A stretch of DNA of 64,000 nucleotides from Gammaproteobacteria bacterium (GTDB lineage: Bacteria > Pseudomonadota > Gammaproteobacteria > UBA6429 > Thiohalophilaceae): the NCBI GenBank assembly GCA_016194635.1, contig JACQBC010000030.1, positions 1 through 64,000 of the forward strand, written 5' to 3'. Position numbers and translations under genes: made by a program. Under the pieces are notes generated by a model, which was not told the origin of the DNA, ran no database searches, and saw nothing but the letters and a program-made list of their open reading frames with translations. Numbering within the stretch: the stretch's first letter is position 1; every line of letters begins with the position of its first letter. Shown here one piece after another: positions 1-64,000 of this stretch.

Positions 1-113
1 AAAACCCCTACGTTTCGTTTGTCATCACCGGTGCCAAAGTCGGTGACAGCATCGAAATGTCCTGGCTGGACAACAAAGGTGAAAAAGACTCGGCTACGGC
101 CAAGGTGGAATAA
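1..113 (+). CDS. soxZ: SoxZ, sulfur compound chelating protein (3' end only)
   Basis: The first 113 bases encode the last 36 residues of a protein, read from base 3 to a TAA at 111-113. The peptide contains NPYVSFVITGAKVGDSIEMS and ends in a Lys-Val-Glu tail. This matches the C-terminal beta-strand of SoxZ, the partner of SoxY that carries thiosulfate-derived sulfur during periplasmic oxidation. The start lies outside the window, so length and the upstream soxY cannot be seen. It is 60 bp upstream of soxA on the same strand, which supports one sox transcript. The identification rests on a short tail plus context. Confidence 0.85.
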   Translation, partial: NPYVSFVITGAKVGDSIEMSWLDNKGEKDSATAKVE

Positions 114-130
114 TTTTAAAGTAACGTTAT

Positions 131-154
131 GGGGACAGGGGGCAACCTGTCCCC
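131..154. repeat. REP-like palindrome between soxZ and soxA
   Basis: GGGGACAGG (131-139) and CCTGTCCCC (146-154) form a perfect 9-bp stem with a 6-base loop. It lies in the 60-bp gap between the soxZ stop and the soxA start, so it would be in the shared mRNA. The shape resembles REP/RAYT-type palindromes of Gammaproteobacteria, and it could stabilise the 3' end of soxZ mRNA or attenuate soxA. The family assignment is inference; no second copy was found in this window. Confidence 0.6.
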
Positions 155-173
155 CCATTTACGGAGTCCAACG

Positions 174-1043
174 ATGAAATCAATTGCGAAACTACTAAGC
201 ATCATCTCAATGGTTAGCTTGGCGGCGCCTTGTCTAGTGAATGCCTCGCCGCAAAGCGATTTAAAAGAATTTCAAGAATATTTTTTAAAACGTTTTCCTG
301 ACGTTAAACTCGATGGTTTTGCGGATGGCATGTACGCCCTTAGCAAGGAACGGCGTGAAGAATGGCTCGCCATGGAAGAATTTCCTCCCTATGAACCGGG
401 ACTGGCTATTGGCAAACAATTGTTTGAGAAATACAAAATTGGAGAATGTTTCAAACAAGGAGGTATCGGTATTCGTCAACACTACCCCTACTTCGATGTA
501 GTCTCCGGCAAGATCAAAAACCTCGAAGGCGAAATCCTCGAGTGTTTGCAGAAAAAAGGGGTGGATTTGGAAAAAGAGAAGTTTGATGCCGTCAAGGGTA
601 AAACCGCGGCAATTTCCGCCTATATGGCCTATACCTCGCGCGGCAAAAAATTTAACATCACGATCCCCGACGACCCCAGGGCACTGGCGGCTTATGAGCG
701 CGGCAAGCACCACTTTTGGTCCAAACGCGGGCAATTAAATTTTGCTTGCGCCGATTGCCATCTGCGTGCCTCAGGCCAACTGATCCGCTCGAATTTATTG
801 AGCGCGGCGCTCGGGCACGGTACCGGTTTCCCAGTGTACCGCAAAACTTGGGAAGCTGAAGATACCAGCAGTAACTCCGCCCTGGCGGGTTTTGGTACCT
901 TGCATCGTCGTTATGAAGGCTGTAACGAACAAGTACGCGCTAAAAAATTCAAAGCTCAATCGGATGAATACATGGCTTTAGAACTGTATGAAAGTTACAT
1001 GAGCACCGGGGTACCGATCAGCGGCCCGTCGATTCGCGAATAG
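174..1043 (+). CDS. soxA: SoxA, c-type cytochrome of the Sox thiosulfate-oxidising complex
   Basis: The 289-residue protein has a Sec signal peptide (about residues 1-24, cleaved near VNA-SP). A single heme c motif, CADCH, is at residues 192-196. A Cys in YEGCNEQVR (residue 250) fits the SoxA Cys that is persulfidated and ligates heme. Only one CxxCH is visible, so this is the monoheme type; Cys92 and Cys124 may form a disulfide where diheme SoxA carries its first heme. SoxA pairs with SoxX to conjugate thiosulfate to SoxYZ in the periplasm. The ATG at 174 was chosen because it begins the signal peptide and has ACGGAGT 5 bases upstream of its ACG-ATG context; an in-frame ATG at 129 would add 15 unlikely residues from the palindrome. 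soxX is not in the window. Confidence 0.93.
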   Translation: MKSIAKLLSIISMVSLAAPCLVNASPQSDLKEFQEYFLKRFPDVKLDGFADGMYALSKERREEWLAMEEFPPYEPGLAIGKQLFEKYKIGECFKQGGIGIRQHYPYFDVVSGKIKNLEGEILECLQKKGVDLEKEKFDAVKGKTAAISAYMAYTSRGKKFNITIPDDPRALAAYERGKHHFWSKRGQLNFACADCHLRASGQLIRSNLLSAALGHGTGFPVYRKTWEAEDTSSNSALAGFGTLHRRYEGCNEQVRAKKFKAQSDEYMALELYESYMSTGVPISGPSIRE

Positions 1044-1061
1044 TTATTTAAACTTAGTAAC

Positions 1062-1095
1062 AAAAAGCCCGGGTTAACCCGGGCTTTTTGTTTTA
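1062..1095 (+). terminator. Rho-independent terminator of the sox transcript
   Basis: A perfect palindrome at 1062-1089 (AAAAAGCCCGGG, TTAA, CCCGGGCTTTTT) is followed by GTTTT. It lies 19 bases after the soxA stop. The symmetric A/T flanks mean it could work on both strands. It indicates that soxA is the last gene of its transcript. Confidence 0.92.
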
Positions 1096-1182
1096 TGGGA
1101 AAAGTTATTTCTGAGAACTTAAACATTTCTCGCCCCTTTGGTTATAGCCTTCGATAGCTATCTTATTGACTCTCGCAGAAAA

Positions 1183-1207
1183 TAACCCGCCCAAGGTGGG
1201 CGGGTTA
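1183..1207 (-). terminator. Probable minus-strand terminator hairpin
   Basis: TAACCCGCCC pairs with GGGCGGGTTA around a 5-base loop, a 10-bp stem. Read on the minus strand, the hairpin is followed by TTTTCT, the usual terminator tail; on the plus strand it is followed by AAAAAG. It could end minus-strand transcripts from the YeeE/YedE genes about 650 bases upstream, or an unrecognised short RNA. Confidence 0.55.
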
Positions 1208-1211
1208 AAAA

Positions 1212-1237
1212 GCGCTACCATGGGGGGACGGTAGCGC
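1212..1237. repeat. Inverted repeat adjacent to the terminator hairpin
   Basis: GCGCTACC (1212-1219) and GGTAGCGC (1230-1237) make a perfect 8-bp stem with a 10-base G-rich loop. It lies 4 bases from the previous hairpin, so the two form a tandem stem-loop structure. Function unknown. Confidence 0.5.
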
Positions 1238-1644
1238 GAAAACCCAATGTAAATATGGCTGTTATCGTAACGCATTCAATAACCAACGCCTACGCAGTGT
1301 TTACCCCAAACTAATAAATTGTGACAAATGTCCGCAATCAGCGGTTATTATCTTCAAAGAAGTTCTGCATAAAACCCCTGCACCACACTGGATTGGCTTG
1401 ACCACTACATAGTGCCAGTGCGTTTAGTGTATATTCTAGTGTGCGTGTTCATCAGAATGTATTAACAGCCAGAGCGGAGCGCGAGACAACGGCTAAATAT
1501 AGCAACACAAGCACTCTTACTGAAGAACGAGCCTTGTAGAGTTTTCATTTTTAAGAGAACCCTCCGCAAAATTCCTGTTTCAGGCCAGGATAAACTTGGC
1601 GCCAATTGATCGCCATCGGCCAAATGGCTTATATCATGCTGATG

Positions 1645-1668
1645 AGACTAAGCTATATCGCATAGTCT
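1645..1668. promoter_or_regulatory. Operator-like dyad
   Basis: AGACTA (1645-1650) and TAGTCT (1663-1668) flank a partly symmetric centre; 20 of 24 positions match their reverse complement. The flanking ATGCTGAT resembles the sequence next to the dyad at 3245-3258. It could bind a dimeric regulator, but no promoter or adjacent gene start is evident. Tentative. Confidence 0.25.
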
Positions 1669-1852
1669 GGAAAGGCTTACAATTTCGCAAGCCAAATTAA
1701 TCTACAATTATTATCTACTCCAGTGAGGCGTAGCATTTATGAATAAACTCGTTTGTATCACTTCATATCGGGAATTAACATTTTCAGTTCAAAGTATCCA
1801 CTCATCCGCGGTAATATTTCTTTTTTCCATAACTATACCCGTGCTGCTTGAA

Positions 1853-2269
1853 TCAACGTGGCAGCCATGCACGCATGAACCCATAAAGCCAGGCACCGTG
1901 CAACGCGCCACCCAGTGCTAAAAGCACCCCCACTGATCCACTACTCGCCAGCGCGAACATCGGTCCGGGACACAGGCCGATCACTCCCCATCCCAAACCA
2001 AACAGCAGCCCACCCAATGGATAGTTAAACCGGCCAGGTGCTTTTTTGGGGATGGTGATTGGTGCGCCGTCTAACGCGGCACGACCGCTCATTAATCGCA
2101 TTAACTGCACACCCACAAACGCGGTGACAACCGCCGATGATAAAATGCCGTACATATGAAACGACTGTAAATAAAACATTTCCTGAATGCGATACCAGGA
2201 CGCGGCTTCGCTCCTGATCAGAACAAAGCCGAAGACAGTACCCATGAAGAGATAAGGCCAATATCGCAT
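1853..2269 (-). CDS. YeeE/YedE family membrane protein, half-size (DUF6691-like)
   Basis: A 138-residue membrane protein with about four hydrophobic segments. The signature GLGWGVIGLCPGP (around residue 95) carries the conserved Cys of the YeeE/YedE (TsuA/PmpA-PmpB) family, whose members move thiosulfate or other sulfur compounds across the inner membrane by Cys relay. Family members are either one long chain or two half-length chains. This is one half; its partner ends 3 bases upstream at 2273, so the two are co-translated. Next to sox genes, a role in sulfur-compound uptake or sulfane sulfur transfer is likely, but the substrate is not shown. Confidence 0.85.
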   Translation of the reverse strand: MRYWPYLFMGTVFGFVLIRSEAASWYRIQEMFYLQSFHMYGILSSAVVTAFVGVQLMRLMSGRAALDGAPITIPKKAPGRFNYPLGGLLFGLGWGVIGLCPGPMFALASSGSVGVLLALGGALHGAWLYGFMRAWLPR

Positions 2270-2272
2270 CGT

Positions 2273-2845
2273 TCAGTGCCCGAGGTAAGGAACAATAAAA
2301 TGCGCGGCCGTCATACCACCGGCAAAAATGCCGGCGACCGCTAACAGGGATTGTGGTTGCCCCGTGGCCAACCCTGTGATGGCATGGCCAGAGGTACAAC
2401 CAGCAGCATACCGAGTACCAAAACCAACCAGTACACCGCTCAACACTTGTATCAGCGCATTACGCGGTGTAAAAGAAAACAGTTGAGGTGGAAGCAGCTC
2501 ATTACCGGTTGAACTCAAGCCCCAGGCGGCAAACATCTCCCGCGCCGCTGCACTGAGCGCAACCGGATCGGGATTGGCAAACACCACACCGGCCAGGAAC
2601 CCGCCCAACACAACCCCGACCATGAACACCACACTCCATGTGGATCGACGCCAGCCATAGCGAAAATAATCAATCCCGAAAGTGCGCGGCTGCGTAATCG
2701 CACAAAGGTGCTCCAGGTTTTGTGAAATTCCGAATGAACGGTTGCCTAGCCACAACAGCATCGGCACCATCAACCCGATCAAGGGACCGGCCACATACCA
2801 CGGCCAGGGTGCAGACAGGACTTTCATTGAAAGACTCATTTCCAT
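2273..2845 (-). CDS. YeeE/YedE family membrane protein, half-size partner
   Basis: A 190-residue membrane protein with about four or five hydrophobic segments. The motif GFGTRYAAGCTSGHAITG near residue 140 is the hallmark first-half signature of YeeE/YedE transporters, with the conserved Cys. It is followed 3 bases later by the second-half protein at 1853-2269, so the pair should assemble into one transporter. The start at 2845 is taken as the first Met; Met7 is also possible. Nearby sox genes suggest thiosulfate or sulfane sulfur as cargo, by context only. Confidence 0.85.
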   Translation of the reverse strand: MEMSLSMKVLSAPWPWYVAGPLIGLMVPMLLWLGNRSFGISQNLEHLCAITQPRTFGIDYFRYGWRRSTWSVVFMVGVVLGGFLAGVVFANPDPVALSAAAREMFAAWGLSSTGNELLPPQLFSFTPRNALIQVLSGVLVGFGTRYAAGCTSGHAITGLATGQPQSLLAVAGIFAGGMTAAHFIVPYLGH

Positions 2846-3269
2846 TTCTACCGTAGAACAAATGACAAAACCAACCTAACCACGTCTAGGGCAGCGTTGA
2901 TGCCTAGAAGTTCGGGTTCGACATAGACTGATCAATTTTTTTGTGAGCTACCTTCATCTTTCCACATATTAAAAATGTTTACCTACCCATTGATTAGTCT
3001 GATTTGGTACCGATTTGGAGAATCATACCCTACCAATATACCAACCAATGAAGTTTGAGTTCATCACCGCACACAACACAGGCCATGCAATCCATTGAGA
3101 ATTATCCAAACCAAATAATTAAGGATTATTGATAACCATCATCATTTTTACAACCACTGTTGATAGCTTGTTTGAGGTACTCTACTTGAAGCACACGCCG
3201 GTGACCATACGCCTGATAGCTGTTATTATGCTGATAGGACTAAACCTAATGGATTAGGCTGATAGGTAA
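2846..3269. other. Non-coding stretch upstream of the YeeE/YedE pair
   Basis: AT-rich sequence with no supported gene. It presumably holds the minus-strand promoter of the YeeE/YedE pair, but no convincing -35/-10 pair could be picked. A short dyad is at 3245-3258, directly before a decayed response-regulator gene. Confidence 0.4.
3245..3258. promoter_or_regulatory. Short palindrome upstream of the response-regulator remnant
   Basis: CCTAAT and ATTAGG surround a central GG and sit within ATGCTGATAGGACTAA...GGCTGATAGG. It lies about 35 bases before the first recognisable codons of a decayed response regulator, the right place for a promoter or operator of that gene. It shares ATGCTGAT and GACTAA with the dyad region at 1636-1668. 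Function is inferred from position only. Confidence 0.25.
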
Positions 3270-3475
3270 AACCCGAGTCAAAAGACGACCAAAATTTTAC
3301 TTGCCGACGATCATGCCTTGATCCGAGAGGGAATAATTGGGCAGGTACGCTCTCTTGGCAATCGGGTAGATGTGATTGAAACCTGTAACCGGCCTGAATC
3401 GCTTGCGGCGGCATCGCAACACCCGTAGCCCGTTGTTTGCTATCGTCTGGCGCGCCCCGGTCACCACGAGTCATC
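3270..3475 (+). pseudogene. Decayed NarL/FixJ-type response regulator (receiver domain remnant)
   Basis: From 3282 the plus strand reads KTTKILLADDHALIREGIIG and continues for about 30 more residues to a TAG at 3426-3428. LLADDHALIREG is the classic start of a NarL/FixJ receiver domain, with the acidic pair that binds Mg. After the stop, weaker similarity continues (LARPGHHE, compare LRMPGHxE around the phospho-acceptor region), but the phospho-acceptor Asp and the DNA-binding domain are missing. There is no start codon; the frame is open only from 3270. It is a non-functional remnant, perhaps of a regulator of the neighbouring sulfur genes. Confidence 0.7.
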
Positions 3476-3539
3476 GTGTTCAAACATTTTTATGCTGGCT
3501 TTAATTAAAACCGCACTAATTTTCATTTAGTTCAAATAG

Positions 3540-3838
3540 TGTAGCCCTGCGAGTACGGAACCGCAGGTCCGTGAGATCTATAAAAGCGATTACTGGGATA
3601 ACGTGTGTGGTGACGATATCCCATCGCAACTCGTGGCCTATCGCTTCTTGGATACCTGTGTGGCCCTGGGGGTGAGGTCACTATGTTTTTGATCCATAGT
3701 GTATTGGGTACCACTCCAACCGAGGATGTAATAAGCAATGCAACCCTCGCCGCCATCAATCAGATAGACCCAGTACTATTTATAACTCGTTTTACCAGCG
3801 CCAAGCATCGAATAATAGGTGTAGCGGTTACTGACTAA
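3540..3838 (+). pseudogene. Decayed phage-type endolysin (GH108 / peptidoglycan-binding 3 family)
   Basis: Two plus-strand pieces in different frames resemble the two parts of GH108 lysozymes. The first (from 3555) reads TEPQVREIYKSDYWDNVCGD followed by DIPSQLVAYRFLDTCVALGV, matching the family pattern IYRxxYWDxVRGDxLPxxxxYxxFDxAVNxG. The second (about 3682-3838) contains TLAAINQIDPVLFITRFTSA, matching the C-terminal TLxALxxxDPxxLIxRxxxA segment. The catalytic N-terminal Glu region is absent and a frameshift near 3680 separates the pieces, so the gene is dead. It is a trace of a former prophage or other mobile element close to tRNA-Lys. Confidence 0.65.
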
Positions 3839-4112
3839 ATAACTGTTTCTAAAATGACAACGACGTCCATTGTAGCGGGTCGATACCGCCACAAGTGGCG
3901 GCGAACTCGCGACGGGAACTCTCGCCGCTACGCGCGAATGGAGTGATATTTACCTAGAGCGTCCTGGCACTGCCGCGCTGAACCTGAGTCGCTGTGGCGG
4001 CGACAACGGTCGCCAACCGAGCTTGTCCCACGATCGCGCCCAGGTTGTTTTTATCCGCACACCACAGCTGCCGTAAGCACTTGCGATGGGTTCGAGCGGT
4101 GAGGTTAATAAA
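3839..4112. other. Non-coding stretch with overlapping hairpins next to tRNA-Lys
   Basis: No gene is supported. CCGCCAC/GTGGCGG (3886-3901) forms a 7-bp stem with a 2-base loop, and GCGGCGA (3898-3904) can instead pair with TCGCCGC (3922-3928), so two mutually exclusive hairpins overlap. The region is downstream of tRNA-Lys and may carry its 3' end processing or termination signals, although no U-tract terminator is visible. Confidence 0.35.
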
Positions 4113-4188
4113 TGGTGGGTCGTGATGGATTTGAACCATCGACCAACTGGTTAAAAGCCAGCTGCTCTACCGACTGAGCTAACGACCC
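4113..4188 (-). tRNA. tRNA-Lys (anticodon TTT)
   Basis: The 76-nt minus-strand sequence folds as a standard cloverleaf: acceptor stem GGGTCGT/ACGACCC, D-arm GCTCAGTCGGTAGAGC, anticodon stem-loop CTGGCTTTTAACCAG with TTT anticodon, T-loop GGTTCAAATCC and an encoded 3' CCA. It lies beyond queC at the end of the ruv-tol-que block, the position of a tRNA-Lys gene known as an integration site for genomic islands in Pseudomonas aeruginosa. Confidence 0.97.
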
Positions 4189-4248
4189 TAGTACGCGGAC
4201 GCTTAGAAATTCGAAGGGATGAAGACTAGCAGCGACACGAAAGCGCGC

Positions 4249-4276
4249 ATTTTACCGGACCTGCCAGGAATGGCAA
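4249..4276 (-). promoter_or_regulatory. Sigma-70 type promoter of tRNA-Lys
   Basis: On the minus strand TTGCCA (4276-4271) and TAAAAT (4254-4249) are separated by 16 bases and followed by a GC-rich discriminator (GCGCGC), which is typical of stable RNA promoters. The tRNA 5' end is 60 bases downstream, leaving a leader for RNase processing. The -35 lies inside an imperfect dyad (TGCCA/TGGCA at 4262-4275). Assignment is from sequence match only. Confidence 0.6.
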
Positions 4277-4300
4277 GCCCGGTCCGCCGTGTGGTGAGCT

Positions 4301-5527
4301 TTATTCGCGCATCATAATCCACAACTGGATTTTCATTGTGGCCGCGCTGCCAATCACGATGAAAATAAACGCCAGGAAAGAACCAAGCGCCAGCGATGAA
4401 ACGCCGGAGATCGCCTGACCGATTGTACAACCCAGTCCGAGAACGCCACCAAACCCCATCAACACCGCACCTATGAGGTGGGTAATGAAATCCTTGAACG
4501 ACGCGAACCATTCAAGCCGGAACCCCCGACTGAATACCGCCCACAAGAGCGATCCGGCGATGACGCCAAAGACCGACATGACCCCGAAGGTTAGAAAGGT
4601 TTTATTCAGCCCAGACATCACGTACCCGTACACCTGGCCGATCGGGCTGATAAAGGTAAACGAGGTGGGTTGCAGGTTGGTAGAGCCATTCTGAGGTTTT
4701 CCGACATCCGAACCCATTACCAGGTCCCATTGATCCAGGTAAAACGAGCTTAAACTGACATTGGAGTCACCCACGTTGACCACGGTTTTAGAGGTAATAT
4801 ACCAAGCCGCGATAACCGCCAACCCTATGACTAAACCGCTGAGGATGTTATCAAAGCTGCCACGAAAATCGGCGGAACGGAAAATCAGGAATAACATCAC
4901 CACGCCAATCATCAAGCCAATGATTAACCGCAACGTTGTCACCGGCAGTCCTTCATTACCCCGTACCAACGAGCCCAGATCCTGTTGCGCTGCTGACACG
5001 GTGAAGGACAAGTGTTTTAACCAGGGGTCAAAGTAGTTTTGATACCAGGTACCGGATTCCAATTGTTTATAGGGATCCACCATGTAGTAGGCGATAACCC
5101 CGACCACCACAAAAACGAAAATGGATTTGAGATTACCCCCACCGATGCGGATCAGGGTTTTATTGCCGCAGCCACTGGCCAGGGTCATGCCTACCCCGAA
5201 TAATAGCCCCCCTAGGACAAAGCGTCCCCAGGGAAATTGATAGGAATTTGCGACCGCATCAAACGCATTCGCGCGATACGGCGGCAAGGTGGTTTGCAGT
5301 TCAAACACGCCAAGGGCTTCGAGCACAATCACCCCCAGTAACGCAGTGGTCGCCGCCAATAACCAAGCCCGTAACCGCCCCTGGTCACCCATGTTGACCC
5401 AGTCGGACACGGCCCCCATGGTGCAAAAATTGGTTTTATTCACCACCATACCCATAACTAAGGCCAGCCCGAACGATGCCCATAGAATGGTCCAATGGGC
5501 CGTGAAGAAATCAGAAAATTGCAGCAT
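4301..5527 (-). CDS. YeeE/YedE family transporter, full length (TsuA/SoxT-like)
   Basis: A 408-residue polytopic inner-membrane protein with about ten hydrophobic segments. The first-half signature GMTLASGCGNKTLIRIGGGN (near residue 130) and the second-half signature GGVLGLGCTIGQAISG (near residue 363) each hold the conserved Cys. Additional Cys are at NKTNFCTMGA near the N-terminus. Full-length YeeE/YedE proteins such as TsuA import thiosulfate; sox-linked homologues are called SoxT. It lies between queC and tRNA-Lys on the same strand as queC but 170 bases away, so it probably has its own promoter. This is the third YeeE/YedE chain in the first 5.5 kb. Substrate not proven. Confidence 0.88.
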   Translation of the reverse strand: MLQFSDFFTAHWTILWASFGLALVMGMVVNKTNFCTMGAVSDWVNMGDQGRLRAWLLAATTALLGVIVLEALGVFELQTTLPPYRANAFDAVANSYQFPWGRFVLGGLLFGVGMTLASGCGNKTLIRIGGGNLKSIFVFVVVGVIAYYMVDPYKQLESGTWYQNYFDPWLKHLSFTVSAAQQDLGSLVRGNEGLPVTTLRLIIGLMIGVVMLFLIFRSADFRGSFDNILSGLVIGLAVIAAWYITSKTVVNVGDSNVSLSSFYLDQWDLVMGSDVGKPQNGSTNLQPTSFTFISPIGQVYGYVMSGLNKTFLTFGVMSVFGVIAGSLLWAVFSRGFRLEWFASFKDFITHLIGAVLMGFGGVLGLGCTIGQAISGVSSLALGSFLAFIFIVIGSAATMKIQLWIMMRE

Positions 5528-5701
5528 AAAACCCTCGAAATTAAAATACGTAGACCGGCGGAAGACGCCCCCTTACCCCTGAGCCGGCTAAGTATACCTC
5601 GCTGCAGGAGTTCCCGGCTATCCAGACAAACCCGGAAGTAACCCTCCTTCGGCTGTCCCGCACAGGAGATATTCTAACTACCCGCCCAGTAGAGAGTTGC
5701 T

Positions 5702-6388
5702 TTACGCTTTAGGGACGTAGCGAGTGGGATCGTCTATCCGGGCAACACGAAAGCCCTCGCGGCGAAGGCCACAGGCATCGCATAAACCGCAGGCACGACC
5801 CGTGACGTCCAGGTTATAGCAGGACACCGTTAATCCATAATCCACACCCAAATCCCGCCCCCGCTGGATGATTTCGGCCTTACGCAAGTGGATTAAAGGG
5901 GCTAACACGCGCATCCGTAGACCTTCGGTGCCCGCCTTGGTGGCGAGGTTGGCCATGCGTTCAAAGGCATGGATGTATTCTGGCCGACAATCGGGATAAC
6001 CCGAATAATCCAGCGCATTCACCCCGATAAAGATGGTCGGTGCCGCTAACACCTCGGCCCAACCCAGGGCCAGGGACAGAAACACCGTGTTACGGGCGGG
6101 CACGTAGGTAACTGGAATACCGGTGCTGGGTGCAGTGGGCACTTCGATGCGCTGGTCGGTAAGCGCGGAGCCTCCGATCGCAGACATATCGACTCGAATA
6201 AACTGGTGGGCAACGGCGCCCAACTGGGAAACCACAGCGCGTGCCGCTTGCAATTCATACCGATGGCGCTGCCCGTAATCGAAACTCAGGGCATAACAGT
6301 TGTAACCGGCTTGACGCGCAATCGCCAAGGTGGTTGCCGAATCCAGTCCTCCCGAAACTAATACCACCGCACGTTGTTGGCTTGCCAT
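5702..6388 (-). CDS. queC: QueC, 7-cyano-7-deazaguanine synthase
   Basis: QueC converts 7-carboxy-7-deazaguanine to preQ0 with ATP and ammonia, a step in queuosine tRNA modification. The 228-residue protein has the PP-loop SGGLDSAT near its N-terminus and a C-terminal zinc cluster of four Cys in [19 protein letters not shown]. It follows queE, the previous step, by 8 bases. The start was placed at the ATG at 6388 ([14 protein letters not shown]), which gives the standard length; an in-frame ATG at 6421 would overlap the end of queE and add 11 residues unlike the family. It is the last gene of the long ruv-tol-que block. Confidence 0.95.
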
Positions 6389-6396
6389 GGTGATCG

Positions 6397-7068
6397 CTAA
6401 TGCCCAGGAACATCGCCCCAAATGTATTTATGCAACTGGAGCTGTAGTCGTACGGCGAGTTTATCGGCCAATATCCACTCAGCCAGGCACTGGGGGGTTA
6501 ATTGATCATGGCTGGGAGAAAACAATACCTCACAGCATTCCGTAAGCTTATATTCAACCAGGCGGGCCTTGGCCCAATCATAATCGTGCCGATCGCAGAT
6601 CACACATTTGACCTGATCATGCGGGGTCAACAGCGCAAGGTTGGTATATAAATTACGTTCAACCTCGCCTGAGCCGGGGGTTTTAAGATCAACGACGCGA
6701 CTGACGCGGGTATCCACGGCGCTGATGTCTATTGCGCCGCTGGTTTCTAATGATACCTTCAACCCCGCCTCACACAATTGCCGCAACAGTAGCAGACAGG
6801 GTTTTTGGGCCAGCGGCTCACCGCCGGTCACCGTGATATAGGGCGTGGCGAAACGCGCCACCTCGGCCATAATCTGATCCAAGTCCCACCATTGGCCGCC
6901 GCTAAAAGCATAACTAGTATCACAATAACCGCAGCGTAGCGGGCAACCGGTAAGTCGAACGAATACCGTCGGCCATCCCATCGAACGGGTTTCACCTTGA
7001 ATTGAAAAAAATATCTCCGTAATACGAAGCCGCGAGGCGGTTTGGGGTGCTGCGATCGGAGCATTCAT
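6397..7068 (-). CDS. queE: QueE, 7-carboxy-7-deazaguanine synthase
   Basis: QueE is a radical SAM enzyme that contracts 6-carboxytetrahydropterin to 7-carboxy-7-deazaguanine. The CxxxCxxC cluster motif is CPLRCGYC, preceded by the family segment [20 protein letters not shown] and followed by the TGGEPL motif. The ATG at 7068 gives 223 residues, in the normal range; a GTG at 7098 would add 10 residues and cannot be excluded. It is 42 bases after cpoB and 8 bases before queC, in the conserved tol-pal-cpoB-queE-queC order. Confidence 0.94.
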
Positions 7069-7109
7069 TTCGGGTATCACGGGCGTTGACTCCACCACAC
7101 CACGATGGC

Positions 7110-8033
7110 CTAGTTAGGTTTCTTTTTGTTAGCCGTGGGCGCCGCGGGTTTGGATACGAGTTTTTGCAGTAATACTTGCGCCTGTTTGGCCTCGTCGGTA
7201 CCAGGATAGGTGTGTACCACCTGCTCGAGGGATTTTTTGGCTTGCGGGGTCTCGTTCAAACGCAGATACCCCTCGCCCATTTTTAACATGGCTTCGGCCA
7301 GTTTCGGACTCGAGGGGTATTCGTCGATCAATTTCTGGTACTCGATCACAGCAGGTTTATATTGTGCGACGGTAAAAAACGCCTCGGCAATCCAGTACTG
7401 CGAGACGTGGGCATAACGCCCCTTGGGGTATTTTTGAATATAAGCTCGAAAAGCGGCGATGGCTTTGTCGTACTGTTGCTGGTACAGCCGATCAAGCGCC
7501 TCTTGATAAGCTTGTTGGTCATCTGGGGCGGCAATCACTGCGGCTGGGTTTTCGGTAGCCGGTTTAACCGCTGTGCTGGCAACCACGGCGGGGGAAGTGG
7601 TAGCCGCCGTTACCGTGGGCGAGGCGGTCAGGACACGCAGCTGTTTTTCGAGGGCGGTCAGCCGCTGGTCTAAATCCAGATACAGGTCGCGTTGGTTCTT
7701 GGTTTGTTCTTGGATCTGATGGGCATACATTTCGCCGTTGCCGCGTAACATTTGGATTTCACGTTCGATGGCTTGTAAACGCAGAATAACATCGAGCATC
7801 TGGCCATCAACGGTGCCTTCCAAACGCGTAAGACGCTCTTCGGTGGATAAACGTTGCGCTCCTCCTGCCGAGGATCCTGGAGCGATACTGGTCGAGGTGG
7901 CGGGGAAACTGGTACCGGTTGCATCCGCATCACTTTGAGAACGCAGCTGCACATCACGCGCGCTTGACGCGCCCGGTACCACCACCCCTCCCAGACATAC
8001 ACTCATTACAACTACTATCCAATATCGTTGCAT
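7110..8033 (-). CDS. cpoB: CpoB (YbgF), Tol-Pal associated division coordinator
   Basis: A periplasmic protein that links peptidoglycan synthesis by PBP1B with outer-membrane constriction by Tol-Pal. The 307 residues comprise a signal peptide (about 1-25), an Ala/Thr/Ser-rich stretch, a coiled-coil trimerisation segment (about 60-130, heptads around LEGTVDGQMLDVILRLQAIE), a low-complexity Ala/Thr/Pro linker, and a C-terminal TPR domain (about 170-300) with typical repeats such as YPKGRYAHVSQYWIAEAFF and YPGTDEAKQAQVLL. The linker is longer than in E. coli. It lies 18 bases after pal in the usual order. Confidence 0.94.
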   Translation of the reverse strand: MQRYWIVVVMSVCLGGVVVPGASSARDVQLRSQSDADATGTSFPATSTSIAPGSSAGGAQRLSTEERLTRLEGTVDGQMLDVILRLQAIEREIQMLRGNGEMYAHQIQEQTKNQRDLYLDLDQRLTALEKQLRVLTASPTVTAATTSPAVVASTAVKPATENPAAVIAAPDDQQAYQEALDRLYQQQYDKAIAAFRAYIQKYPKGRYAHVSQYWIAEAFFTVAQYKPAVIEYQKLIDEYPSSPKLAEAMLKMGEGYLRLNETPQAKKSLEQVVHTYPGTDEAKQAQVLLQKLVSKPAAPTANKKKPN

Positions 8034-8051
8034 GTCCGGTTATAACAATAC

Positions 8052-8549
8052 TTACTCGACAAACTCAACGCGTCGATTCATTTTCCAAGCGGCTTCGTCA
8101 TGACCTTCTTTGGCAGGACGGCTTTCACCGTAGCTGACGGTCTTGATCTGGCTACCACTGACGCCTTGCGCCATCAATGCATCGCGTACCGATTTTGCAC
8201 GCCGCTCGCCCAGGGCCATATTGTATTCCACCGTGCCGCGTTCGTCACAATAACCTTCCAAGGTAACGTGTTTACCGCGATTTTGTGACAACAGTTTGGC
8301 GTGACCAATAATCGTATTGCGATCTTCAGGATGCACCACGTCGCTGTCAAAATCAAAGTACACCGTGTTATTCAAGCCCGTGGTTTCTGGTTGGGCTGTG
8401 GGCGAGGGAATATTTTCAGTTTTTACGTTGCCCTCGGGCACGGCACCCTTTTCGGGTGTTTTAGCCTCTTCCTTGGTAGTGGTTGTACTACACGCTGATA
8501 AAGCACCAACGGCGCAACACACAATTAAAAGTTGTTTCCACGACTTCAT
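8052..8549 (-). CDS. pal: Pal, peptidoglycan-associated lipoprotein
   Basis: Pal is an outer-membrane lipoprotein that binds peptidoglycan and TolB. The 165-residue protein has a lipoprotein signal with lipobox LSAC (Cys at about residue 20), a Thr/Glu/Pro-rich linker, and a C-terminal OmpA-like domain. The domain includes VYFDFDSDVVHPED and the peptidoglycan-binding segment YCDERGTVEYNMALGERRA. It follows tolB by 30 bases. Confidence 0.97.
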   Translation of the reverse strand: MKSWKQLLIVCCAVGALSACSTTTTKEEAKTPEKGAVPEGNVKTENIPSPTAQPETTGLNNTVYFDFDSDVVHPEDRNTIIGHAKLLSQNRGKHVTLEGYCDERGTVEYNMALGERRAKSVRDALMAQGVSGSQIKTVSYGESRPAKEGHDEAAWKMNRRVEFVE

Positions 8550-8579
8550 TTTTTCCTCTCCTTCAAAAGGTTAATTAAA

Positions 8580-9911
8580 CTATTCAGAGCGTTTAAAAGG
8601 CGACCAGGCAGGCTGGCGTACATCACCAGACTGCAGATTTAACGGATACTTCACCCGGCCATCAGTGGGGGTTATCACAAGCACATTATGCCCCTGGTCC
8701 TTCGTTTCGTAGACAATCATACCACCATTGGGCGCAAAACTGGGGGATTCGTCCAGATCCGTGTCGGTTAGCACCGTGAGCTGGTCATGCTCAAGATCTA
8801 ACACACTGATGTGGAATTGTCCCCCAACCAGGTGGACCATGGCAATACGCTTGCCGTCGGGTGAGACACTGGCGCGCGCATTATAGTCCCCGTCGAAGGT
8901 CAACCGTTGGGCTGGGCCGGTCGCCCCACGGTCATTTATATTGACCCGGTAAATCTGCGGGTGCCCGCCGCGATCCGAGGTAAATAACAGCCCGGAGCCA
9001 TCCGGTAGCCAGGCGGCCTCGGTATCGACAGAATAGTTATTGGTAATACGCGTCAACTTTTTCGTATCGATATCCATAATATAAATCTCTGCATTACCGT
9101 CTTTAGAAAGGGTTAAGGCCATACGTCGTCCGTCGGGTGACCAAGCCGGGGCGTTGTTAAGTCCGGGAAAAGCAGCAATTTTTTGTGTGTATTTAGTATA
9201 AATATTTTGTACATATAACTCGGCCTGGCCATTGTTAATAACCACAAACGCAACCCGGGTGGCGTCCGGCGACCAGGCGGGAGAGATAATCGGCCAGAGG
9301 CTCTCGTAAATCACCTGTTCATTGGCGCCGTCCATATCGGCAATCGCCAAACGATGAATCCGTTTATTGTGTTGATCCCGGGTGATGGTCACATAGGCCA
9401 AATAGGTATCAAAGGCACCGCGCTGGCCGGTAATCGCCTCGTAGACTTGATCGCTTATCATGTGGGCGACACGGCGCAGTTCCGTGGGACGGGTTTGAAA
9501 CTGGCGGCCCACCAGGCGATTACCTTTGAGAATATCGACCAGCTCAAACTGCACCCCGACGGTCTGGGGATCGATAGTTTGGATTTTTCCCACGACCAAA
9601 TAATCAATGCGCTTATTACGCCATAGCGAATAATCGATCTTGCTGGAGTCATCCGGGCGTTCAATCAACTCACTCACTGGCAACGGGGAAAACCGGCCAC
9701 TGATGGTGAGGTCTTGGGCAATCACGTCGCTGATATTAACCGCTGGTTTAACTCCCCCCTGAAAGGAAAAAGGCACCAAGGCAATAGGCTGCGCACCCTC
9801 CACGCCTTGAGTGATATGTATCGTGAGTGCCGCCTGGGCGGGGGGCGTAACAAAGGTTATCCCGGCCAGCCAACTCACCAGGAAATAACCGAGGTGTTTT
9901 TTACAGTTCAT
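8580..9911 (-). CDS. tolB: TolB, periplasmic beta-propeller of Tol-Pal
   Basis: TolB is a periplasmic protein that cycles between Pal and the TolA/TolQR motor. The 443 residues include a signal peptide (about 1-27, ending AQA), an N-terminal alpha/beta domain, and a six-bladed propeller seen as repeated WSPDG-like motifs (ISPAWSPDATRVAFV, NAPAWSPDGRRMAL, TEAAWLPDGSGLLFTSDRGG, ASVSPDGKRIA, SFAPNGGMIVYE). Length is normal. It lies 72 bases after tolA. Confidence 0.97.
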   Translation of the reverse strand: MNCKKHLGYFLVSWLAGITFVTPPAQAALTIHITQGVEGAQPIALVPFSFQGGVKPAVNISDVIAQDLTISGRFSPLPVSELIERPDDSSKIDYSLWRNKRIDYLVVGKIQTIDPQTVGVQFELVDILKGNRLVGRQFQTRPTELRRVAHMISDQVYEAITGQRGAFDTYLAYVTITRDQHNKRIHRLAIADMDGANEQVIYESLWPIISPAWSPDATRVAFVVINNGQAELYVQNIYTKYTQKIAAFPGLNNAPAWSPDGRRMALTLSKDGNAEIYIMDIDTKKLTRITNNYSVDTEAAWLPDGSGLLFTSDRGGHPQIYRVNINDRGATGPAQRLTFDGDYNARASVSPDGKRIAMVHLVGGQFHISVLDLEHDQLTVLTDTDLDESPSFAPNGGMIVYETKDQGHNVLVITPTDGRVKYPLNLQSGDVRQPAWSPFKRSE

Positions 9912-9983
9912 TGGGTTAAACCATCTCCACGTTTGATTGCTTAGTATAAGCCCTTAATCGGGGTACCGATAATTATTCCGCGG

Positions 9984-10838
9984 TTACGAGTCCGATCCAA
10001 ACTTAAAATTTAATTCACGAAATACATCAAATAATTGCGCTTCGATCGGCGGCAAGGGTAACGGTGATGATTTTGTGATGGCATGCTCAACGGAGCGATC
10101 AAAAATAGGATCGCCACTGCTGGAAACCACGGCCACGTTCACCACCTCACCGGTTGGTAACATTTTAATTTTCAAGATACAGATTTTTTTATTAAAACTG
10201 GGTTGCTGATACCAGTTTTGCCGGACCTTCTGGTCGATTAGCGCGATATATTTGTCAATAATTGTCTGCTTCTGCTGTTCATCGGCTTTACGCGCGATAA
10301 CCTCGGCCTCCCGACGTTTTTGTTCTTGTTGCAGAAGAAATTGCTCTGCTTCACGACGCTTCTGTTCTTGCGCTAAATATTTTTGTTCTGCCAGAATCTG
10401 ATCGCGAAAAGATTTTTCGTTGCGAAGTTGCTCATCGCGTTGTACTTGCAACTGCTTTTTTTCCAATTCTTTACGACGTTGTTTTTCTCGTTCCTGTTCT
10501 AGCAGGACTTTTTTGCGTTCATCTTCCAACCGGCGCTGAGCCTCTTGCTGGGCACGAACCGTATCTACGGGCGGCTTGGTCACAGCTTCGGGTACAGGTT
10601 CGGGAGTGGGTTCAGGGGTGGGTTTGGGCGGTGGCGAGGCTTCGACCGGTGGTGGATTGGGTTTAGGCAAGTCTGCGGGGGGAGATTCCGCCACCGCATG
10701 AATTTTGATCAGCGTCGGCAGCGGGTTGATAGCACGTTCCGTCCAATGAAAGCTCACCGCAAATAACACCAAAAATACCAAATGCACAATAATGGCTGCA
10801 ATCAGATAACCAGGATGATGCCGCAACAATGACAACAT
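9984..10838 (-). CDS. tolA: TolA, inner-membrane-anchored Tol-Pal protein
   Basis: TolA spans the periplasm and transmits proton-motive force from TolQR to Pal/TolB. The 284-residue protein has one N-terminal membrane helix (about 11-32), a Pro/Glu-rich segment (about 50-90), a long charged coiled-coil rich in Lys, Glu, Gln and Arg (about 95-195), and a C-terminal globular domain (about 200-284) containing YIALIDQKVRQNWYQQPSF and GEVVNVAVVSSSGDPIFDR. The coiled coil is shorter than in E. coli TolA. It follows tolR by 12 bases. Confidence 0.95.
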   Translation of the reverse strand: MLSLLRHHPGYLIAAIIVHLVFLVLFAVSFHWTERAINPLPTLIKIHAVAESPPADLPKPNPPPVEASPPPKPTPEPTPEPVPEAVTKPPVDTVRAQQEAQRRLEDERKKVLLEQEREKQRRKELEKKQLQVQRDEQLRNEKSFRDQILAEQKYLAQEQKRREAEQFLLQQEQKRREAEVIARKADEQQKQTIIDKYIALIDQKVRQNWYQQPSFNKKICILKIKMLPTGEVVNVAVVSSSGDPIFDRSVEHAITKSSPLPLPPIEAQLFDVFRELNFKFGSDS

Positions 10839-10850
10839 GCGTGTAAGTCG

Positions 10851-11285
10851 TTAGTGGGTTGGACTGGGTTTAGTGATCAAACTAAAATCCGTAATTCCAG
10901 CACGCATCAATACCGACATGGCATTGATCACCATACCATAATCCGCATGGGTATCGCCTTTGATCAAGATCGGGGTGGTAGGTTCCTTTTTAAGTTTAGC
11001 GCGCACTCGACTCACCAAGGAATCCGCATCCAAGGGTGTATTAGCCTCCCCGCCCAGATTTAAAAATAAGCGTCCTTTCGTGTCCACCGAAACCACAATG
11101 GGTTGTTGGGTAGATTTCTCTATGGCACGGGCCTTGGCCTCGGGCAGCTGTACATGGTAGCCCTCCATCAGGAACGGAGCGGTCACCATAAAAATCACCA
11201 ACAGTACTAACATGACATCGATGTACGGTACCACGTTGATTTCAGACATGCGTTTTTTGCGAAAAGGCGGTATTGGTTTATACAT
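10851..11285 (-). CDS. tolR: TolR, Tol-Pal proton channel subunit
   Basis: TolR forms the proton-driven motor with TolQ. The 144-residue ExbD/TolR family protein has a short cytoplasmic tail, one membrane helix with the essential Asp in INVVPYIDVMLVLLVIFMVT, and a periplasmic domain ending LMRAGITDFSLIT. The start was placed at ATG 11285 (MYKPIPPFRKKRMSEIN), 10 bases after tolQ; the open frame extends upstream to 11360 but that part overlaps tolQ. MSEIN (Met13) is an alternative start. Confidence 0.95.
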   Translation of the reverse strand: MYKPIPPFRKKRMSEINVVPYIDVMLVLLVIFMVTAPFLMEGYHVQLPEAKARAIEKSTQQPIVVSVDTKGRLFLNLGGEANTPLDADSLVSRVRAKLKKEPTTPILIKGDTHADYGMVINAMSVLMRAGITDFSLITKPSPTH

Positions 11286-11295
11286 GGAAATAATT

Positions 11296-11976
11296 TTAGT
11301 TACGTGCCTGGCGCTGTAACACCGTGGAAAATTCCTCCACAAAGTTATCAAACCGTCCAATCACCCGTTCAAGATGATTAGCAAAACGGTTATAGGCAAT
11401 CACCGCCGGGATGGCCGCCAACAATCCAAACGCGGTTGCGATCAACGCCTCGGCAATCCCCGGAGCTACAGTTTCGATCGAAGCGGCCTGCATTTTGCTC
11501 AGCCCCAAGAAGGCGTTCATGATCCCCCACACCGTACCGAACAATCCTACATAGGGACTGGTTGAGCCCACCGTGGCTAAAAACGACAAATGGGTTTCTA
11601 AGAACTCATATTCACGGTTCAATGCCACCCGCATAGCACGCTGCGCGCCTTCCATCACAAAGGCGGGATCGTTACCGGCTTGTTTACGCAAATGTATAAA
11701 CTCGCGAAATCCTGATTCAAAAATAGCTTCTAAGCCGCGTAAGCGATCACGCCGCTCCGAGACCTTGCGATACAATTCGCCCAATTCGATGCCCGACCAG
11801 AAACGCCGTTCAAATTGTTCGGCTTGTTTACGCGCATTGCTAAAAATAGAACGTTTTAAAAAAATAATCGTCCAGGAATACAAGGAAACAGCGATTAACA
11901 TACCAATGACGATCTTGACGATCAGACTTGCACTCAGAATTAAATTAATGACTTGTTGATCAGTGCTTACTATCAC
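11296..11976 (-). CDS. tolQ: TolQ, Tol-Pal proton channel subunit
   Basis: TolQ is a 226-residue MotA/TolQ/ExbB family protein with three membrane helices: residues about 10-35, and two in the C-terminal half around SFLATVGSTSPYVGLFGTVW and ALIATAFGLLAAIPAVIAYN. The Thr/Ser-rich second and third helices line the proton path with TolR. Its start overlaps the end of ybgC by 17 bases, which indicates translational coupling. Confidence 0.96.
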   Translation of the reverse strand: MIVSTDQQVINLILSASLIVKIVIGMLIAVSLYSWTIIFLKRSIFSNARKQAEQFERRFWSGIELGELYRKVSERRDRLRGLEAIFESGFREFIHLRKQAGNDPAFVMEGAQRAMRVALNREYEFLETHLSFLATVGSTSPYVGLFGTVWGIMNAFLGLSKMQAASIETVAPGIAEALIATAFGLLAAIPAVIAYNRFANHLERVIGRFDNFVEEFSTVLQRQARN

Positions 11977-12388
11977 GTGAACTCCCGTCTTGTAGTTTTT
12001 GCATCAATTCAGTTGGAATAGCGGTAGGTTTAAAAGTTCCAGCACCCAAACTGACAATCTTAATCTGCCCGCTACACAATAGCTGTGGATCAGCAGCCTT
12101 ATGGATCGTTTGATTCAAGCGGATACTCACCCGGCCATAATCCGCAACACTCACTGTCACTGTTAACGCGTCATTTAAGCGCGCGGGTCGCAAATAGTCC
12201 ACCTGCACCGAACGAACCGCAAACAGCAGCGATTGTTGCTTCATCAGTTGGTCTTGCTCAAAACCCAAATCGCGCAACCATTCACTGCGCGCCCGTTCCA
12301 TAAATTTCAGGTAGTTGGCATAATACACCACACCCCCTGCGTCGGTATCTTCGTAATATACCCGTACCGGCCAGTTAAATTCTTTCAT
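11960..12388 (-). CDS. ybgC: YbgC, acyl-CoA thioesterase of the Tol-Pal operon
   Basis: A 142-residue hot-dog fold thioesterase that hydrolyses acyl-CoA at the inner membrane. The active-site motif is YYEDTDAGGVVYYANYLKFM, including the catalytic Asp in DTDAGGVVYYAN. It is the first gene of the canonical ybgC-tolQRAB-pal-cpoB operon; the 101-base gap to ruvB upstream is the likeliest place for the operon promoter, although no clear -10/-35 pair stands out. Confidence 0.95.
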   Translation of the reverse strand: MKEFNWPVRVYYEDTDAGGVVYYANYLKFMERARSEWLRDLGFEQDQLMKQQSLLFAVRSVQVDYLRPARLNDALTVTVSVADYGRVSIRLNQTIHKAADPQLLCSGQIKIVSLGAGTFKPTAIPTELMQKLQDGSSRDSKH

Positions 12389-12489
12389 GCAGTTCTAGTC
12401 AGCATCGCCCGGCTATTATATAGGGATGAGAGTCAAAAGATGACGGCCAAGACACAATTTACCTATTGGTCATACCCTAACGCCATAGG

Positions 12490-13530
12490 TTACGGTGGGG
12501 AAAACAGATCCGGCGTGGTCGCCGATTCGCGCCGTGGCGCCGCCAAGCCAAAGTGTTTATAGGCATGGCTGGTAGCCATACGCCCACGCGGTGTGCGTTG
12601 TAAAAATCCCTGTTGGATTAAAAACGGTTCCAGCACATCTTCAATCGTATCACGTTCCTCACCGATGGCCGCCGCCAAGTTATCGACCCCCACCGGCCCA
12701 CCGTCGAATTTCTCGATGATCGCCAAGAGTAATTTTCGATCCGATACGTCAAAACCACTCGTATCGATATCCAACATCGTCAAGGCCCGTTCGGCGATCT
12801 CAGCGGTGATACGGCCGCTGCCCTTGACCTGGGCAAAATCGCGTACCCGGCGCAACAACCGATTCGTAATCCGCGGCGTACCCCGCGAACGCTTTGCGAT
12901 CTCGCTCGAGCCCGTCGCGTCAATCGCAATCCCCAATAATTTCGCCGACCGCTCGACGATGATCACCAATTCGGCGGGGCTATAGAATTCCAGCCGCTGT
13001 ACGATACCAAACCGATCCCGCAGCGGTGAGGTCAATAGCCCCGCGCGGGTGGTGGCCCCCACCAAGGTGAAGGGAGGTAGATCCAGTTTAATCGAACGTG
13101 CCGCCGGGCCATCGCCGATCATGATATCGATCTGATAGTCCTCCATCGCCGGGTAGAGGATCTCTTCGACCACTGGACTCAAACGGTGAATCTCATCCAC
13201 GAATAACACATCATTGGTTTCAAGATTGGTGAGGATCGCGGCCAGGTCACCGGCGCGTTCCAATACCGGTCCAGAGGTGTGCTTCATGCTCACCCCCAGT
13301 TCATTGGCGATAATATGCGACAGCGTCGTTTTGCCCAATCCCGGCGGACCGAAGATCAACACATGGTCGAGCGCCTCTTTACGGCCACGCGCCGCCTCGA
13401 TAAAGATCGCCATCTGCTCGCGCACCGGTTGCTGCCCGACATAATCGGCCAACCGGGTGGGCCGCATGGCACGATCCAAGGGCGCATCTTCGTGTTGGGC
13501 TTGGGCTTCGATAAGACGTTCATTGATCAT
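12490..13530 (-). CDS. ruvB: RuvB, Holliday junction branch-migration ATPase
   Basis: RuvB is the hexameric motor of the RuvABC resolvasome. The 346-residue protein has Walker [10 protein letters not shown] (near 62), Walker [11 protein letters not shown], sensor 1 [18 protein letters not shown], and the C-terminal winged helix ([20 protein letters not shown]). It begins 21 bases after ruvA. Length and motifs are complete. Confidence 0.98.
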
Positions 13531-13551
13531 GGTTAGCCTATTTTCTCGCGC

Positions 13552-14148
13552 TTAGCGCGCCGCGGCCAACTTTAGGGCCGCACGGATAATAGTTTCGCTG
13601 TTTTTACCTTGGGTGTCTAATTGTTGCAACAGCCGGGTGATTTCTTGCGATTTATACCCCAAGGCCAAGAGCGCGCTCATGGCCTCATTAACCGCGCCAA
13701 GCGGAGTAGCCGTCTGTGTTGCCGTGGCCGCTGGCGCGATTTCCCAGTGATCAAGCCGGTCGCGCATTTCCACCAGCAATCGCTCGGCGGTCTTTTTGCC
13801 TACACCGGAAATACGGGTCAGCGCCAGGGCATTATTGTCGCGAATACAGCGTACAAATTCATCACCGTCCATCCCCGAGAGGATCGCCAAGGCCAGTTTC
13901 GGCCCCACCCCGTTTACTTTTATTAAATGACGAAACAACTCTCGTTCACGCACGGTGGCAAAACCGCACAACACCTGGGCGTCTTCACGCACAATCAAAT
14001 GAGTATGCAGCACCACGGCTTCACCTACCCGCGGCAACTGTTGAAACGTCGAGTTGGGGGCTTCGATTTCATACCCTACGCCGTGCACATCAACCAAGAT
14101 CAAGGGCGGATCAATGACTAATAACATACCCGCTAAGCGGCTGATCAT
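13552..14148 (-). CDS. ruvA: RuvA, Holliday junction binding protein
   Basis: RuvA tetramers hold the four-way junction for RuvB. The 198-residue protein has the N-terminal OB fold, helix-hairpin-helix motifs (LIKVNGVGPKLALAILSG and LTRISGVGKKTAERLLVEM), and the C-terminal RuvB-contacting domain (ALLALGYKSQEITRLLQQLD) after a flexible Ala/Thr linker. Its ATG overlaps the ruvC stop by 4 bases (ATGA). Confidence 0.97.
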   Translation of the reverse strand: MISRLAGMLLVIDPPLILVDVHGVGYEIEAPNSTFQQLPRVGEAVVLHTHLIVREDAQVLCGFATVRERELFRHLIKVNGVGPKLALAILSGMDGDEFVRCIRDNNALALTRISGVGKKTAERLLVEMRDRLDHWEIAPAATATQTATPLGAVNEAMSALLALGYKSQEITRLLQQLDTQGKNSETIIRAALKLAAAR

Positions 14149-14678
14149 GGCAGCCCCTTTAAACGCCAGCGGCCACCGCGCCTTACCGCCAACTGCCCAC
14201 TATTGCGTAACGCCCCGCGCGAATTCGCATGGCAGATCGCCACCGCCAGCGCGTCGGCCGCATCGGCTTGTTGTTTACCCGGTAAATTCAATAATGCCTT
14301 GACCATGTGCTGTACCTGTCGCTTGGTGGCATTACCACGCCCCGCCACGGTTTTTTTGATGGTGCTGGGGGTATATTCAATCACCGGCAAGCCCCGCATG
14401 GCCACGCTGGTGATTGCCGCGCCACGCGCCTGACCCAGTTTTAACGCGGATTCAACGTTGCGATGCACAAAGACACTCTCCACCGCCACTTCGTGGGGTT
14501 TAAATTCATCGGTGATCTCGCCCAGGGCGGTATAAATCTGCAATAAACGCCCCGCGAGATCACTTAGTTTGATGCGGATACAACCGCTGTGCACACATAC
14601 CAGCCGATTGGCCTGTGTTTCAATAATGCCATAGCCCGTGAGCTGTGAACCGGGGTCAACACCAAGAATGCGGATCAT
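14145..14678 (-). CDS. ruvC: RuvC, Holliday junction resolvase
   Basis: RuvC cleaves Holliday junctions. The 177-residue protein has the four acidic active-site residues of the RNase H fold: Asp in ILGVDPGSQLTGYG, Glu in AVESVFVHRN, and the two Asp in QQADAADALAVAICH. The start at ATG 14678 (MIRILGVDPG) matches the family; the open frame extends to 14735 without similarity. yebC, usually just upstream, is absent; instead there is a 400-base gap with a palindromic element. Confidence 0.97.
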   Translation of the reverse strand: MIRILGVDPGSQLTGYGIIETQANRLVCVHSGCIRIKLSDLAGRLLQIYTALGEITDEFKPHEVAVESVFVHRNVESALKLGQARGAAITSVAMRGLPVIEYTPSTIKKTVAGRGNATKRQVQHMVKALLNLPGKQQADAADALAVAICHANSRGALRNSGQLAVRRGGRWRLKGLP

Positions 14679-15078
14679 GGTAACCCGCAGGTAGTTGTAA
14701 CGGCTCGATTTAGCATTGCAAGAAGTTGTGTACACATTTGAGAGGAGTTTATCACTTTTCCGTGCGCGGATACTTTGCTAACCTGCCATAAATACAGCGG
14801 TTATGACGCCGCTCCTGTGCGGCTCCGTGGTTCTGTCTCACTACCCCAGCTGTGACACGCCGTGAATACATCCTTGTAGACCCGACGGCGACAGCTGGGG
14901 TAGCGAGACAGAACCACTTGAGTTAGCTTTTTTATCTCGGTTAGAACAAACGTGATTTGACACAACACTTCTTGTGAGTTGATATGAAGGTATGCATTGT
15001 CTAAGTAAAAATAGACCTGGCGGCCGCATGTCAATGGTTAGGTTTGTATCTTAAAACCCGCGACAGCGGCCAACACCT
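14679..15078. other. Intergenic stretch upstream of ruvC
   Basis: No gene is supported on either strand. It holds palindromic element A (14827-14917, listed separately) and presumably the promoter of the ruv-tol-que block on the minus strand. Small open frames here run through the palindrome and are not genes. Confidence 0.5.
14827..14917 (+). repeat. Palindromic element A (core with locus-specific arms)
   Basis: Arms at 14827-14853 and 14891-14917 are 27-bp inverted repeats with one mismatch. The 37-base core holds the family linker GTGAATACATCCTTGTA (14862-14878) followed by CGACGGCG; the second half of the inner hairpin seen in the other copies is missing, so this copy is truncated. It lies 160 bases beyond the 3' end of the FHA gene and 150 bases upstream of ruvC. 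A terminator role for the FHA transcript is plausible. The arms share no sequence with those of elements B, C or D. Confidence 0.85.
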
Positions 15079-15432
15079 TTATGACTCTGGAATATAAATC
15101 GCGGTGCGCTCGTGCGTCACCGCATCGCCGCTATCGAAAATAAAACTATGTTTGCCGACGAGAATCGTATCCCCATGTTTAAGCAACTGCTTACGCACCA
15201 AACTGTCGTTAACCTTGGTGCCGTTGGTACTTTTAAGATCTTCAATATAGATATCAAAATGCCCTTGTAAATACTCGCTGGGTTGACGCAGAAACTGCGC
15301 ATGCCGACCACTCACTGCCGCGTCTTCAATTTGAATATCGTTATCCGAGCGGCGGCCTAAGGTGGTGATGGGTTTGGCCAGTGGGAATTCCCGCAGGTTG
15401 ATGCCTTCATGGGTCTGAATGAGTTTAGCCAT
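15079..15432 (-). CDS. FHA domain protein, single domain
   Basis: A 117-residue cytoplasmic protein made almost entirely of one forkhead-associated domain, which binds phosphothreonine. Landmarks are TLGRRSDNDIQIEDAAVSGR (Arg and Ser of the phosphate pocket), the His after SGRH, and LKSTNGTKVNDS. It is the last gene of a four-gene kinase-phosphatase-FHA-FHA cluster and lies 6 bases after the larger FHA gene. It is likely a substrate or reader of the cluster kinase. The start is the ATG at 15432. Confidence 0.9.
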   Translation of the reverse strand: MAKLIQTHEGINLREFPLAKPITTLGRRSDNDIQIEDAAVSGRHAQFLRQPSEYLQGHFDIYIEDLKSTNGTKVNDSLVRKQLLKHGDTILVGKHSFIFDSGDAVTHERTAIYIPES

Positions 15433-15438
15433 GGTACG

Positions 15439-16131
15439 TCAATTGGTTTCAACAAACTGTAATTTGGTGCTCGCCACTTCAATAACGTCGCCATTCTTCA
15501 AGGGCTTGCTTTCCGCACCGATCGGCTGATTGTTTAAACGCGGCGTGGCATTGGTTCCCCCCACGCCACTCATCTGCATGAGATGGTAATGGGCCCCACG
15601 CTTGGCGATCACGGCCACCTGCACCCCCGGGGTGCCGACCGTGGTGTAGGCCTTGGATAATAAAATTTGTTCGCCCTGTTTGGCGCCGTTGAGCACTTTG
15701 ATAAAAGCACGTTTGTTGGCATTGGCGGCAACCACGGGGGGTGGGGTCAGGTTGGCACTGGCGGCGGCCGGGTCCAGCCGCGGGGTGGGAGTTTTAGTGG
15801 GTGAGGATTCGGGGGCGATCACCACCGTGCGCTCAAATTGTTGGGCGCTCTCATCGATAAATTTAAGTTCGTGGCGGCCGATGCGGATCACGTCGCCATG
15901 ATTAAGTTGGCGCTTGGTGACCCGTTTGCCGTTGAGGATCACCCCATTGGTACTGCCCAGGTCCTCGACGTAGATATGTTGTAATTTTAAAAACGCCGCG
16001 TGTTCGCCGCTGACCGTGGGATCATCCAACACGATATTATTATGGCCTTTACGGCCTAGAGTGGTACGCTCGTGTTCCAAGCGATACTCGCGGAGCACCG
16101 CGCCTTCATGGGTTAAAATCAAACGTGGCAT
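15439..16131 (-). CDS. FHA domain protein with a second FHA-like domain
   Basis: A 230-residue cytoplasmic protein. An N-terminal FHA domain (about 5-95) has TTLGRKGHNNIVLDDPTVSG, the following EHAAF and GSTNGVILNGKRV. A Thr/Pro-rich linker (about 105-140) with FERTVV-I-APE motifs could be the phosphorylated segment. The C-terminal part (about 145-230) resembles a degenerate FHA fold (QGEQILLSKAYTTVGTPGVQ ... NATPRLNNQPIGAESKPLKNGD). It is 1 base after the PP2C stop codon, so translation is coupled. Its N-terminus is similar to the neighbouring single-domain FHA protein (PRLILTHEGAVLREY versus AKLIQTHEGINLREF), suggesting duplication. Confidence 0.88.
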   Translation of the reverse strand: MPRLILTHEGAVLREYRLEHERTTLGRKGHNNIVLDDPTVSGEHAAFLKLQHIYVEDLGSTNGVILNGKRVTKRQLNHGDVIRIGRHELKFIDESAQQFERTVVIAPESSPTKTPTPRLDPAAASANLTPPPVVAANANKRAFIKVLNGAKQGEQILLSKAYTTVGTPGVQVAVIAKRGAHYHLMQMSGVGGTNATPRLNNQPIGAESKPLKNGDVIEVASTKLQFVETN

Positions 16132-16132
16132 G

Positions 16133-16972
16133 TTACGTTGTTTCCTCTATTCCGGGGTCGTCATTGGCGCGCAGTTCCTGACTATCCCCTGGATTGATAC
16201 CGTGTTCGTCTGAAAAAGCCTCGGTGAACCCCACGAGTATCACCGAGATATTATCCGTGCCGCCGCGGCTATTGGCCAATTCCACCATGCTGTGCGCGGC
16301 CTGTGCAATATCTTGCCGATGCTGGATCAGGCTCGCCTGCATATCCTCTTCGTTGAGCAGATCCGAAAGCCCATCCGAACACAATAGATAAATATCCTCT
16401 TTTTCCAATTCGTGGGTTTCAACATCCACCTCCACCTCGGGGGAAATGCCCAGGGCACGGGTAATTAAATTACGGTTGGTGGACAATAAGGCCTCTTCTT
16501 CGCTGAGATAGCCATTATCAACCATTTCCTGCACCAGCGAATGGTCGGAAGTGATTTGTTCTACCTCGGCGTTGCGAAAGCGGTAAATCCGCGAATCTCC
16601 CACGTGAGCAAAGGTAATTTTACTATCGTGAAACAAGGTCAATACCAAGGTGGTTCCCATCCCGGCACATTCCAGGCGAGAATTGGCCTGTAAGTGTATC
16701 TCTTCGTTAGCATAGACCACAGCCTCACGGACTGCATCGGCAAAATTAATCACATTGGCCTCAACCAGCTCTGGAATCAAGACATCGTGCAGCGCCTCGC
16801 GGATGGTGGTGACCGCCAATTCACTGGCAATCTCACCGGCATTGTGCCCGCCCATGCCATCCGCAAGCAAAACCAGTCCGATGTCGGCATCCCAACCGAT
16901 GCTATCTTCATTGTGTTCACGGCTCATGCCAACATCCGTAACACCATGAATCACCAGTTTCAAACGTTGCAT
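16133..16972 (-). CDS. PP2C-family Ser/Thr protein phosphatase
   Basis: A 279-residue cytoplasmic metal-dependent phosphatase (Stp1/PstP type) that reverses Ser/Thr phosphorylation. Motifs are TDVGMSREHNEDS, LADGMGGHNAGE (metal-binding Asp and Gly), AHVGDSRIYRF, TSDHSLVQEMVDNG, LLCSDGLSDLL and RGGTDNISVILV, all in family order. It lies 23 bases after the kinase gene and directly before the FHA genes, so it should act on the same phosphoproteins. Confidence 0.95.
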   Translation of the reverse strand: MQRLKLVIHGVTDVGMSREHNEDSIGWDADIGLVLLADGMGGHNAGEIASELAVTTIREALHDVLIPELVEANVINFADAVREAVVYANEEIHLQANSRLECAGMGTTLVLTLFHDSKITFAHVGDSRIYRFRNAEVEQITSDHSLVQEMVDNGYLSEEEALLSTNRNLITRALGISPEVEVDVETHELEKEDIYLLCSDGLSDLLNEEDMQASLIQHRQDIAQAAHSMVELANSRGGTDNISVILVGFTEAFSDEHGINPGDSQELRANDDPGIEETT

Positions 16973-16995
16973 TTGCCCACCTGATCTTTGCGCAT

Positions 16996-19560
16996 TTACA
17001 TACGCTCACTACAGCGTAGCAGGGCCTGTGCGAACCGTTCCCCGCTCTGGAAACGCTCCGCCGCCATTTTCGCCAAGGCCTTGTTAATGATTCGACTTGC
17101 ACAGGCCGGTAGATCAGGACGGAACAAGCGCACATCGGGATGTTTTTCATTAGTGATTTTATACATCAGGCTGGCCAAGGACTCACCTATAAAAGGTAAT
17201 TCACCGGTTAACATTTGGTATAAGGTAACCCCCAAGGAAAATAAATCGGTTCGTCCATCGACCTTTAACCCCGCCAATTGCTCGGGCGACATATACGACG
17301 GACTGCCCAAAATGGTACCGGTCTTGGTTTTGCTCGAATCGGTAACAAAGGCCACGCCAAAGTCCGTTACCTTGAGCGTGCGGGTATCGCGGTCATAAAT
17401 TATGTTGGCGGGTTTGATATCGCGATGCACCACATTGTTGCGATGCGCATACTCCAAGGCGTCACCCACCTTGGCCAGCATTTCAAAAATTTCTTTGGCC
17501 GGTAACAGACTGTCGGATTTGCAATAGGCCAGTAGATTCTCGCCTTTTAAGTAATCCATGGCGATGTAATACAGGTCTTCTTCTTCACCCACGTCGTAAA
17601 TCGTGACAATGTTGGGATGGTTGAGCCGTCCTGCGGTTTCGGCTTCACGAAAGAAACGGGTTTTTACCTCTTCAAGCTTGTCGCCTTCAAACTCCTGCGA
17701 CAACAACATGGTTTTAATCGCCACGGTGCGTCCGATCTTGGGGTCACGGCCCAGGTAGACCATGCCCATAGCACCGCGTCCGAGTTCGCGCTCTATGGAG
17801 TAACGTCCTAAGACCGGCTTTTGTAGATTGGTGTCATTTAAGATTAACGTCGCGCCAAAATTGTTGCTCACGCTGGAACCTAGAGAACGATTGGTTTGTT
17901 TGGCGCGATCAACTTTTTCAGCCACGTCACGATAAAACGGATCGGCATCAGCGATGAATTCAAACGCGGAAAGCGCCTTGTTGTATTGACGTTTACGCTC
18001 ATAATCCAAAGCGAGGTTGTAGACATTGTCCATCAGGGCTACATTCATAACACACTTACGGTAGCGATCGAATGCTTGGTCCAGCTGCCCCTGGGTCTGG
18101 AATTGTTGACCGAGCAATAAATTGGCGGTGGATAGTTCGCCTTGGATGCGCTCTACTTGCGCCGCCAGAAAATGCTCCAAACTCAATACCCCGTGCCCTA
18201 TCAGTAAGGACAACATGGGGATCACCAACGGTATCCAAGTGGACTTACCGATCATCAACACAAAGTGCGCGTTGAGTAACAACAAAAATAACACCACACT
18301 CACCGCCACCCCGGTGGTTATACGCAGCCGTGGTAATACAAACATCAAGTAGATACCGATCAACCACAAGATCAACCATTGCACCGCGTTACCCCAGGCC
18401 GGGACGTTGTACAAGTCACCGTTTAATAAGCTCGATACCACGTGCGCGGTAAAAATCACCGGCGGCATGTTAACCCCAATCGGCGATTCCAAGGCCACGG
18501 TGTGCTGCCGTGCGGTAAATCCCACAATCACGGCCTTGTCGCGCAATAACTTCGGATTCACTCCATAGTTCAACACATCTTTAACCGAATACACTTTAAA
18601 CGGACTTTGGCCGTTTTTGCCCGGGTAAAAATACGGGTACACCCGTAGTTGTTTATCGGTATTGATGATGAGCTGTTTGTCGGTACTGTTGAGGGTTTGT
18701 TTAAGCAAGATCGACCCGTTTAAATCCGCCTGTAGATGGCGCGGGGGCAATTGCAAATAATGCGCGACAATCATCAACGACAGGGATGGGAAATATTCAT
18801 CGCGATAACGGATCACCAGGGGTTCTCGCCGCGCCTGCTCTTCACTGTTCAACCCGGTGTTGAGATGTCCTACCGCGTGCACATAGCGGGATAACTCCGG
18901 AATCGGTGGGTAGGCATTTTCGGCGACCGGTACCGGCGCGGACATAAAGGTACGCTCCAGCCAATTGGATTCTCCGGGTTTACCGCCGACGATATCGATC
19001 GCAAAACGCCGCAGTTCGTCCGAGACCTTGGCATCGGTGGGGACATAATGCTTACCGGCAAGATCATAGGGCATGCCCAACACGATGGGACCGGATTTTT
19101 GCAGGCTTTGCGCGAAGGTACGATCCGTATCCAAGCCTTCTTCGGCGCGTTTCACCATGCGTTTGATATCGGGATTGACATTCGGCATGGCTTCAATGGA
19201 GGTGCGCAGTTCTTCGATATAGGCCAACCCGTAACTGCTCTGGCGTGTATCAAAAGGCATCGCATAACCCACCACCGCGGGACCGGACGCCGCGATAATA
19301 TCGTTTAACCGGGCGAGGATATCGCGTGGCCAGGGCCAACTGCCCAATTCTTGAATCGCCGCATCATCGATGGCGATCACCACCACATGGTCATTGGTGG
19401 CGCGATCCGTGGTAAAACGCACACCCAAGTCATAGGCCCACCATTCCAGATCGCGGAATTTATCCGCCACCCCGAACACAAAAAACACCAGGGTTACGAC
19501 CAAGCCGACAAACCAGTCTTTTTTCCAATACTGCGGTATGTTCAAAACGGCCTCACCCAA
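16996..19560 (-). CDS. CHASE2-sensor Ser/Thr protein kinase
   Basis: An 854-residue membrane kinase. One N-terminal helix (about 15-32) leads to an extracytoplasmic CHASE2 sensor (about 35-370, start YDLGVRFTTD, VVVIAIDDAAIQELGSWPWP), then three membrane helices (about 385-470), a short coiled or TPR-like region (about 490-570), and a C-terminal kinase domain (about 588-850). Kinase motifs are complete: GRGAMGMVYLGRD, VAIKTM, HRDIKPANI (about 712), TDFGVAF and GSPSYMSPEQL. The order sensor-then-kinase is the reverse of PknB. It heads the kinase-phosphatase-FHA-FHA cluster and likely starts the signal. The stimulus is unknown. Confidence 0.93.
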   Translation of the reverse strand: MGEAVLNIPQYWKKDWFVGLVVTLVFFVFGVADKFRDLEWWAYDLGVRFTTDRATNDHVVVIAIDDAAIQELGSWPWPRDILARLNDIIAASGPAVVGYAMPFDTRQSSYGLAYIEELRTSIEAMPNVNPDIKRMVKRAEEGLDTDRTFAQSLQKSGPIVLGMPYDLAGKHYVPTDAKVSDELRRFAIDIVGGKPGESNWLERTFMSAPVPVAENAYPPIPELSRYVHAVGHLNTGLNSEEQARREPLVIRYRDEYFPSLSLMIVAHYLQLPPRHLQADLNGSILLKQTLNSTDKQLIINTDKQLRVYPYFYPGKNGQSPFKVYSVKDVLNYGVNPKLLRDKAVIVGFTARQHTVALESPIGVNMPPVIFTAHVVSSLLNGDLYNVPAWGNAVQWLILWLIGIYLMFVLPRLRITTGVAVSVVLFLLLLNAHFVLMIGKSTWIPLVIPMLSLLIGHGVLSLEHFLAAQVERIQGELSTANLLLGQQFQTQGQLDQAFDRYRKCVMNVALMDNVYNLALDYERKRQYNKALSAFEFIADADPFYRDVAEKVDRAKQTNRSLGSSVSNNFGATLILNDTNLQKPVLGRYSIERELGRGAMGMVYLGRDPKIGRTVAIKTMLLSQEFEGDKLEEVKTRFFREAETAGRLNHPNIVTIYDVGEEEDLYYIAMDYLKGENLLAYCKSDSLLPAKEIFEMLAKVGDALEYAHRNNVVHRDIKPANIIYDRDTRTLKVTDFGVAFVTDSSKTKTGTILGSPSYMSPEQLAGLKVDGRTDLFSLGVTLYQMLTGELPFIGESLASLMYKITNEKHPDVRLFRPDLPACASRIINKALAKMAAERFQSGERFAQALLRCSERM

Positions 19561-19693
19561 TGCTGCGGGTTAATTTCTATTGGTGGCGCTGCAACGCCTT
19601 TCTTATATGCAGTGAGACTAATAGTAGTTGGAGGGGCGTCACTCCACAAGCAAAAGTAATAATATCAATACCTTAGCATTTTATCGTTAAAAA

Positions 19694-21484
19694 CTAGCTC
19701 TTTCCCTCCGCTCCCGGGGTGGGTTGACGCAGGCGTATATGCAATTCACGCAATTGCTTTTCAGCCACCGGCGAAGGGGCGTGGGTTAACAAACAACTGG
19801 CCGTCTGGGTTTTGGGAAAAGCCATGACCTCGCGTATCGAAGCCGCGCCGACCATTAACATCACCAGGCGATCCAAGCCAAAGGCGATACCTCCGTGGGG
19901 CGGGCAACCGTACTTGAGGGCTTCAAGCAGAAAACCGAATTTATCCTGCGCTTCGGCGGGTGAAATTCCCAATTGCTGGAATACCTTGGCTTGTTGCTCC
20001 GGACGGAAGATACGCATAGATCCCCCCCCGATTTCAGTTCCGTTGAGCACCATGTCATAGGCACGGGACAAACAGGCGCCGGGGTTGGATTCCAACAGGT
20101 CGACATGTTCGGGCTTGGGCGCGGTAAAGGGGTGGTGCAAGGCCACATGGCGTTTTTCGATGGGGTCGTAATCGAACATTGGAAAATCCACGACCCATAG
20201 GGGTTGCCAGCCCTGTTGCACTAGCTTGCGATCGTGACCGAGCTTGATGCGTAACGCGCCTAACGCTTCGTTGACCACCTTGGCCTTGTCGGCGCCAAAG
20301 AAGATCAGATCGCCCGATTGCGCCGCGGTGCGCGCTACGATGGCCGTGAGCGCCGTATCGGAAAGGTTTTTGACGATGGGGGATTGCAGGCCGTCACGGC
20401 CCTGGGTGACGTCATTCACCTTGATATAGGCCAGACCCTTGGCGCCGAAGACAGCCACGTAGGCCGTATACGCATCGATCTCCTTGCGCGTGAGTTCGCT
20501 GCCGTGGGGCAGCCGCAGCGCGGCGACCCGTCCCTGGGGGTCCTGAGCTGGACCGCTAAAGACTTTAAACTCCACCTCTCGCATGACGTCGGCGAGGTCG
20601 ACCAACTCCAGGGGAATACGCAGGTCCGGTTTATCCGAGCCGTAACGTTGCATGGCATGCGCGTAGGTCATACGGGGAAACGGCTTGTGCAAGGGCACTT
20701 CCAAGACCTTGGCAAAAACCTCGCGGATCATCCCCTCCATCAGGGTCATGATCTGCTCTTCTTCCAGAAACGAGGTTTCGATATCCAACTGGGTGAATTC
20801 CGGCTGGCGATCGGCACGGAGATCTTCATCACGGAAGCAACGCACGATTTGATAATAGCGATCCATCCCGGCCATCATCAGCAATTGCTTAAATAACTGC
20901 GGTGACTGGGGTAGGGCAAAAAACTCACCCGCATGGGTCCGGCTGGGCACCAGGTAATCGCGTGCTCCTTCCGGGGTGGCGCGGGTCAACATCGGGGTTT
21001 CGATTTCCAGGAAACCGTGTTCATCCAAATAGTGGCGGAAATAACGCGCAACAGCGCTACGCAATTTTAGGTTTTGTTGCATGCTGGGACGACGTAAATC
21101 CAAGTAGCGGAACCGGAGGCGGTTTTCCTCGGTGACGGTATCATCGTCCAGCATGAAGGGGGGGGTTTCCGCGCGGTTGAGGATTTCCAGGGTGGTCCCC
21201 AGAATTTCGATCTGACCGGTGGCCATATGCGGATTCACCGTCCCTGCCGGGCGACGGCGGACTTTACCGGTCACTCGTAAGACATATTCACTGCGTACCC
21301 GCTCTGCGGTGGTGAACACCTCGTGCTGTGCCGGATCGTACACCACCTGGACCAGCCCCTCCCGATCGCGCAGATCGAGAAAAATCACCCCCCCATGGTC
21401 ACGACGGCGATGGGCCCAGCCACAGAGGGTGACGGTCTGGTCGATATGGCGCTCGTTGATCTGGCCGCAATAGTGGCTACGCAT
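19694..21484 (-). CDS. aspS: AspS, aspartyl-tRNA synthetase
   Basis: The 596-residue class II synthetase has an N-terminal OB-fold anticodon domain ([20 protein letters not shown]), class II motif 1 ([20 protein letters not shown]), motif 2 ([20 protein letters not shown]), a bacterial GAD insertion, and motif 3 ([13 protein letters not shown]). It charges tRNA-Asp in the cytoplasm, possibly also tRNA-Asn; which cannot be told here. It lies 72 bases after the FmdB zinc-ribbon gene. The usual downstream neighbours nudB or yebC are replaced by the kinase cluster. Confidence 0.97.
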
Positions 21485-21556
21485 AACAGGTCATCTAGGA
21501 AAACAAAGGCGGGCATGTTACGGCCTTGGGCCCGCAGGCGCAAGCCGTTGAGGCAT

Positions 21557-21841
21557 TTAACTGCTGGGCTTGTCCGTACCGGTCGTGGGTTTACTCACCT
21601 CGGGGCTTTTGCTACTGTCCTTTGACTCCCCGCCAGCCTCGGAGAGGTTCTTTTTATTGTTGGTTTTGAAATCGGTTTCATACCAGCCCCCGCCACTCAA
21701 GCGAAACCCCGGCGCGGAAATACGTTTTTGCAAGCGGGGTTGGCCGCAGGCGGGACAATCCTTTAAAGGATCATCACCGAGTTTTTGTAATTTCTCCACG
21801 CGGTGACCGCAGGCGCTACAATCGTATTCGTAAATCGGCAT
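21557..21841 (-). CDS. FmdB-family zinc ribbon protein
   Basis: A 94-residue cytoplasmic protein. The N-terminal putative regulatory zinc ribbon has two CxxC pairs (YDCSACGHRVE and DCPACGQPRL), and IYEYDC is the family start. The tail after GFRLSGGGWYETDF is low-complexity, rich in Ser, Lys, Pro and Glu. The function of the family is unknown; it is routinely found just upstream of aspS in Gammaproteobacteria, as here. Confidence 0.93.
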   Translation of the reverse strand: MPIYEYDCSACGHRVEKLQKLGDDPLKDCPACGQPRLQKRISAPGFRLSGGGWYETDFKTNNKKNLSEAGGESKDSSKSPEVSKPTTGTDKPSS

Positions 21842-21951
21842 GGATGGGTCCGTTGCAGGGTTGGATTAACCACCGTTGCAACATAAGGTAAAGCCTGACG
21901 GGTTTCAAGCCATGCCGACCAAGCATTTATTGATTTTTCACCGAGAGCGAC

Positions 21952-22614
21952 ATGCGCCATCCCTTCCACGGCTTGCAATGGTTACTGCTGCTGATTGCCC
22001 TGGGCATAGTGCTGCTGGCGATGCAGCTGCAGGTTGTGAATCTGACGGCGGATAAAGTAGGGCTCTCCGCGACCGGGATGATCAGTTTATTATTTCTTTC
22101 CTTATGCAGCAGCGGCATTCATCTGCCGCTCTGCAAACTAAAATCCAGTTTTGATCCCCAGCAATTTCCGGATCTGTGGCGTTTTGGACCTGCCACCCAG
22201 AATTTTAGTCACGGCCAGACCCGGCTCATGATCAATGTCGGCGGTGGTGTCGTCCCGGTGAGTTTTTGTATTTTTCTCCAACTACAGCACCCGTTGCCAC
22301 TACCCACCCTCACGCTGGCGATTGCGAGTACGACGGCGATTTGTTATTTCTACAGCCGTCCGATCGCCGGCATGGGTATCGGCATGCCGCTGTTCATTGC
22401 GCCGATCAGCGCGGCCTTGGTCGCTATTCTACTCTCCACTGAACAGCGCGCGGCGCTGGCCTATATCAGCGGAAGCCTGGGGGTACTGCTTGGAGCGGAT
22501 TTATTGCGACTGGCTGATATCCGCCAACTGGCAGTGCCCCAAGCCGCCATTGGCGGCGCCGGGACCTTTGATGGTATCTTTATCACCGGTTTAATCGCCG
22601 TGTTATTAACCTAA
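21952..22614 (+). CDS. DUF1614 membrane protein
   Basis: A 220-residue inner-membrane protein with about six hydrophobic segments. The C-terminal IGGAGTFDGIFITGLIAVLL is the hallmark of DUF1614, a family of unknown function common in archaea and some proteobacteria. It runs divergently from fmdB, and its stop is directly followed by the start of an SDR gene (TAAATG), so the two are co-translated. GAGAG lies 5 bases before the ATG. No function can be assigned. Confidence 0.85.
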   Translation: MRHPFHGLQWLLLLIALGIVLLAMQLQVVNLTADKVGLSATGMISLLFLSLCSSGIHLPLCKLKSSFDPQQFPDLWRFGPATQNFSHGQTRLMINVGGGVVPVSFCIFLQLQHPLPLPTLTLAIASTTAICYFYSRPIAGMGIGMPLFIAPISAALVAILLSTEQRAALAYISGSLGVLLGADLLRLADIRQLAVPQAAIGGAGTFDGIFITGLIAVLLT

Positions 22615-23448
22615 ATGGTTTTTCCCCGTAGCATTTTGATCACCGGTTGTTCCAGCGGCATTGGGCAGTGCGCGGCCTATACCCTGCGCGCACGGGGTTA
22701 CCGCGTCTTTGCCACGGCGCGTCATCCCGCCGACGTGGCGCGTTTACACCACGACGGTTTTGAAAGCCTGTTGCTCGACCTCAACGACAGCGCCACGATC
22801 AGTTCGGCGCTGGATACCGTCCTGCAACGCACCGGCGGGACCTTATACGCACTGTTCAACAACGGTGGTTATGGACTACCCGCCGCCGTGGAAGATCTGC
22901 GGCGGGATCTGATCCGCGCCCAGTTTGAAACCAATGTATTTGGATGGGTGGAACTGATTACGCTGGTAATCCCCGTGATGCGCCGCCAGGGTTATGGCCG
23001 CATTATTCAAAACAGTTCGATCTTGGGCCTCACCGCCATGCCGTTCCGCGGGGCCTATAACGCCAGTAAATTCGCCATCGAGGGTCTGACCGACACCTTA
23101 CGCCAAGAACTCAACGGCAGTGGCATCGACGTGGCCTTGATCGAACCCGGCCCCATCCTGACGAAATTCCGGGAGAACTCCGCGCGGGTTTTCCAGCACG
23201 CGGCGATCGATCAGCAACACAGCCCCCACCGTCAACGTTATGAAAAAATGCTGGCGCGCCTGGCCAAACCCGGCCCGGCCATACCCTTCACCCTGCCACC
23301 CGACGCCGTGGTAAATAAATTAATCCATGCCTTGGAAAGCAGACGGCCCAAGGCGCGTTATTACGTCACCTTTCCGACACATTTGTTCGCCTTCTTACGC
23401 CGCATCCTCCGCGCGCGCGCCCTGGATAGGATCCTGTCACGGCTTTAA
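22615..23448 (+). CDS. SDR family oxidoreductase
   Basis: A 277-residue classical short-chain dehydrogenase. The cofactor motif is ILITGCSSGIGQCAAYTLRA (TGxxxGIG), with NNGGYG, the catalytic Ser in QNSSILG, and the YxxxK pair in YNASKFAIEGLTDTLRQEL. It is closest to the SDR subgroup that includes retinol/17-beta-hydroxysteroid-type enzymes with C-terminal extensions. Substrate unknown. The ATG is abutted to the DUF1614 stop codon, so it depends on that transcript. Confidence 0.92.
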   Translation: MVFPRSILITGCSSGIGQCAAYTLRARGYRVFATARHPADVARLHHDGFESLLLDLNDSATISSALDTVLQRTGGTLYALFNNGGYGLPAAVEDLRRDLIRAQFETNVFGWVELITLVIPVMRRQGYGRIIQNSSILGLTAMPFRGAYNASKFAIEGLTDTLRQELNGSGIDVALIEPGPILTKFRENSARVFQHAAIDQQHSPHRQRYEKMLARLAKPGPAIPFTLPPDAVVNKLIHALESRRPKARYYVTFPTHLFAFLRRILRARALDRILSRL

Positions 23449-23568
23449 TCCGGTTTCATCAGCGCGCTATACCCAGGGCCGAAACGGCGTACCCGGTTGG
23501 CATACATTTCAACTTGTTGTACAACCTGCTAGGCTATTCGTAACCTCAATATTATCCCAGAGATCATT

Positions 23569-24621
23569 ATGCTGATTCTTGATGAACTGAAACGCCAGTC
23601 GGAAAAATATCACAATGATCAGGAACAAGCCAACCAGGAAGAAAGCAGCTTGCAGCATTTACGCTGCATGAAAACCATCGCCGCGCTGCAACAGATCCAT
23701 GAATACCTGCACCAACTCATCGAATTGGTCAATGAACTTAAGCCTGAGATTCGCGTTACGATTGAGGTTGGGGCTTTAGGCCAGCTACCGAATCTGCGCC
23801 AGAATGAATACCGCCTGTACGCTGAAAGTTCACATAACAAAGAAATCGTGCGTTTGGTATTCACTATGCAAAGCGATACCAGTATCGAAATCACCAATGA
23901 TGAAAGCCCGGAAATCCAAAAACACTTAGACCTGTGCCGCAAACAAGGTCTTATCGTATCGTATGTCTCGCGCACCCCGCCGCGGATCAATATTAATGGT
24001 TACGTACCCGGCGCCATCGAATTTTATTCGGATTTCGCCGAATCCAAGATTCGTGTGATTATCCAAAACTGTGATAGCGTAGTCGAGAAACATTACCTGT
24101 TAAACACCGACCGTATCTCTGAAGACACACTCAATCAGCTCGGCAATTACATCTTGCGGCGTTCAACTAAATTCTTGGAGATTCTAGTGGTTGATACTCA
24201 GGCTGCCAACGGCAGTTCTCAATCCAATCCACAGCTTACCCTCTACCCCCAAACCCAAGAGATGGAAGCATCACGGTTAAAATCCTTATTCACCCGTGAG
24301 CAACACTTGTACCTCACTTACCACAATAAGATTAAAGACCTCGGCACCCAGCAAACAAAATTCGTGATTGGCCGCGCACCGGATTGCGATTTGATCATCA
24401 ACTCGGATTTGGCCTCACGCCACCACGCCGCTATTGTGTACCGCAACGGAAAATTCGTACTGATCGATCAAAGCACTAACGGTAGTTTTATAAAAGGGCA
24501 AAGCGGTAAAGAAGTCTACGTGCGCGCCGAAGAAACCCCCATTACCGGCGCTGGATTCATCAGCTTGGGGAAATCGGTAACCGTGGATAATGAAAATCTG
24601 ATTTACTATTCGTGTCAATAG
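23569..24621 (+). CDS. FHA domain protein with an unidentified N-terminal domain
   Basis: A 350-residue soluble protein. The N-terminal part (about 1-75) is predicted helical and possibly coiled coil (NDQEQANQEESSLQHLRCMK). The middle (about 75-240) is not recognised. The C-terminal 100 residues form an FHA domain: TKFVIGRAPDCDLIINSDLA, then SRHHAAIV and STNGSFI. This third FHA protein lies on the opposite strand from the kinase cluster 4 kb away and could be another reader of its phosphorylation. It is transcribed alone and followed by palindromic element B. Confidence 0.85.
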   Translation: MLILDELKRQSEKYHNDQEQANQEESSLQHLRCMKTIAALQQIHEYLHQLIELVNELKPEIRVTIEVGALGQLPNLRQNEYRLYAESSHNKEIVRLVFTMQSDTSIEITNDESPEIQKHLDLCRKQGLIVSYVSRTPPRININGYVPGAIEFYSDFAESKIRVIIQNCDSVVEKHYLLNTDRISEDTLNQLGNYILRRSTKFLEILVVDTQAANGSSQSNPQLTLYPQTQEMEASRLKSLFTREQHLYLTYHNKIKDLGTQQTKFVIGRAPDCDLIINSDLASRHHAAIVYRNGKFVLIDQSTNGSFIKGQSGKEVYVRAEETPITGAGFISLGKSVTVDNENLIYYSCQ

Positions 24622-24707
24622 CAGCCAGTAGACTAAAGGTGCAAATTGATTAGTTTAGTTATAGAAGCAACCACAAGATCACATCGCTTGCCATTCATTG
24701 GTTTGTT

Positions 24708-24823
24708 AGTGGGTTTGGATGAGACAGGCTGTGCTGTGACCGTCGGCGGCATGGATGCCGCCGTCGAGCTACAGGGACGTATTTACGCGAGTCACAGCAC
24801 AGCCTGTCTCATCCAAACCCACT
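24708..24823 (-). repeat. Palindromic element B (core with locus-specific arms)
   Basis: Arms at 24708-24740 and 24791-24823 are perfect 33-bp inverted repeats. The 50-base core, read on the minus strand, holds the linker GTAAATACGTCCCTGTA (24786-24770) and a perfect 9-bp inner hairpin CGGCGGCAT/ATGCCGCCG (24744-24752 with 24755-24763). It sits between two convergent genes (the FHA gene and the ABC permease gene), so a bidirectional terminator role is likely. The arms are unlike those of elements A, C and D except for the last three bases (GAC/GTC). Confidence 0.93.
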
Positions 24824-24891
24824 CGCCTCGTCAGGTTAGTAAGGTTTCGCAAATAAATCCAAATAGATGATTATATAAAAAATGACATTAT

Positions 24892-25665
24892 TTACTGGCG
24901 CATACCAACGCCATAACGCAGCAAATACACCGCATAGCCGTACAGCCCAATCACAAACACAATAATAATCGTGAATGCGATCGAGATATTGATATCACTC
25001 ACACCCAGCATCCCGTAACGCATCGCGTTGATCATATATAACACCGGATTGGCCAACGACAGCGTGCGCCAGAAATCGCTTAAGATATCCACCGAATAAA
25101 AAATCCCGCCCAAATAAGTCAACGGGGTTAATACAAACGTCGGCACAATCGAAATATCGTCGAAGGTCTTGGCGAACACCGCGTTGAGCAATCCTCCCAG
25201 GGAAAACAACACCGAAGTCAATGTCGCCACCAGCACCACGATCAGAAAATGATAAATATGCACGTTTACAAAAAACGCCGCCACCACCCCGGTAACCAAG
25301 CCCACCACACTGCCGCGCAATAAACCGCCAATCACAAACCCTAGCACGATTAAATAATTGGGCATAGGGGAAATCAACATTTCCTCGATATGGCGCTGGA
25401 ATTTAGCGCTGAAAAACGATGCCACCACATTACCGTAAGAATTATTGATGATCGCCATCAACACCAGACCCGGTGCAATGTAATCGACGTAGGGAATGCC
25501 GTGCATGGTCCCCAACCGGGAACCAATTAACTTGCCGATGATCACGAAATACAACATGGTCATGATCGCGGCGGGTATCACCGTTTGGATCCAAATGCGA
25601 ATAAACCGCATGAATTCCTTGACGACGATGGTTTTTAGCGCCACCCATTGCTGCAACAGGGTCAT
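24892..25665 (-). CDS. ABC-2 type exporter permease
   Basis: A 257-residue permease with six membrane helices and the ABC-2 family pattern, including PLTYLGGIFYSVDILSDFWR, preceding the last two helices. It is similar in layout to the YadH-type permeases of Gammaproteobacteria. It pairs with the ATPase gene upstream, which its start overlaps by 4 bases. The substrate is not evident. Confidence 0.93.
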   Translation of the reverse strand: MTLLQQWVALKTIVVKEFMRFIRIWIQTVIPAAIMTMLYFVIIGKLIGSRLGTMHGIPYVDYIAPGLVLMAIINNSYGNVVASFFSAKFQRHIEEMLISPMPNYLIVLGFVIGGLLRGSVVGLVTGVVAAFFVNVHIYHFLIVVLVATLTSVLFSLGGLLNAVFAKTFDDISIVPTFVLTPLTYLGGIFYSVDILSDFWRTLSLANPVLYMINAMRYGMLGVSDINISIAFTIIIVFVIGLYGYAVYLLRYGVGMRQ

Positions 25666-26582
25666 AACTCACCTCGGTCCACCAAGCGCATGAACATTTC
25701 TTCCAGGCGGTTGGTTTTATTACGCATGCTCAGCACGTCGATGCGCCGCGCCGCCAATTCTTGGAACAAGTCATTCATGTTTTGATCCTTAGTGATATTC
25801 ACCGCTAAGGTGGAATCATCCACCAGGCTTAATGTGAACCCCGAGATCTGCGGCACGGTTGTCAAGGGTTGTTTGATATTCAACAGAAAGGTTTCAACGT
25901 GGAGTTTCATCAACAGGGTTTTTAACTCGCTGCTGGCGATGGTGAGGCCGTTATTGATGATGGCGATGTGTTTACACAGATTCTCCGCTTCTTCCAAATA
26001 ATGGGTGGTAAGAATAACCGTGGTGCCTTGCGCGTTGATTGTCCGTAGAAACTCCCACATGCTGCGCCGGATCTCGATGTCGACACCGGCGGTGGGTTCA
26101 TCCAGGATCAATAACCGCGGCTCATGCACCAGCGCACGGGCGATCATTAAGCGGCGTTTCATCCCACCGGATAATTCGCGCGCCATGTCAAACCGCCGCT
26201 CCCAGAGTTGTAGTTGGGTTAAATATTTTTCGGCGCGTTGATCGGCGGTGTGACGATCGATACCGTAATAGCCGGCCTGATTGGTGACAATCTCTACTAT
26301 CGGCTCGAATTGGTTGAAATTAAATTCCTGCGGCACTAAGCCAATACAGCTTTTAGCGCGGGCAATATCCCGATCGATGTTATAACCAAAGACCGACACC
26401 GCGCCGGTGGTTTTACGCAGCAAGGAACAAACAATACCGATGACCGTTGACTTACCGGCGCCATTGGGACCAAGGAGGGCAAAAAAATCACCCTCCTCGA
26501 CCGACAAATCCACGCCTTTGAGGGCCTCAACCCCGCTAGGATAAGTTTTACGCAATCCCTGTATCGCGAGCGCAAGGGTCAT
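25662..26582 (-). CDS. ABC transporter ATP-binding protein
   Basis: A 306-residue ATPase (YadG/DrrA-like). Walker A GPNGAGKST, Q-loop VPQEF, signature LSGGMKRRL, Walker B LLILDEPTAGVD and the H-loop TTHYLEEAE are complete. The C-terminal extension (about 230-306) is typical of this group. It overlaps the permease gene by 4 bases and lies 12 bases after a DoxX-family gene. Export substrate unknown. Confidence 0.95.
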   Translation of the reverse strand: MTLALAIQGLRKTYPSGVEALKGVDLSVEEGDFFALLGPNGAGKSTVIGIVCSLLRKTTGAVSVFGYNIDRDIARAKSCIGLVPQEFNFNQFEPIVEIVTNQAGYYGIDRHTADQRAEKYLTQLQLWERRFDMARELSGGMKRRLMIARALVHEPRLLILDEPTAGVDIEIRRSMWEFLRTINAQGTTVILTTHYLEEAENLCKHIAIINNGLTIASSELKTLLMKLHVETFLLNIKQPLTTVPQISGFTLSLVDDSTLAVNITKDQNMNDLFQELAARRIDVLSMRNKTNRLEEMFMRLVDRGEL

Positions 26583-26594
26583 GAGTGCGGGTAA

Positions 26595-26993
26595 CTAGTC
26601 CTTTTTTATACTCATGGCACCGGGCCCCATCCCAACCACCATCAACAATCCCCCCATGATGGCGAGATTTTTATAAAACATGACCATTTGCATAACTTTG
26701 GCGTCGGCCGCCAGCGTCCAAAAATTATGGAATATAATCGTGACGGGGATCATCCACACGAATAAAACCAAGGCGGCTAAACGCGCCCGCCAGCCGATCA
26801 CTAACAAGACGCTTGCGCCCAATTCAACAACAATGGTGACTATCAAAGCAATATTGGCCAATGGTACCCCTTTAGAAGTCATATATCCTAAGGTATGTTC
26901 AAAGCCGCCAATCTTGCCGTAACCCGACCATAAAAATAACGACGCTAATAAAATCCGACCCAACAAGGGTGCGATCGCGCTTAATACATTCAT
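26595..26993 (-). CDS. DoxX family membrane protein
   Basis: A 132-residue inner-membrane protein with four hydrophobic segments, starting LLGRILLASLFLWSGYGKIG, the DoxX family N-terminal pattern. DoxX proteins include the small subunit of archaeal thiosulfate:quinone oxidoreductase, but most bacterial members, often next to exporters or quinone enzymes, have no known role. It precedes the ABC ATPase gene by 12 bases and may be co-transcribed with it. A role in sulfur metabolism would be speculation. Confidence 0.88.
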   Translation of the reverse strand: MNVLSAIAPLLGRILLASLFLWSGYGKIGGFEHTLGYMTSKGVPLANIALIVTIVVELGASVLLVIGWRARLAALVLFVWMIPVTIIFHNFWTLAADAKVMQMVMFYKNLAIMGGLLMVVGMGPGAMSIKKD

Positions 26994-27054
26994 TTAATTC
27001 TCCTTTAAAGAAGTGAGTAATTATTGCCGCTCCAAGGATAAGATGGAAATACTA

Positions 27055-30000
27055 TTATCGCAACCAGATACGTGCATTACGGAACAGTCGCAACCAAGGG
27101 CCGTCTTCTCCCCAATCACGCGGGTGCCAGCTGTACAACACGCTGCGGAACACCCGTTCGGGATGCGGCATCAGGATGGTGACACGGCCGTCCATGCTGG
27201 TTAAAGCGCTGATCCCCTGTGGCGAGCCGTTGGGATTGAACGGGTATTGCTCGGTCACTTTTCCATAATGATCCACAAAACGTAATGCGACTAAACCGGC
27301 GGTTTGTGCTTGATGTTGTGTCTTGGCATTGTCGAACACCGCCCGCCCTTCGCCGTGTGCGACGGCAACCGGCAAGCGTGAACCGGCCATGCCATGGAAT
27401 AAAATCGAAGGCGAGGGTTGTACTTCGACCAGTGACAAGCGCGCCTCAAATTGTTCGGATAAATTGCGCATGAAACGCGGCCAGTGTTGCGCGCCGGGAA
27501 TAAATTCTTTTAGCTGCGCCAACATTTGACAACCGTTGCAAACGCCCAGCGTAAAGGTATCGCCGCGGGCAAAAAACGCCGCGAATTGATCGCGCGCGCG
27601 GGCGTTAAACAGGATCGACTTGGCCCAGCCACCCCCCGCGCCCAATACATCGCCATAGGAAAATCCACCGCAGGCCGCCAGGCCCTTAAAGTCTGCTAAG
27701 CTCACCTCGCCGCGCAAAATATCACTCATGTGCACATCAACACAGTCAAAACCGGCGCGGTCAAACGCCGCCGCCATTTCAAGTTGGCCGTTGACCCCCT
27801 GTTCGCGCAGGATCACCATCCGGGGACGCACACCCCGGTGAATATAGGGGCGGGCGATATCTTCTTGTGGATCAAAACTCAATTTGACGTGTAAGCCGGG
27901 ATCCTGTTTGTCCAGCAAGGTGTCGTATTCCTGTTGTGCACAGTGAGGATTATCGCGTAGCTTCTGCAGCTGATAGCTGGTCGAACACCAGAGGCGTTGT
28001 AACTCGACGCGAGTGGCCTGGTAGAGACAATGTTTACCACGGAAAATTTGCACGGTGTCGCGATCGTTTAGACCACCAATCACATGGGCACACCGTCCCA
28101 GTCCAAGTTCACGCAATACCGACAAGACTTCGTCCGTATCCCGGTGCAGCACCTGGATCACGGCGCCGAGTTCTTCGTTGAATAAAACCGCAACAGCATC
28201 GTCACCCAGCACATCCAAATGTAAATCCACCCCGCAATGCGCGGCGAAGGCCATTTCGCACAAAGTAACAAATAAACCGCCGTCACTGCGATCATGATAG
28301 GCCAGCAGTAAATTATCCTGATTTAAAGTTTGAATCGCATTGAAGAAGGCTTTTAGGGCGGTAGTATCATCTAAATCTGGCGTGACATGGCCGATCTGCT
28401 GATAGACCTGGGCTAAACACGAGCCCGCCAAGCGGGTTTGGCCTTTGCCCAAATCGATCAGGATTAAATCGGTATCCCCCCGATCACGCTGTAATTGCGC
28501 TGTGAGCGTATTGCGCACATCGATCACCCGTGCGAAAGCGGACACGATCAAGGATAACGGTGCCGTCACACTGTGCTGCACTCCCTGCTGTTGCCACACG
28601 GTGCGCATCGACATCGAATCCTTACCCACCGGTATGGCAATGCCGAGGGCTGGGCATAATTCCATGCCCACTGCTTTGACGGCTGCATAAAGACCGGCGT
28701 CTTCCCCCGGATGTCCCGCCGCCGCCATCCAGTTGGCCGATAACACGACATCGCCGAGTTTACGGATCGATGCCGCGGCAATATTGGTGATCGCCTCGGC
28801 AATCGCCATCCGCGCCGAGGCCGCGTGATGCACCAAGGCAATCGGTGTACGTTCACCCAGCGCCATGGCCTCACCGCTGTACGTGTCGTAGCTGCTAGTG
28901 GTCACCGCCACATCGGCGACCGGCACCTGCCACGGTCCAACCATTTGATCGCGTGCCACACAGCCGCCGACGGTACGATCCCCAATGGTGATCAAAAAAT
29001 GCTTGGCCGCGACCGTGGGTAATTGCAATACCCTGTTTATAGCGTCGGCCAGGCCAATCCCGGCGGTGCTAAATTCAGTTTTATGAAAAGTCCGATGCTT
29101 GGCGTGGCGGATCATCTTTGGCGGCTTGCCGAGTAACACATCCAAGGGAATATCAATCGGTGCATTGGCAAAATAGCCGTCACCCACCACTAATTGATGT
29201 TCCTCGGTGGTTTCGCCCACCACCGCATAGGGACAACGCTCGCGTTCACACAACGTAATAAATTGCGTCAACGCCTCGCGCCGTACCGCCAGCACGTAAC
29301 GTTCTTGGGCTTCATTGCACCAAATTTCCAACGGTGACATGCCCGGTTCATCATTGGGAATGGTGCGTAATTCAAACCGCCCGCCACGCCCACTGCCATG
29401 CACTAATTCCGGCAAGGCGTTGGAGAGTCCACCCGCTCCTACATCATGAATACTTAAGATCGGATTATCGCCGCCCTGCTGCCAACACCGATCGATAACT
29501 TCTTGCACGCGGCGTTGGATTTCGGCGTTGCCGCGTTGTACCGAAGCAAAATCCAAGTCCTCGTCGCTGACACCGGTGGCCATCGAAGACGCCGCGCCAC
29601 CGCCCAAGCCGATCAACATCGCCGGACCACCTAATACTACGATCGGTGTGGCCACCGGCAGATGATGTTTATGCACATGCAAAGGGTGAACATTGCCAAC
29701 CCCGCCCGCCAACATGATGGGCTTATGATAACCGCGCACTTCGGGTCCATCCGGCCCCGGCACTTGCAGTTCAAAACTGCGAAAATAACCGCAGAGATTG
29801 GGCCGGCCGAATTCATTATTAAACGCCGCCGCACCCAGGGGCGCCTCGATCATGATGTCCAAGGCCGACACGATACGACTGGGTTTGCCATAGTCGATCT
29901 CCCAGGGCTGGGGTAATTCCGCTAAGCGTAGATTCGAGACCGAAAAACCGCACAAACCCGCCTTGGGTTTGGAACCCATGCCGGTCGCGCCTTCATCGCG

Positions 30001-30945
30001 GATTTCTCCGCCCGCGCCGGTGGCGGCCCCCGGATAAGGCGCGATTGCAGTGGGATGATTGTGGGTTTCCACTTTCATCAAAATATGCATCGGCCCGGAG
30101 CTGCGACGGTAAACCCGATCCTCAGATCCAGGCGCGAACCGTCCCGCGTTAAAACCCTCGATCACCGCGGCATTGTCTTGGTAGGCCGACAAGATCCCCT
30201 CGGGGCTGTGCTGCTGGGTATTGCGGATCATCTGGAATAATGACTGGGGTTGTGGTTTACCATCGATCACCCAATCCGCGTTAAAAATTTTATGCCGGCA
30301 ATGTTCCGAGTTAGCCTGGGCGAACATCATCAATTCCACATCGGTGGGGTTGCGGCGCAAACTGACAAAGTTTTCCAGCAAATAATCGATTTCATCGTCC
30401 GCCAAGGCCAGGCCCCATTCACGGTTAGCCTGTAGCAAGGCTTCGCGCCCGCCTTGCAAAATATCGACGCGTTGTAACGGCTTGGGGGTGGCCTGGGAAA
30501 ATAACAAGGTCGCGTCATCATCGTTAGTCAAGACCGTCTCGGTCATGCGATCATGGAGTAACGGTTTGATCTGCCGCAGTTGGCTATCGTTCAATTCGCT
30601 GCGGGCGGAGATAAAATAGGCAACACCGCGCTCAATACGTTTTACCGCGCTTAAACCGCAATTATGCGCGATATCGGTCGCCTTGCTCGACCAGGGCGAG
30701 ATCGTCCCCAGCCGAGGCACTACTAACAAATACGTCCCCTGGGGCGTGGTGGCGGCAACCTCGGCATAATTCAATACTTCGGCCAGGGTAGTTTGTTCCT
30801 GCGGCTGCAAACTACGTTCGAGGCTGACAAAGTGCCAGAATTCGGCGTGCAACGCCTGAATCTCCGCTACCCTAGTGACTAAGCGTTGTTGCAACTTGGC
30901 CAGTCGAAATAGCGAAAGGGCTACACCACCGCGCAAACGTAACAT
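27055..30945 (-). CDS. purL: PurL, phosphoribosylformylglycinamidine synthase
   Basis: The large (1296-residue) single-chain FGAM synthase typical of Gammaproteobacteria, acting in step 4 of purine synthesis. In order: N-terminal PurS-like domain (start [20 protein letters not shown]), a linker, two tandem synthase halves (with [20 protein letters not shown], and GKDSMSMRT in the second half), and a C-terminal glutamine amidotransferase domain whose nucleophile is in [10 protein letters not shown] (near residue 1140), with His and Glu in MPHPERVFR. Complete and of normal length. It is monocistronic in appearance. Confidence 0.98.
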
Positions 30946-31048
30946 GGGGTTCTTCTAGTTGGGAAAATGCAGAGGGCGATATGATACTGGAAGCGCAGAG
31001 TCACGGCCAGTAGTAGAGAAATTTACCGGTATACTATCCCCGGCCCGA

Positions 31049-31381
31049 TCACCAATTGGCGGCAGCGTGGAGTTGTTGCATCACGGTGGTGAGCGTTGTC
31101 GCGGGTGAATCAACCATGCACACCACATTGGCCACGCTACAAATCGACAAGGTCGGTCCCAATACGATCCAACCCCCCGGCGGGGTCCAACCGCTCATTT
31201 GGGTAAACATGGAAAGTTGATCGGCATTGCCCTGCACCATGCGTTTATAATCGTGGGCAAATTTAGCCAACTGCTGCAGCCGCGCAGGCTCGCCCAAGCC
31301 GTAACCCTCCACTAACGCGCCGTCATCGCGGAATTTAGCCACTGCCAACACGCCATCAAGGGCCAGCAACTGTTTGATCAT
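31049..31381 (-). CDS. DUF2173 / roadblock-like protein 1
   Basis: A 110-residue soluble protein starting IKQLLALDGVLAVAKFRDDG and containing FAHDYKRMVQGNADQLSMFT and GWTPPGGWIVLGPTLSIC. These fit DUF2173, a roadblock/LC7-like family seen mainly in sulfur-oxidising and related bacteria. Function is not known. The ATG at 31381 was chosen because upstream sequence overlaps the preceding gene. It is the last of three related genes in a row, 4 bases after the second. Confidence 0.85.
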   Translation of the reverse strand: MIKQLLALDGVLAVAKFRDDGALVEGYGLGEPARLQQLAKFAHDYKRMVQGNADQLSMFTQMSGWTPPGGWIVLGPTLSICSVANVVCMVDSPATTLTTVMQQLHAAANW

Positions 31382-31385
31382 AACC

Positions 31386-31724
31386 TTACCCGTTGAGCGC
31401 GGAATAGATCCGCTCATAATCAACATGGGCATTGGGCACAACCACACCGTATTCATGAGTGAGCAACGCGGTCCATTCAAACCCCACCAGCGCAAAGCCC
31501 CGTACCGGATAAAACCCCTGCATCCCGGTCAGCTGTTCCCAGCCCCGGGCCTGCATGGTGGCAATCGCCATATTGGCCACCCCCACATGGCAGAGCAGAT
31601 CCAGCACGGTCGCGTTGAGTTTGCTGCCCGCACTGATACGGTGTTCTAACAGCTCGCCCTGGGGAGTGAATCGAAACGCCCCCTGGACGGCATCGAGTTG
31701 CATTAATGCGCTCAAATCGGCCAT
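31386..31724 (-). CDS. DUF2173 / roadblock-like protein 2
   Basis: A 112-residue protein with the same overall layout as its neighbours: an N-terminal LMQLDAVQGAFRFTPQGELL strand pair and a central GMQGFYPVRGFALVGFEW segment at the position of the GWTPPGGWIV-type motif in protein 1. The identity between copies is low, so the assignment is from layout and context. It may form heteromers with its neighbours, as roadblock proteins often do. It is 22 bases downstream of protein 3. Confidence 0.7.
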   Translation of the reverse strand: MADLSALMQLDAVQGAFRFTPQGELLEHRISAGSKLNATVLDLLCHVGVANMAIATMQARGWEQLTGMQGFYPVRGFALVGFEWTALLTHEYGVVVPNAHVDYERIYSALNG

Positions 31725-31746
31725 AACAACACCTTGGTTATTAAAG

Positions 31747-32106
31747 TTAAACGAGTTGCCCTTCCTGCTGCGACACCTGTGCTTGCAGGTGTTGCATTAT
31801 GCGGCTGAGATCCGCACTAGCATTTTCGGCGAAACAAAACACATTGCCCACTACACACACACTCATATGTTCGCCGCGCACCATCCAACCGCGTGCCGGT
31901 GCGCAACCGTAATCCATGCCCAGCGATTTGAGCATGTCCACTTGCATGTGCGTGGCCAGGGTAGTAGCGCGGCACATGATCGACGCCATACGCGCTAATT
32001 CCGAGGTTAACTTACCCTCATAACTAAACCGATCACCACGGTAGGAATATTCCCCTGCGGCAATCACGCCCGGCATTTGGCTCAAACTCAAAAGAAAACT
32101 GATCAT
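31747..32106 (-). CDS. DUF2173 / roadblock-like protein 3
   Basis: A 119-residue protein starting ISFLLSLSQMPGVIAAGEYS and containing MDYGCAPARGWMVRGEHMSV and CVVGNVFCFAENASADLSRI. The CVVGNVFC piece parallels CSVANVVC of protein 1, supporting common ancestry. It is the first of the three tandem genes. Its start codon overlaps the 5' region of the divergent RDD gene, so the two promoters share space. Function unknown. Confidence 0.75.
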   Translation of the reverse strand: MISFLLSLSQMPGVIAAGEYSYRGDRFSYEGKLTSELARMASIMCRATTLATHMQVDMLKSLGMDYGCAPARGWMVRGEHMSVCVVGNVFCFAENASADLSRIMQHLQAQVSQQEGQLV

Positions 32107-32176
32107 GCTGCGTTGGATAAATTGTGTCTTTGAGCGTACTATCTTTTACAATAAAATCGCGAGAGCGCAAGTAAAC

Positions 32177-32728
32177 ATGATATCGGAGTCACTTGCAACC
32201 CTAACCATGGCCCAGCCCGACCCTGTCAACATCGCCCCCTTGGCACGCCGCCTCGCGGCACTGCTCTATGACGGCCTTTTATTGCTGGCGGTATTGGTAT
32301 TCGCCAGTGCCCTGCTATTACTCGTGACCACGCATCATACCCCTGGCCCGCACTACTCACTGTGGCATAGCCTGTATTTTCTCAGCGTCAGTTATTTATT
32401 TTTCGGTTGGTTCTGGATCCACGGCGGACAAACCCTAGGAATGCGTGCCTGGCGATTGCGCCTGCAACGCGTGGTGAGCCCCTACACGGTTTCGTGGCGA
32501 CTCGCCGGTCTGCGCTTAATATTGGGTTTACCGCTATGGATTTACGTCGCTTGTCTGTTACTCGCCAGTTATACCCCGCTGGTAAATCATTACCTGGGAT
32601 TATACCGGCTGGCGCAACTACCCCTGCCGCTGCGGCTTGGGATCGCGCTAATCTGGTTACTCCTTGATCACTGGCCGAATAATTGGCGCGACCGAGTTAG
32701 TCGAACCCAGGTGATCCTGGTAAATTAA
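32177..32728 (+). CDS. RDD family membrane protein
   Basis: A protein of 183 residues with three or four hydrophobic segments and the RDD family landmarks: ARRLAALLYDGLLLLAVLVF (Arg, Asp), HGGQTLGMRAWRLRL, and the Asp in LIWLLLDHWPNN. The start at ATG 32177 was chosen over 32105 (overlaps the divergent gene) and 32207 (no ribosome site). RDD proteins are often linked to transport, but this one has no known function. It converges with lptG, whose stop is 6 bases away. Confidence 0.85.
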   Translation: MISESLATLTMAQPDPVNIAPLARRLAALLYDGLLLLAVLVFASALLLLVTTHHTPGPHYSLWHSLYFLSVSYLFFGWFWIHGGQTLGMRAWRLRLQRVVSPYTVSWRLAGLRLILGLPLWIYVACLLLASYTPLVNHYLGLYRLAQLPLPLRLGIALIWLLLDHWPNNWRDRVSRTQVILVN

Positions 32729-32733
32729 ATTCC

Positions 32734-33798
32734 TCAACGCAGCCGCGTGATCAACACACTGCCCAATCCCAATACGATGAGAGTGGGAACAATCGCGGCG
32801 AGTACCGGCGGTATGTTGTACACCAGCCCGGCACGCCCGATCAGTTGACTGAGGATGTAATAACCCAGGCCGATGATAAAACCAACAAACACCCGCTGCC
32901 CCACTCCGACATCGCGCATCGTGCCAAAAATAAACGGTACCGCCAATAACATCATGGCGGTGATGGTGAGCGGCGCGATGATCTTGCTCCAGAAAGTCAA
33001 TTGATAGTTGCTGGCATCGAGTCCATTGTCCTGCATGTATTCGATGTAATTGTGCAACTTCCAGAGCGCTAAGTTATCCGGGGTCACCGAGACGATATTC
33101 ACCATATCGGGTTTAAGCAAGGTTTGCCAGGTCATACTGGCTTCATTGGTTTGTATAATACCCTCGGCGGTGATCTTTTTATGCACCACACGGTTGAGTT
33201 GCCAGGCATTATTGACGAATTCACCCGAGGCGGCGCTATAAATATCACGCAGTGAATGATACTCATCAAATACATAGAGGTTAATCCCGGTGAGCCGGCC
33301 GTCGTTTTCCACGCGCCGCACATGGATATAGGTATTACCGTCGCGCGCCCACAAACCGTAATCGGTATTCAAACTGATCTGCGCCTCCATCGCGCGCACC
33401 CGGTTCAGCTTGGCGTATTGTATGGCCGGGGGTGCGATCACTTCACCAATGAAGATGATGACGGCGGTAATCAACAAGGCGGATTTTAATACCGCAAAAA
33501 TAAGTTGTAGTAGCGACATGCCCGCCGCCCGCATCGCGGTTATTTCGTTGTGACTCGCCAAGGTGCCTAGACCGAGCATCGTGCCTAACACGGCTATCAT
33601 GGGAAATAAGCTGTATAATTTTTGCGGCGCGGAGAGCAGGATAAATTCAACCGCCTGCCATGTTGTATAATGGGCCCAGCCGATAACGCCGACTTCACCG
33701 GCAAAACTGATCAAACTATCCAGTGTCACAATGACGAGAAGGGCGACAAAAATGCCCAACCCTACCGCCTTGCCGATATAGCGATCAAGCAGTTCCAT
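32734..33798 (-). CDS. lptG: LptG, LPS export permease
   Basis: A 354-residue YjgP/YjgQ family permease of the LptB2FGC exporter that extracts lipopolysaccharide from the inner membrane. Six helices (three at each end) surround a periplasmic beta-jellyroll. Typical pieces are MELLDRYIGKAVGLGIFVAL at the N-terminus and PFIFGTMRDVGVGQRVFVGF near the C-terminus. It starts 2 bases after the lptF stop. Confidence 0.96.
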   Translation of the reverse strand: MELLDRYIGKAVGLGIFVALLVIVTLDSLISFAGEVGVIGWAHYTTWQAVEFILLSAPQKLYSLFPMIAVLGTMLGLGTLASHNEITAMRAAGMSLLQLIFAVLKSALLITAVIIFIGEVIAPPAIQYAKLNRVRAMEAQISLNTDYGLWARDGNTYIHVRRVENDGRLTGINLYVFDEYHSLRDIYSAASGEFVNNAWQLNRVVHKKITAEGIIQTNEASMTWQTLLKPDMVNIVSVTPDNLALWKLHNYIEYMQDNGLDASNYQLTFWSKIIAPLTITAMMLLAVPFIFGTMRDVGVGQRVFVGFIIGLGYYILSQLIGRAGLVYNIPPVLAAIVPTLIVLGLGSVLITRLR

Positions 33799-33800
33799 GA

Positions 33801-34904
33801 TTAATATTTCAGCCGCGTTAGCAGCTTAATGACATAGTACCTGATAGGTTTCCATTCTATATAGAGCAATACGGCCAACAATATCGCTGCCACATGCACC
33901 CACCATAGGCCCAACCACATGGATATTTGACCTTTGCGCAACCACGCCAGCGATACACTGACCATATTGGTGTAAATGATATAGATCAGCAGGGCCATGG
34001 CAAGTTTTGAATAACGCCCCTGCCGCGCCGAGGTACGGCTCAAGGGCAAGGCTAACACCGCCAATCCCAAACAGGTTAATACCGCGGAAAAGCGCCATTG
34101 GATCTCCGCGATATCGCCGATTTGACCACGCCGCCAGATATCGATGGTCGACATAGCGCGTTGACGCAACTGCGGGCGCTGCAGTTCGGGTTCGTCGGGC
34201 AAGCGAATGCCGTGTTCGCCGAATTTCACAATCGCCGACCGGCCGGTTTTGTATTCGGTATCGTAGCGGTAACCGTTATACAAAATAAAAAACCGATCCC
34301 CGGTCTCGGGATTGATTTCACGTTTGCCGCTCGCCGAAGTAATGATGGAGCTTTTATCCTTCCATTCATGTTGCAGAAACACATTACCCATGGTCCCCTG
34401 CGCCTGATTAAATTCCTGGGTGTATACCACCCCTTCCCCACGGGTGAGTTCATTAAAACGTCCGGCGTTGACACCATCCAAATCTGAACGTTCCTTGGCT
34501 TGTTTAATCAGGATCTCGCCTTCGGCCTCCGCCCAGGGTGCAATCATAAACGCCAGAACCCCCACCAACGCGGCGAACACCAGCGCCGGCCGCCACAATG
34601 CCCGCAGGACATTGAGCTGACCAATCCCACAGGCGGCCAACACGATCATCTCGTTGTCTTTATATAGGCGATAAAAGGCCAACAACACCGCGATGTAAAA
34701 CGACAGGGGTAATACGAATACCAGATTGGTGATGCTGTGATAACCTAATAAGGTTAATACGGATTTCACCTGTAACGAGCCGCCCGCTACCTCGCCGTAC
34801 AAACCAATCAATTCTCCGCTGGTGAAGATCAACATCAACACCGTCACCACAGCCAACAGGGCGAACAGCACTTCTTTGGCGAGATAGCGGTTTAAAACCA
34901 ACAC
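33801..34904 (-). CDS. lptF: LptF, LPS export permease
   Basis: The partner permease of LptG, 367 residues, with six helices and a periplasmic domain. The N-terminus LVLNRYLAKEVLFALLAVVT and the coupling-helix region LPLSFYIAVLLAFYRLYKDN, followed by EMIVLAACG, are family hallmarks. The start was set at GTG 34904 because GGAG lies 5-6 bases upstream and it fits the family length; an ATG at 34976 would add 24 unrelated residues. It diverges from pepA, the conserved gammaproteobacterial arrangement. Confidence 0.94.
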   Translation of the reverse strand: MLVLNRYLAKEVLFALLAVVTVLMLIFTSGELIGLYGEVAGGSLQVKSVLTLLGYHSITNLVFVLPLSFYIAVLLAFYRLYKDNEMIVLAACGIGQLNVLRALWRPALVFAALVGVLAFMIAPWAEAEGEILIKQAKERSDLDGVNAGRFNELTRGEGVVYTQEFNQAQGTMGNVFLQHEWKDKSSIITSASGKREINPETGDRFFILYNGYRYDTEYKTGRSAIVKFGEHGIRLPDEPELQRPQLRQRAMSTIDIWRRGQIGDIAEIQWRFSAVLTCLGLAVLALPLSRTSARQGRYSKLAMALLIYIIYTNMVSVSLAWLRKGQISMWLGLWWVHVAAILLAVLLYIEWKPIRYYVIKLLTRLKY

Positions 34905-35070
34905 GGCGGCTCCAGCAGTAGTAGTTTCATAGACTTTGTAATACCATAACCCAGGAGTGTACGAAACCCCTAGCAATCTTTCTACAGCGCGATGGGTCTT
35001 TTGAACCTACCCATGTAGCCAATGCGCGTTTTTTCCATTAGCATTTCATTTCAGCAGCACGAGGTTTCGC

Positions 35071-36561
35071 ATGGACATATCGGTTAGAACAGTCGACCCC
35101 ACCCGCCAACGCAGTGAATGTTATATCGTTGCCGTCTACGACGAGGGTTCCCTCAGCCCCTCGGGCACGGCGATCGACAAATACAGCGCGGGAACACTGT
35201 CGAAACTGCTCAAGCGGGGCGACATGGCCGGCCGCAGCGGACAAAAACAATTTTTGTATGACCTTCCGGGTATTGCGGCCAGCCGTGTGTTATTGGTCGG
35301 TTGCGGAAAACTTAAGCCGCTCAGCGATACCCAGTACCGCACTCTCATTGGCGGTGTGATTCAATACCTCAACGATGCCGCCATTAAAGAAGCGGTGTGT
35401 TTTCTCGCCGAGCTCGAGGTCGAAACGCGTGACAGCAGCGCGGCTATTCGCTTGGGCAGTGAAGTCGTGGTACATCAGACGTATCGCTTCAGCCAGCTTA
35501 AATCCGATAAAAACCCCAGCCAACCCGCACTTAAAAAATTCACCTGGCATGTGGCGCAGACCAAACAACTAACCGCGGCGTCGAAAGCGGCTCGAATTGG
35601 TAAGGCGATCGGCCAGGGCATGGCGCTAACCCGCGATTTAGGAAATCTGCCCGGCAATATCTGCACCCCGGCCTACCTGGCGCAAACCGCGAAGAAATTG
35701 GGTAGAACCCACGGTATGCAAGTAAGGGTTTTAGAACAAAAACACATGCAAGCCCTGGGAATGGGATCGTTGTTATCGGTATCGCGCGGTAGCCGCCAAC
35801 CTCCCAAGTTGATCACCTTGGACTATCGTGGCGCCAAAAAACCCGGCAATCCGGTCGCCCTGGTGGGCAAAGGGATTACCTTTGACGCCGGCGGCATTTC
35901 GATTAAACCTGCCGCCGCCATGGACGAAATGAAGTTCGACATGTGTGGCGCCGCCAGCGTCTTAGGCACCTTGCAAGCCGCCGCCGAACTGAAGTTACCG
36001 ATTAATATCATAGGGGTTATTCCCAGCTGCGAAAACCTGCCCGATGGCGACGCCAATAAACCCGGTGATATCGTCACCAGCATGTCAGGACAAACCATCG
36101 AGGTGCTCAATACCGATGCCGAGGGTCGGCTGATCCTGTGCGACGCGCTGACCTACACCGAACGTTTTAAACCCAAGGCGGTGATCGACATCGCCACCTT
36201 GACCGGCGCCTGTGTCATTGCCTTGGGCAACCAGGCCAGCGGACTGCTGGGTAACGATCAAGCGTTAATCGATAAACTCTTGCGGGCGGGTAAACACAGC
36301 GCGGATCGCGCCTGGCAACTGCCGCTGTGGGAGGAATACCAGGAACAACTGAAAAGCAATTTCGCCGATATGGCGAATATCGGCGGGCGCGAAGCCGGCA
36401 CCATCACCGCCGCCTGCTTCTTGTCACGCTTTACCAAAAAATTCAAATGGGCCCACTTGGATATCGCCGGCGTCGCCTGGTACGGTGGCGCCAGCAAGGG
36501 GGCCAGCGGTCGGCCAGTGTCCTTGCTCACCCACTACCTCATCGAGGAGTGCGATTATTAA
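35071..36561 (+). CDS. pepA: PepA, leucyl aminopeptidase
   Basis: A 496-residue M17 dizinc aminopeptidase of the cytoplasm; E. coli PepA also binds DNA in Xer recombination. The metal and active-site motifs are LVGKGITFDAGGISIKP, FDMCGAASVLG and the family signature NTDAEGRLILCDAL. The N-terminal domain is about residues 1-180. It heads the run pepA-holC-hypothetical, 9 bases before holC. Confidence 0.97.
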   Translation: MDISVRTVDPTRQRSECYIVAVYDEGSLSPSGTAIDKYSAGTLSKLLKRGDMAGRSGQKQFLYDLPGIAASRVLLVGCGKLKPLSDTQYRTLIGGVIQYLNDAAIKEAVCFLAELEVETRDSSAAIRLGSEVVVHQTYRFSQLKSDKNPSQPALKKFTWHVAQTKQLTAASKAARIGKAIGQGMALTRDLGNLPGNICTPAYLAQTAKKLGRTHGMQVRVLEQKHMQALGMGSLLSVSRGSRQPPKLITLDYRGAKKPGNPVALVGKGITFDAGGISIKPAAAMDEMKFDMCGAASVLGTLQAAAELKLPINIIGVIPSCENLPDGDANKPGDIVTSMSGQTIEVLNTDAEGRLILCDALTYTERFKPKAVIDIATLTGACVIALGNQASGLLGNDQALIDKLLRAGKHSADRAWQLPLWEEYQEQLKSNFADMANIGGREAGTITAACFLSRFTKKFKWAHLDIAGVAWYGGASKGASGRPVSLLTHYLIEECDY

Positions 36562-36570
36562 CCGCAGGTT

Positions 36571-37002
36571 ATGACGCGCGTAGACTTTTACATCAGCCCC
36601 AACCTCGCGCTAAAGATGCGTGTCCAGTTGGCCTGCCGGATAGCGGAAAAAGCCTATCAAACCCAGCATCGGGTCTATTTGCACGTGGCTTCGCCCGAAC
36701 AAGCAAACGAACTCGACACGCTGCTGTGGGTGTTTCGTCCCGGCAGTTTTGTTCCCCACTGCCTAGGCGATGCCCCGCACGCCGCCGCCACCCCGGTGTT
36801 GATCGGTAATGAACTACCACCACCCCAGGCGGGTGATGTATTAATTAATCTCAGCGACCAGGTCCCCGGGTTTTTCAGCCGCTTTGCACGCGTGGCCGAG
36901 ATCATTTGCGGTGATGAACCCAGCCGTCAAAAAGGCCGCGAACGTTATAAATTTTATCGCGAACGTGGTTACCCGCTCGAATCCCATACGCTGGCCGACT
37001 AA
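36571..37002 (+). CDS. holC: HolC, DNA polymerase III chi subunit
   Basis: The 143-residue chi subunit links the clamp loader to single-strand binding protein. Recognised by RVDFYISPN at the start, ACRIAEKAYQTQHRVYLHVA, the LLWVFRPGSFVPHCLG segment, and the C-terminal RERYKFYRERGYPLESHTL. It sits 9 bases after pepA, as in many Gammaproteobacteria, where valS normally follows soon after. Confidence 0.95.
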   Translation: MTRVDFYISPNLALKMRVQLACRIAEKAYQTQHRVYLHVASPEQANELDTLLWVFRPGSFVPHCLGDAPHAAATPVLIGNELPPPQAGDVLINLSDQVPGFFSRFARVAEIICGDEPSRQKGRERYKFYRERGYPLESHTLAD

Positions 37003-37011
37003 GCTTGAACC

Positions 37012-37413
37012 ATGGCCAAGAACCCCACCCCCCCAGGCGCTAATAACGATAACCTGCTCAACGCGCTGGAATCGATCAAGGGTTTACTCGAACAAAGTGA
37101 ATCCAAACTCAGCGCGGCACGCCAAAGCATTAAAAAAGCCACCCCCGATATCGATATGTTATTTACCGATCCGGCCGAAGAAGAGGTGCCGGTATTAAAT
37201 GATATCGTCATTCCCCCGCAAATTCATAAACCGGGCGAACAGGGTATTGATCCTTTAGTATTAAACGCCTTTATCGATGAAATGCAGATAAAACTGGAAA
37301 AACGTGTCCGCGAGACCTTGATGCAATCCATCGTGCGCGCCGAAAGTGACATAAAAAAACAACTCAGCGCCTACCTGAACCAACTGCGTAAATTAATTAA
37401 CGACGAAAAATAA
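37012..37413 (+). CDS. Hypothetical protein downstream of holC
   Basis: A 133-residue soluble, acidic protein with no recognised domain. The N-terminal half has a helix (LLNALESIKGLLEQSESKLS) and an acidic Pro-rich segment; the C-terminal half (about 75-133) is helical with many Lys and Glu and may form a coiled coil. Small helical proteins of this kind are common between holC and valS in related bacteria. It begins 9 bases after holC and is followed at once by palindromic element C. Confidence 0.75.
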   Translation: MAKNPTPPGANNDNLLNALESIKGLLEQSESKLSAARQSIKKATPDIDMLFTDPAEEEVPVLNDIVIPPQIHKPGEQGIDPLVLNAFIDEMQIKLEKRVRETLMQSIVRAESDIKKQLSAYLNQLRKLINDEK

Positions 37414-37435
37414 ACTAAATTGCTATTCCGGTGAT

Positions 37436-37606
37436 GTGGGTGGTTGTCGGGTTGATCGGTAGGGGTGACTCGCTGTAAATACATCCTTGTACGCTCGACG
37501 GCCGCAGTCGCTCACGCCATCCTGCCTTCCGCGACACTTGCACTTCCTTGTGCATCGTCCCTGCGGCCGACGGTCACCCCTACCGATCAACCCGACAACC
37601 ACCCAC
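37436..37606 (+). repeat. Palindromic element C (core with locus-specific arms and insert)
   Basis: Arms at 37436-37469 and 37573-37606 are perfect 34-bp inverted repeats. The core (103 bases) has the linker GTAAATACATCCTTGTA (37475-37491) and a perfect 9-bp inner stem CGGCCGCAG/CTGCGGCCG (37499-37507 with 37561-37569). The inner stem is separated by 53 extra bases that themselves hold a TGCAC/GTGCA hairpin, so this copy is expanded. It lies 22 bases after the hypothetical gene and would end the pepA transcript. Its arms do not match those of the other copies. Confidence 0.93.
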
Positions 37607-37735
37607 CGCAGCAGAGGAGAAATCTGCAATTGATTTGCTGTCCGGATTTATACCTGCTGGCCCCCCGCCTTGGATCACACAATAAACTCCATTCACACAG
37701 CGAATCGCCACGCGAGGTGAACTACACTTAAACCC

Positions 37736-38707
37736 GTGATCACCCCAACCACACCAGCTGATAAGCGCCGGTGTACCGCTAGACCAGCGTGTAAGCGCGG
37801 GTTATCCCGCTGGCTGTTTTCCTTATTGCTGTTTGACAGCAGTATTGTCGCCGCCGCCGTCCCCACCAATACCCAAGCCATCGTAGACGTCCCTTGGTTA
37901 ATACGGCAATTAACCCCCAAGCCCAGCACGCTGCGCATCGTCGACGTGCGTGATGCGCAACTCTATGCGATTGACCACATACCCAATGCCGTCAATCTTC
38001 CCGTAGGACAAACCTTTAATCAATACGGCGACAATACCCGGATTGCCTCACTGCAACAGATCCGCGCCCTGTTGAGTAATCTTGGAATCACCAATAGCGA
38101 TCATCTGCTGTTGTACGATGACGGGTTATTAAAATCCGCCGCGCACGTGTTTTGGGTGCTGGAAACCTATGGGCACGCCAGGCTTAGCGTCCTGGACGGC
38201 GGAATCGCCGCCTGGATCGACCAGCGGGGTGAAGTTACCGCGGTGATCAGCGCGCTGCCTAAGAGCCGCTACCTCCCCGCGGTTTCACCCCGCAGCCTGT
38301 CGACTAAATTGACAACCCGTCTGGCCATCGGCAATGAACATGTTGTGATTGTGGATTCGCGTACCGCGGAGGAATACCAAGGTCGGACCTCCAAGGCGAA
38401 ACGCAAGGGACATATTCCCGGGGCCACGAGTATTCCGTGGCGTAATAACTTAAATGTCGACAGCCGCGGCCCCCTGCTCAAACCCGGCAACGAATTACAA
38501 TCCCTGTATCATTTCATCGACAAATCACAAACCGTGATCGCGTATTGCAATCGCGGCCAGGAATCAGCCTTGACGTATCTTGTCATGCGCAGCCTGGGTT
38601 ACCGTGTCTCGATCTATGACGGTGCTTGGTTGGAATGGGGTAATGACGACTCCCTGCCGATCGAAACCCCGCCACTGCCAACAACACCCGTGCCTCGGCC
38701 CCGATGA
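37736..38707 (+). CDS. Exported tandem-rhodanese sulfurtransferase
   Basis: A protein of 323 residues with an N-terminal hydrophobic signal or anchor (about 24-41, LSRWLFSLLLFDSSIVAAAV) and two rhodanese domains. The C-terminal domain has the active-site Cys in AYCNRGQESALTYLV. In the N-terminal domain the equivalent loop reads LLYDDGLLKSA, with Asp instead of Cys, so that domain is probably structural. It likely transfers sulfane sulfur from thiosulfate to cyanide or a thiol acceptor in the periplasm. The start is GTG 37736. Its stop overlaps the start of the GGDEF/EAL gene by 4 bases (ATGA), so the two are co-translated. Confidence 0.88.
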   Translation: MITPTTPADKRRCTARPACKRGLSRWLFSLLLFDSSIVAAAVPTNTQAIVDVPWLIRQLTPKPSTLRIVDVRDAQLYAIDHIPNAVNLPVGQTFNQYGDNTRIASLQQIRALLSNLGITNSDHLLLYDDGLLKSAAHVFWVLETYGHARLSVLDGGIAAWIDQRGEVTAVISALPKSRYLPAVSPRSLSTKLTTRLAIGNEHVVIVDSRTAEEYQGRTSKAKRKGHIPGATSIPWRNNLNVDSRGPLLKPGNELQSLYHFIDKSQTVIAYCNRGQESALTYLVMRSLGYRVSIYDGAWLEWGNDDSLPIETPPLPTTPVPRPR

Positions 38708-41124
38708 AAAACCCGCTACGCAATACCACGATTCGCACCCAGCTTACCCTGGCCATTTTTAGCGCCACTGTGATTGTGCTGCTGGCGGCCGCGATATTTT
38801 CGATTTATTGGAAGGCCAACGAAACCGCCGAGCAGGCCCAACGCCGCGCCCACACCATAGTGGCTATTTTGGCGCAGGATTTTGTCCGCAGCGTGCTGAT
38901 GGACTCGCCCGACACGGTCGTGGACATGACCAACAAGCTTGAGTCGTTTAGTCTGGTCGATCACGCTGTATTCTTTAATCGTGACGGGACACCGATACTC
39001 ATGTATACCCGTGAGGGTGAGCAACCCCTGGAAAAAGTTCCTAACCAGACCGAACCGCTCCACTTGAACAGTAACTCTATCGGTGTGTATTTGCCCATCG
39101 AGTATCAAGCCAAACACTATGGCACCGCCTATTTTGACTTCAAGCGGGATAGTTTCAATCAAGAATACACCGTGTATCTCACCCGCTTGTTGCTGGTCTC
39201 GCCTGTGTTGTTAGTATTTTCCATCGGCGTGGCGTTATTTTTCCAACAATTCTTTACCCGTCCGATCCGTGAATTAGCCGCGGCATTCGACCACCTGGGG
39301 CAGCAGGCGCTCAGCACCTCAAACATCACTTCCAAAGAGGTCGCGCAATTATTCCACGGTTTTAACGCCATGACACAACGCGTCAAGGAGTCCCAACACC
39401 TGCTGGCTGAACAAAAAGAACAACTGCGCATCACCTTGGAGTCGATCGCGGACGGGGTGATTGCCACCGACAAAAATGGCTGTATTACCTATCTTAATCC
39501 CGCGGCTGAACAAATCACCGGTTGGAATGAAAATTCCGCTTTGCAGCGCCCCGCCGAACACGTCTATCGCCTGGTCGATGAAAGCAGCGAACGCCCGCTG
39601 ACCGGCCAAATCGACGAGACCTTGCTCACCGGCTCGGTCCATATCAGTTTGGAATCCACGGCGTTATGGACTAAACAAGCGGCAAAAATACCCGTTCATA
39701 GTTCGATCGCGCCGATCCGCGAGCCCGCTGGACAAATTAACGGGGTCGTCATTATTTTCCAAAATGTGAGCGAGGCGCGCGAGCTTGCCCATCAACTACG
39801 TCACCAAGCCACCCATGATACCTTAACGGAATTGATCAACCGGGCGCATTTCGAGCAGACCTTGAATACGACGTTGCAAGCGATGACCCGGCGTGATCAT
39901 CACGGCCTACTTTATTTAGACTTGGATCAATTTAAAATTGTTAACGACACCTGCGGCCACACCGCCGGCGATGCCTTGCTAAAACAAATCGCCAGCCTGA
40001 TAAAATCTACGGTACGCGGCAATGATATCGTGGCACGCCTGGGAGGCGATGAATTCGCGGTATTCCTGCCCAGTTGCAGCTTAGCGCAAGCTGCCGAGGT
40101 GGCGGAGAAAATCCGTTCTAACATCGGTGAATTTATCTTTATTTGGAACACCCACCAGTTTCGGATCGGTGTCAGCATCGGCGTTGTGGCCATCGATACC
40201 AACAAGCTTAGTTATTCTGACCTGATGAGCGCCGCCGACCTGTCCTGCTACGCCGCTAAAGACAATGGCCGCAACCGTGTCCACCTCTACCACCAGGAAG
40301 ACCAAGACCTGATTCAACGCCACGGTGAAATGCGCTGGGTCGAACGTATTCACACAGCGATTGCCAAGAATCAATTCGTATTATTCGCGCAACAGGTATT
40401 GCCGATTGATTCGGACAATCCCAATGAGCATATTGAAGTACTGGTCCGCTACCAAGACAAAAATGGCAATGTCGTCTTACCCAGCGCCTTTCTTCCCGCC
40501 GCCGAGCGTTATAATTTATCGCCGATCATCGATCGCTGGGTTATTCACTCCTTGCTGTCCAATATCCGTTTAGTGAATTTTTTAAAGCTGCGGCAAAATC
40601 TACGTGTCAACATCAACCTCTCGGGTTTGACCCTGAGTGATGCCGGGCTGGCGGATTTTGTCGCGGCAAGGGTGCAACAAGCCAAGTTACCGCCTAAATC
40701 GATTTGTTTTGAAATCACCGAGACCGCCGCGGTGGCGAATCTCGCCGCCACCGCGCATTTTATGCGCGCCATGAAACTGTTGGGTTGCGAGTTCGCGCTC
40801 GACGATTTTGGTATCGGTGTCTCGTCATTTTCGTATTTAAAAAACCTGCCGGTTGACTACCTGAAAATCGATGGCAGCTTTGTGCGCGATATTGACAAGA
40901 ACCCGATCAACCAAGCGATGGTCAACGCTATCAACCAGATTGGCCACGTCATGAATCTTAAAACCATCGCGGAGTTTGTCGAAACCCAAGCCATCTGCCA
41001 GCACTTACAAACCATTGGTGTCGATTTCGCGCAGGGTTATTTCGTGCACCAGCCCTGCCCGTTGGAACAAATCTTCGCTGTCATCGAACACGCGTCCAAC
41101 CATTGCAAATGTCAAATACTCTAA
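38704..41124 (+). CDS. Membrane GGDEF/EAL protein (cyclic di-GMP turnover)
   Basis: An 806-residue protein. Two membrane helices (about 14-36 and 163-187) flank a periplasmic sensor of the CHASE8 type; then come HAMP (about 188-235), PAS (about 245-370), GGDEF (about 375-530) and EAL (about 545-795) domains. The GGDEF motif (ARLGGDEFAVFL, about 445) is intact with an RxxD inhibitory site (RGND) just before it. In the phosphodiesterase domain the EAL tripeptide reads EVL (EVLVRY, about 576), but FEITETAAV, LDDFGIGVSSFSYLKNLPVD and the IAEFVET motif are kept, so activity is possible. It overlaps the rhodanese gene by 4 bases. Confidence 0.93.
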   Translation: MKNPLRNTTIRTQLTLAIFSATVIVLLAAAIFSIYWKANETAEQAQRRAHTIVAILAQDFVRSVLMDSPDTVVDMTNKLESFSLVDHAVFFNRDGTPILMYTREGEQPLEKVPNQTEPLHLNSNSIGVYLPIEYQAKHYGTAYFDFKRDSFNQEYTVYLTRLLLVSPVLLVFSIGVALFFQQFFTRPIRELAAAFDHLGQQALSTSNITSKEVAQLFHGFNAMTQRVKESQHLLAEQKEQLRITLESIADGVIATDKNGCITYLNPAAEQITGWNENSALQRPAEHVYRLVDESSERPLTGQIDETLLTGSVHISLESTALWTKQAAKIPVHSSIAPIREPAGQINGVVIIFQNVSEARELAHQLRHQATHDTLTELINRAHFEQTLNTTLQAMTRRDHHGLLYLDLDQFKIVNDTCGHTAGDALLKQIASLIKSTVRGNDIVARLGGDEFAVFLPSCSLAQAAEVAEKIRSNIGEFIFIWNTHQFRIGVSIGVVAIDTNKLSYSDLMSAADLSCYAAKDNGRNRVHLYHQEDQDLIQRHGEMRWVERIHTAIAKNQFVLFAQQVLPIDSDNPNEHIEVLVRYQDKNGNVVLPSAFLPAAERYNLSPIIDRWVIHSLLSNIRLVNFLKLRQNLRVNINLSGLTLSDAGLADFVAARVQQAKLPPKSICFEITETAAVANLAATAHFMRAMKLLGCEFALDDFGIGVSSFSYLKNLPVDYLKIDGSFVRDIDKNPINQAMVNAINQIGHVMNLKTIAEFVETQAICQHLQTIGVDFAQGYFVHQPCPLEQIFAVIEHASNHCKCQIL

Positions 41125-41176
41125 ACTAAAGTTGCGCAAGAATGCGCATCACGACGATTCAGAGGAGCTAAACCTC

Positions 41177-41482
41177 TTATAAGCGTCCACTTTCCTCTAA
41201 CAGGGTTAGCCAATAAACGCCCCGGCCCGCCAGGCTCTGGTCTTGTCGTAATGCGCTGAGCACAGCGGGTACGGCGTTATCCTGCAGCACGATATCAACC
41301 CGAATATGCGGGGTGTAACCGACCACACTATCGCGCGCGGATAACACCGGATCGCATTCTTGCCGCGAGCCGTGACCTTGCACCGGCGTAAAGGTAAAAC
41401 CGGATATCGCGGCTAACCCACGCAGCATATCGCCCAAGGATTGCTCAATCCCGGCGTGTACGATCAACGTTAAGAGTTTCAT
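41177..41482 (-). CDS. DUF3240 (PII-like) protein of an RND efflux operon
   Basis: A 101-residue small protein starting KLLTLIVHAGIEQSLGDMLR and carrying GFTFTPVQGHGSRQ, the DUF3240 pattern, related to PII-like folds. This family is found at the end of heavy-metal RND operons (CzcA/CusA) and may sense or regulate. It overlaps the stop of the RND gene by 4 bases. Its exact role is unknown. Confidence 0.87.
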   Translation of the reverse strand: MKLLTLIVHAGIEQSLGDMLRGLAAISGFTFTPVQGHGSRQECDPVLSARDSVVGYTPHIRVDIVLQDNAVPAVLSALRQDQSLAGRGVYWLTLLEESGRL

Positions 41483-44400
41483 GCTCCTATCTCCTTTAAA
41501 CGATCTTCCGCCCGGCTTTCCAACCAGGCATAAAGCGTGGGCAGTAATACCAGCGTCAGCAAAGTGGAAGTAAATAACCCACCGATCACTACAACCGCCA
41601 GCGGACGTTGTAATTCCGAACCCGGTCCGGTTGCTAATAACATTGGTACTAACCCAAGGCTGGCTATCAACGCTGTCATCAATACCGGTCGTAATCGGCG
41701 TGTTGCACCTTCCACCACGGCCTGTTGTAGCGTTAACCCTGATTGACGTAATTGGTTAAAATAAGTCACCATTACCACCCCGTTGAGCACGGCCACGCCG
41801 AATAATGTGATGAAACCGACCGAGGCCGGAACCGATAAATAAAGGCCGGAGAGGTACAAACAGACTACACCACCGATCAAGGCGAACGGTATGTTAAGGA
41901 TGACCAATAACGCCTGCCGCAGCGAACCGAAAGTTGAAAACAACATGAAAAAGATCAGGGCGACCGATACCGGCACTACCAGCGCCAAACGTTGCGCCGC
42001 GCGTTGTTGATTCTCGAATTGTCCGCCATATTTAATGTGATAACCCTCCGGTAAATTTATTTCACGCGCAATCAGCTGTTTGAGCTCAGCGACGAACCCA
42101 ACCACGTCGCGGCCGCTGACATTGCTGCGTAGCGTCAACTGCCGCCGCGTCGCCTCACGTTGGATCAACACTGGGCCATCAAGCTGTTGGATCTGCGCAA
42201 CCTCACCCAAGGGCAGCATCGCACCGCTACCGGTCTTGAGCAACAGATTACGCAGATCGGCCGGTGAATGACGCGCCTGCTCGGGATATCGCAACAATAC
42301 ACCGATACGGCGATTATCGGCGATGATTTGTGTAACCAATTTACCCGCCACCGCAGTCTCAACTATATCGTTAATAGCTTCGTTGTTAAGCCCGTAACGC
42401 GCCAGCGCAGCGCTACGCGGAACGATATTGAGGTAACCCTGACCTGAAAGCCGCGCGCGGAAAACATCGGTCGCGCCTGGAATACGCTTAACGATGGCCT
42501 CCAATTGGCCGGCGATACGTTCAAGCACCGTAAAGTCATCCCCAAACAACTTGACCGCCACGTCGGCACGCACACCGGATAACATCTCCGACACCCGCAT
42601 ATTGATCGGTTGACTAAACCCCGATTCCACACCTTTTGCTTCAAATACCTTGAGTCGGGTGCGTAACCGGTTCTCGAATTCCTTATAGCTGAAACCCCAA
42701 CTATCACGCGGTGTGGCCTGTAAAAAACAATCCGTTTGGTAGAAGCCCATCGGGTCAAGCCGCAGTTCATCGGCACCGTTGCGGCAGATCACACCGGTGA
42801 CTTGTGGCAGCGTCAACATGGCCTGTTGTATCGGTGCATCTAGCTCAAGTGACGCTTCCAAGGATATATCCGAACTCTTTTCCAGGTTGATGATCGTGCT
42901 GCCTTCATCCAGTGAGGGAAGAAACTCTTTACCGATAAAGGGAAATAACGCTATCGCACCGAGCAACGCCAGCAGAGCGCCAGCAATCGCGGCCCGGCGA
43001 TACCGCAATGCCCAATGTATCACTGGTATATAGACGGACTTGATCGTCCGGGTGAGCAAGTCTTTGCCGTGTTGAACGTCGCGCATCAGGATACTGGCGA
43101 GCACCGGAATCACGGTAAGCGACAGTAGCAGTGAAGACGCCAAAGCGAAAGCAATCGTCATGGCCAATGGTGTGAACATACGACCTTCCAGCCCACTGAG
43201 GGAAAATAGCGGCAAAAACACCACGATAATAATCATCACCCCCGCTACCACCGGTGTCGCAACTTCACAGGTCGCGCGATAGATAAGGTGCAATCGGCCG
43301 ACAGTGGTGTTGTTTCCGTTCAGATGGCTATGAATATTTTCCACTACTACTACCGCGGCATCAACCAAAATGCCAATCGCAATTGCCAGCCCCCCCAGCG
43401 ACATCAAATTGGCAGTAAGGCCGGTGAGTTTCATTAAAATAAACGTCGACAACACCGACAGAGGTAGTATCAAGGCCACCGTGACAGCGGCCCGCAGGTT
43501 ACCAAGCAGTATAATCAACACCAGTATGACCAGGATTACCGCTTCACCCAGGGCCTTTTCGACCGTCCATACCGCTGCGTTGATAAGATCGGTTCGATCA
43601 TAAAACGTCTCGATACTAACCCCTTTGGGAAGGGTCGGCGCCAATTGCGCCAATTCACGTTTGACCGCTTCGACCACCCTACGGGTATTGGCGCCGATCC
43701 GCGCCAGCACCAACCCTGTGACGATTTCTCCGCTAGCATTGGCCGTCACCCCGCCGTAGCGGATCAGGGCGCCCTCACGTACCAGCGCAACATCACCGAC
43801 ACGGAGCGGAACACCGTTGCGGGTGACGATGTTAATCCGACGAATATCATCCATGGTCTTGAGTTGTCCCTCGGTACGCACCAGCCAAATCTGGTCGCCG
43901 TGATTGATACGATCACCCCCGGCGTTACGATTATTGCTGGCGACGATATTCTCCAGCTCGTGTATGCTCAATCCCTGGCGCAGCATTTTTTTTGGATCGG
44001 GGATAATCTCAAACGCCTGCACCAAGCCCCCGAGTGAATTCACATCGGCCACGCCCTCAAGCGCGCGCAAACGTGGCCGCAGCACCCAATCCTGCAATGT
44101 ACGCAGTTGGGTATTGCTGTAACCCTCGCCCTTAATCTGGTACATGAACACATCCCCCATCGGCGTGGCGATCGGGGCCAACAGAACCTCGACATTACCG
44201 GGCAGTTCATCTTTGACTTGATTAAGACGTTCGGCGACCTGCTGCCGCGCCCAATAAATATCGGTGCCCTCTTCAAAATCGATAATGATATTGCTCAGCG
44301 AATATTTAGTGGTGGAACGCAATATCTGTTGATGAGGTATCCCCTGCATTTCCATTTCGAGCGGAAAAGCAACCCGCGATTCCACCTCGGCCGGGGCCAA

Positions 44401-44565
44401 GCCCGGTGCATTGACAATCACTTGCACTTGCGGCGGTGACAGTTCAGGAAACGCGTCGATCGGCAATATAGTGAAAGCCCATACCCCGCCGAGCATCAAT
44501 GCCGCGGCCGCGAGCAACAACATCAGCCGTTGAGTGAGCGAAAAACGAATTAAGGCATGAATCAC
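41479..44565 (-). CDS. Heavy-metal efflux RND pump (CzcA/CusA family)
   Basis: A 1028-residue inner-membrane pump with 12 helices and two large periplasmic loops. N-terminal landmarks are QRLMLLLAAAALMLGGVWAF and IDAFPELSPPQVQVIVNAPG; helix 4 has LAIAIGILVDAAVVVVENIH with the conserved proton-relay Asp and Glu. The helix 4 pattern (IxVDAAVVxxEN) is nearer the CusA/HME3-4 groups than the CzcA HME1 group (DFGxxxDGAV), but the metal (copper, silver, zinc, cobalt) cannot be settled. It overlaps its neighbours by 4 bases on both sides. The adaptor (CzcB/CusB) gene, expected between it and the outer-membrane gene, is absent. Confidence 0.93.
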   Translation of the reverse strand: MIHALIRFSLTQRLMLLLAAAALMLGGVWAFTILPIDAFPELSPPQVQVIVNAPGLAPAEVESRVAFPLEMEMQGIPHQQILRSTTKYSLSNIIIDFEEGTDIYWARQQVAERLNQVKDELPGNVEVLLAPIATPMGDVFMYQIKGEGYSNTQLRTLQDWVLRPRLRALEGVADVNSLGGLVQAFEIIPDPKKMLRQGLSIHELENIVASNNRNAGGDRINHGDQIWLVRTEGQLKTMDDIRRINIVTRNGVPLRVGDVALVREGALIRYGGVTANASGEIVTGLVLARIGANTRRVVEAVKRELAQLAPTLPKGVSIETFYDRTDLINAAVWTVEKALGEAVILVILVLIILLGNLRAAVTVALILPLSVLSTFILMKLTGLTANLMSLGGLAIAIGILVDAAVVVVENIHSHLNGNNTTVGRLHLIYRATCEVATPVVAGVMIIIVVFLPLFSLSGLEGRMFTPLAMTIAFALASSLLLSLTVIPVLASILMRDVQHGKDLLTRTIKSVYIPVIHWALRYRRAAIAGALLALLGAIALFPFIGKEFLPSLDEGSTIINLEKSSDISLEASLELDAPIQQAMLTLPQVTGVICRNGADELRLDPMGFYQTDCFLQATPRDSWGFSYKEFENRLRTRLKVFEAKGVESGFSQPINMRVSEMLSGVRADVAVKLFGDDFTVLERIAGQLEAIVKRIPGATDVFRARLSGQGYLNIVPRSAALARYGLNNEAINDIVETAVAGKLVTQIIADNRRIGVLLRYPEQARHSPADLRNLLLKTGSGAMLPLGEVAQIQQLDGPVLIQREATRRQLTLRSNVSGRDVVGFVAELKQLIAREINLPEGYHIKYGGQFENQQRAAQRLALVVPVSVALIFFMLFSTFGSLRQALLVILNIPFALIGGVVCLYLSGLYLSVPASVGFITLFGVAVLNGVVMVTYFNQLRQSGLTLQQAVVEGATRRLRPVLMTALIASLGLVPMLLATGPGSELQRPLAVVVIGGLFTSTLLTLVLLPTLYAWLESRAEDRLKEIGA

Positions 44566-45851
44566 GGCCGCACCTCCGTTACCACGGAAATACCCGCCGC
44601 CAGCCGCAGGTTAGCCGCGGCAATAGCCGTTTCACTGAGCAATTCCAAATGCCGCTGCGCGGAATCGAAGTAATTATTATTGGCGTCAAGCAAGGCAAGC
44701 ACGCCCAATTCACCACTGCTGAAACCACGCTGTGTCAAGCCAAGAAAACGTTGGCTGGGTTCTAGTATTTTGCTGGCGTAATGCGTGCTCTGATTCTGCA
44801 AACGTTTATAGCGGAGATAGCTCTCGCGCAGCTGTTGTTCTAATTCACGGCGTTTCACCGTCAGTTCGATTTCAGAAAGTAACACCTTGGCGGAAGCGCG
44901 ATCCACCTCGGCGCGATTCTGATTCCACAGCGGAATCTGAAACGCCACGCTAATGCCGTAATTGTCGCGCGGCCGCGCCCCGAAATAATCGCGCTCCCGA
45001 AATACCGTCAGCGCCGGATCATTCCAACGGCTGGCAGCGGCCACGGCTATCCCCGCCCGCGCGGAATCCAGCGCCAGTTGTTTCTCACGCAGCGCCGGGT
45101 GTTGATCGAGCCCGGCGATGAGTTCACTTAGTACCGGTTGCCATTCCGCCGGGGCGATCGGGACGGTGACAGGGTCAACTTTTTCGCTCAGCAACAAAAA
45201 TCGACGAAAACCTTCGCCCGCCTCACGCCATTCACCCTCGGTCATAAGCATGGACTGCTGCGCACTCTCGCGCAGGATATCCAGCCGCGCGCGATCAATC
45301 GGGGCAAGGTAACGCAAGATTTTATCTTTACGCGATCCGTTTTGATCGTAGTGTTGCGCGGTTTCAAGACGCCGCAGCGCAAGCTGGTATTTGGCTTGCG
45401 TGAGTTGTAATTGGTGAAATATTCTCGCGACCTGATTTTCCAACTGCAGGCTCAGATAAATTCTCGCGCAGTGTGCGGCCGATAAATTCGCCCGGGCTTG
45501 GGTACGTTGCCGTTCAAGACGTGACCATGGTAGCGTTTGCGTAATGGCGATTTGGGTCAGGTCCACGCCGCCACTGCCGTCTTCCAAACCTAAACGTTGA
45601 TCAGCGCGTAATTCCAGAGTCGGGTTGGGCCACGCGCCTTCACGGTTAAGCTCGGCTTGACGTATCGCCACGTCGGCATCACCGGCGCGTAACTCCGCCG
45701 CATTTACAAGTCGCTGTGCCGTTGCGCTCGACAACGACCATGTTTCCACCGGTGGCGTGGATAATACCGGTAGGCTATAAAAAAAACCCATCACAATACC
45801 AACAACGACACGCTTGGCGCGCTGTTGCTTCACTACGCTTATTCGCTGCAT
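44562..45851 (-). CDS. Outer-membrane efflux protein (CzcC/TolC family)
   Basis: A 429-residue TolC-like channel with an N-terminal signal peptide (about 10-33) and two structural repeats rich in long helices, for example LRAGDADVAIRQAELNREGA and PNPTLELRADQRLG, and ALREKQLALDSARAGIAVAA with NDPALTVFRERDYFG in the second. The start ATG 45851 has a strong GGGGGAG site 8 bases upstream; a longer frame to 45905 lacks one. It is the first gene of the efflux operon and overlaps the RND gene by 4 bases. Confidence 0.9.
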   Translation of the reverse strand: MQRISVVKQQRAKRVVVGIVMGFFYSLPVLSTPPVETWSLSSATAQRLVNAAELRAGDADVAIRQAELNREGAWPNPTLELRADQRLGLEDGSGGVDLTQIAITQTLPWSRLERQRTQARANLSAAHCARIYLSLQLENQVARIFHQLQLTQAKYQLALRRLETAQHYDQNGSRKDKILRYLAPIDRARLDILRESAQQSMLMTEGEWREAGEGFRRFLLLSEKVDPVTVPIAPAEWQPVLSELIAGLDQHPALREKQLALDSARAGIAVAAASRWNDPALTVFRERDYFGARPRDNYGISVAFQIPLWNQNRAEVDRASAKVLLSEIELTVKRRELEQQLRESYLRYKRLQNQSTHYASKILEPSQRFLGLTQRGFSSGELGVLALLDANNNYFDSAQRHLELLSETAIAAANLRLAAGISVVTEVRP

Positions 45852-45956
45852 GGACTGCACTCCCCCGCGGTAACGGGCAATTTGATACGGATTCCTACCG
45901 CGCAAACCGGTATCCCTAAGGGATCAGCCTGTGCGGCAACAGATACCTATATGAAA

Positions 45957-46343
45957 TTAGCGCGGTGGAGCGCGCAGGGGAGGTGTGGAATTAAAATGTA
46001 GTTGCGAGGGAAAGACATAACGTATAGCAACCCGCCGGACTCGGAGCACGGTAGGTACAAGCAGGCATATTGCTACAAGTAGTACGATGGCGGGCAACAC
46101 GATAGTGGTGTAAAAATTCAACAAGCCTTCCGGCGCCGGTTGCTGCACCGTGACATCCTGCCGGTGCGATTCGTCCGTAAAATGTTGGGGGCTGTATTGG
46201 TCGACCACTGAATACGCGGTATTGTGTAGCGGGTGATGGATATGTATGTGCGAAGGGAACCAGGTCAACGCTAAAAAGCTCACCACCAGCAACCATCCTA
46301 TGGCCTGATTAGTGATACCCCTGCCTCGCCAGCCTGCTGTCAT
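45957..46343 (-). CDS. Small His-rich membrane protein next to the efflux operon
   Basis: A 128-residue protein with two membrane helices (about 13-29 and 80-100). The loop between them is on the periplasmic side if the N-terminus is cytoplasmic, and it contains FPSHIHIHHPLHNT plus HFTDESHR, a cluster of His that could bind metal. The C-terminus ends TPPLRAPPR, a tail often seen in small proteins encoded before heavy-metal efflux operons. It lies 105 bases upstream of the outer-membrane channel gene. Function is inferred only from the His cluster and position. Confidence 0.7.
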   Translation of the reverse strand: MTAGWRGRGITNQAIGWLLVVSFLALTWFPSHIHIHHPLHNTAYSVVDQYSPQHFTDESHRQDVTVQQPAPEGLLNFYTTIVLPAIVLLVAICLLVPTVLRVRRVAIRYVFPSQLHFNSTPPLRAPPR

Positions 46344-46412
46344 AGGATATGACGTCCCTAAACTTTGATAAACATAACGCCAGCACTATATACCGGGATT
46401 ACACCCTAAACA

Positions 46413-46440
46413 ATAGCCCCTCACCAAGAGAAGAGGCTAT
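46413..46440 (-). terminator. Weak rho-independent terminator after the DUF4139 gene
   Basis: On the minus strand ATAGCCTC (46440-46433) can pair with GGGGCTAT (46420-46413) including one G-T pair, around a 12-base loop, followed by TGTTTAG. It lies 24 bases after the stop of the DUF4139 gene and before the His-rich gene. The U-tract is poor, so termination may be partial. Confidence 0.4.
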
Positions 46441-46463
46441 CTCTAGTAAAGCTGCTCTACAAT

Positions 46464-47918
46464 TTAATAACGGCACTGCACCCGGTATTTTAAGATGGCA
46501 TTACCATTGGCGGGCACCGCGATCTTCCACAGCGCCGTGTGCGCCGCGGCTTTTTCATGTTTATAGGTTTCATTCATGATCCGCCAGTCACCCGGAATAG
46601 GTTCTTGTAGGTTTACCGTCACGGCCTCGGCCTTGGCATTTTTAATCTTGATCTCATAGGCGCTTTCATAGATGTACACACGGCTGGTACCGCTGTCGGT
46701 ACGCTTAAAGTCGGTTTGTTTTTTATCAGCGGTGACGTCGAAGGCATTGCCCAGTTTTAATTTTAGGGTTTCATTCTTGGGGGTATGATCGATCTGATCC
46801 TCACCGATGAATTGCGCGTTGCCGCTTTTATCACGCTTATACACCCGCACCACGCCCTTGGGTAAGGGCAAACCTAAATGCGACGGCTGTGTATTCTCCA
46901 GAGTGACAAACACCTCGAACTTCAGTTTTTGTCCCAGCTCGCCGTAACTGGCGCTGTAGTAATAGTCATTGCCGTGCAATACCAATTCCTTGCTGACCGG
47001 TACTTGCGTGGCCGAGAGCAAGGCCACTTGTTTGGTTTGATTATCCGCGAGGCTGGTGGGACGGTTGAGGGTATACAAATGATATTCGAATAACGACTCT
47101 TCCGACATTTCCCTTGTGCGTTTGGACGCTTCCTGCACCACCCCCATTGACGCGGCTTTAGCCAAAACCATATCTTCCCGGACCCGGTTCACGTCCCCCG
47201 CCACCAGTTGCAATGTCGCATTGGGATAAGCACTGCCGCTGGTATTGGTCAAGGTCACCCAACCGTTCAAATCCAAGGTTTTATCATCGGGACTCAACTC
47301 GGCGACATAATCCGCCTTCCACGCCAGGCCGCCGGTTAAATAGGACAGTTCGAGTTGTTGCGCACTGGCGACATCATTCTCCAGGGTCACGACCAGGGTA
47401 GGATGGTCGCGTAAATTCGCCGGGACGTGATCGAATACTGGTCGGCCGGGGACACCGGTTTCGATCCGATCACCGATCTTAAGCACAGTGCCATTGGCCA
47501 CGCTCAATACCTCGGCCGATTCCAACGTTTCAACCCCGGTCGCGGGGTTGGTGCGGATCACCCGGATCATCTGCCCCACGGACTTTTCGAGCAGTTTCTG
47601 CGGGGTTAACAGGTCAAAATCGAAGTTTTGCTCTAACAGGTGTAAGGCGGCGGGATGACTGATGGAACGTAATTGCGCGGTCTCGGGGCGCAATTTGCCG
47701 CTGACATCGCGTAACGCCAGTGTGCGCAGGCCCGTGTCGAGCGTTATGCGACGTATATCCTTCACCAGGGCCAGGTCTTCGTTGTAAATTGTGATGGCCA
47801 CGGAGCTTTGATCGGCCAGGGTACTGCGTTGTTCATCAGCCACTACGTAACGGGTTATTCCAGCGGCGAATAAACCGGCAACGACTAGGGTGGCGGCGCT
47901 GTGATTTTTGATTAACAT
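46464..47918 (-). CDS. DUF4139 domain protein, exported
   Basis: A 484-residue protein with an N-terminal signal peptide (about 8-28, ending VVADE). The DUF4139 region, mostly beta-strands, fills the rest: VAITIYNEDLALVKDIRRIT near the start, GGLAWKADYVAELSPDDKTL with LNGWVTLTNTSG in the middle, and GDWRIMNETYKHEKAAAHTA near the end. The family is exported and of unknown function. It is divergent from the DUF2298 genes across a 113-base gap. Confidence 0.88.
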   Translation of the reverse strand: MLIKNHSAATLVVAGLFAAGITRYVVADEQRSTLADQSSVAITIYNEDLALVKDIRRITLDTGLRTLALRDVSGKLRPETAQLRSISHPAALHLLEQNFDFDLLTPQKLLEKSVGQMIRVIRTNPATGVETLESAEVLSVANGTVLKIGDRIETGVPGRPVFDHVPANLRDHPTLVVTLENDVASAQQLELSYLTGGLAWKADYVAELSPDDKTLDLNGWVTLTNTSGSAYPNATLQLVAGDVNRVREDMVLAKAASMGVVQEASKRTREMSEESLFEYHLYTLNRPTSLADNQTKQVALLSATQVPVSKELVLHGNDYYYSASYGELGQKLKFEVFVTLENTQPSHLGLPLPKGVVRVYKRDKSGNAQFIGEDQIDHTPKNETLKLKLGNAFDVTADKKQTDFKRTDSGTSRVYIYESAYEIKIKNAKAEAVTVNLQEPIPGDWRIMNETYKHEKAAAHTALWKIAVPANGNAILKYRVQCRY

Positions 47919-48031
47919 AGGTATTCCCTCAGATATTTTATGAATAAAAGTTATAACATGCTGCTAACAATACGAGGTTAAACCGTACCATGCCAGTCGC
48001 ATTGACTACATTTTACAAATAAGATACATCC

Positions 48032-50017
48032 ATGAGTTTCCTCTATTTGGGCGCCACGCTGATGTTGCTAGTGGTTAACCTGGCGGCATTATCCCTTGGG
48101 TTGCGTTGCTGGTTACCCCATTACCTGCTCGCCAAGGCGGTGGGCCTGGTGGGTCTGTGCCTGCTGGGGTTTTTTATCGAGCATTTTATCGGCCTGGGTA
48201 ACATCACCTGGCTGTGGCCGATCAGTACGCTGATTTCTCTCACCGTGCTTTATCAACAACGTGAGGTTTTTATCACCCGCCTATGGCGGCAAGAATTAGT
48301 GTTTGTACTGGCGCTATTGGCGGCCCTGGCCTGGAAATTTTCCTTTCCGGATATCGATAGCCATTCCGAACAACTCACCGACCTGGCCTTTATCAGCAGT
48401 TACCTCTCCGGTGAGACCTTGCCGCCCACCGATTATTGGTTGCCCAGCCAACGCTTAAATATGTATTACGCCTTTCAGCATTACGCGGCGGCACTGCTGG
48501 GTCGGGGTTTGGGTTTATCTCCGGGCTATACCATGAACCTGGCAATTGCATTGATGCTAGCGCTATTAGCCAGCTTGGTCTGGTTTGTCGCCAGCCAGTA
48601 TTGTCATAGGCGCAGCTCAAGAGTGTTGTTGCTGATCGCGGTGATGGCCGGTGGCACCGGTATCGCACCGCTGACACATTTTATCCTGCCCCAATCCGAT
48701 CAAGATAAAGCCTTTAACGCCATGAGCAACCTCTGGGCTAATACCCGTTTTGCCGGCATGTACGATGAACACACGCAGGACACGCCCCTGGGACGGATTT
48801 TATTTTCCCCCCCGAGCAGCGCGCCAACCGAAGCCCGGGACCTGCCGCTGGAAACCATCGGTTATCTCGTCCTGTTGGGGGATTTCCATCCTCCCTTGGG
48901 CGGTTTCTTATTATTGTTGATTGCCTTAAGTTGCATCGTGGTGCTCGACACCGCAGCGGCAGGGAGTTCATCGCGCGTATTACAAATGATCCTGACCGCC
49001 ACCGTACCGGTAACGCTGATTACCAATACCTGGGTATTCCCCCTGCAAGCGGTATTAGTGTGCGCATGGGTGGTACAACGCTATTTAGCGAAAGCGCCGC
49101 TGGAGTGGCGCGCGTTATTGTCCGGCGCGGTCGTCAGCAGCGTGTTGATCTATCCATTTTTAACGCCGTTCGCAACCCACGCCTTGCACACCCCCTTGCG
49201 CTGGGTAACCAGCGTTGATCACACACCGTTGGATCGTTTCATCGCGATCCACTGGCCGGAATTGGTGCTGTTGCTGCTGGCGGCAATCACCGCCTACCGA
49301 CAACGTCGTTACCGTGGGTGGGTGATCGTGTTCGGCGGATTATTAATACTGACAGAGCTCATTTATGTCGATGACCCCTTGGGCGGAAAATACAACCGGT
49401 TTAATTCCACGCTCAAATGGTGGTCGTGGTTGTATCCCGCCATCGTGGTACTATTCGGCGCGCAACTGCTCGCCGCGCAACGTTGGCAACGCAATCTAAC
49501 GCTGCTAGTTCTCGTATTGATCGCCAGTTTTAGTTTCGATATGGCCCGTTATTGGCTTTATGCGAATAAATCCGCGCTGGGGAAACTTGACGGTCACGCC
49601 TGGTTAAGCGCCGACCCGGTCAGCGGCGCAATGTTGCAGTGGCTGCGCGTCATGCCCAAGGGCATTGTACTGGAAGGACTGGACGGGGGCGCCTATACAC
49701 CCCGCTCGGCGCTGGCGTTATTCGCCGCTAAACCTTCGCTAACCGGATGGCCGGACCACGAAGCGCAATGGCGCGGCAACCCCTCCGAGATCCTGCAGAA
49801 TGCAAATACCGCGCAGGCCTTCTACCGCGGTGAGTTGACCTCGGCGGTTACATGGTTAAGCGGCCAACAGGTTCGCTACATCATTTGGAATAAACGTGAT
49901 CAAGACAGCCATCCCACCGCGTGGCGTCGGATCCACGCACAAATCCAATCTGAGTATTATTGGAAGCCGTTTTGGCAGCAAGGCGATGTCGAACTTGGCA
50001 TTTGGTTTAGAAAATAA
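48032..50017 (+). CDS. DUF2298 (YYY) polytopic membrane protein 1
   Basis: A 661-residue protein with about 14 hydrophobic segments. DUF2298 hallmarks are seen: HSEQLTDLAFISSYLSGETL, PPTDYWLPSQRLNMYYAFQH followed by YAAAL, and near the end GGKYNRFNSTLKWWSWLYPA. These resemble the YYY membrane proteins described mainly from Chloroflexi and archaea, which are thought to be glycosyltransferase-like. A soluble-like C-terminal part (about 520-661) follows. It lies 17 bases before a close paralogue. Role in surface polysaccharide or protein glycosylation is a guess from the adjacent GT39 gene. Confidence 0.83.
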   Translation: MSFLYLGATLMLLVVNLAALSLGLRCWLPHYLLAKAVGLVGLCLLGFFIEHFIGLGNITWLWPISTLISLTVLYQQREVFITRLWRQELVFVLALLAALAWKFSFPDIDSHSEQLTDLAFISSYLSGETLPPTDYWLPSQRLNMYYAFQHYAAALLGRGLGLSPGYTMNLAIALMLALLASLVWFVASQYCHRRSSRVLLLIAVMAGGTGIAPLTHFILPQSDQDKAFNAMSNLWANTRFAGMYDEHTQDTPLGRILFSPPSSAPTEARDLPLETIGYLVLLGDFHPPLGGFLLLLIALSCIVVLDTAAAGSSSRVLQMILTATVPVTLITNTWVFPLQAVLVCAWVVQRYLAKAPLEWRALLSGAVVSSVLIYPFLTPFATHALHTPLRWVTSVDHTPLDRFIAIHWPELVLLLLAAITAYRQRRYRGWVIVFGGLLILTELIYVDDPLGGKYNRFNSTLKWWSWLYPAIVVLFGAQLLAAQRWQRNLTLLVLVLIASFSFDMARYWLYANKSALGKLDGHAWLSADPVSGAMLQWLRVMPKGIVLEGLDGGAYTPRSALALFAAKPSLTGWPDHEAQWRGNPSEILQNANTAQAFYRGELTSAVTWLSGQQVRYIIWNKRDQDSHPTAWRRIHAQIQSEYYWKPFWQQGDVELGIWFRK

Positions 50018-50034
50018 CCCAGGATATTACCATT

Positions 50035-52050
50035 ATGTATTTTATTTACTTAACACTCACGCTCGCATTACTGATGCTAAATTTGGCGGGCCTGACGTTA
50101 TTAACCCGCCGTTTCGTCCCCAGCTTGGCCTTGGCGCGCGCGGTGGGGATCATCGGTTTTTGTTTGCTGATGTTTTTTATAGAACACTTTATCGGCTTGG
50201 GACGTCTTAACTGGGTATGGCCGATCACCACGCTGCTGAGCGCTTACCTACTGCTGCAGCAACGTGCGGAACTGCGCGTCGGTGGATTCTGGAAAACCGA
50301 ATTAATATTTTACGGCTTATTCATTTACATATTTGCCTGGAGATTTTGTTTTCCAAGTATTTATCCGTCCTCCGAACACGTCACCGATTTATATTTCATT
50401 GCTAATTATTTCGACGGCACAACCTTACCGCCCCTGGATCATTGGTATCCGCCGCATCGGTTTAACATCTATTATGCCTTCCAACATTATGCCGCGGCCT
50501 TGATGGGCCGGATCTTTGCGCTTGACCCAGGCACAACGTATAACATCGCGTTTGCGCTGATCTTAGCCCTACCCGCCGCGCTCGCCTGGGAATTCACCGG
50601 GCATTACCTCAAAGCAATTTGGATCCGCGCGGTCTTACTGGTCGCACTGGTGAGTGGTGGTACCGGCATGACACCGTTATTGTTTTTCGTGCAGCCGCTC
50701 GCCCCCAATCTTAATACCCATCAACTGGCGGGGGCCTTGAGCGAACGTATCGTCACCGGCCAACGTTTTATCGGCTTGATGGATCAACGCACCACCGCCC
50801 CTATCGGCTTGGCATTATTTCCGCGCTTTAACCCCGCCGATAAACCCAACCCCAGCTTTGAACCCCTCGAGCTACCCGAAGAAACCTACGGCTACCAAAT
50901 TTTTCTCGGCGATTATCATCCCCCCTCCGGAGGATTCTTTTTGTTACTGCTGGCCCTGGCCCTGATCGCCGCGATTGAAAACCAGCGCATTGGCCGCATC
51001 GGTCAACCGCTGCTGGCCGCCACCCTGCCGGTATTAATGGTCACCAATACCTGGGTATTACCTTTGCAGGGTATCTTGATCGGTGCGTGGTTGGCGTACC
51101 GTTACTGGCAGAAAAATCCACCGGATTGGATTGGACTGGTGGCCGGGGGTAGCGTGGCCTTGGTATTGGTATATCCGTTCTTAAGCGGCTTTGTCACTAA
51201 CGTTCAAACCACCTCCATACGTTTCGTCACAATGATCAATCATACCCCGCTGAGCCGTTTTATCGGCATGCACTGGCCGTTGTTACTCTTGGTCTTGTTC
51301 GGTTTATTAAACCCGCAGCAGCGCCGTTTCAGCATAAGCCTGGCCATCGTCTTTGCGGCGCTGCTGCTGATCTCCGAGTTCGTGTATGTCGATGACCCCA
51401 GCGGTGGTAAATACGAACGCACCAATACTACGATGAAATGGTGGGGTTGGATCTGGACCGGGGGTCTAATCAGTCTAGGCACGTTGGGTTCGAGCAGTCG
51501 CGTGCGCTGGATCCGCTGGGGCACTATCGCGATAGTATTATTGATCAGCACGGCGGTACTCGATCTGAGCCGCTATTTCGTTTTAATGGACAAAAACGAC
51601 ATGGGTTACCTGGCCGGTCATCATTGGCTCACCCAAGACCCCACCCAAGCCGCGCTGGTGAATTTTTTACAGACGGAACCTAACGGTATCGTATTGGAAA
51701 ATCAATACGGGGATTCCTATGACAATACAACGCTGTATGCCCTGTTCAGCGGCAAACCCGCGCTGATGGGTTGGCCCGCGCATTTGATTACTTGGCGTCG
51801 CAATGTCATCGATGTCTATCCGATGAAGGAACGTATCCAAACCTTTTACGCGGGCAACCTCGCCGACAGTCTGGCATGGCTGCAAGCCAACCACGTGCGC
51901 TATATCGTCTGGAGCCCCGACGATAACAAAGATCCGCAAGCCTTTGTGCGCGTACAACAACAGATCAGCAACGGTTATCACTGGCAGGTATTTTACGACA
52001 CCGGCACCTATCGCGTCGGCGTGTGGATCGCCAATCAACCGACCTCGTAA
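50035..52050 (+). CDS. DUF2298 (YYY) polytopic membrane protein 2
   Basis: A 671-residue paralogue of the preceding protein with the same order of motifs: SEHVTDLYFIANYFDGTTLP, PLDHWYPPHRFNIYYAFQHY followed by AAALMGR, the shared YPFLSGFVTNVQTTSIRFVT/HTPLSRFIGMHW segment (HTPLDRFIAIHW in copy 1), and VYVDDPSGGKYERTNTTMKW. The similarity over the whole length shows a tandem duplication. Copy 2 is 17 bases downstream and converges on the GT39 gene, whose stop is 55 bases away. Confidence 0.83.
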   Translation: MYFIYLTLTLALLMLNLAGLTLLTRRFVPSLALARAVGIIGFCLLMFFIEHFIGLGRLNWVWPITTLLSAYLLLQQRAELRVGGFWKTELIFYGLFIYIFAWRFCFPSIYPSSEHVTDLYFIANYFDGTTLPPLDHWYPPHRFNIYYAFQHYAAALMGRIFALDPGTTYNIAFALILALPAALAWEFTGHYLKAIWIRAVLLVALVSGGTGMTPLLFFVQPLAPNLNTHQLAGALSERIVTGQRFIGLMDQRTTAPIGLALFPRFNPADKPNPSFEPLELPEETYGYQIFLGDYHPPSGGFFLLLLALALIAAIENQRIGRIGQPLLAATLPVLMVTNTWVLPLQGILIGAWLAYRYWQKNPPDWIGLVAGGSVALVLVYPFLSGFVTNVQTTSIRFVTMINHTPLSRFIGMHWPLLLLVLFGLLNPQQRRFSISLAIVFAALLLISEFVYVDDPSGGKYERTNTTMKWWGWIWTGGLISLGTLGSSSRVRWIRWGTIAIVLLISTAVLDLSRYFVLMDKNDMGYLAGHHWLTQDPTQAALVNFLQTEPNGIVLENQYGDSYDNTTLYALFSGKPALMGWPAHLITWRRNVIDVYPMKERIQTFYAGNLADSLAWLQANHVRYIVWSPDDNKDPQAFVRVQQQISNGYHWQVFYDTGTYRVGVWIANQPTS

Positions 52051-52104
52051 ATCAAGTCCACATTGTTTGCACAATGTTGGTAATTTTTTAAACCGGCCAA
52101 GGGA

Positions 52105-53640
52105 TTACTTGGCCAACGTATCAACAACCGCTGGCAAGGGCCCATAACGCTGGTCCATGTAACACTCCTTATCCGGCAACCAGCTAGGAATACGATAATA
52201 GTTGCGCCGCACTTCGGCCAATACCGTGTCACGGTACAAGGGATAATTAAATCCCGTCCCCAATCCCAAATGGAACTGAGTGCCCTCGAAGGGGATAATA
52301 ATGTGCTCAAAACTGCGAAAATATTTGGCATAATTCTCAATATCGGCGTCTTTGTCTAAGATGGCCATGGGCTTACCATCGAATTGACGAAAATCGGTGA
52401 GCATGTCGTCTTGCCGGCCGTGATACGACCCCGGACCGATCACCAACACCGGTTTTTTATCCGCAAACGCCAGTACCGCCGCGGCGGAATAACTCGGATT
52501 CGCCAGTGGAAAGTTATGCCGGTAAGGCTCGACCACGTTTAGCAAGGCCTTGGTGTGCATCGACGATACCAAGTCTTGATAAATACCGGGATGGCCGCGA
52601 AAACTAGCGGGTATGGTTGACAAGATAATAATAAACACCACTAAGAAGACCAAACTGAAGCCCCACATAAAATGGAAACAGACACGCAACTGACCGTAAC
52701 TCAAGAACACAGCCAGGGCGACAAATAAAAACGGATAGAAACTCAAGATCCAATGTCCACCCACCGATTTACCCATGGCAATCACCATGAATAATAAAAT
52801 CGGCACCAAGAACAGCACCAGAAACAACCCGAGGCCGTCTTGTTTAATGGTTTTAATCAGCTGACTTGGGCTGCGCCACAGGTAATACAACACCGGCGGG
52901 GTCATGATGACCAGCAACAGCAATAAATATTTGCCGAAGGTGATCAATGAAAAGGCAAAATCGGCGGTACGATTTTGTAAATTAAATAAATAATTATCCC
53001 AACAATGTTGATAATTCCATAACAGATTTAGACCAATAAACGGCACCACGCCCAGGATTAGCCATAATAGTCCGCGATAGGGCCGCCAACCACGGCGCAC
53101 GAACAACACGATATATAACAGGTATGCGATCCCGAGCAAGCCGGCGAAAAACTTGGAGATAAACGCCAAGCCCAGGCAAATACCGGTTAACCAATACCAA
53201 CCCCCTTGGTCACGGCGCTGGGCACGGTAGAAACACCACGCTGATACAAACGACCAGAAGATCAAAGGGGTGTCGGTGGTGATCAAGGGCACGAACAGGT
53301 TGACCGGCGCCATCCAATATAAACCCGCCGCCAATACCGCTAACATTTCGCCGCGCTTGCGCACGTAATAATAAATCGCCAGACCGATTAAGGTCGTGGT
53401 AATGATCGTCGGCAGGCGTAACCAGCCGATCGCATCGCTAACGTGCAACAAACCGGTGAGCCACCAGCCCACCATCGGCGGATGGTCGTAATAACCAAAA
53501 TCGGGATAACGGCCCCATAACACGAAGTAGGCCTCGTCGCCGGTAACCGGCACCCAAAATGCGATAACCAGTTTAATCACCAAGCTGATGAGGATCAGTC
53601 CCCAAAAAGCCTGGCGTTCGTTCAATCGAGCTAACAGCAT
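52105..53640 (-). CDS. GT39-family (ArnT/PMT-like) glycosyltransferase
   Basis: A 511-residue polytopic inner-membrane protein with 11-13 helices. The first periplasmic loop has the acidic catalytic motif GDEAYFVLWGRYPDFGYYDH followed by PPMVGWW, and a TDTPL piece follows. This is the layout of polyprenyl-phosphate-sugar dependent glycosyltransferases (family 39, PF13231). It could transfer a sugar to lipid A, a protein or another lipid; the acceptor is not evident. It converges with the DUF2298 pair and is divergent from valS. Confidence 0.88.
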   Translation of the reverse strand: MLLARLNERQAFWGLILISLVIKLVIAFWVPVTGDEAYFVLWGRYPDFGYYDHPPMVGWWLTGLLHVSDAIGWLRLPTIITTTLIGLAIYYYVRKRGEMLAVLAAGLYWMAPVNLFVPLITTDTPLIFWSFVSAWCFYRAQRRDQGGWYWLTGICLGLAFISKFFAGLLGIAYLLYIVLFVRRGWRPYRGLLWLILGVVPFIGLNLLWNYQHCWDNYLFNLQNRTADFAFSLITFGKYLLLLLVIMTPPVLYYLWRSPSQLIKTIKQDGLGLFLVLFLVPILLFMVIAMGKSVGGHWILSFYPFLFVALAVFLSYGQLRVCFHFMWGFSLVFLVVFIIILSTIPASFRGHPGIYQDLVSSMHTKALLNVVEPYRHNFPLANPSYSAAAVLAFADKKPVLVIGPGSYHGRQDDMLTDFRQFDGKPMAILDKDADIENYAKYFRSFEHIIIPFEGTQFHLGLGTGFNYPLYRDTVLAEVRRNYYRIPSWLPDKECYMDQRYGPLPAVVDTLAK

Positions 53641-53733
53641 GCGGATAGGGTGTGGGTGGGCATCGGCCCTAATGGTAGCAGAACTCGCTGATCTCTACCC
53701 CACTGGGTGCGGCGGTTTGGGAAAATTTAAGGT

Positions 53734-53739
53734 TATAAT
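53734..53739 (+). promoter_or_regulatory. Candidate -10 box of the valS promoter
   Basis: TATAAT sits 36 bases before the valS GTG start in the 135-base gap between the divergent GT39 and valS genes. No good -35 is seen at the matching distance (best is GGCGGT at 53711), so the assignment rests on the perfect -10 and its position. Confidence 0.4.
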
Positions 53740-53775
53740 ACGCCACTCCTACATTGTTGACAAAGACACTCGCCC

Positions 53776-56628
53776 GTGGATAAAACCTATCAGCCGCACG
53801 CTATCGAAACGCATTGGTATGCACGCTGGGAACAATGCGGTTACTTTGCCCCGCAACCCCAGGGCGCTGCCTATTGCATCATGATCCCGCCGCCCAACGT
53901 CACCGGTTCGCTACACATGGGTCACGCGTTCCAAGACACGATCATGGACGCCTTGACGCGCTATCACCGGATGAAAGGCGATAACACCCTATGGCAGGCC
54001 GGCACCGATCACGCCGGTATCGCCACCCAAATGGTGGTCGAACGGCAGTTGAATGCCCAGGGTCAGACTCGGCATGATCTGGGCCGTGACGGCTTCATCG
54101 CCAAGGTGTGGGAATGGAAGGCGCACTCCGGCGGGACGATTACCCGCCAATTACGTCGCATCGGCGCCTCGCTGGATTGGAGCCGCGAACGTTTTACCAT
54201 GGACGAGGGTTTGTCCGCTGCCGTACAAGAAGTGTTTGTCCGCCTCCACGAAGAAGACCTTATCTATCGCGACAAACAACTGGTGAATTGGGATCCCGTG
54301 TTACAGACCGCGGTTTCGGATCTTGAAGTCATCTCCCAGGAAGAAAGCGGGCATTTATGGCACTTGCGTTATCCGCTAACCGATGGGAGCGGACATTTGA
54401 TCGTCGCCACCACCCGACCGGAAACCCTGCTCGGTGACAGCGCAGTCGCAGTTCATCCTAATGATGAGCGGTACAAAAAATTTATTGGCAAACAGATTCG
54501 ACTGCCTATTACAAATCGCGAGATTCCTATCATCGCGGACGACTACGTGGACAAAGAGTTCGGTACCGGCTGCGTCAAGATCACCCCGGCACATGACTTC
54601 AACGACTACAAACTTGGAAAGCGCCATAAGCTTCCTTTGTTTTGTATCTTTACTAAGGATGCGAAGATCGTTAACGATGAAGATTGGCCGATGGTTAATC
54701 AAAACCTTAGATATGCGCGTATATCAAAGCGGCGCGATATTATCGACGTGGCATCCGAGATTGGCATACCAAGAGACTATTGGGGTCTAGATCGTTTCGA
54801 CGCACGCAAGAAAATCGTTGCCTATTTTGAGAAAGAGGGTCTCCTAGAGAAAATCCAACCGCATAAATTAATGGTGCCGCGCGGTGATCGCAGCCAGGCG
54901 GTGATCGAGCCCTATCTCACCGATCAATGGTATGTAAAGATTGCTCCTCTGGCCGAACCCGCGATCAAGGCGGTTGAAACCGGTGCGATTAAATTCGTCC
55001 CGGACAATTGGAAAAACACTTATTTTGAATGGATGCGCAACATCCAGGATTGGTGCGTCAGCCGCCAGATCTGGTGGGGCCACCGCATCCCGGCCTGGTA
55101 CGACGACCGCGGTACTATCTATGTCGCGCGCAGCGAAACCGAGGTCCGCAAGAAGTACCGGCTCAGCGACACGCTGCAACTCACACAAGACGATGACGTG
55201 CTCGATACTTGGTTCTCGTCCGCGTTATGGCCGTTTTCCACCTTGGGCTGGCCGCAACAAACACCGGAATTAAAAACCTTTTACCCCACCTCGGTGTTGG
55301 TCACCGGTTTTGACATCATCTTTTTTTGGGTGGCGCGGATGATCATGTTTGGGATGAAATTCACCGGCGAGGTACCGTTTCGCGAAGTGTATATCCACGG
55401 CCTGGTGCGCGATTCGCACGGGCAAAAAATGTCGAAGTCCAAAGGAAATGTATTGGATCCGATCGATTTGATCGACGGCGTGGATCTGGAAACCCTGGTA
55501 AACAAACGCATCACCGGCCTGCTGCGGCCCAAGGACGCCGCGGATATTGAAAAGATCACCCGCATCGAATATCCCAACGGCATTCCCGCCTACGGTACGG
55601 ACGCGTTGCGGTTTACTTTCGCGGCGCTGGCATCCACCGGGCGCGATATTAATTTTGATCTGAATCGGATCGAGGGCTACCGCAATTTCTGCAATAAGTT
55701 ATGGAACGCCGCGCGTTATGTGTTGCTCAATACCGAAGGCAAAGCCACCGGAACCGGTTACTCCAGCATTGAACTCTCCATCGCCGATCGCTGGATCGTT
55801 TCACGCTTACAGCAAACCATCCAACAAGTGGACGACGCCATTCAACAGTATCGTTTTGATCTGATGGCCAATGCGCTTTATGAATTCACTTGGAATGAAT
55901 ATTGCGACTGGTATCTGGAATTATCCAAACCGGTATTGGTGAGTGAAACCAGCAGTGCGGCGGCCAAACGCGGCACCCGTTACACCTTGATCCAAGTGTT
56001 GGAAACTCTGTTGCGTTTGCTCCATCCCATTATGCCCTACATTACCGAGGACATCTGGCAACGGGTCGCGCCCTTGGCCGCTATCCAGGGGGCAACGATC
56101 ATGTTGCAGCCCTTCCCCAGTGCCGATCGCGAACTGATCGCCACCGACGCCGATGCCGACATGGAATGGGTAAAACAATTTATTCTCGGGGTGCGGCAGA
56201 TCCGCAGCGGTATGGATATTAAACCCAGCAAACCCTTGCCGGTGTTACTGCAAAATGGCAGCGACGCGGATCGGCGGCGTTTGACCAACAATCAACACTA
56301 CATCGAGTTCTTGGCGCGTACCGAATCGATTCGCTGGTTAGGCGGCAATGACACGGCACCGGAAGCCGCCACCGCCTTGCTGGGAAATTTGAAATTGCTG
56401 ATCCCGATGGCTGGGTTAATCGACAAACACGCGGAGTCGCAGCGTTTGCAAAAAGAAATCGATAAGAAACACCAAGAAAAAGAACGTCTGGCCACTAAAC
56501 TGGCCAATCCCAATTTTGTGGACAAAGCCCCGGCCGCCGTGGTGGCCACCGAGCGAACACGCTTAGCCGCGATGGAGGCCGCTATGCAGCAATTAACCCA
56601 GCAATTGGAAAAAATCTCGCGGCTGTGA
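53776..56628 (+). CDS. valS: ValS, valyl-tRNA synthetase
   Basis: A 950-residue class I synthetase that charges tRNA-Val. HIGH-type motif [14 protein letters not shown] near residue 40, the editing domain (about 190-410), KMSKSKGN near 551, the anticodon-binding domain and a C-terminal coiled-coil ([20 protein letters not shown] near 885). The start is GTG 53776 by alignment to the usual [12 protein letters not shown]-terminus. The editing region (about 54430-54900) has more AGA, ATA and other rarer codons than the rest and a peptide about 20 residues longer than usual, suggesting recombination. Normally close to holC; here it is 16 kb away. Confidence 0.97.
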
Positions 56629-56696
56629 ACCGACACGGGGATGTTTGGAATCTCAACAAGGTCTTCTGATTTAAAAAGTCACTATCATTGACCGTC

Positions 56697-56810
56697 GGTG
56701 GTTGCCGGATCCATTGCGATGGTTGACCGTCGGCGGCAGGGATGCCGCCGTCGAGCGTACAGGGACGTCTTTACAGCGAGTCAACCATCGCAATGGATCC
56801 GGCAACCACC
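56697..56810 (-). repeat. Palindromic element D (core with locus-specific arms)
   Basis: Arms at 56697-56727 and 56780-56810 are perfect 31-bp inverted repeats. Read on the minus strand, the 52-base core has the linker GTAAAGACGTCCCTGTA (56774-56758) and an inner 8-bp hairpin CGGCGGCA/TGCCGCCG (56731-56738 with 56743-56750). It separates the convergent valS and DUF2970 genes, a terminator position. TGACCGTCGG, which marks the arm-core junction at 56724-56733, occurs again just outside the left arm at 56689-56698, possibly the scar of an earlier or shifted copy. Confidence 0.93.
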
Positions 56811-56830
56811 AACAGTACCACCCAAAGCGG

Positions 56831-57058
56831 TCACTTCCCTGTCGCCAACGCCAGTACCAATTTCACCACAGCAACGATCGTCAGCACAAACAGGGCCACG
56901 CCGATCAAACCAATGATAATGTACTGTGAAGGTTTGCCGTAGTTGAAATCACGCTGATAGTTGCTGCTACTCTGCACGCCTAAGAACGCGGCAAACACAC
57001 TTTTAGTGACCTGCCACAAACTGGGGTCGGATTTCGGATTGGTTTCGTTACTTGTCAT
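56831..57058 (-). CDS. DUF2970 small membrane protein
   Basis: A 75-residue protein with a soluble N-terminus (SLWQVTKSVFAAFLGVQSSS) and one C-terminal membrane helix (about 47-71). The WQVxKSVxAAFxGVQS stretch and GKPSQYI match DUF2970, short proteins of unknown function in beta- and gammaproteobacteria. It converges on valS and lies 67 bases after the DUF3999 gene. Confidence 0.85.
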   Translation of the reverse strand: MTSNETNPKSDPSLWQVTKSVFAAFLGVQSSSNYQRDFNYGKPSQYIIIGLIGVALFVLTIVAVVKLVLALATGK

Positions 57059-57125
57059 GGATTTAATCTCCTACCTATATGCTGCGCGGTACAACAGGAT
57101 GGGATGTACTCGCCAGGGTATAAAC

Positions 57126-58508
57126 TCATGCACTGGGTTTATTCTGGTTCATTTGTGCCGTTAAACGGTACGCCATCAAGGCCAATACTAACACACCGAT
57201 GACCAGTACCGCCCACAGGATCCATTTTTTCCACGGCAAGGGTGGTTGGGGAGGTTCGAGAACGGAGCTATCTCCCAAGGTAATCCGCGCCGCCAGGCGG
57301 GCGGGTTTGATCATTTGGCCGGTATTCGCGATCGAATCGACATTAATTAATTGCCCCAGCACCGAGTTCGTGGGTGCGATCTTGATCCCGCCAAACGCCA
57401 ATAAAAACGGCGCCTCACCTTGGGCGGTAAATAAAAGTTGTTCGGGTATCCAGCCTAGTTTTAACATCGGCATGCCATTGAACTTGGTTTCGCCCGGCGC
57501 AACACGCAAACGCCAATACCGATGCACGCTCGATGCAATTGATAACTCCGGTGTTTGGAGTAATTTACCTTCATACTGTAAATCATAAAATATCCCGGTG
57601 TATTGTTCCTGCCACGGTCCATTGGCGTTGGCACTGGACTCGAGTTTGGCGCGTAACACCGTATTGTGCTGCGCCAACACCAAGTTGACGCGGTCCACCG
57701 GAAAATATCCTTGCGTATCGAATCCAAAAACCTGTTCTTTGCTGTCGCTAACTATAACGGGGGTTGAGGTAATCTGTATCCATTGACGCGGTTGGGCCTG
57801 AACACTTTCGGGGAATTGCGCCATCACCTGCGACAGCGTTAGGGCATCGGGTTTATCCCAGGTCAGACGCAGGTATTTGTGCTTGTGTAACGGCAGCTCG
57901 ATGCGCTGCTGGATCAATTGATTATTGGCGTAGTGTAAATTACTTAGGCTGGCGCTGCTTATCAAGGTCTGCCAATGGTCCAGATCCTCGCTGGCTTCGA
58001 CCTGTACCCCGACCACAAAATCCGGTTGCTGATCCGGCCATTGCAACAACAAAGCATTTGGAACGGTTTCTAAACCGCTAACATCGAGCAGATAACCGCT
58101 CAGCTTGCGCGCGTTTGCGGTGGTCTTACCGTAATTAATGTCAATAACCGCCCCCTGTTCATCGGTGGTGATATGCAGCTTATTTAAATTCCGCCCCGGT
58201 GATTGGGTTTGTTCACTGGCATACAAGGGAAAAATCGGTAGTACAATATCACTATGCGCGGTGGTAATTTTTTTTTGTTCGCGGCGTAGTAACTGCGGAA
58301 CAGCCTCGCCTCGGCTGTTAAACACCCGCAAATCACCGTGGTCCGGCCGTGTCATGCCACGGTATACATCCTCGGGCAGGGTGAGCGAATAAATTGCACC
58401 GTCACCATCCACCTCCAGGTTATAACCGTAGGCAAACTCATTTTTATCAATCGCCCGGGCATTCGCGGCGAAGAATAGCATAAACACCAACACAAACCGT
58501 TGCATCAT
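57126..58508 (-). CDS. DUF3999 exported protein
   Basis: A 460-residue protein with an N-terminal signal (about 3-19, FVLVFMLFFAANARA), a long beta-rich periplasmic region (start EFAYGYNLEVDGDGAIYSLT), and one C-terminal membrane helix (about 433-453) followed by a short tail. These are features of DUF3999, which regularly pairs with DUF2339. The start at 58508 was chosen because it overlaps the DUF2339 stop as ATGA; the frame is open further upstream but that part lies inside the DUF2339 gene. Function unknown, probably envelope. Confidence 0.88.
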   Translation of the reverse strand: MMQRFVLVFMLFFAANARAIDKNEFAYGYNLEVDGDGAIYSLTLPEDVYRGMTRPDHGDLRVFNSRGEAVPQLLRREQKKITTAHSDIVLPIFPLYASEQTQSPGRNLNKLHITTDEQGAVIDINYGKTTANARKLSGYLLDVSGLETVPNALLLQWPDQQPDFVVGVQVEASEDLDHWQTLISSASLSNLHYANNQLIQQRIELPLHKHKYLRLTWDKPDALTLSQVMAQFPESVQAQPRQWIQITSTPVIVSDSKEQVFGFDTQGYFPVDRVNLVLAQHNTVLRAKLESSANANGPWQEQYTGIFYDLQYEGKLLQTPELSIASSVHRYWRLRVAPGETKFNGMPMLKLGWIPEQLLFTAQGEAPFLLAFGGIKIAPTNSVLGQLINVDSIANTGQMIKPARLAARITLGDSSVLEPPQPPLPWKKWILWAVLVIGVLVLALMAYRLTAQMNQNKPSA

Positions 58509-61255
58509 GAGCGGACCTCCGCTTGCCTGGGTGGTAAAGGAGATAAATAATTTATTAACAAGAATAAAACCCCCACGCTGATAAACGATATAATCCGCGC
58601 CAGGGTACCCGAATTGGCTAAATCCACAAAAAATAATTTCGCCACCACCAACACCAGCAATCCCGCGCCGATAAACCATAACACCCGTCGCGGCAAACGG
58701 GTCGCGGCAAACGTAATGAACAACCCGCTCAGGGTCCACACCACGGTGAGGCTGGTTTGAAACTCAACGGAGCTCGCCAAGGCGTGGGGATAAAATCCGA
58801 CACCGAGCCAATGGTGCACGCTACGCGCCACCATGCCATTGATTAACGCAAATCCGGTTACCGCCAGCGCCGGCCCGATCCAAGCGGTGATGGTCTTGTA
58901 CTGTTCTCCGCTATCAACCGAGTGTAACTCGCGGTGCCATCGAATCAACACCAGCATAAAAAAGATAACCGCTAACTCCAACGGATTTAAAATGGGAATA
59001 AAGACCTCCAACGGCCAAGGATCACCCGGTTGAAATACACTAATCGCAGTGGCAAACAACCACAGGAGCGACACCATAGGTAACCCCGCCTGCACCACAT
59101 ACCAGGGGTAATGTTGTTGTAACGGCCACACCAGCCTTGGGCGTAATATAAACAACAATGACAATAGGAACGACGGTATCACCAGCCACATGACCAACGG
59201 CCAGGTGGCGCCGCTCACCAGCGTTTGCATTATCCATGTGGCTTGCCAGCTCACTATAATAACCAGCAACCATAGGCTCAGAATATGTTGCCACTTTAAT
59301 ACCCACTCAATAACGCTGTGACGGTATTGGCGCAATACAAAATACTGAACTATAAAAGCAACCGGCCAGGCCACCACGCCAAGGTGTTGAAATGGATGTT
59401 GTTGCTGGGTAACCACGCTCAGCAATAAGCTCAAATACATGCAGGCGATAAAACCCAAGACGGGAAACCGCAACAGCCTCCAAGATACTGCGCGTTCAAG
59501 CTGCTGCAGGATCAACACACTGCCGCTGATAAACAGCAACCAGCCCGCCGTGAAATACATGAATACGGCGTAATGCTCCAGCGCATTAAATAATTCACGA
59601 TAGCCGGCGCCCAGCCACCAGCTCAGCCCCCATACCAATAAAAAAATATCCGCCGCCGCTTCGGCCTCGTATAATTGCGAGCGATGTTTGTATAAATAAA
59701 AACTCGCGAACATGCCCGCCAAGCTGATCAATACAGCTCCCAGGAATGTACTATTGAAAATAACGAGCTCGGTCGCGGGAGATTGGACAAAAAGCACCAT
59801 GCTGTCGAAGCGCAACACTGCGGAAAAATACGCTACACCCGAACCAACCTGCAGTAGTAGCCCAAAGAGCCGCGCCATTAAACGTTGTTGCTTTACTCCG
59901 ATCCAAACAATTCCCGCGCCTTCTAAGGCCCATGCCGCCGAAGTCCAATGCCCGTCCAAAGCGAGGGGTATGGCCAGGGTAGCGAATACCACGCCCAGGG
60001 CCAGAAATGCCTCGGTGAGTAAACTTAGACCCTGGGCGCTGCGCCGCCACAACAGCAGCGCCAGCGTGATGTAAAAACCACCCATGCTCAATGCACTTAG
60101 CGCTATACCAAACTCTACATTTTTAATCACTGCGCTTTGCAAGGCGAAACTGATCACCGGCACACCGAACACCAAGGTTCCATCCACATAACCTTTGAGT
60201 CGTGGCGGTTGACGGAGGGCAAACAATACTGCGATGCTGACAAAAAATAAGAAGAACAAGATCAAAAAGGGTTCAACCGAAACCAATAACTCCGGTTGAT
60301 AATATTTACTGCCCCACAGTAAACCGATTCCAAACGTAAATACAAATCCCAATAAATTCAATTCGCGCCAGGCGCGGTACCAGGCAATTCCGACGACGCC
60401 GACATTCAGCAACGCGTAATAACTGAATAACATCACATGGCTGCCCCCGCCGGTGGAGGTGAGGATCGGTGCTAGAAACCCGCCGGCGGCGGCAAAAAAA
60501 GCCAGGTACTTCGCGTCTTGCAACACGGCCGACATACCGGAAAACACCACCATGGCGATCATGACGCCCAGGGCCAGACCGGGCGGCAATAATTGCGAAA
60601 CTTTCGCGGCGGCGAACACCGCGAGATATAACACACCCACCCCCCCGCCTTGCAGCAACAAACCAAACACCGTATTGCGTTGGCGCATACGCCAACCCAG
60701 CACTAATAATGCAATACCCAGGCCCGCGGCAAACAGATAACGTACCTCCACTGGGAAATAATGCCGTTCCGCGGCGTATTTAACCAAAAAGCCCACGCCG
60801 AAAAACAAAACAATTATTCCCACCTTGGCAAACACGTTACCATCGGTAAAGAAATGTTTGATCGGCTGTAGCAAGCGATCAAAAATATCCGGACCGTCGG
60901 GTTGTTGTCTTACAGCTGGGGATGGACTATACCTGGCTGGTGGCGTTAAAACCGGCGCGGCGGGTGGTGTGATTGCTTTTTGCTGTGGCGTAACCGCATT
61001 GTTAGGCGGCCTTGGTGTTTCAACGTGCACAGGTGGTATCGGTGTTGGTGGCGACACAGTAGACGTAGCGGATGGTTTTATACTAGGCGCAGACAGACGG
61101 GCCAGCTTATGTTCCAGCAATTTTACCCGGCGTGACACATCGATCACCAGGCCGATAAAAAAACCGACTATTCCTCCCCAGAAGATACCGCCAAACCCAC
61201 CTGCCATTGCACCCAACAAAGCGAATACTGCCGCGAGAATAATTCCAAATCCCAT
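58505..61255 (-). CDS. DUF2339 giant polytopic membrane protein
   Basis: A 916-residue protein with 25 or more hydrophobic segments. The first helices (about 5-42) precede a Pro/Ala/Thr-rich soluble linker (about 60-125) and then the DUF2339 core, which starts near DGNVFAKVGIIVLFFGVGFL and contains LLQGGGVGVLYLAVFAA and KYLAFFAAAGGFLAPILTST. The function is unknown; the DUF3999 gene downstream overlaps by 4 bases, the usual pair. The linker marks a probable division between N-terminal anchor and channel-like core. Confidence 0.92.
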   Translation of the reverse strand: MGFGIILAAVFALLGAMAGGFGGIFWGGIVGFFIGLVIDVSRRVKLLEHKLARLSAPSIKPSATSTVSPPTPIPPVHVETPRPPNNAVTPQQKAITPPAAPVLTPPARYSPSPAVRQQPDGPDIFDRLLQPIKHFFTDGNVFAKVGIIVLFFGVGFLVKYAAERHYFPVEVRYLFAAGLGIALLVLGWRMRQRNTVFGLLLQGGGVGVLYLAVFAAAKVSQLLPPGLALGVMIAMVVFSGMSAVLQDAKYLAFFAAAGGFLAPILTSTGGGSHVMLFSYYALLNVGVVGIAWYRAWRELNLLGFVFTFGIGLLWGSKYYQPELLVSVEPFLILFFLFFVSIAVLFALRQPPRLKGYVDGTLVFGVPVISFALQSAVIKNVEFGIALSALSMGGFYITLALLLWRRSAQGLSLLTEAFLALGVVFATLAIPLALDGHWTSAAWALEGAGIVWIGVKQQRLMARLFGLLLQVGSGVAYFSAVLRFDSMVLFVQSPATELVIFNSTFLGAVLISLAGMFASFYLYKHRSQLYEAEAAADIFLLVWGLSWWLGAGYRELFNALEHYAVFMYFTAGWLLFISGSVLILQQLERAVSWRLLRFPVLGFIACMYLSLLLSVVTQQQHPFQHLGVVAWPVAFIVQYFVLRQYRHSVIEWVLKWQHILSLWLLVIIVSWQATWIMQTLVSGATWPLVMWLVIPSFLLSLLFILRPRLVWPLQQHYPWYVVQAGLPMVSLLWLFATAISVFQPGDPWPLEVFIPILNPLELAVIFFMLVLIRWHRELHSVDSGEQYKTITAWIGPALAVTGFALINGMVARSVHHWLGVGFYPHALASSVEFQTSLTVVWTLSGLFITFAATRLPRRVLWFIGAGLLVLVVAKLFFVDLANSGTLARIISFISVGVLFLLINYLSPLPPRQAEVRS

Positions 61256-61286
61256 ACCCTTCCCTCCTCTGTGTTAGTATTTTTGC

Positions 61287-62519
61287 TTATGCGCTTGCAA
61301 AAAAGCGCCGGGTTTCAAACACCGCCGGCGCAAATGCCTTGCCCTGCACCCGCAAGCTGCGTTTCATGACAAAGTCGGCTAATAGTCCATTATAACGGCG
61401 CAACTCGGCAAGTAGCTTGGCTTGTGACGCGGTCAGATACCCCGCCTTGTACATTAATCTATTCGAATAAATCGGCATCACGGCAGGCAGGGGATAATCC
61501 GATCCATTCAATAATCGATGTTGCCAATCATCGCGCATTACGAGGGTTTCCAAGGTGGGACCGATGCGGTTCAATTGGATGGTGGCCGAAATGTCACCGT
61601 ATAATTGTTTTGCATAATAGTGGTCCTCCATCAGACGGGTGAACAGCGCGAAATTCTTCACCACCGGCCCCGACGCGCCTTTGTCCAGATCGATGTTGGT
61701 CCCAACCCCGGCGCAATGCGCCACGATCACGCGCACACCCTGATCTAAGGCGCGGCGCAATAATAACGGGTTACCCAAGGACTGCGCATCGATACCATCC
61801 ACCGTGTGTTCGTCACCACCGTGGGTTAACAAGGGCAATTGATGCCGGACCATGGCCTGGTAAAACGCGTCGCAGCGCGGTGAGGCGGGATTAATATTCA
61901 TCGCCGGCGGTAACCACTTTACGGCGCGCGCGCCCTGACTAACGGCTTTCTCCAGCGCCTCGACACAGTCGTCGCGGTACGGATGAATCGATGCAATCCA
62001 TTCAAAACGACTGGGATCCCGTTGGGCGACCTGGGCGGCATAAGCATCGCTCACTGCAAACCCCGAATGCTGCAGATCGCGCTGCCCCTGCGGGGTATAA
62101 CAATAATCAAACGCCAATAACATGCACTTTGCCTGCGGCGGAAAATCGGCCAATAAGCGTTGTAAGCGTGTGACATAACTGGCATCCACTCCCTGCGCCG
62201 GGTTGACACAAGCGGCGTTCAGCAACATACGATAACGCAGGTATTGTGTTGGATGCGCCAGGCTACGCATGTCTGGATTGAGCCATACCCCTTGGCTTGA
62301 ATCTCCCATCCCGACCAAATGCGCATGACAATCCCACACCTTGGTGGGATCGATACCTTCCCACGCCGCTTGTACGATGTCGTGTGTGAGCAAGTGCCGC
62401 GGTGTATTCCCTGCCGGGCAGTCATTGAATAAACCTTCATCGGGCCATAACCAGGCGCCCCCGGCGGTCAATCCCACCGCACCGGCACCCAGCCAGGTTA
62501 ACACGCGGCGGCGTTTCAT
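61287..62519 (-). CDS. Amidohydrolase-family protein with Tat-like signal
   Basis: A 410-residue protein starting with KRRRVLTWLGAGAVGLTAGG, which has twin Arg and a hydrophobic stretch as in Tat signals. The rest is a metal-dependent TIM-barrel of the amidohydrolase-2 type: HxH in WDCHAHLVG, LLTHGGDEH, VIVAHCAGVG and a final Asp in NGSDYPLP. The metal ligands are all present. Substrate is unknown; the family includes decarboxylases and hydrolases. Its ATG overlaps the end of the MFS pseudogene by 4 bases, and DUF2339 starts 31 bases downstream. Confidence 0.87.
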   Translation of the reverse strand: MKRRRVLTWLGAGAVGLTAGGAWLWPDEGLFNDCPAGNTPRHLLTHDIVQAAWEGIDPTKVWDCHAHLVGMGDSSQGVWLNPDMRSLAHPTQYLRYRMLLNAACVNPAQGVDASYVTRLQRLLADFPPQAKCMLLAFDYCYTPQGQRDLQHSGFAVSDAYAAQVAQRDPSRFEWIASIHPYRDDCVEALEKAVSQGARAVKWLPPAMNINPASPRCDAFYQAMVRHQLPLLTHGGDEHTVDGIDAQSLGNPLLLRRALDQGVRVIVAHCAGVGTNIDLDKGASGPVVKNFALFTRLMEDHYYAKQLYGDISATIQLNRIGPTLETLVMRDDWQHRLLNGSDYPLPAVMPIYSNRLMYKAGYLTASQAKLLAELRRYNGLLADFVMKRSLRVQGKAFAPAVFETRRFFASA

Positions 62520-63505
62520 GCTTGATTTTCCAGTGCATGGGCCATTTTAATTCCTTCGGCTTCATTAACGCGTGTCAGTAATACCGCACCGAGAATAAAC
62601 AAAATGATCAACGACAAAATCGATAGCCGTGGATTAGCCGAAAAGTGACTCACCACCGCCATTAATAGTGGTCCGATGGCCGTGGCGAGTTTACCCAGCA
62701 TATTATAAAAACCAAAGAATTCGGCGGATTTATCCGCCGGGATCAACCGCGCGTAAAGCGATCGACTCAGGGATTGAATACCGCCCTGCACCAGGCCAAT
62801 CACAATTGCGAGAATATAAAAATCCTTTACGTCATTCATGAAGTACCCATACACCGTCACGCCGATATAGATGGCGATTGCAATCAGTATCGCGGCCTTG
62901 GCGCCGATCTTTTCCCCCAGCTTACCGTAGGCAATCGCGGCGGGGAAAGCCACGAATTGCGTCATTAAAAACGCCATGATCAAATCACCCTGATCAAAAC
63001 CCACTCGACTGCCGTAGTCGCCCGCCATCACGCTAATAGTATCGACACCGTCGATATATAACCAGTACGCTAATAAAAACGTAAACACCACCTTGAGGTT
63101 ACGAATGGTATGAAAGGTGTGTAGCAGTTGTCGCAGGCCCTGACGTATCGCCACACCCAAGGCAACCGGTTCGACCGGTTTGCGTTCTTTGACCAGTAAA
63201 AGAATCGGCAACGAAAACACCGCCCACTAGACTCCAATGAATAAAAACACGTTTGGTATCTCATCCGCCGCCGTGATATGCTGAATTCCGAACTTGCCCG
63301 GATCAGCATATATAACACACGCCAATAAAGCCAAGCCGCCGCCCAGATAGCCTAAAGAAAAACCCAAGGCGGAAAGCATATCGAGTTTATCCTTGGGGGA
63401 CACATCGACGATCATGGAGTCATAAAAAATATTACCTCCGGCAAACCCAATGTAGCTTAATATATATACCAGCAACGCCATTTCCCGTTGACATGGATTC
63501 ACCAC
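62516..63505 (-). pseudogene. MFS transporter (UMF1-like), 5'-truncated and with an in-frame stop
   Basis: The minus strand encodes most of a major-facilitator protein of the UMF1 type: YILSYIGFAGGNIFYDSMIV, VSPKDKLDMLSALGFSLGYL, then after a TAG (about 63221-63223) WAVFSLPILLLVKERKP and the remaining helices to the stop at 62516. Both parts are in the same frame; the TAG sits where the family usually has Trp. The first three helices are also missing: the frame begins directly after the stop codon of the upstream synthetase gene. It is therefore broken in two ways; a Trp-to-stop sequencing error would fix only one. Confidence 0.78.
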
Positions 63506-63508
63506 CCC

Positions 63509-64000
63509 TCAATTTGTAGTTGATTCATTCACCAATTGTTGCACCGCGGGGTAATCGGTTTTACCCGAACCCAGCAGCGGTAGTTGTTTCACGGTAATAA
63601 TACGCCGTGGCACGCTGTTTTCCGCCATGGCTTGTTTACGCGCATAGGCCGATAACTCGTTGCGCTCGGCGCTGCCGCGGGTGGTAACCAAAACCAGTTG
63701 CTCGCCTTTTTGTTGATCGGGAATGGTCACGACCGCGTGTTTATCCTCCGGCCAAGCGTGTGCTACCAGTTCTTCCACCGCGGTGAGCGAGATCATCTCG
63801 CCGCCGATTTTGGCAAAACGTTTGGCGCGGCCGCGGACAAAAACAAAACCTTCCGTGTCGATACTGACAATATCACCGCTGTCATACCAACCGACGCCGT
63901 GCTGCGTCGCCGGGGGTTGTATCACCCCGGGTTTATCGTGTAATAAATACCCGCGCATTACATTCGGACCTTTTACGTATAAACGTCCCCCTTCATTTAC
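63509..64000 (-). CDS. aas: Acyl-ACP synthetase / acyltransferase (Aas-like), C-terminal part
   Basis: The C-terminal 163 residues of an adenylate-forming enzyme, open to the window edge. Motifs are VKGPNVMRGYLL, WYDSGDIVSIDTEGFVFVRG followed by RAKRFAKIGGEMISL, and the catalytic Lys in LPLLGSGKTDYP. The close match is the acyl-ACP synthetase domain of Aas, which reacylates lysophosphatidylethanolamine. The N-terminal acyltransferase part is beyond the window, so the full type cannot be confirmed. Its stop is followed in the same frame by the truncated MFS pseudogene. Confidence 0.82.
   Translation of the reverse strand, partial: VNEGGRLYVKGPNVMRGYLLHDKPGVIQPPATQHGVGWYDSGDIVSIDTEGFVFVRGRAKRFAKIGGEMISLTAVEELVAHAWPEDKHAVVTIPDQQKGEQLVLVTTRGSAERNELSAYARKQAMAENSVPRRIITVKQLPLLGSGKTDYPAVQQLVNESTTN

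Follow-up and report, generated by a model that had tools for sequence, protein, structure and literature searches.

Four palindromic elements, A to D, lie in the 64 kb stretch of DNA analysed here (the window) and are its four strongest inverted repeats with a spacing within 300 bp. Their coordinates, arm lengths and mismatches, all of which agree with those given in an earlier note on this DNA, are as follows, with the strand being that which carries the GGA loops:

Element A, 14827-14917, - strand: arms 14827-14853 and 14891-14917 (27 bp, one mismatch)
Element A, inner parts: P3 (core hairpin) at 14867-14878; P2 (inner hairpin) absent
Element B, 24708-24823, + strand: arms 24708-24740 and 24791-24823 (33 bp, perfect); 50-nt-core subtype
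Element B, inner parts: P2 at 24741-24766, loop ATGGAT; P3 at 24770-24781, loop AGGGAC
Element C, 37436-37606, - strand: arms 37436-37469 and 37573-37606 (34 bp, perfect)
Element C, inner parts: P3 at 37480-37491; long P2 part with an additional hairpin, TGCAC-TTCCTT-GTGCA, at 37539-37554 (AAGGAA loop on the - strand)
Element D, 56697-56810, + strand: arms 56697-56727 and 56780-56810 (31 bp, perfect)
Element D, inner parts: P2 at 56728-56753, loop AGGGAT; P3 at 56758-56769, loop AGGGAC

On the GGA strand, the parts follow in the order arm, GAC, P2, linker, P3, GTC, arm. The arms form a long stem (P1) closed by a GAC...GTC junction that bears P2 and P3, both with ANGGAN loops on one strand. P2 has a stem of 8-10 bp and a loop AGGGAT or similar, while P3 reads TACA-NGGA-YGTA with a bulge. 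The folding z-scores of the four elements are between -11 and -14, and none of 200 shuffles was equally good. Immediately 3' of the stem, B, C and D lack the T-run expected of a Rho-independent terminator; on the + strand of A, there is a T-run approximately 10 nt downstream. The earlier note had grouped B, C and D by a GC-rich inner hairpin and set A apart, and this division stands, with the qualification that the inner part of C is longer. P2-less copies with near-perfect arms were seen at 14827-14917 in the window and at G000:C30:184420. Genes encoding FHA-domain proteins (15079-15432 and 23569-24621) adjoin elements A and B.

The core and its known relatives

A search of the source genome and its relatives revealed a multi-copy family extending beyond the four elements of the window. 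The source genome (3.7 Mb, 37 contigs) contains 144 covariance-model matches to this family, and the linker occurs there in 43 exact copies (reversed-pattern control: 0). Judged by simple ORF calling, the flanking genes are convergent at 47 copies, divergent at 11 and codirectional at 70.

P1 and P2 covary, with 95% of cells paired as compared to 75% in shuffles and double changes at 18 pairs. For P1 alone, 98.1% of cells in the seed alignment are paired and 11 of 13 pairs show double changes; as the rows of this alignment were picked by the linker and by pairing at 11 of 13 inner-arm positions, its linker columns and P1 pairing percentage are partly so by construction. The P1/P2 covariation and the P2 loop are independent of this selection. 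In other genomes, where hairpins were retrieved using P3 as the sole fixed part of the pattern, with P2 outside the search, the P2 loop is ANGGAN in 93 of 94 folded hairpins with 41 distinct stems. Among the 78-nt copies of the source genome, 84 of 91 have an ANGGAN loop in P2 and 81 of 91 in P3. The P3 stem of Stenotrophomonas maltophilia has CCCA/TGGG in place of TACA/TGTA and retains the loop ATGGAT, and long forms like C have one more hairpin with the loop AAGGAA. The loops of the core are fixed and its stems are free, and a core made of two hairpins whose loops fit the CsrA/RsmA consensus appears to be a new observation.

The earlier note knew of no named family with this pattern. The core is, however, that of the Yersinia palindromic repeat YPAL/RU-2 (approximately 167 bp; Rfam RF02770, Ysr224), which has a GCGCC-AAGGAT-GGCGC hairpin followed by TCGAGCCTACATGGATGTATTTACGGCGTC, has a long stem and is likewise intergenic and multi-copy. 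The RU-2/YPAL sequence of PMC2759123 can be aligned with element D and with a relative, L052, across both P2 and P3. Using cmscan at a relaxed threshold, Ysr224 matched D with 35.5 bits (E-value: 6.8e-7), which is below the gathering score of 70; at the gathering threshold, there was no Ysr224 match in the window. YPAL has been described as a mobile 168-bp repeat whose targets span or adjoin dyad symmetry (PMC2229807). The family described here differs from it in a wider host range, in ANGGAN loops as a constant feature and in arms that vary between sites, given that the constancy of YPAL arms is assumed from its description as one repeat. In the literature searched, from which the original YPAL paper was absent, no paper tied a YPAL-like family to CsrA or described the behaviour of the arms.

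Other known systems share some features with the elements. TwoAYGGAY RNA (RF01731) and Csr-binding RNAs of the CsrB/RsmX-Z type also have NGGA-loop hairpins, and TwoAYGGAY aligns to the long form C, but this match is not significant (17.6 bits, E-value: 3.3, threshold 43), its stem layout is different and the element here is a dispersed repeat. ERIC is a gammaproteobacterial intergenic palindrome of a size similar to that of the YPAL-like elements. REP, BIME and REPIN sequences and the CGTC- and GTAG-tagged repeats are likewise dispersed palindromes that lie outside promoters and form dimers, some REP dimers sitting in long palindromes (PMC3733652); unlike these, the element here has a three-way junction and a long variable stem, with neither a RAYT link nor a GTAG tag.

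It is very improbable that the elements are REP/REPIN sequences moved by a Y1 transposase (RAYT or TIRYT), with the S. maltophilia copies being the self-complementary TIR family reported for that species (PMC3733652). That report and the palindromic dimers between convergent genes speak for such a system, but four observations oppose it. First, PF01797 (Y1) was not detected in the source genome (a 99% complete assembly in which the control worked), nor in Luteimonas, Marinobacter lipolyticus or G029, and mobilization by a RAYT is disfavoured in the source genome for this reason. Second, the hairpin was found at none of 30 Y1 loci inspected, even at an E-value of 1. Third, the GTAG tag is not conserved, as the base after TGTA differs among copies. 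Fourth, CGTC belongs to P2 and is not an unpaired tag.

Arm sequence and arm pairing

The copies of the source genome fall into two groups with respect to their arms. In subfamily A2 (approximately 40 copies), the arms are constant and their changes are more often one-sided than double (1981 vs 789); this is ordinary MITE-like decay, in which the arms of an old repeat change singly. In the 62 non-A2 copies, arm complementarity within a site is 97.2%, whereas arm identity between sites is 35%. The proposal of a constant centre with variable but paired arms thus holds genome-wide with the exception of A2. The further claim that the arms are mutually unrelated was overstated, because some arms are common to several sites: C (GTGGGTGGTTGTCGGGTT...) and D (GGTGGTTGCCGGAT...) have related arms from one subfamily near GTTGGTGGTTGCCGGGTT, and many copies outside A2 share a drifting arm consensus. 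Based on the between-site identity of non-A2 arms, the family is a YPAL-like variant and not YPAL itself. Arms that are free in sequence and yet kept paired appear to be a new observation.

Half of the non-A2 copies carry no mismatch over 20-48 bp, which is a further difference from YPAL/RU-2. Double changes exceed single changes by 99 to 13 among non-A2 arms that are 75-100% identical, and by 1621 to 161 (approximately 10 to 1) among those that are 60-75% identical, these counts being taken over pairs of copies and hence not independent events. In the 50-nt-core subtype, cores are 81% identical and arms 36%, which is near chance; 8 of 14 copies have perfect arms. Mismatches in this subtype are five G.T and five A.C, showing no preference for G.U intermediates, while the 52-nt-core copies have 17 G.T and 11 A.C mismatches.

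These data bear on two other explanations. Under selection at the RNA level only, the stem would be a functional RNA clamp kept by ordinary compensatory mutation, with no copying of DNA. The strong covariation in P1 and P2 and the G.T mismatches of the 52-nt-core copies are as this predicts, but we consider it unlikely given the perfect pairing of so many long non-A2 arms with few G.U intermediates, the equal numbers of G.T and A.C mismatches in the 50-nt-core subtype, whose arms have diverged most, and an orientation to genes that is unbiased. A similarly low probability is assigned to MITE-like transposition, in which arms would move with the element and different arms would represent many old subfamilies. 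Neither a transposase nor constant outer ends were found, and the contrast between cores and arms in the 50-nt-core subtype does not fit this explanation; the A2 subfamily does, as do the target duplications of 3-26 bp reported for YPAL (PMC2229807), the near-identical copies of genome G012, and the oriented -/+ dimers of the source genome (-/+ in 8 of 10 close pairs, +/- in none) and S. maltophilia. In S. maltophilia SJTL3 (L345-L364), the -/+ pairs are separated by approximately 250-340 bp, a space that holds further hairpins such as GGGGTCAGATCCGTTTTCC.

The persistence of perfect pairing in long stems that change in sequence is not yet explained, and a single genome with tens of replicate stems on a fixed core allows template switching to be separated from selection. 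It is reported in PMC8794818 and PMC8604942 that template switching creates and maintains RNA hairpins, homogenizes their arms and inverts their spacers. We infer that it is the most likely mechanism of arm maintenance here. P1 arms would need only pairing, not a fixed sequence; template switching during replication inside the hairpin would re-copy one arm from the other, and the arms would stay near perfect because of this. They would thus change in concert and at times absorb flanking gene sequence, and the centre would at times invert. Two copies in G012 (L042 and L051) have conserved flanks but opposite core orientations, as expected of spacer inversion between inverted arms. In the core, selection would act on the two GGA hairpins, whose most likely role is that of a Csr/Rsm-type RNA site when transcription reads through the element, and new copies would spread together with ectopic conversion between copies. 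Taken as a whole, the explanation that we favour, and hold to be somewhat probable, is that A to D belong to a chromosomal palindromic repeat family of Gammaproteobacteria that is old and YPAL-like, with template-switched arms and selected GGA hairpins.

Orthologous sites and the origin of the arms

At two sites, the arms appear to overlap coding sequence, in each case over a short C-terminal stretch only. At folA (contig 1), one arm appears to include the final codons of the dihydrofolate reductase gene (Q-R-V, which align with the ends of solved DHFRs) and the second arm is an inverted copy of it. At lnt, one arm appears to encode a basic C-terminal tail, and the other arm is again its inverted copy.

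The sister species G001, of the same genus, has a two-GGA-hairpin element downstream of folA with unrelated arms and a different P3, and similar elements, again differing in arms and core, occur there at two further genes. In 388 kb of G001, three such elements were found, all three at positions where the source genome has an element. These elements (L424, L428 and L437) have a second hairpin type, with P3 GACAGGAWGTC, a CGATACGAAAAGCG-like end and variable arms of their own. Element sites may therefore persist through replacement of their arms, and even of the core type, or they may be hotspots, in which case different elements may have inserted independently. The suggestion that one arm is actively copied from the other is supported by the covariation and by this comparison, with template switching as the putative mechanism.

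The earlier note had offered, as another possibility, insertion of the core into an existing long palindrome. This found no support within the genus: in a comparison limited by divergence, the arms of 10 sites had no match above chance in the orthologous regions of G001 (0 of 10). A specific form of this idea, in which the core inserts into terminator palindromes and the arms are old terminator stems, is also quite unlikely, as most arms are 30-48 bp in length and some are AT-rich. It does account for the dyad symmetry at YPAL targets (PMC2229807) and for one clean S. maltophilia site found in a check for target duplications. The empty allele of this site is a short terminator-like palindrome, which flanks the composite on both sides when the site is filled, the second copy being inverted. 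No clean empty site was found in the genus of the window. Two other candidate empty sites in S. maltophilia (41775 and 237435) were rejected as probable deletion derivatives.

The comparisons with S. maltophilia and G001 each covered approximately 400 kb. Within this length, two S. maltophilia genomes of approximately 92% identity have more than 20 element sites in common, and the same site often holds a core of another subtype. Many double changes at orthologous sites in S. maltophilia accompany a swapped core and thus reflect conversion or replacement and not compensation in situ, which counts against the favoured explanation; the swaps of core subtype point to ectopic conversion or replacement as their probable origin.

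GGA hairpins, CsrA and distribution

The SELEX consensus of CsrA is RUACARGGAUGU, and RsmE recognizes an ANGGAN hexaloop (PMC7652899). P2 and P3 together provide the two or more GGA hexaloop hairpins (ANGGAN) that characterize a CsrA/RsmA site, and csrA is present in the source genome. Judged by their sequence, the core loops are plausible, though not quite probable, candidates for CsrA/RsmA binding. The P2 stem of 8-10 pairs counts against this reading, being more stable than SELEX-selected CsrA hairpins, in most of which no more than four pairs are contiguous (PMC7652899). Relative to codirectional flanking genes, the GGA strand is sense in 32 cases and antisense in 38, and this lack of bias speaks against a simple role in cis; an mRNA-sense role was rejected on the same grounds.

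With strict filters, 45 of the 274 gammaproteobacterial genomes sampled contained relatives of the family. By count, 41 of these 45 encode CsrA, as do most other genomes, and co-occurrence is uninformative given how widespread CsrA is in this class. Genome G231 (98% complete, nine element matches) was not among the CsrA domain matches, which also counts against the CsrA reading. A more tentative and rather doubtful proposal is that the repeats scatter dozens to over 100 predicted CsrA/RsmA hairpins as a genome-encoded system for Csr titration or mRNA tethering, with stems renewed by template switching, such that each copy would record hairpin-templated DNA synthesis. If CsrA does bind, repeats of a common class regarded as "junk" would belong to a circuit of global regulation in many Gammaproteobacteria, and maps of Csr targets would need to include these elements.

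Named genomes reached via the pattern have 15-139 copies each, including Marinimicrobium agarilyticum (139), S. maltophilia SJTL3 (122) and E301 (98), Microbulbifer halophilus (100) and Luteimonas weifangensis (78). The exact pattern had no match in 2.9 million viral contigs. A BLAST search with the gammaproteobacterial consensus, a 62-nt query of limited sensitivity, gave no match to plasmids, phages or E. coli; a Ysr224-like query likewise had no match in E. coli but did match Pantoea plasmids (E-value: approximately 2e-5). The element seems to break short-read assemblies, as many contigs start or end at a copy (C91, C124, C229 and C237 of G012, and C6, C7, C9, C10, C42 and C44 of G321, a Luteimonas).

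Follow-up and report, generated by a model that had tools for sequence, protein, structure and literature searches.

Paired DUF2298 proteins of a gammaproteobacterium as probable twin GT-C glycosyltransferases of a GtrA/GtrB-type glycosylation module

The stretch of DNA analysed here (the window; 64,000 nucleotides) carries two tandem DUF2298 genes, A and B. Their products are probably paired GT-C glycosyltransferases in a GtrA/GtrB/GT-C glycosylation module that employs twin GT-Cs, and the probability of this reading is estimated at about 0.72. The fold, the pairing, the gene neighbourhoods, the sporadic distribution and the derived insertion site were all computed.

The gene pair and the facing GT39-like gene

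The features of the region are as follows.

37012–37413: holC-side gene, left flank of the block
37415–52104, no strand: derived block between the holC-side gene and the GT39-like gene (blastn of L058, gene orders, Pfam)
48032–50017, forward strand: A, DUF2298 protein of the 'upstream' clade, predicted GT-C (PF10060, 6.4e-29; model; clade placement)
50035–52050, forward strand: B, DUF2298 protein of the 'downstream' clade, predicted GT-C (PF10060, 5.3e-27; model)
52105–53640, reverse strand: PMT_2 (GT39-like) enzyme, valS neighbour (Pfam; gene order in relatives)
53776–56628, forward strand: valS, syntenic anchor outside the system (gene order)

A and B encode 661 and 671 amino acids, and a gap of 17 nt separates the stop of A from the start of B. 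The Pfam profile search gave 101.7 bits for A and 95.4 bits for B against PF10060 (DUF2298; gathering cut-off, 27.8 bits), and the two proteins are 43% identical when aligned end to end. The facing gene on the opposite strand encodes 511 aa, and its GT39 label rests on the Pfam profiles PMT_2 (72.8 bits; cut-off, 26.1) and PMT (34.4 bits; cut-off, 22.7). The description in the earlier note, two full-length tandem DUF2298 paralogues facing a GT39 enzyme, therefore holds together with its coordinates. Chance frames were discounted because all three genes are long, conserved and stop-free. The source genome (3.7 Mb; listed completeness 99.07%, contamination 0.04%) has no DUF2298 genes besides A and B. 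They belong to the same broad family as Chlor_Arch_YYY (TIGR03662) of Chloroflexi and archaea, some members of which have two copies plus TPRs. The scores against this profile were 134 bits for A and 120.1 bits for B, both far under the NCBIfam cut-off of 300.25 bits. A and B thus represent a distinct proteobacterial subfamily of single-domain proteins, apart from Chlor_Arch_YYY. Sequence searches found no solved relative of B or of the GT39-like protein at E up to 1, and no plasmid-borne relative of B at E up to 1e-3. The promoter and terminator scans gave counts not above those of shuffled sequence, and therefore no operon claim is based on them.

The earlier note had assigned both DUF2298 proteins and the GT39 enzyme opposite them to a single surface glycosylation system. 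The three genes are adjacent, with A and B convergent to the GT39-like gene, and PMT_2-like and DUF2298 genes adjoin in one Chloroflexi region (PMC8756737, in its available part). The gene order in relatives speaks against this proposal. Among 15 relatives whose valS flanks were examined, 13 of them of the same family, GT39 adjoins valS in 10 (L058, L060–L066, L068 and L069; in L063 the call comes from an antisense frame spanning valS), and DUF2298 is at the valS flank in none of the 15. In the same-genus relative (L058), GT39 directly abuts the holC-side gene: its blastn matches to window positions 35446–37414 and 52142–53624 are separated by 31 bases, while the same two segments are 14.7 kb apart in the window. 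The arrangement pepA-holC-gene-GT39-valS is shared by L060, L061 (with one gene interposed), L062, L066 and L068. Because the flanks adjoin in L058 and the gene order recurs in relatives, the block holding A and B is judged to be derived, with the same-genus relative lacking it. In addition, no PMT_2 protein recurred in the subset of neighbouring genes that was scanned around related loci. The GT39-like gene is judged by this comparison to be an old resident beside valS, outside the DUF2298 system. It was rejected as a partner of A and B on synteny, and a joint system of the three genes is very improbable.

The derived block contains genes for a rhodanese, a GGDEF-EAL protein, DUF3240, CzcA, an OEP (TolC-like) protein and DUF4139 besides A and B. 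TolC-like and CzcA-like genes also lie next to GT39 in another genome (G017, locus L064), and therefore the block may have grown stepwise.

Predicted fold and conserved residues

The AF2 models of both proteins were of high score, with a mean pLDDT of 92.0 and a pTM of 0.92 for B (30-row alignment) and 88.6 and 0.91 for A (20-row alignment). Foldseek placed CeDPY19 (a C-mannosyltransferase), AglB and ALG12 on top for the B model, with E values from 6.8e-6 to 8.7e-4 and low TM-scores. With VIA-align, ArnT (5F15) was the first match of B (Z 17.3, rmsd 6.0, 423 aligned) and the top match of A (Z 14.4, rmsd 5.5, 419 aligned), the latter in a tie with two further GT-C entries. For B, all 47 matches down to Z 8.6 belong to GT-C enzymes or GPI-transamidase subunits; after them the score drops to Z 4.2, with an unrelated protein. 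Likewise, rows 1–49 of the A matches are GT-C enzymes, GPI-transamidase subunits or an OST domain, and the next Z is 6.3. The GPI-transamidase subunits are taken here to be GT-C-like. Both proteins are thus predicted to have the GT-C fold, which is the outcome of the structure comparison that the earlier note had suggested as a check; DUF2298 is presumably also placed by Pfam in a GT-C clan.

ArnT, an enzyme that uses a polyprenyl-phosphate sugar donor, is the closest structural match of both models. Unlike ArnT, to which they are about 10% identical, the DUF2298 proteins carry about 80 additional N-terminal residues (three helices); these are counted as extra because the ArnT alignment begins near residue 82. 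The structural matches of B also include the oligosaccharyltransferase STT3 (Z up to 15.5), AglB (13.9) and PglB (12.1). Oligosaccharyltransferases take pyrophosphate-linked donors, so the fold by itself is compatible with either type of donor. On these matches, A and B could be oligosaccharyltransferase-like or ligase/polymerase-like GT-Cs acting on pyrophosphate-linked oligosaccharides rather than on Und-P-monosaccharides. This is quite improbable, as the recurrent neighbours of DUF2298 are GtrB and GtrA, by which monophosphate-linked sugars are made and flipped (PMC11127046 and PMC8035078, in their available parts).

Ten polar or charged residues are invariant in both clades: E114, D135, R244, E283, H295, E448, D454, R462, N464 and K468 (B numbering). 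Because they are kept without exception, neither copy is marked as dead. E114 (E113 in A) is invariant and D118 nearly so, and both lie just after the first core helix (85–105). By the offset to ArnT, E114 and D118 of B may sit at the place of the catalytic acid in the first periplasmic loop of that enzyme. D118 is replaced by N in one A row (L018), and H151 by P in another (L020). Near the first loop, there are also differences that run through the whole clades: D109 in A against mostly Y/F in B, and M168 in A against Y in B. These changes suggest different jobs for A and B.

Distribution, pairing and transfer of DUF2298

DUF2298 had been described in the earlier note as unusual in Gammaproteobacteria, and the counts bear this out. 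With B as query, one of 58 genomes was matched, namely its own, the other 57 including 36 of the same family. Scores above the PF10060 cut-off were obtained for a single genome among 40 from the order, for 2 of 369 from the class (the source genome and G061, with G335 matched under the cut-off) and for 1 of 398 from the phylum, with 3 more under the cut-off. Wide vertical distribution, which the earlier note had set against its own proposal, did not occur, given the 2 of 369 genomes in the class. A contig scan, which reaches close relatives only and is uninformative on Chloroflexi or archaea, found 17 loci, all from Pseudomonadota by record names. The carriers are Chitinibacteraceae, Methylococcales, Oxalobacteraceae, Teredinibacter, Polycyclovorans and unplaced MAGs.

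The 17 proteobacterial genomes behind these loci, which had been found by B, were searched as a whole. One A and one B were present in 15 of them, in tandem in 12 and on different contigs in 3 (G784, G789 and G791). In the 30-row DUF2298 tree, the 12 upstream copies fall on one side of a branch supported at 100/100. In the enlarged tree, the complete second copies of G784, G789, G791 and G796 all join the A clade, which is split from the B-type rows at 100/100. A and B are thus two old clades, and for that reason the pair is read as being retained even when unlinked. The loci L010, L015, L017 and L022 were dropped as single-copy loci, since an A-type copy lies elsewhere or the contig breaks. 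The contig of G788 ends within B, and in G787 a stop or frameshift, either real or made by assembly, interrupts B shortly before its end. In G795, the sole DUF2298 gene is of the B type. G798 also has a B-type gene, along with a strongly diverged frame of 648 aa (L096), which was dropped as a second DUF2298 and left out of the count (a weak 140.6 bits, a very long branch and no Pfam hit).

A further explanation is that B alone is catalytic, with A serving as a partner or regulator that lacks catalytic activity. The departures of A at D118 and H151 would fit it, and so would the two B-only genomes; no A-only genome was found in a search baited with B, whose count such genomes would escape. However, A shares the invariant polar and charged residues of B and is predicted to have a full GT-C structure. 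A silent A is therefore unlikely, and paired GT-C enzymes are the preferred reading.

The DUF2298 tree conflicts with the ValS tree. In the latter, Chitinilyticum is grouped with other Betaproteobacteria at 100/99, and Methylococcaceae are elsewhere. In the DUF2298 tree, A and B of Chitinilyticum are both grouped with Methylococcales (100/100 for A and 98/97 for B), apart from Andreprevotia and Jeongeupia. From this conflict, the pair is read as moving as a unit between these two groups. By the tree topologies, A and B are thus transferred horizontally, and within the present sampling this is between proteobacteria. Acquisition by transfer, as the earlier note had supposed, is consistent both with the tree conflict and with the derived block, which is missing from the same-genus relative. 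The nearest copies to those of the window are at L014, with identities of 61% for B and 56–57% for A. L014 comes from a MAG, and because the ValS of this MAG adjoins the window genus (92/90), the pair may have been gained before the two split and then lost in G001. The base composition gave no signal of recent arrival: the GC of A and B (0.547 and 0.524) and their GC3 (0.648 and 0.635) fall among the values measured for core genes. A recent foreign origin on this ground was dropped.

GtrB and GtrA neighbours and the proposed function

In 14 of the 17 genomes, DUF2298 has a GtrB-like GT2, a polyprenyl-phosphate sugar synthase, at a distance of no more than 5 kb. At 13 of the 17 loci this gene immediately follows the final DUF2298 gene, and in G796 (L095) it adjoins the pair. 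The GT2 of L012 matched GtrB among solved structures (5EKP; 3.7e-109) better than ArnC (1.7e-45), and a GtrB structure is reported in PMC4728340. As the source genome has only three full-length GtrB-like genes per 3.7 Mb, the position of GtrB next to DUF2298 is not due to chance. A GtrA-type flippase is nearby in 11 of the 17 genomes (10 loci and L095); the GtrA of L021 scores weakly with the profile used for this neighbourhood search but reaches 68.6 bits with Pfam. Six-frame profile searches found both GtrA and GtrB at L009 and L011, and DUF2298, GtrA and GtrB are consecutive in G061. Neither gene is near DUF2298 in the window, at L010/L092 or at L013, and neither is close to the pair in G784 and G787.

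In the source genome, a GtrB and a GtrA gene are adjacent on another contig (C18, L073) and are followed by a PMT_2-like protein (24.4 bits, under the cut-off of 26.1). This GtrB is 65% identical to the cassette GtrB of L019 and 63% to that of L012. The genome has two GtrA genes, both away from A and B, and a GtrB orthologue is also found in relatives without DUF2298. The C18 pair need not serve A and B, because its own PMT_2-like protein adjoins it. Nevertheless, in Lactococcus, three GT-A/GT-C pairs are served by one GtrA-type flippase (PMC8035078, in its available part), and by this analogy a supply of A and B in trans from C18 is plausible.

The proposed mechanism is as follows. On the cytoplasmic side, a GtrB-type enzyme would make an undecaprenyl-phosphate sugar, probably a hexose, which a GtrA-type protein would flip. 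A and B, paralogous integral-membrane GT-Cs paired at the periplasmic face of the inner membrane, would then attach the sugar to an acceptor in the periplasm, either a glycan or a protein. Each would add its own residue, or both would act jointly as a heteromer. The lipid-phosphate sugar donor, the periplasmic reaction and the supply in trans are what we infer; in this genome, the C18 pair would have to feed A and B from a distance.

Pmt1-Pmt2 and EmbA-EmbB are GT-C paralogues acting as dimers, and both systems are among the fold matches. Unlike them, an A–B complex is suggested by co-occurrence alone. It is a tentative idea that A and B form an obligate heteromer, a two-subunit periplasmic glycosyltransferase analogous to Pmt1-Pmt2, which would be fed by GtrA/GtrB, have spread as one unit between Beta- and Gammaproteobacteria and modify a surface glycan or protein not yet described.

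The general scheme, in which a GT2 charges Und-P, a GtrA-type flippase follows and a GT-C finishes the transfer, is already known (PMC11127046 and PMC8035078, in their available parts). The relatives of the window pair carry GT2, GtrA and GT-C genes side by side, as in the GtrA/GtrB/Gtr* O-antigen glucosylation of Shigella and Salmonella and in the CsbB/GtcA/YfhO glycosylation of teichoic acid. Unlike both systems, the window pair consists of twin GT-C paralogues of the DUF2298 family, and GtrA and GtrB are not adjacent to it. The enforced pairing is thus more surprising than the family assignment, and what is new against the modules in the available parts of PMC11127046 and PMC8035078 is that two paralogous GT-Cs are kept together even with their genes unlinked. 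No function for the DUF2298/YYY family was found in the literature at title and abstract level, in a search with subscription papers mostly outside it; the available part of PMC8756737 simply lists DUF2298 as a gene. Of the unrecognised glycosylation system suggested in the earlier note, the DUF2298 part stands, since DUF2298 travels with GtrB and GtrA; the GT39 part does not, as that gene is a valS neighbour without DUF2298. An uncharacterised family thereby gains a concrete and testable job, that of a GT-C transferase in GtrA/GtrB-type glycosylation. The compact version in cultured Chitinibacteraceae makes this function directly testable.

The cassette also varies among the relatives. L015, L017 and L018 are without GtrA and have an LPG_synthase_TM protein after GtrB, which is perhaps a replacement flippase.

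Genes beside the DUF2298 loci of relatives

Several loci of proteobacterial relatives carry extra genes next to the DUF2298 GT-C, GtrB and GtrA module:
L016 13370-15370, 666-aa protein, weakly Dpy19-like (PF10034, 5.5e-7), after GtrB
L021 8639-9988, DIE2/ALG10-family protein (PF04922, 123.8 bits)
L024 13273-14409, flagellin gene adjoining a DUF2298-GtrA-GtrB set

The weakly Dpy19-like protein in Andreprevotia (L016) would be an additional GT-C adjoining the module, and a clustered homologue occupies the equivalent position in L020. The DIE2/ALG10-family gene of Teredinibacter lies immediately upstream of DUF2298; such a protein is not expected in bacteria. The flagellin gene is possibly a clue to the acceptor, or else its position is due to chance.

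GtrB is present and GtrA absent in three loci (L015, L017 and L018). An LPG_synthase_TM (PF03706) protein is encoded downstream of GtrB in each, at about 13.0-14.2 kb, and is a possible non-homologous flippase replacing GtrA.

A divergent frame in G798

The relative G798 contains one further frame, flanked by the queuosine-synthesis genes queA-like and tgt:
L096 5097-7199, very divergent DUF2298-like frame

A Pfam search of this frame gave no match. It may represent a further undescribed GT-C-like family.

The derived block and its own genome

window 37415-37625, dispersed palindromic repeat; also at 56694-56814
window 41177-45905, CzcA-OEP-DUF3240 efflux genes
L074, own-genome contig C36, 29000-46000, single gene cluster

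No CzcB-like gene was seen between the efflux genes. The repeat at 37415-37625, which lies at the derived block's left edge, has arms of 51 nt complementary at 86% and is REP- or MITE-like. The genome holds 57 matches to it, one of them just beyond valS. The L074 cluster encodes UbiA and an FAD-binding protein that appears DprE1-like, together with a short-chain dehydrogenase-like protein, GtrA and an O-antigen ligase-family member, and perhaps points to a polyprenyl-phosphate arabinose route in the window bacterium.
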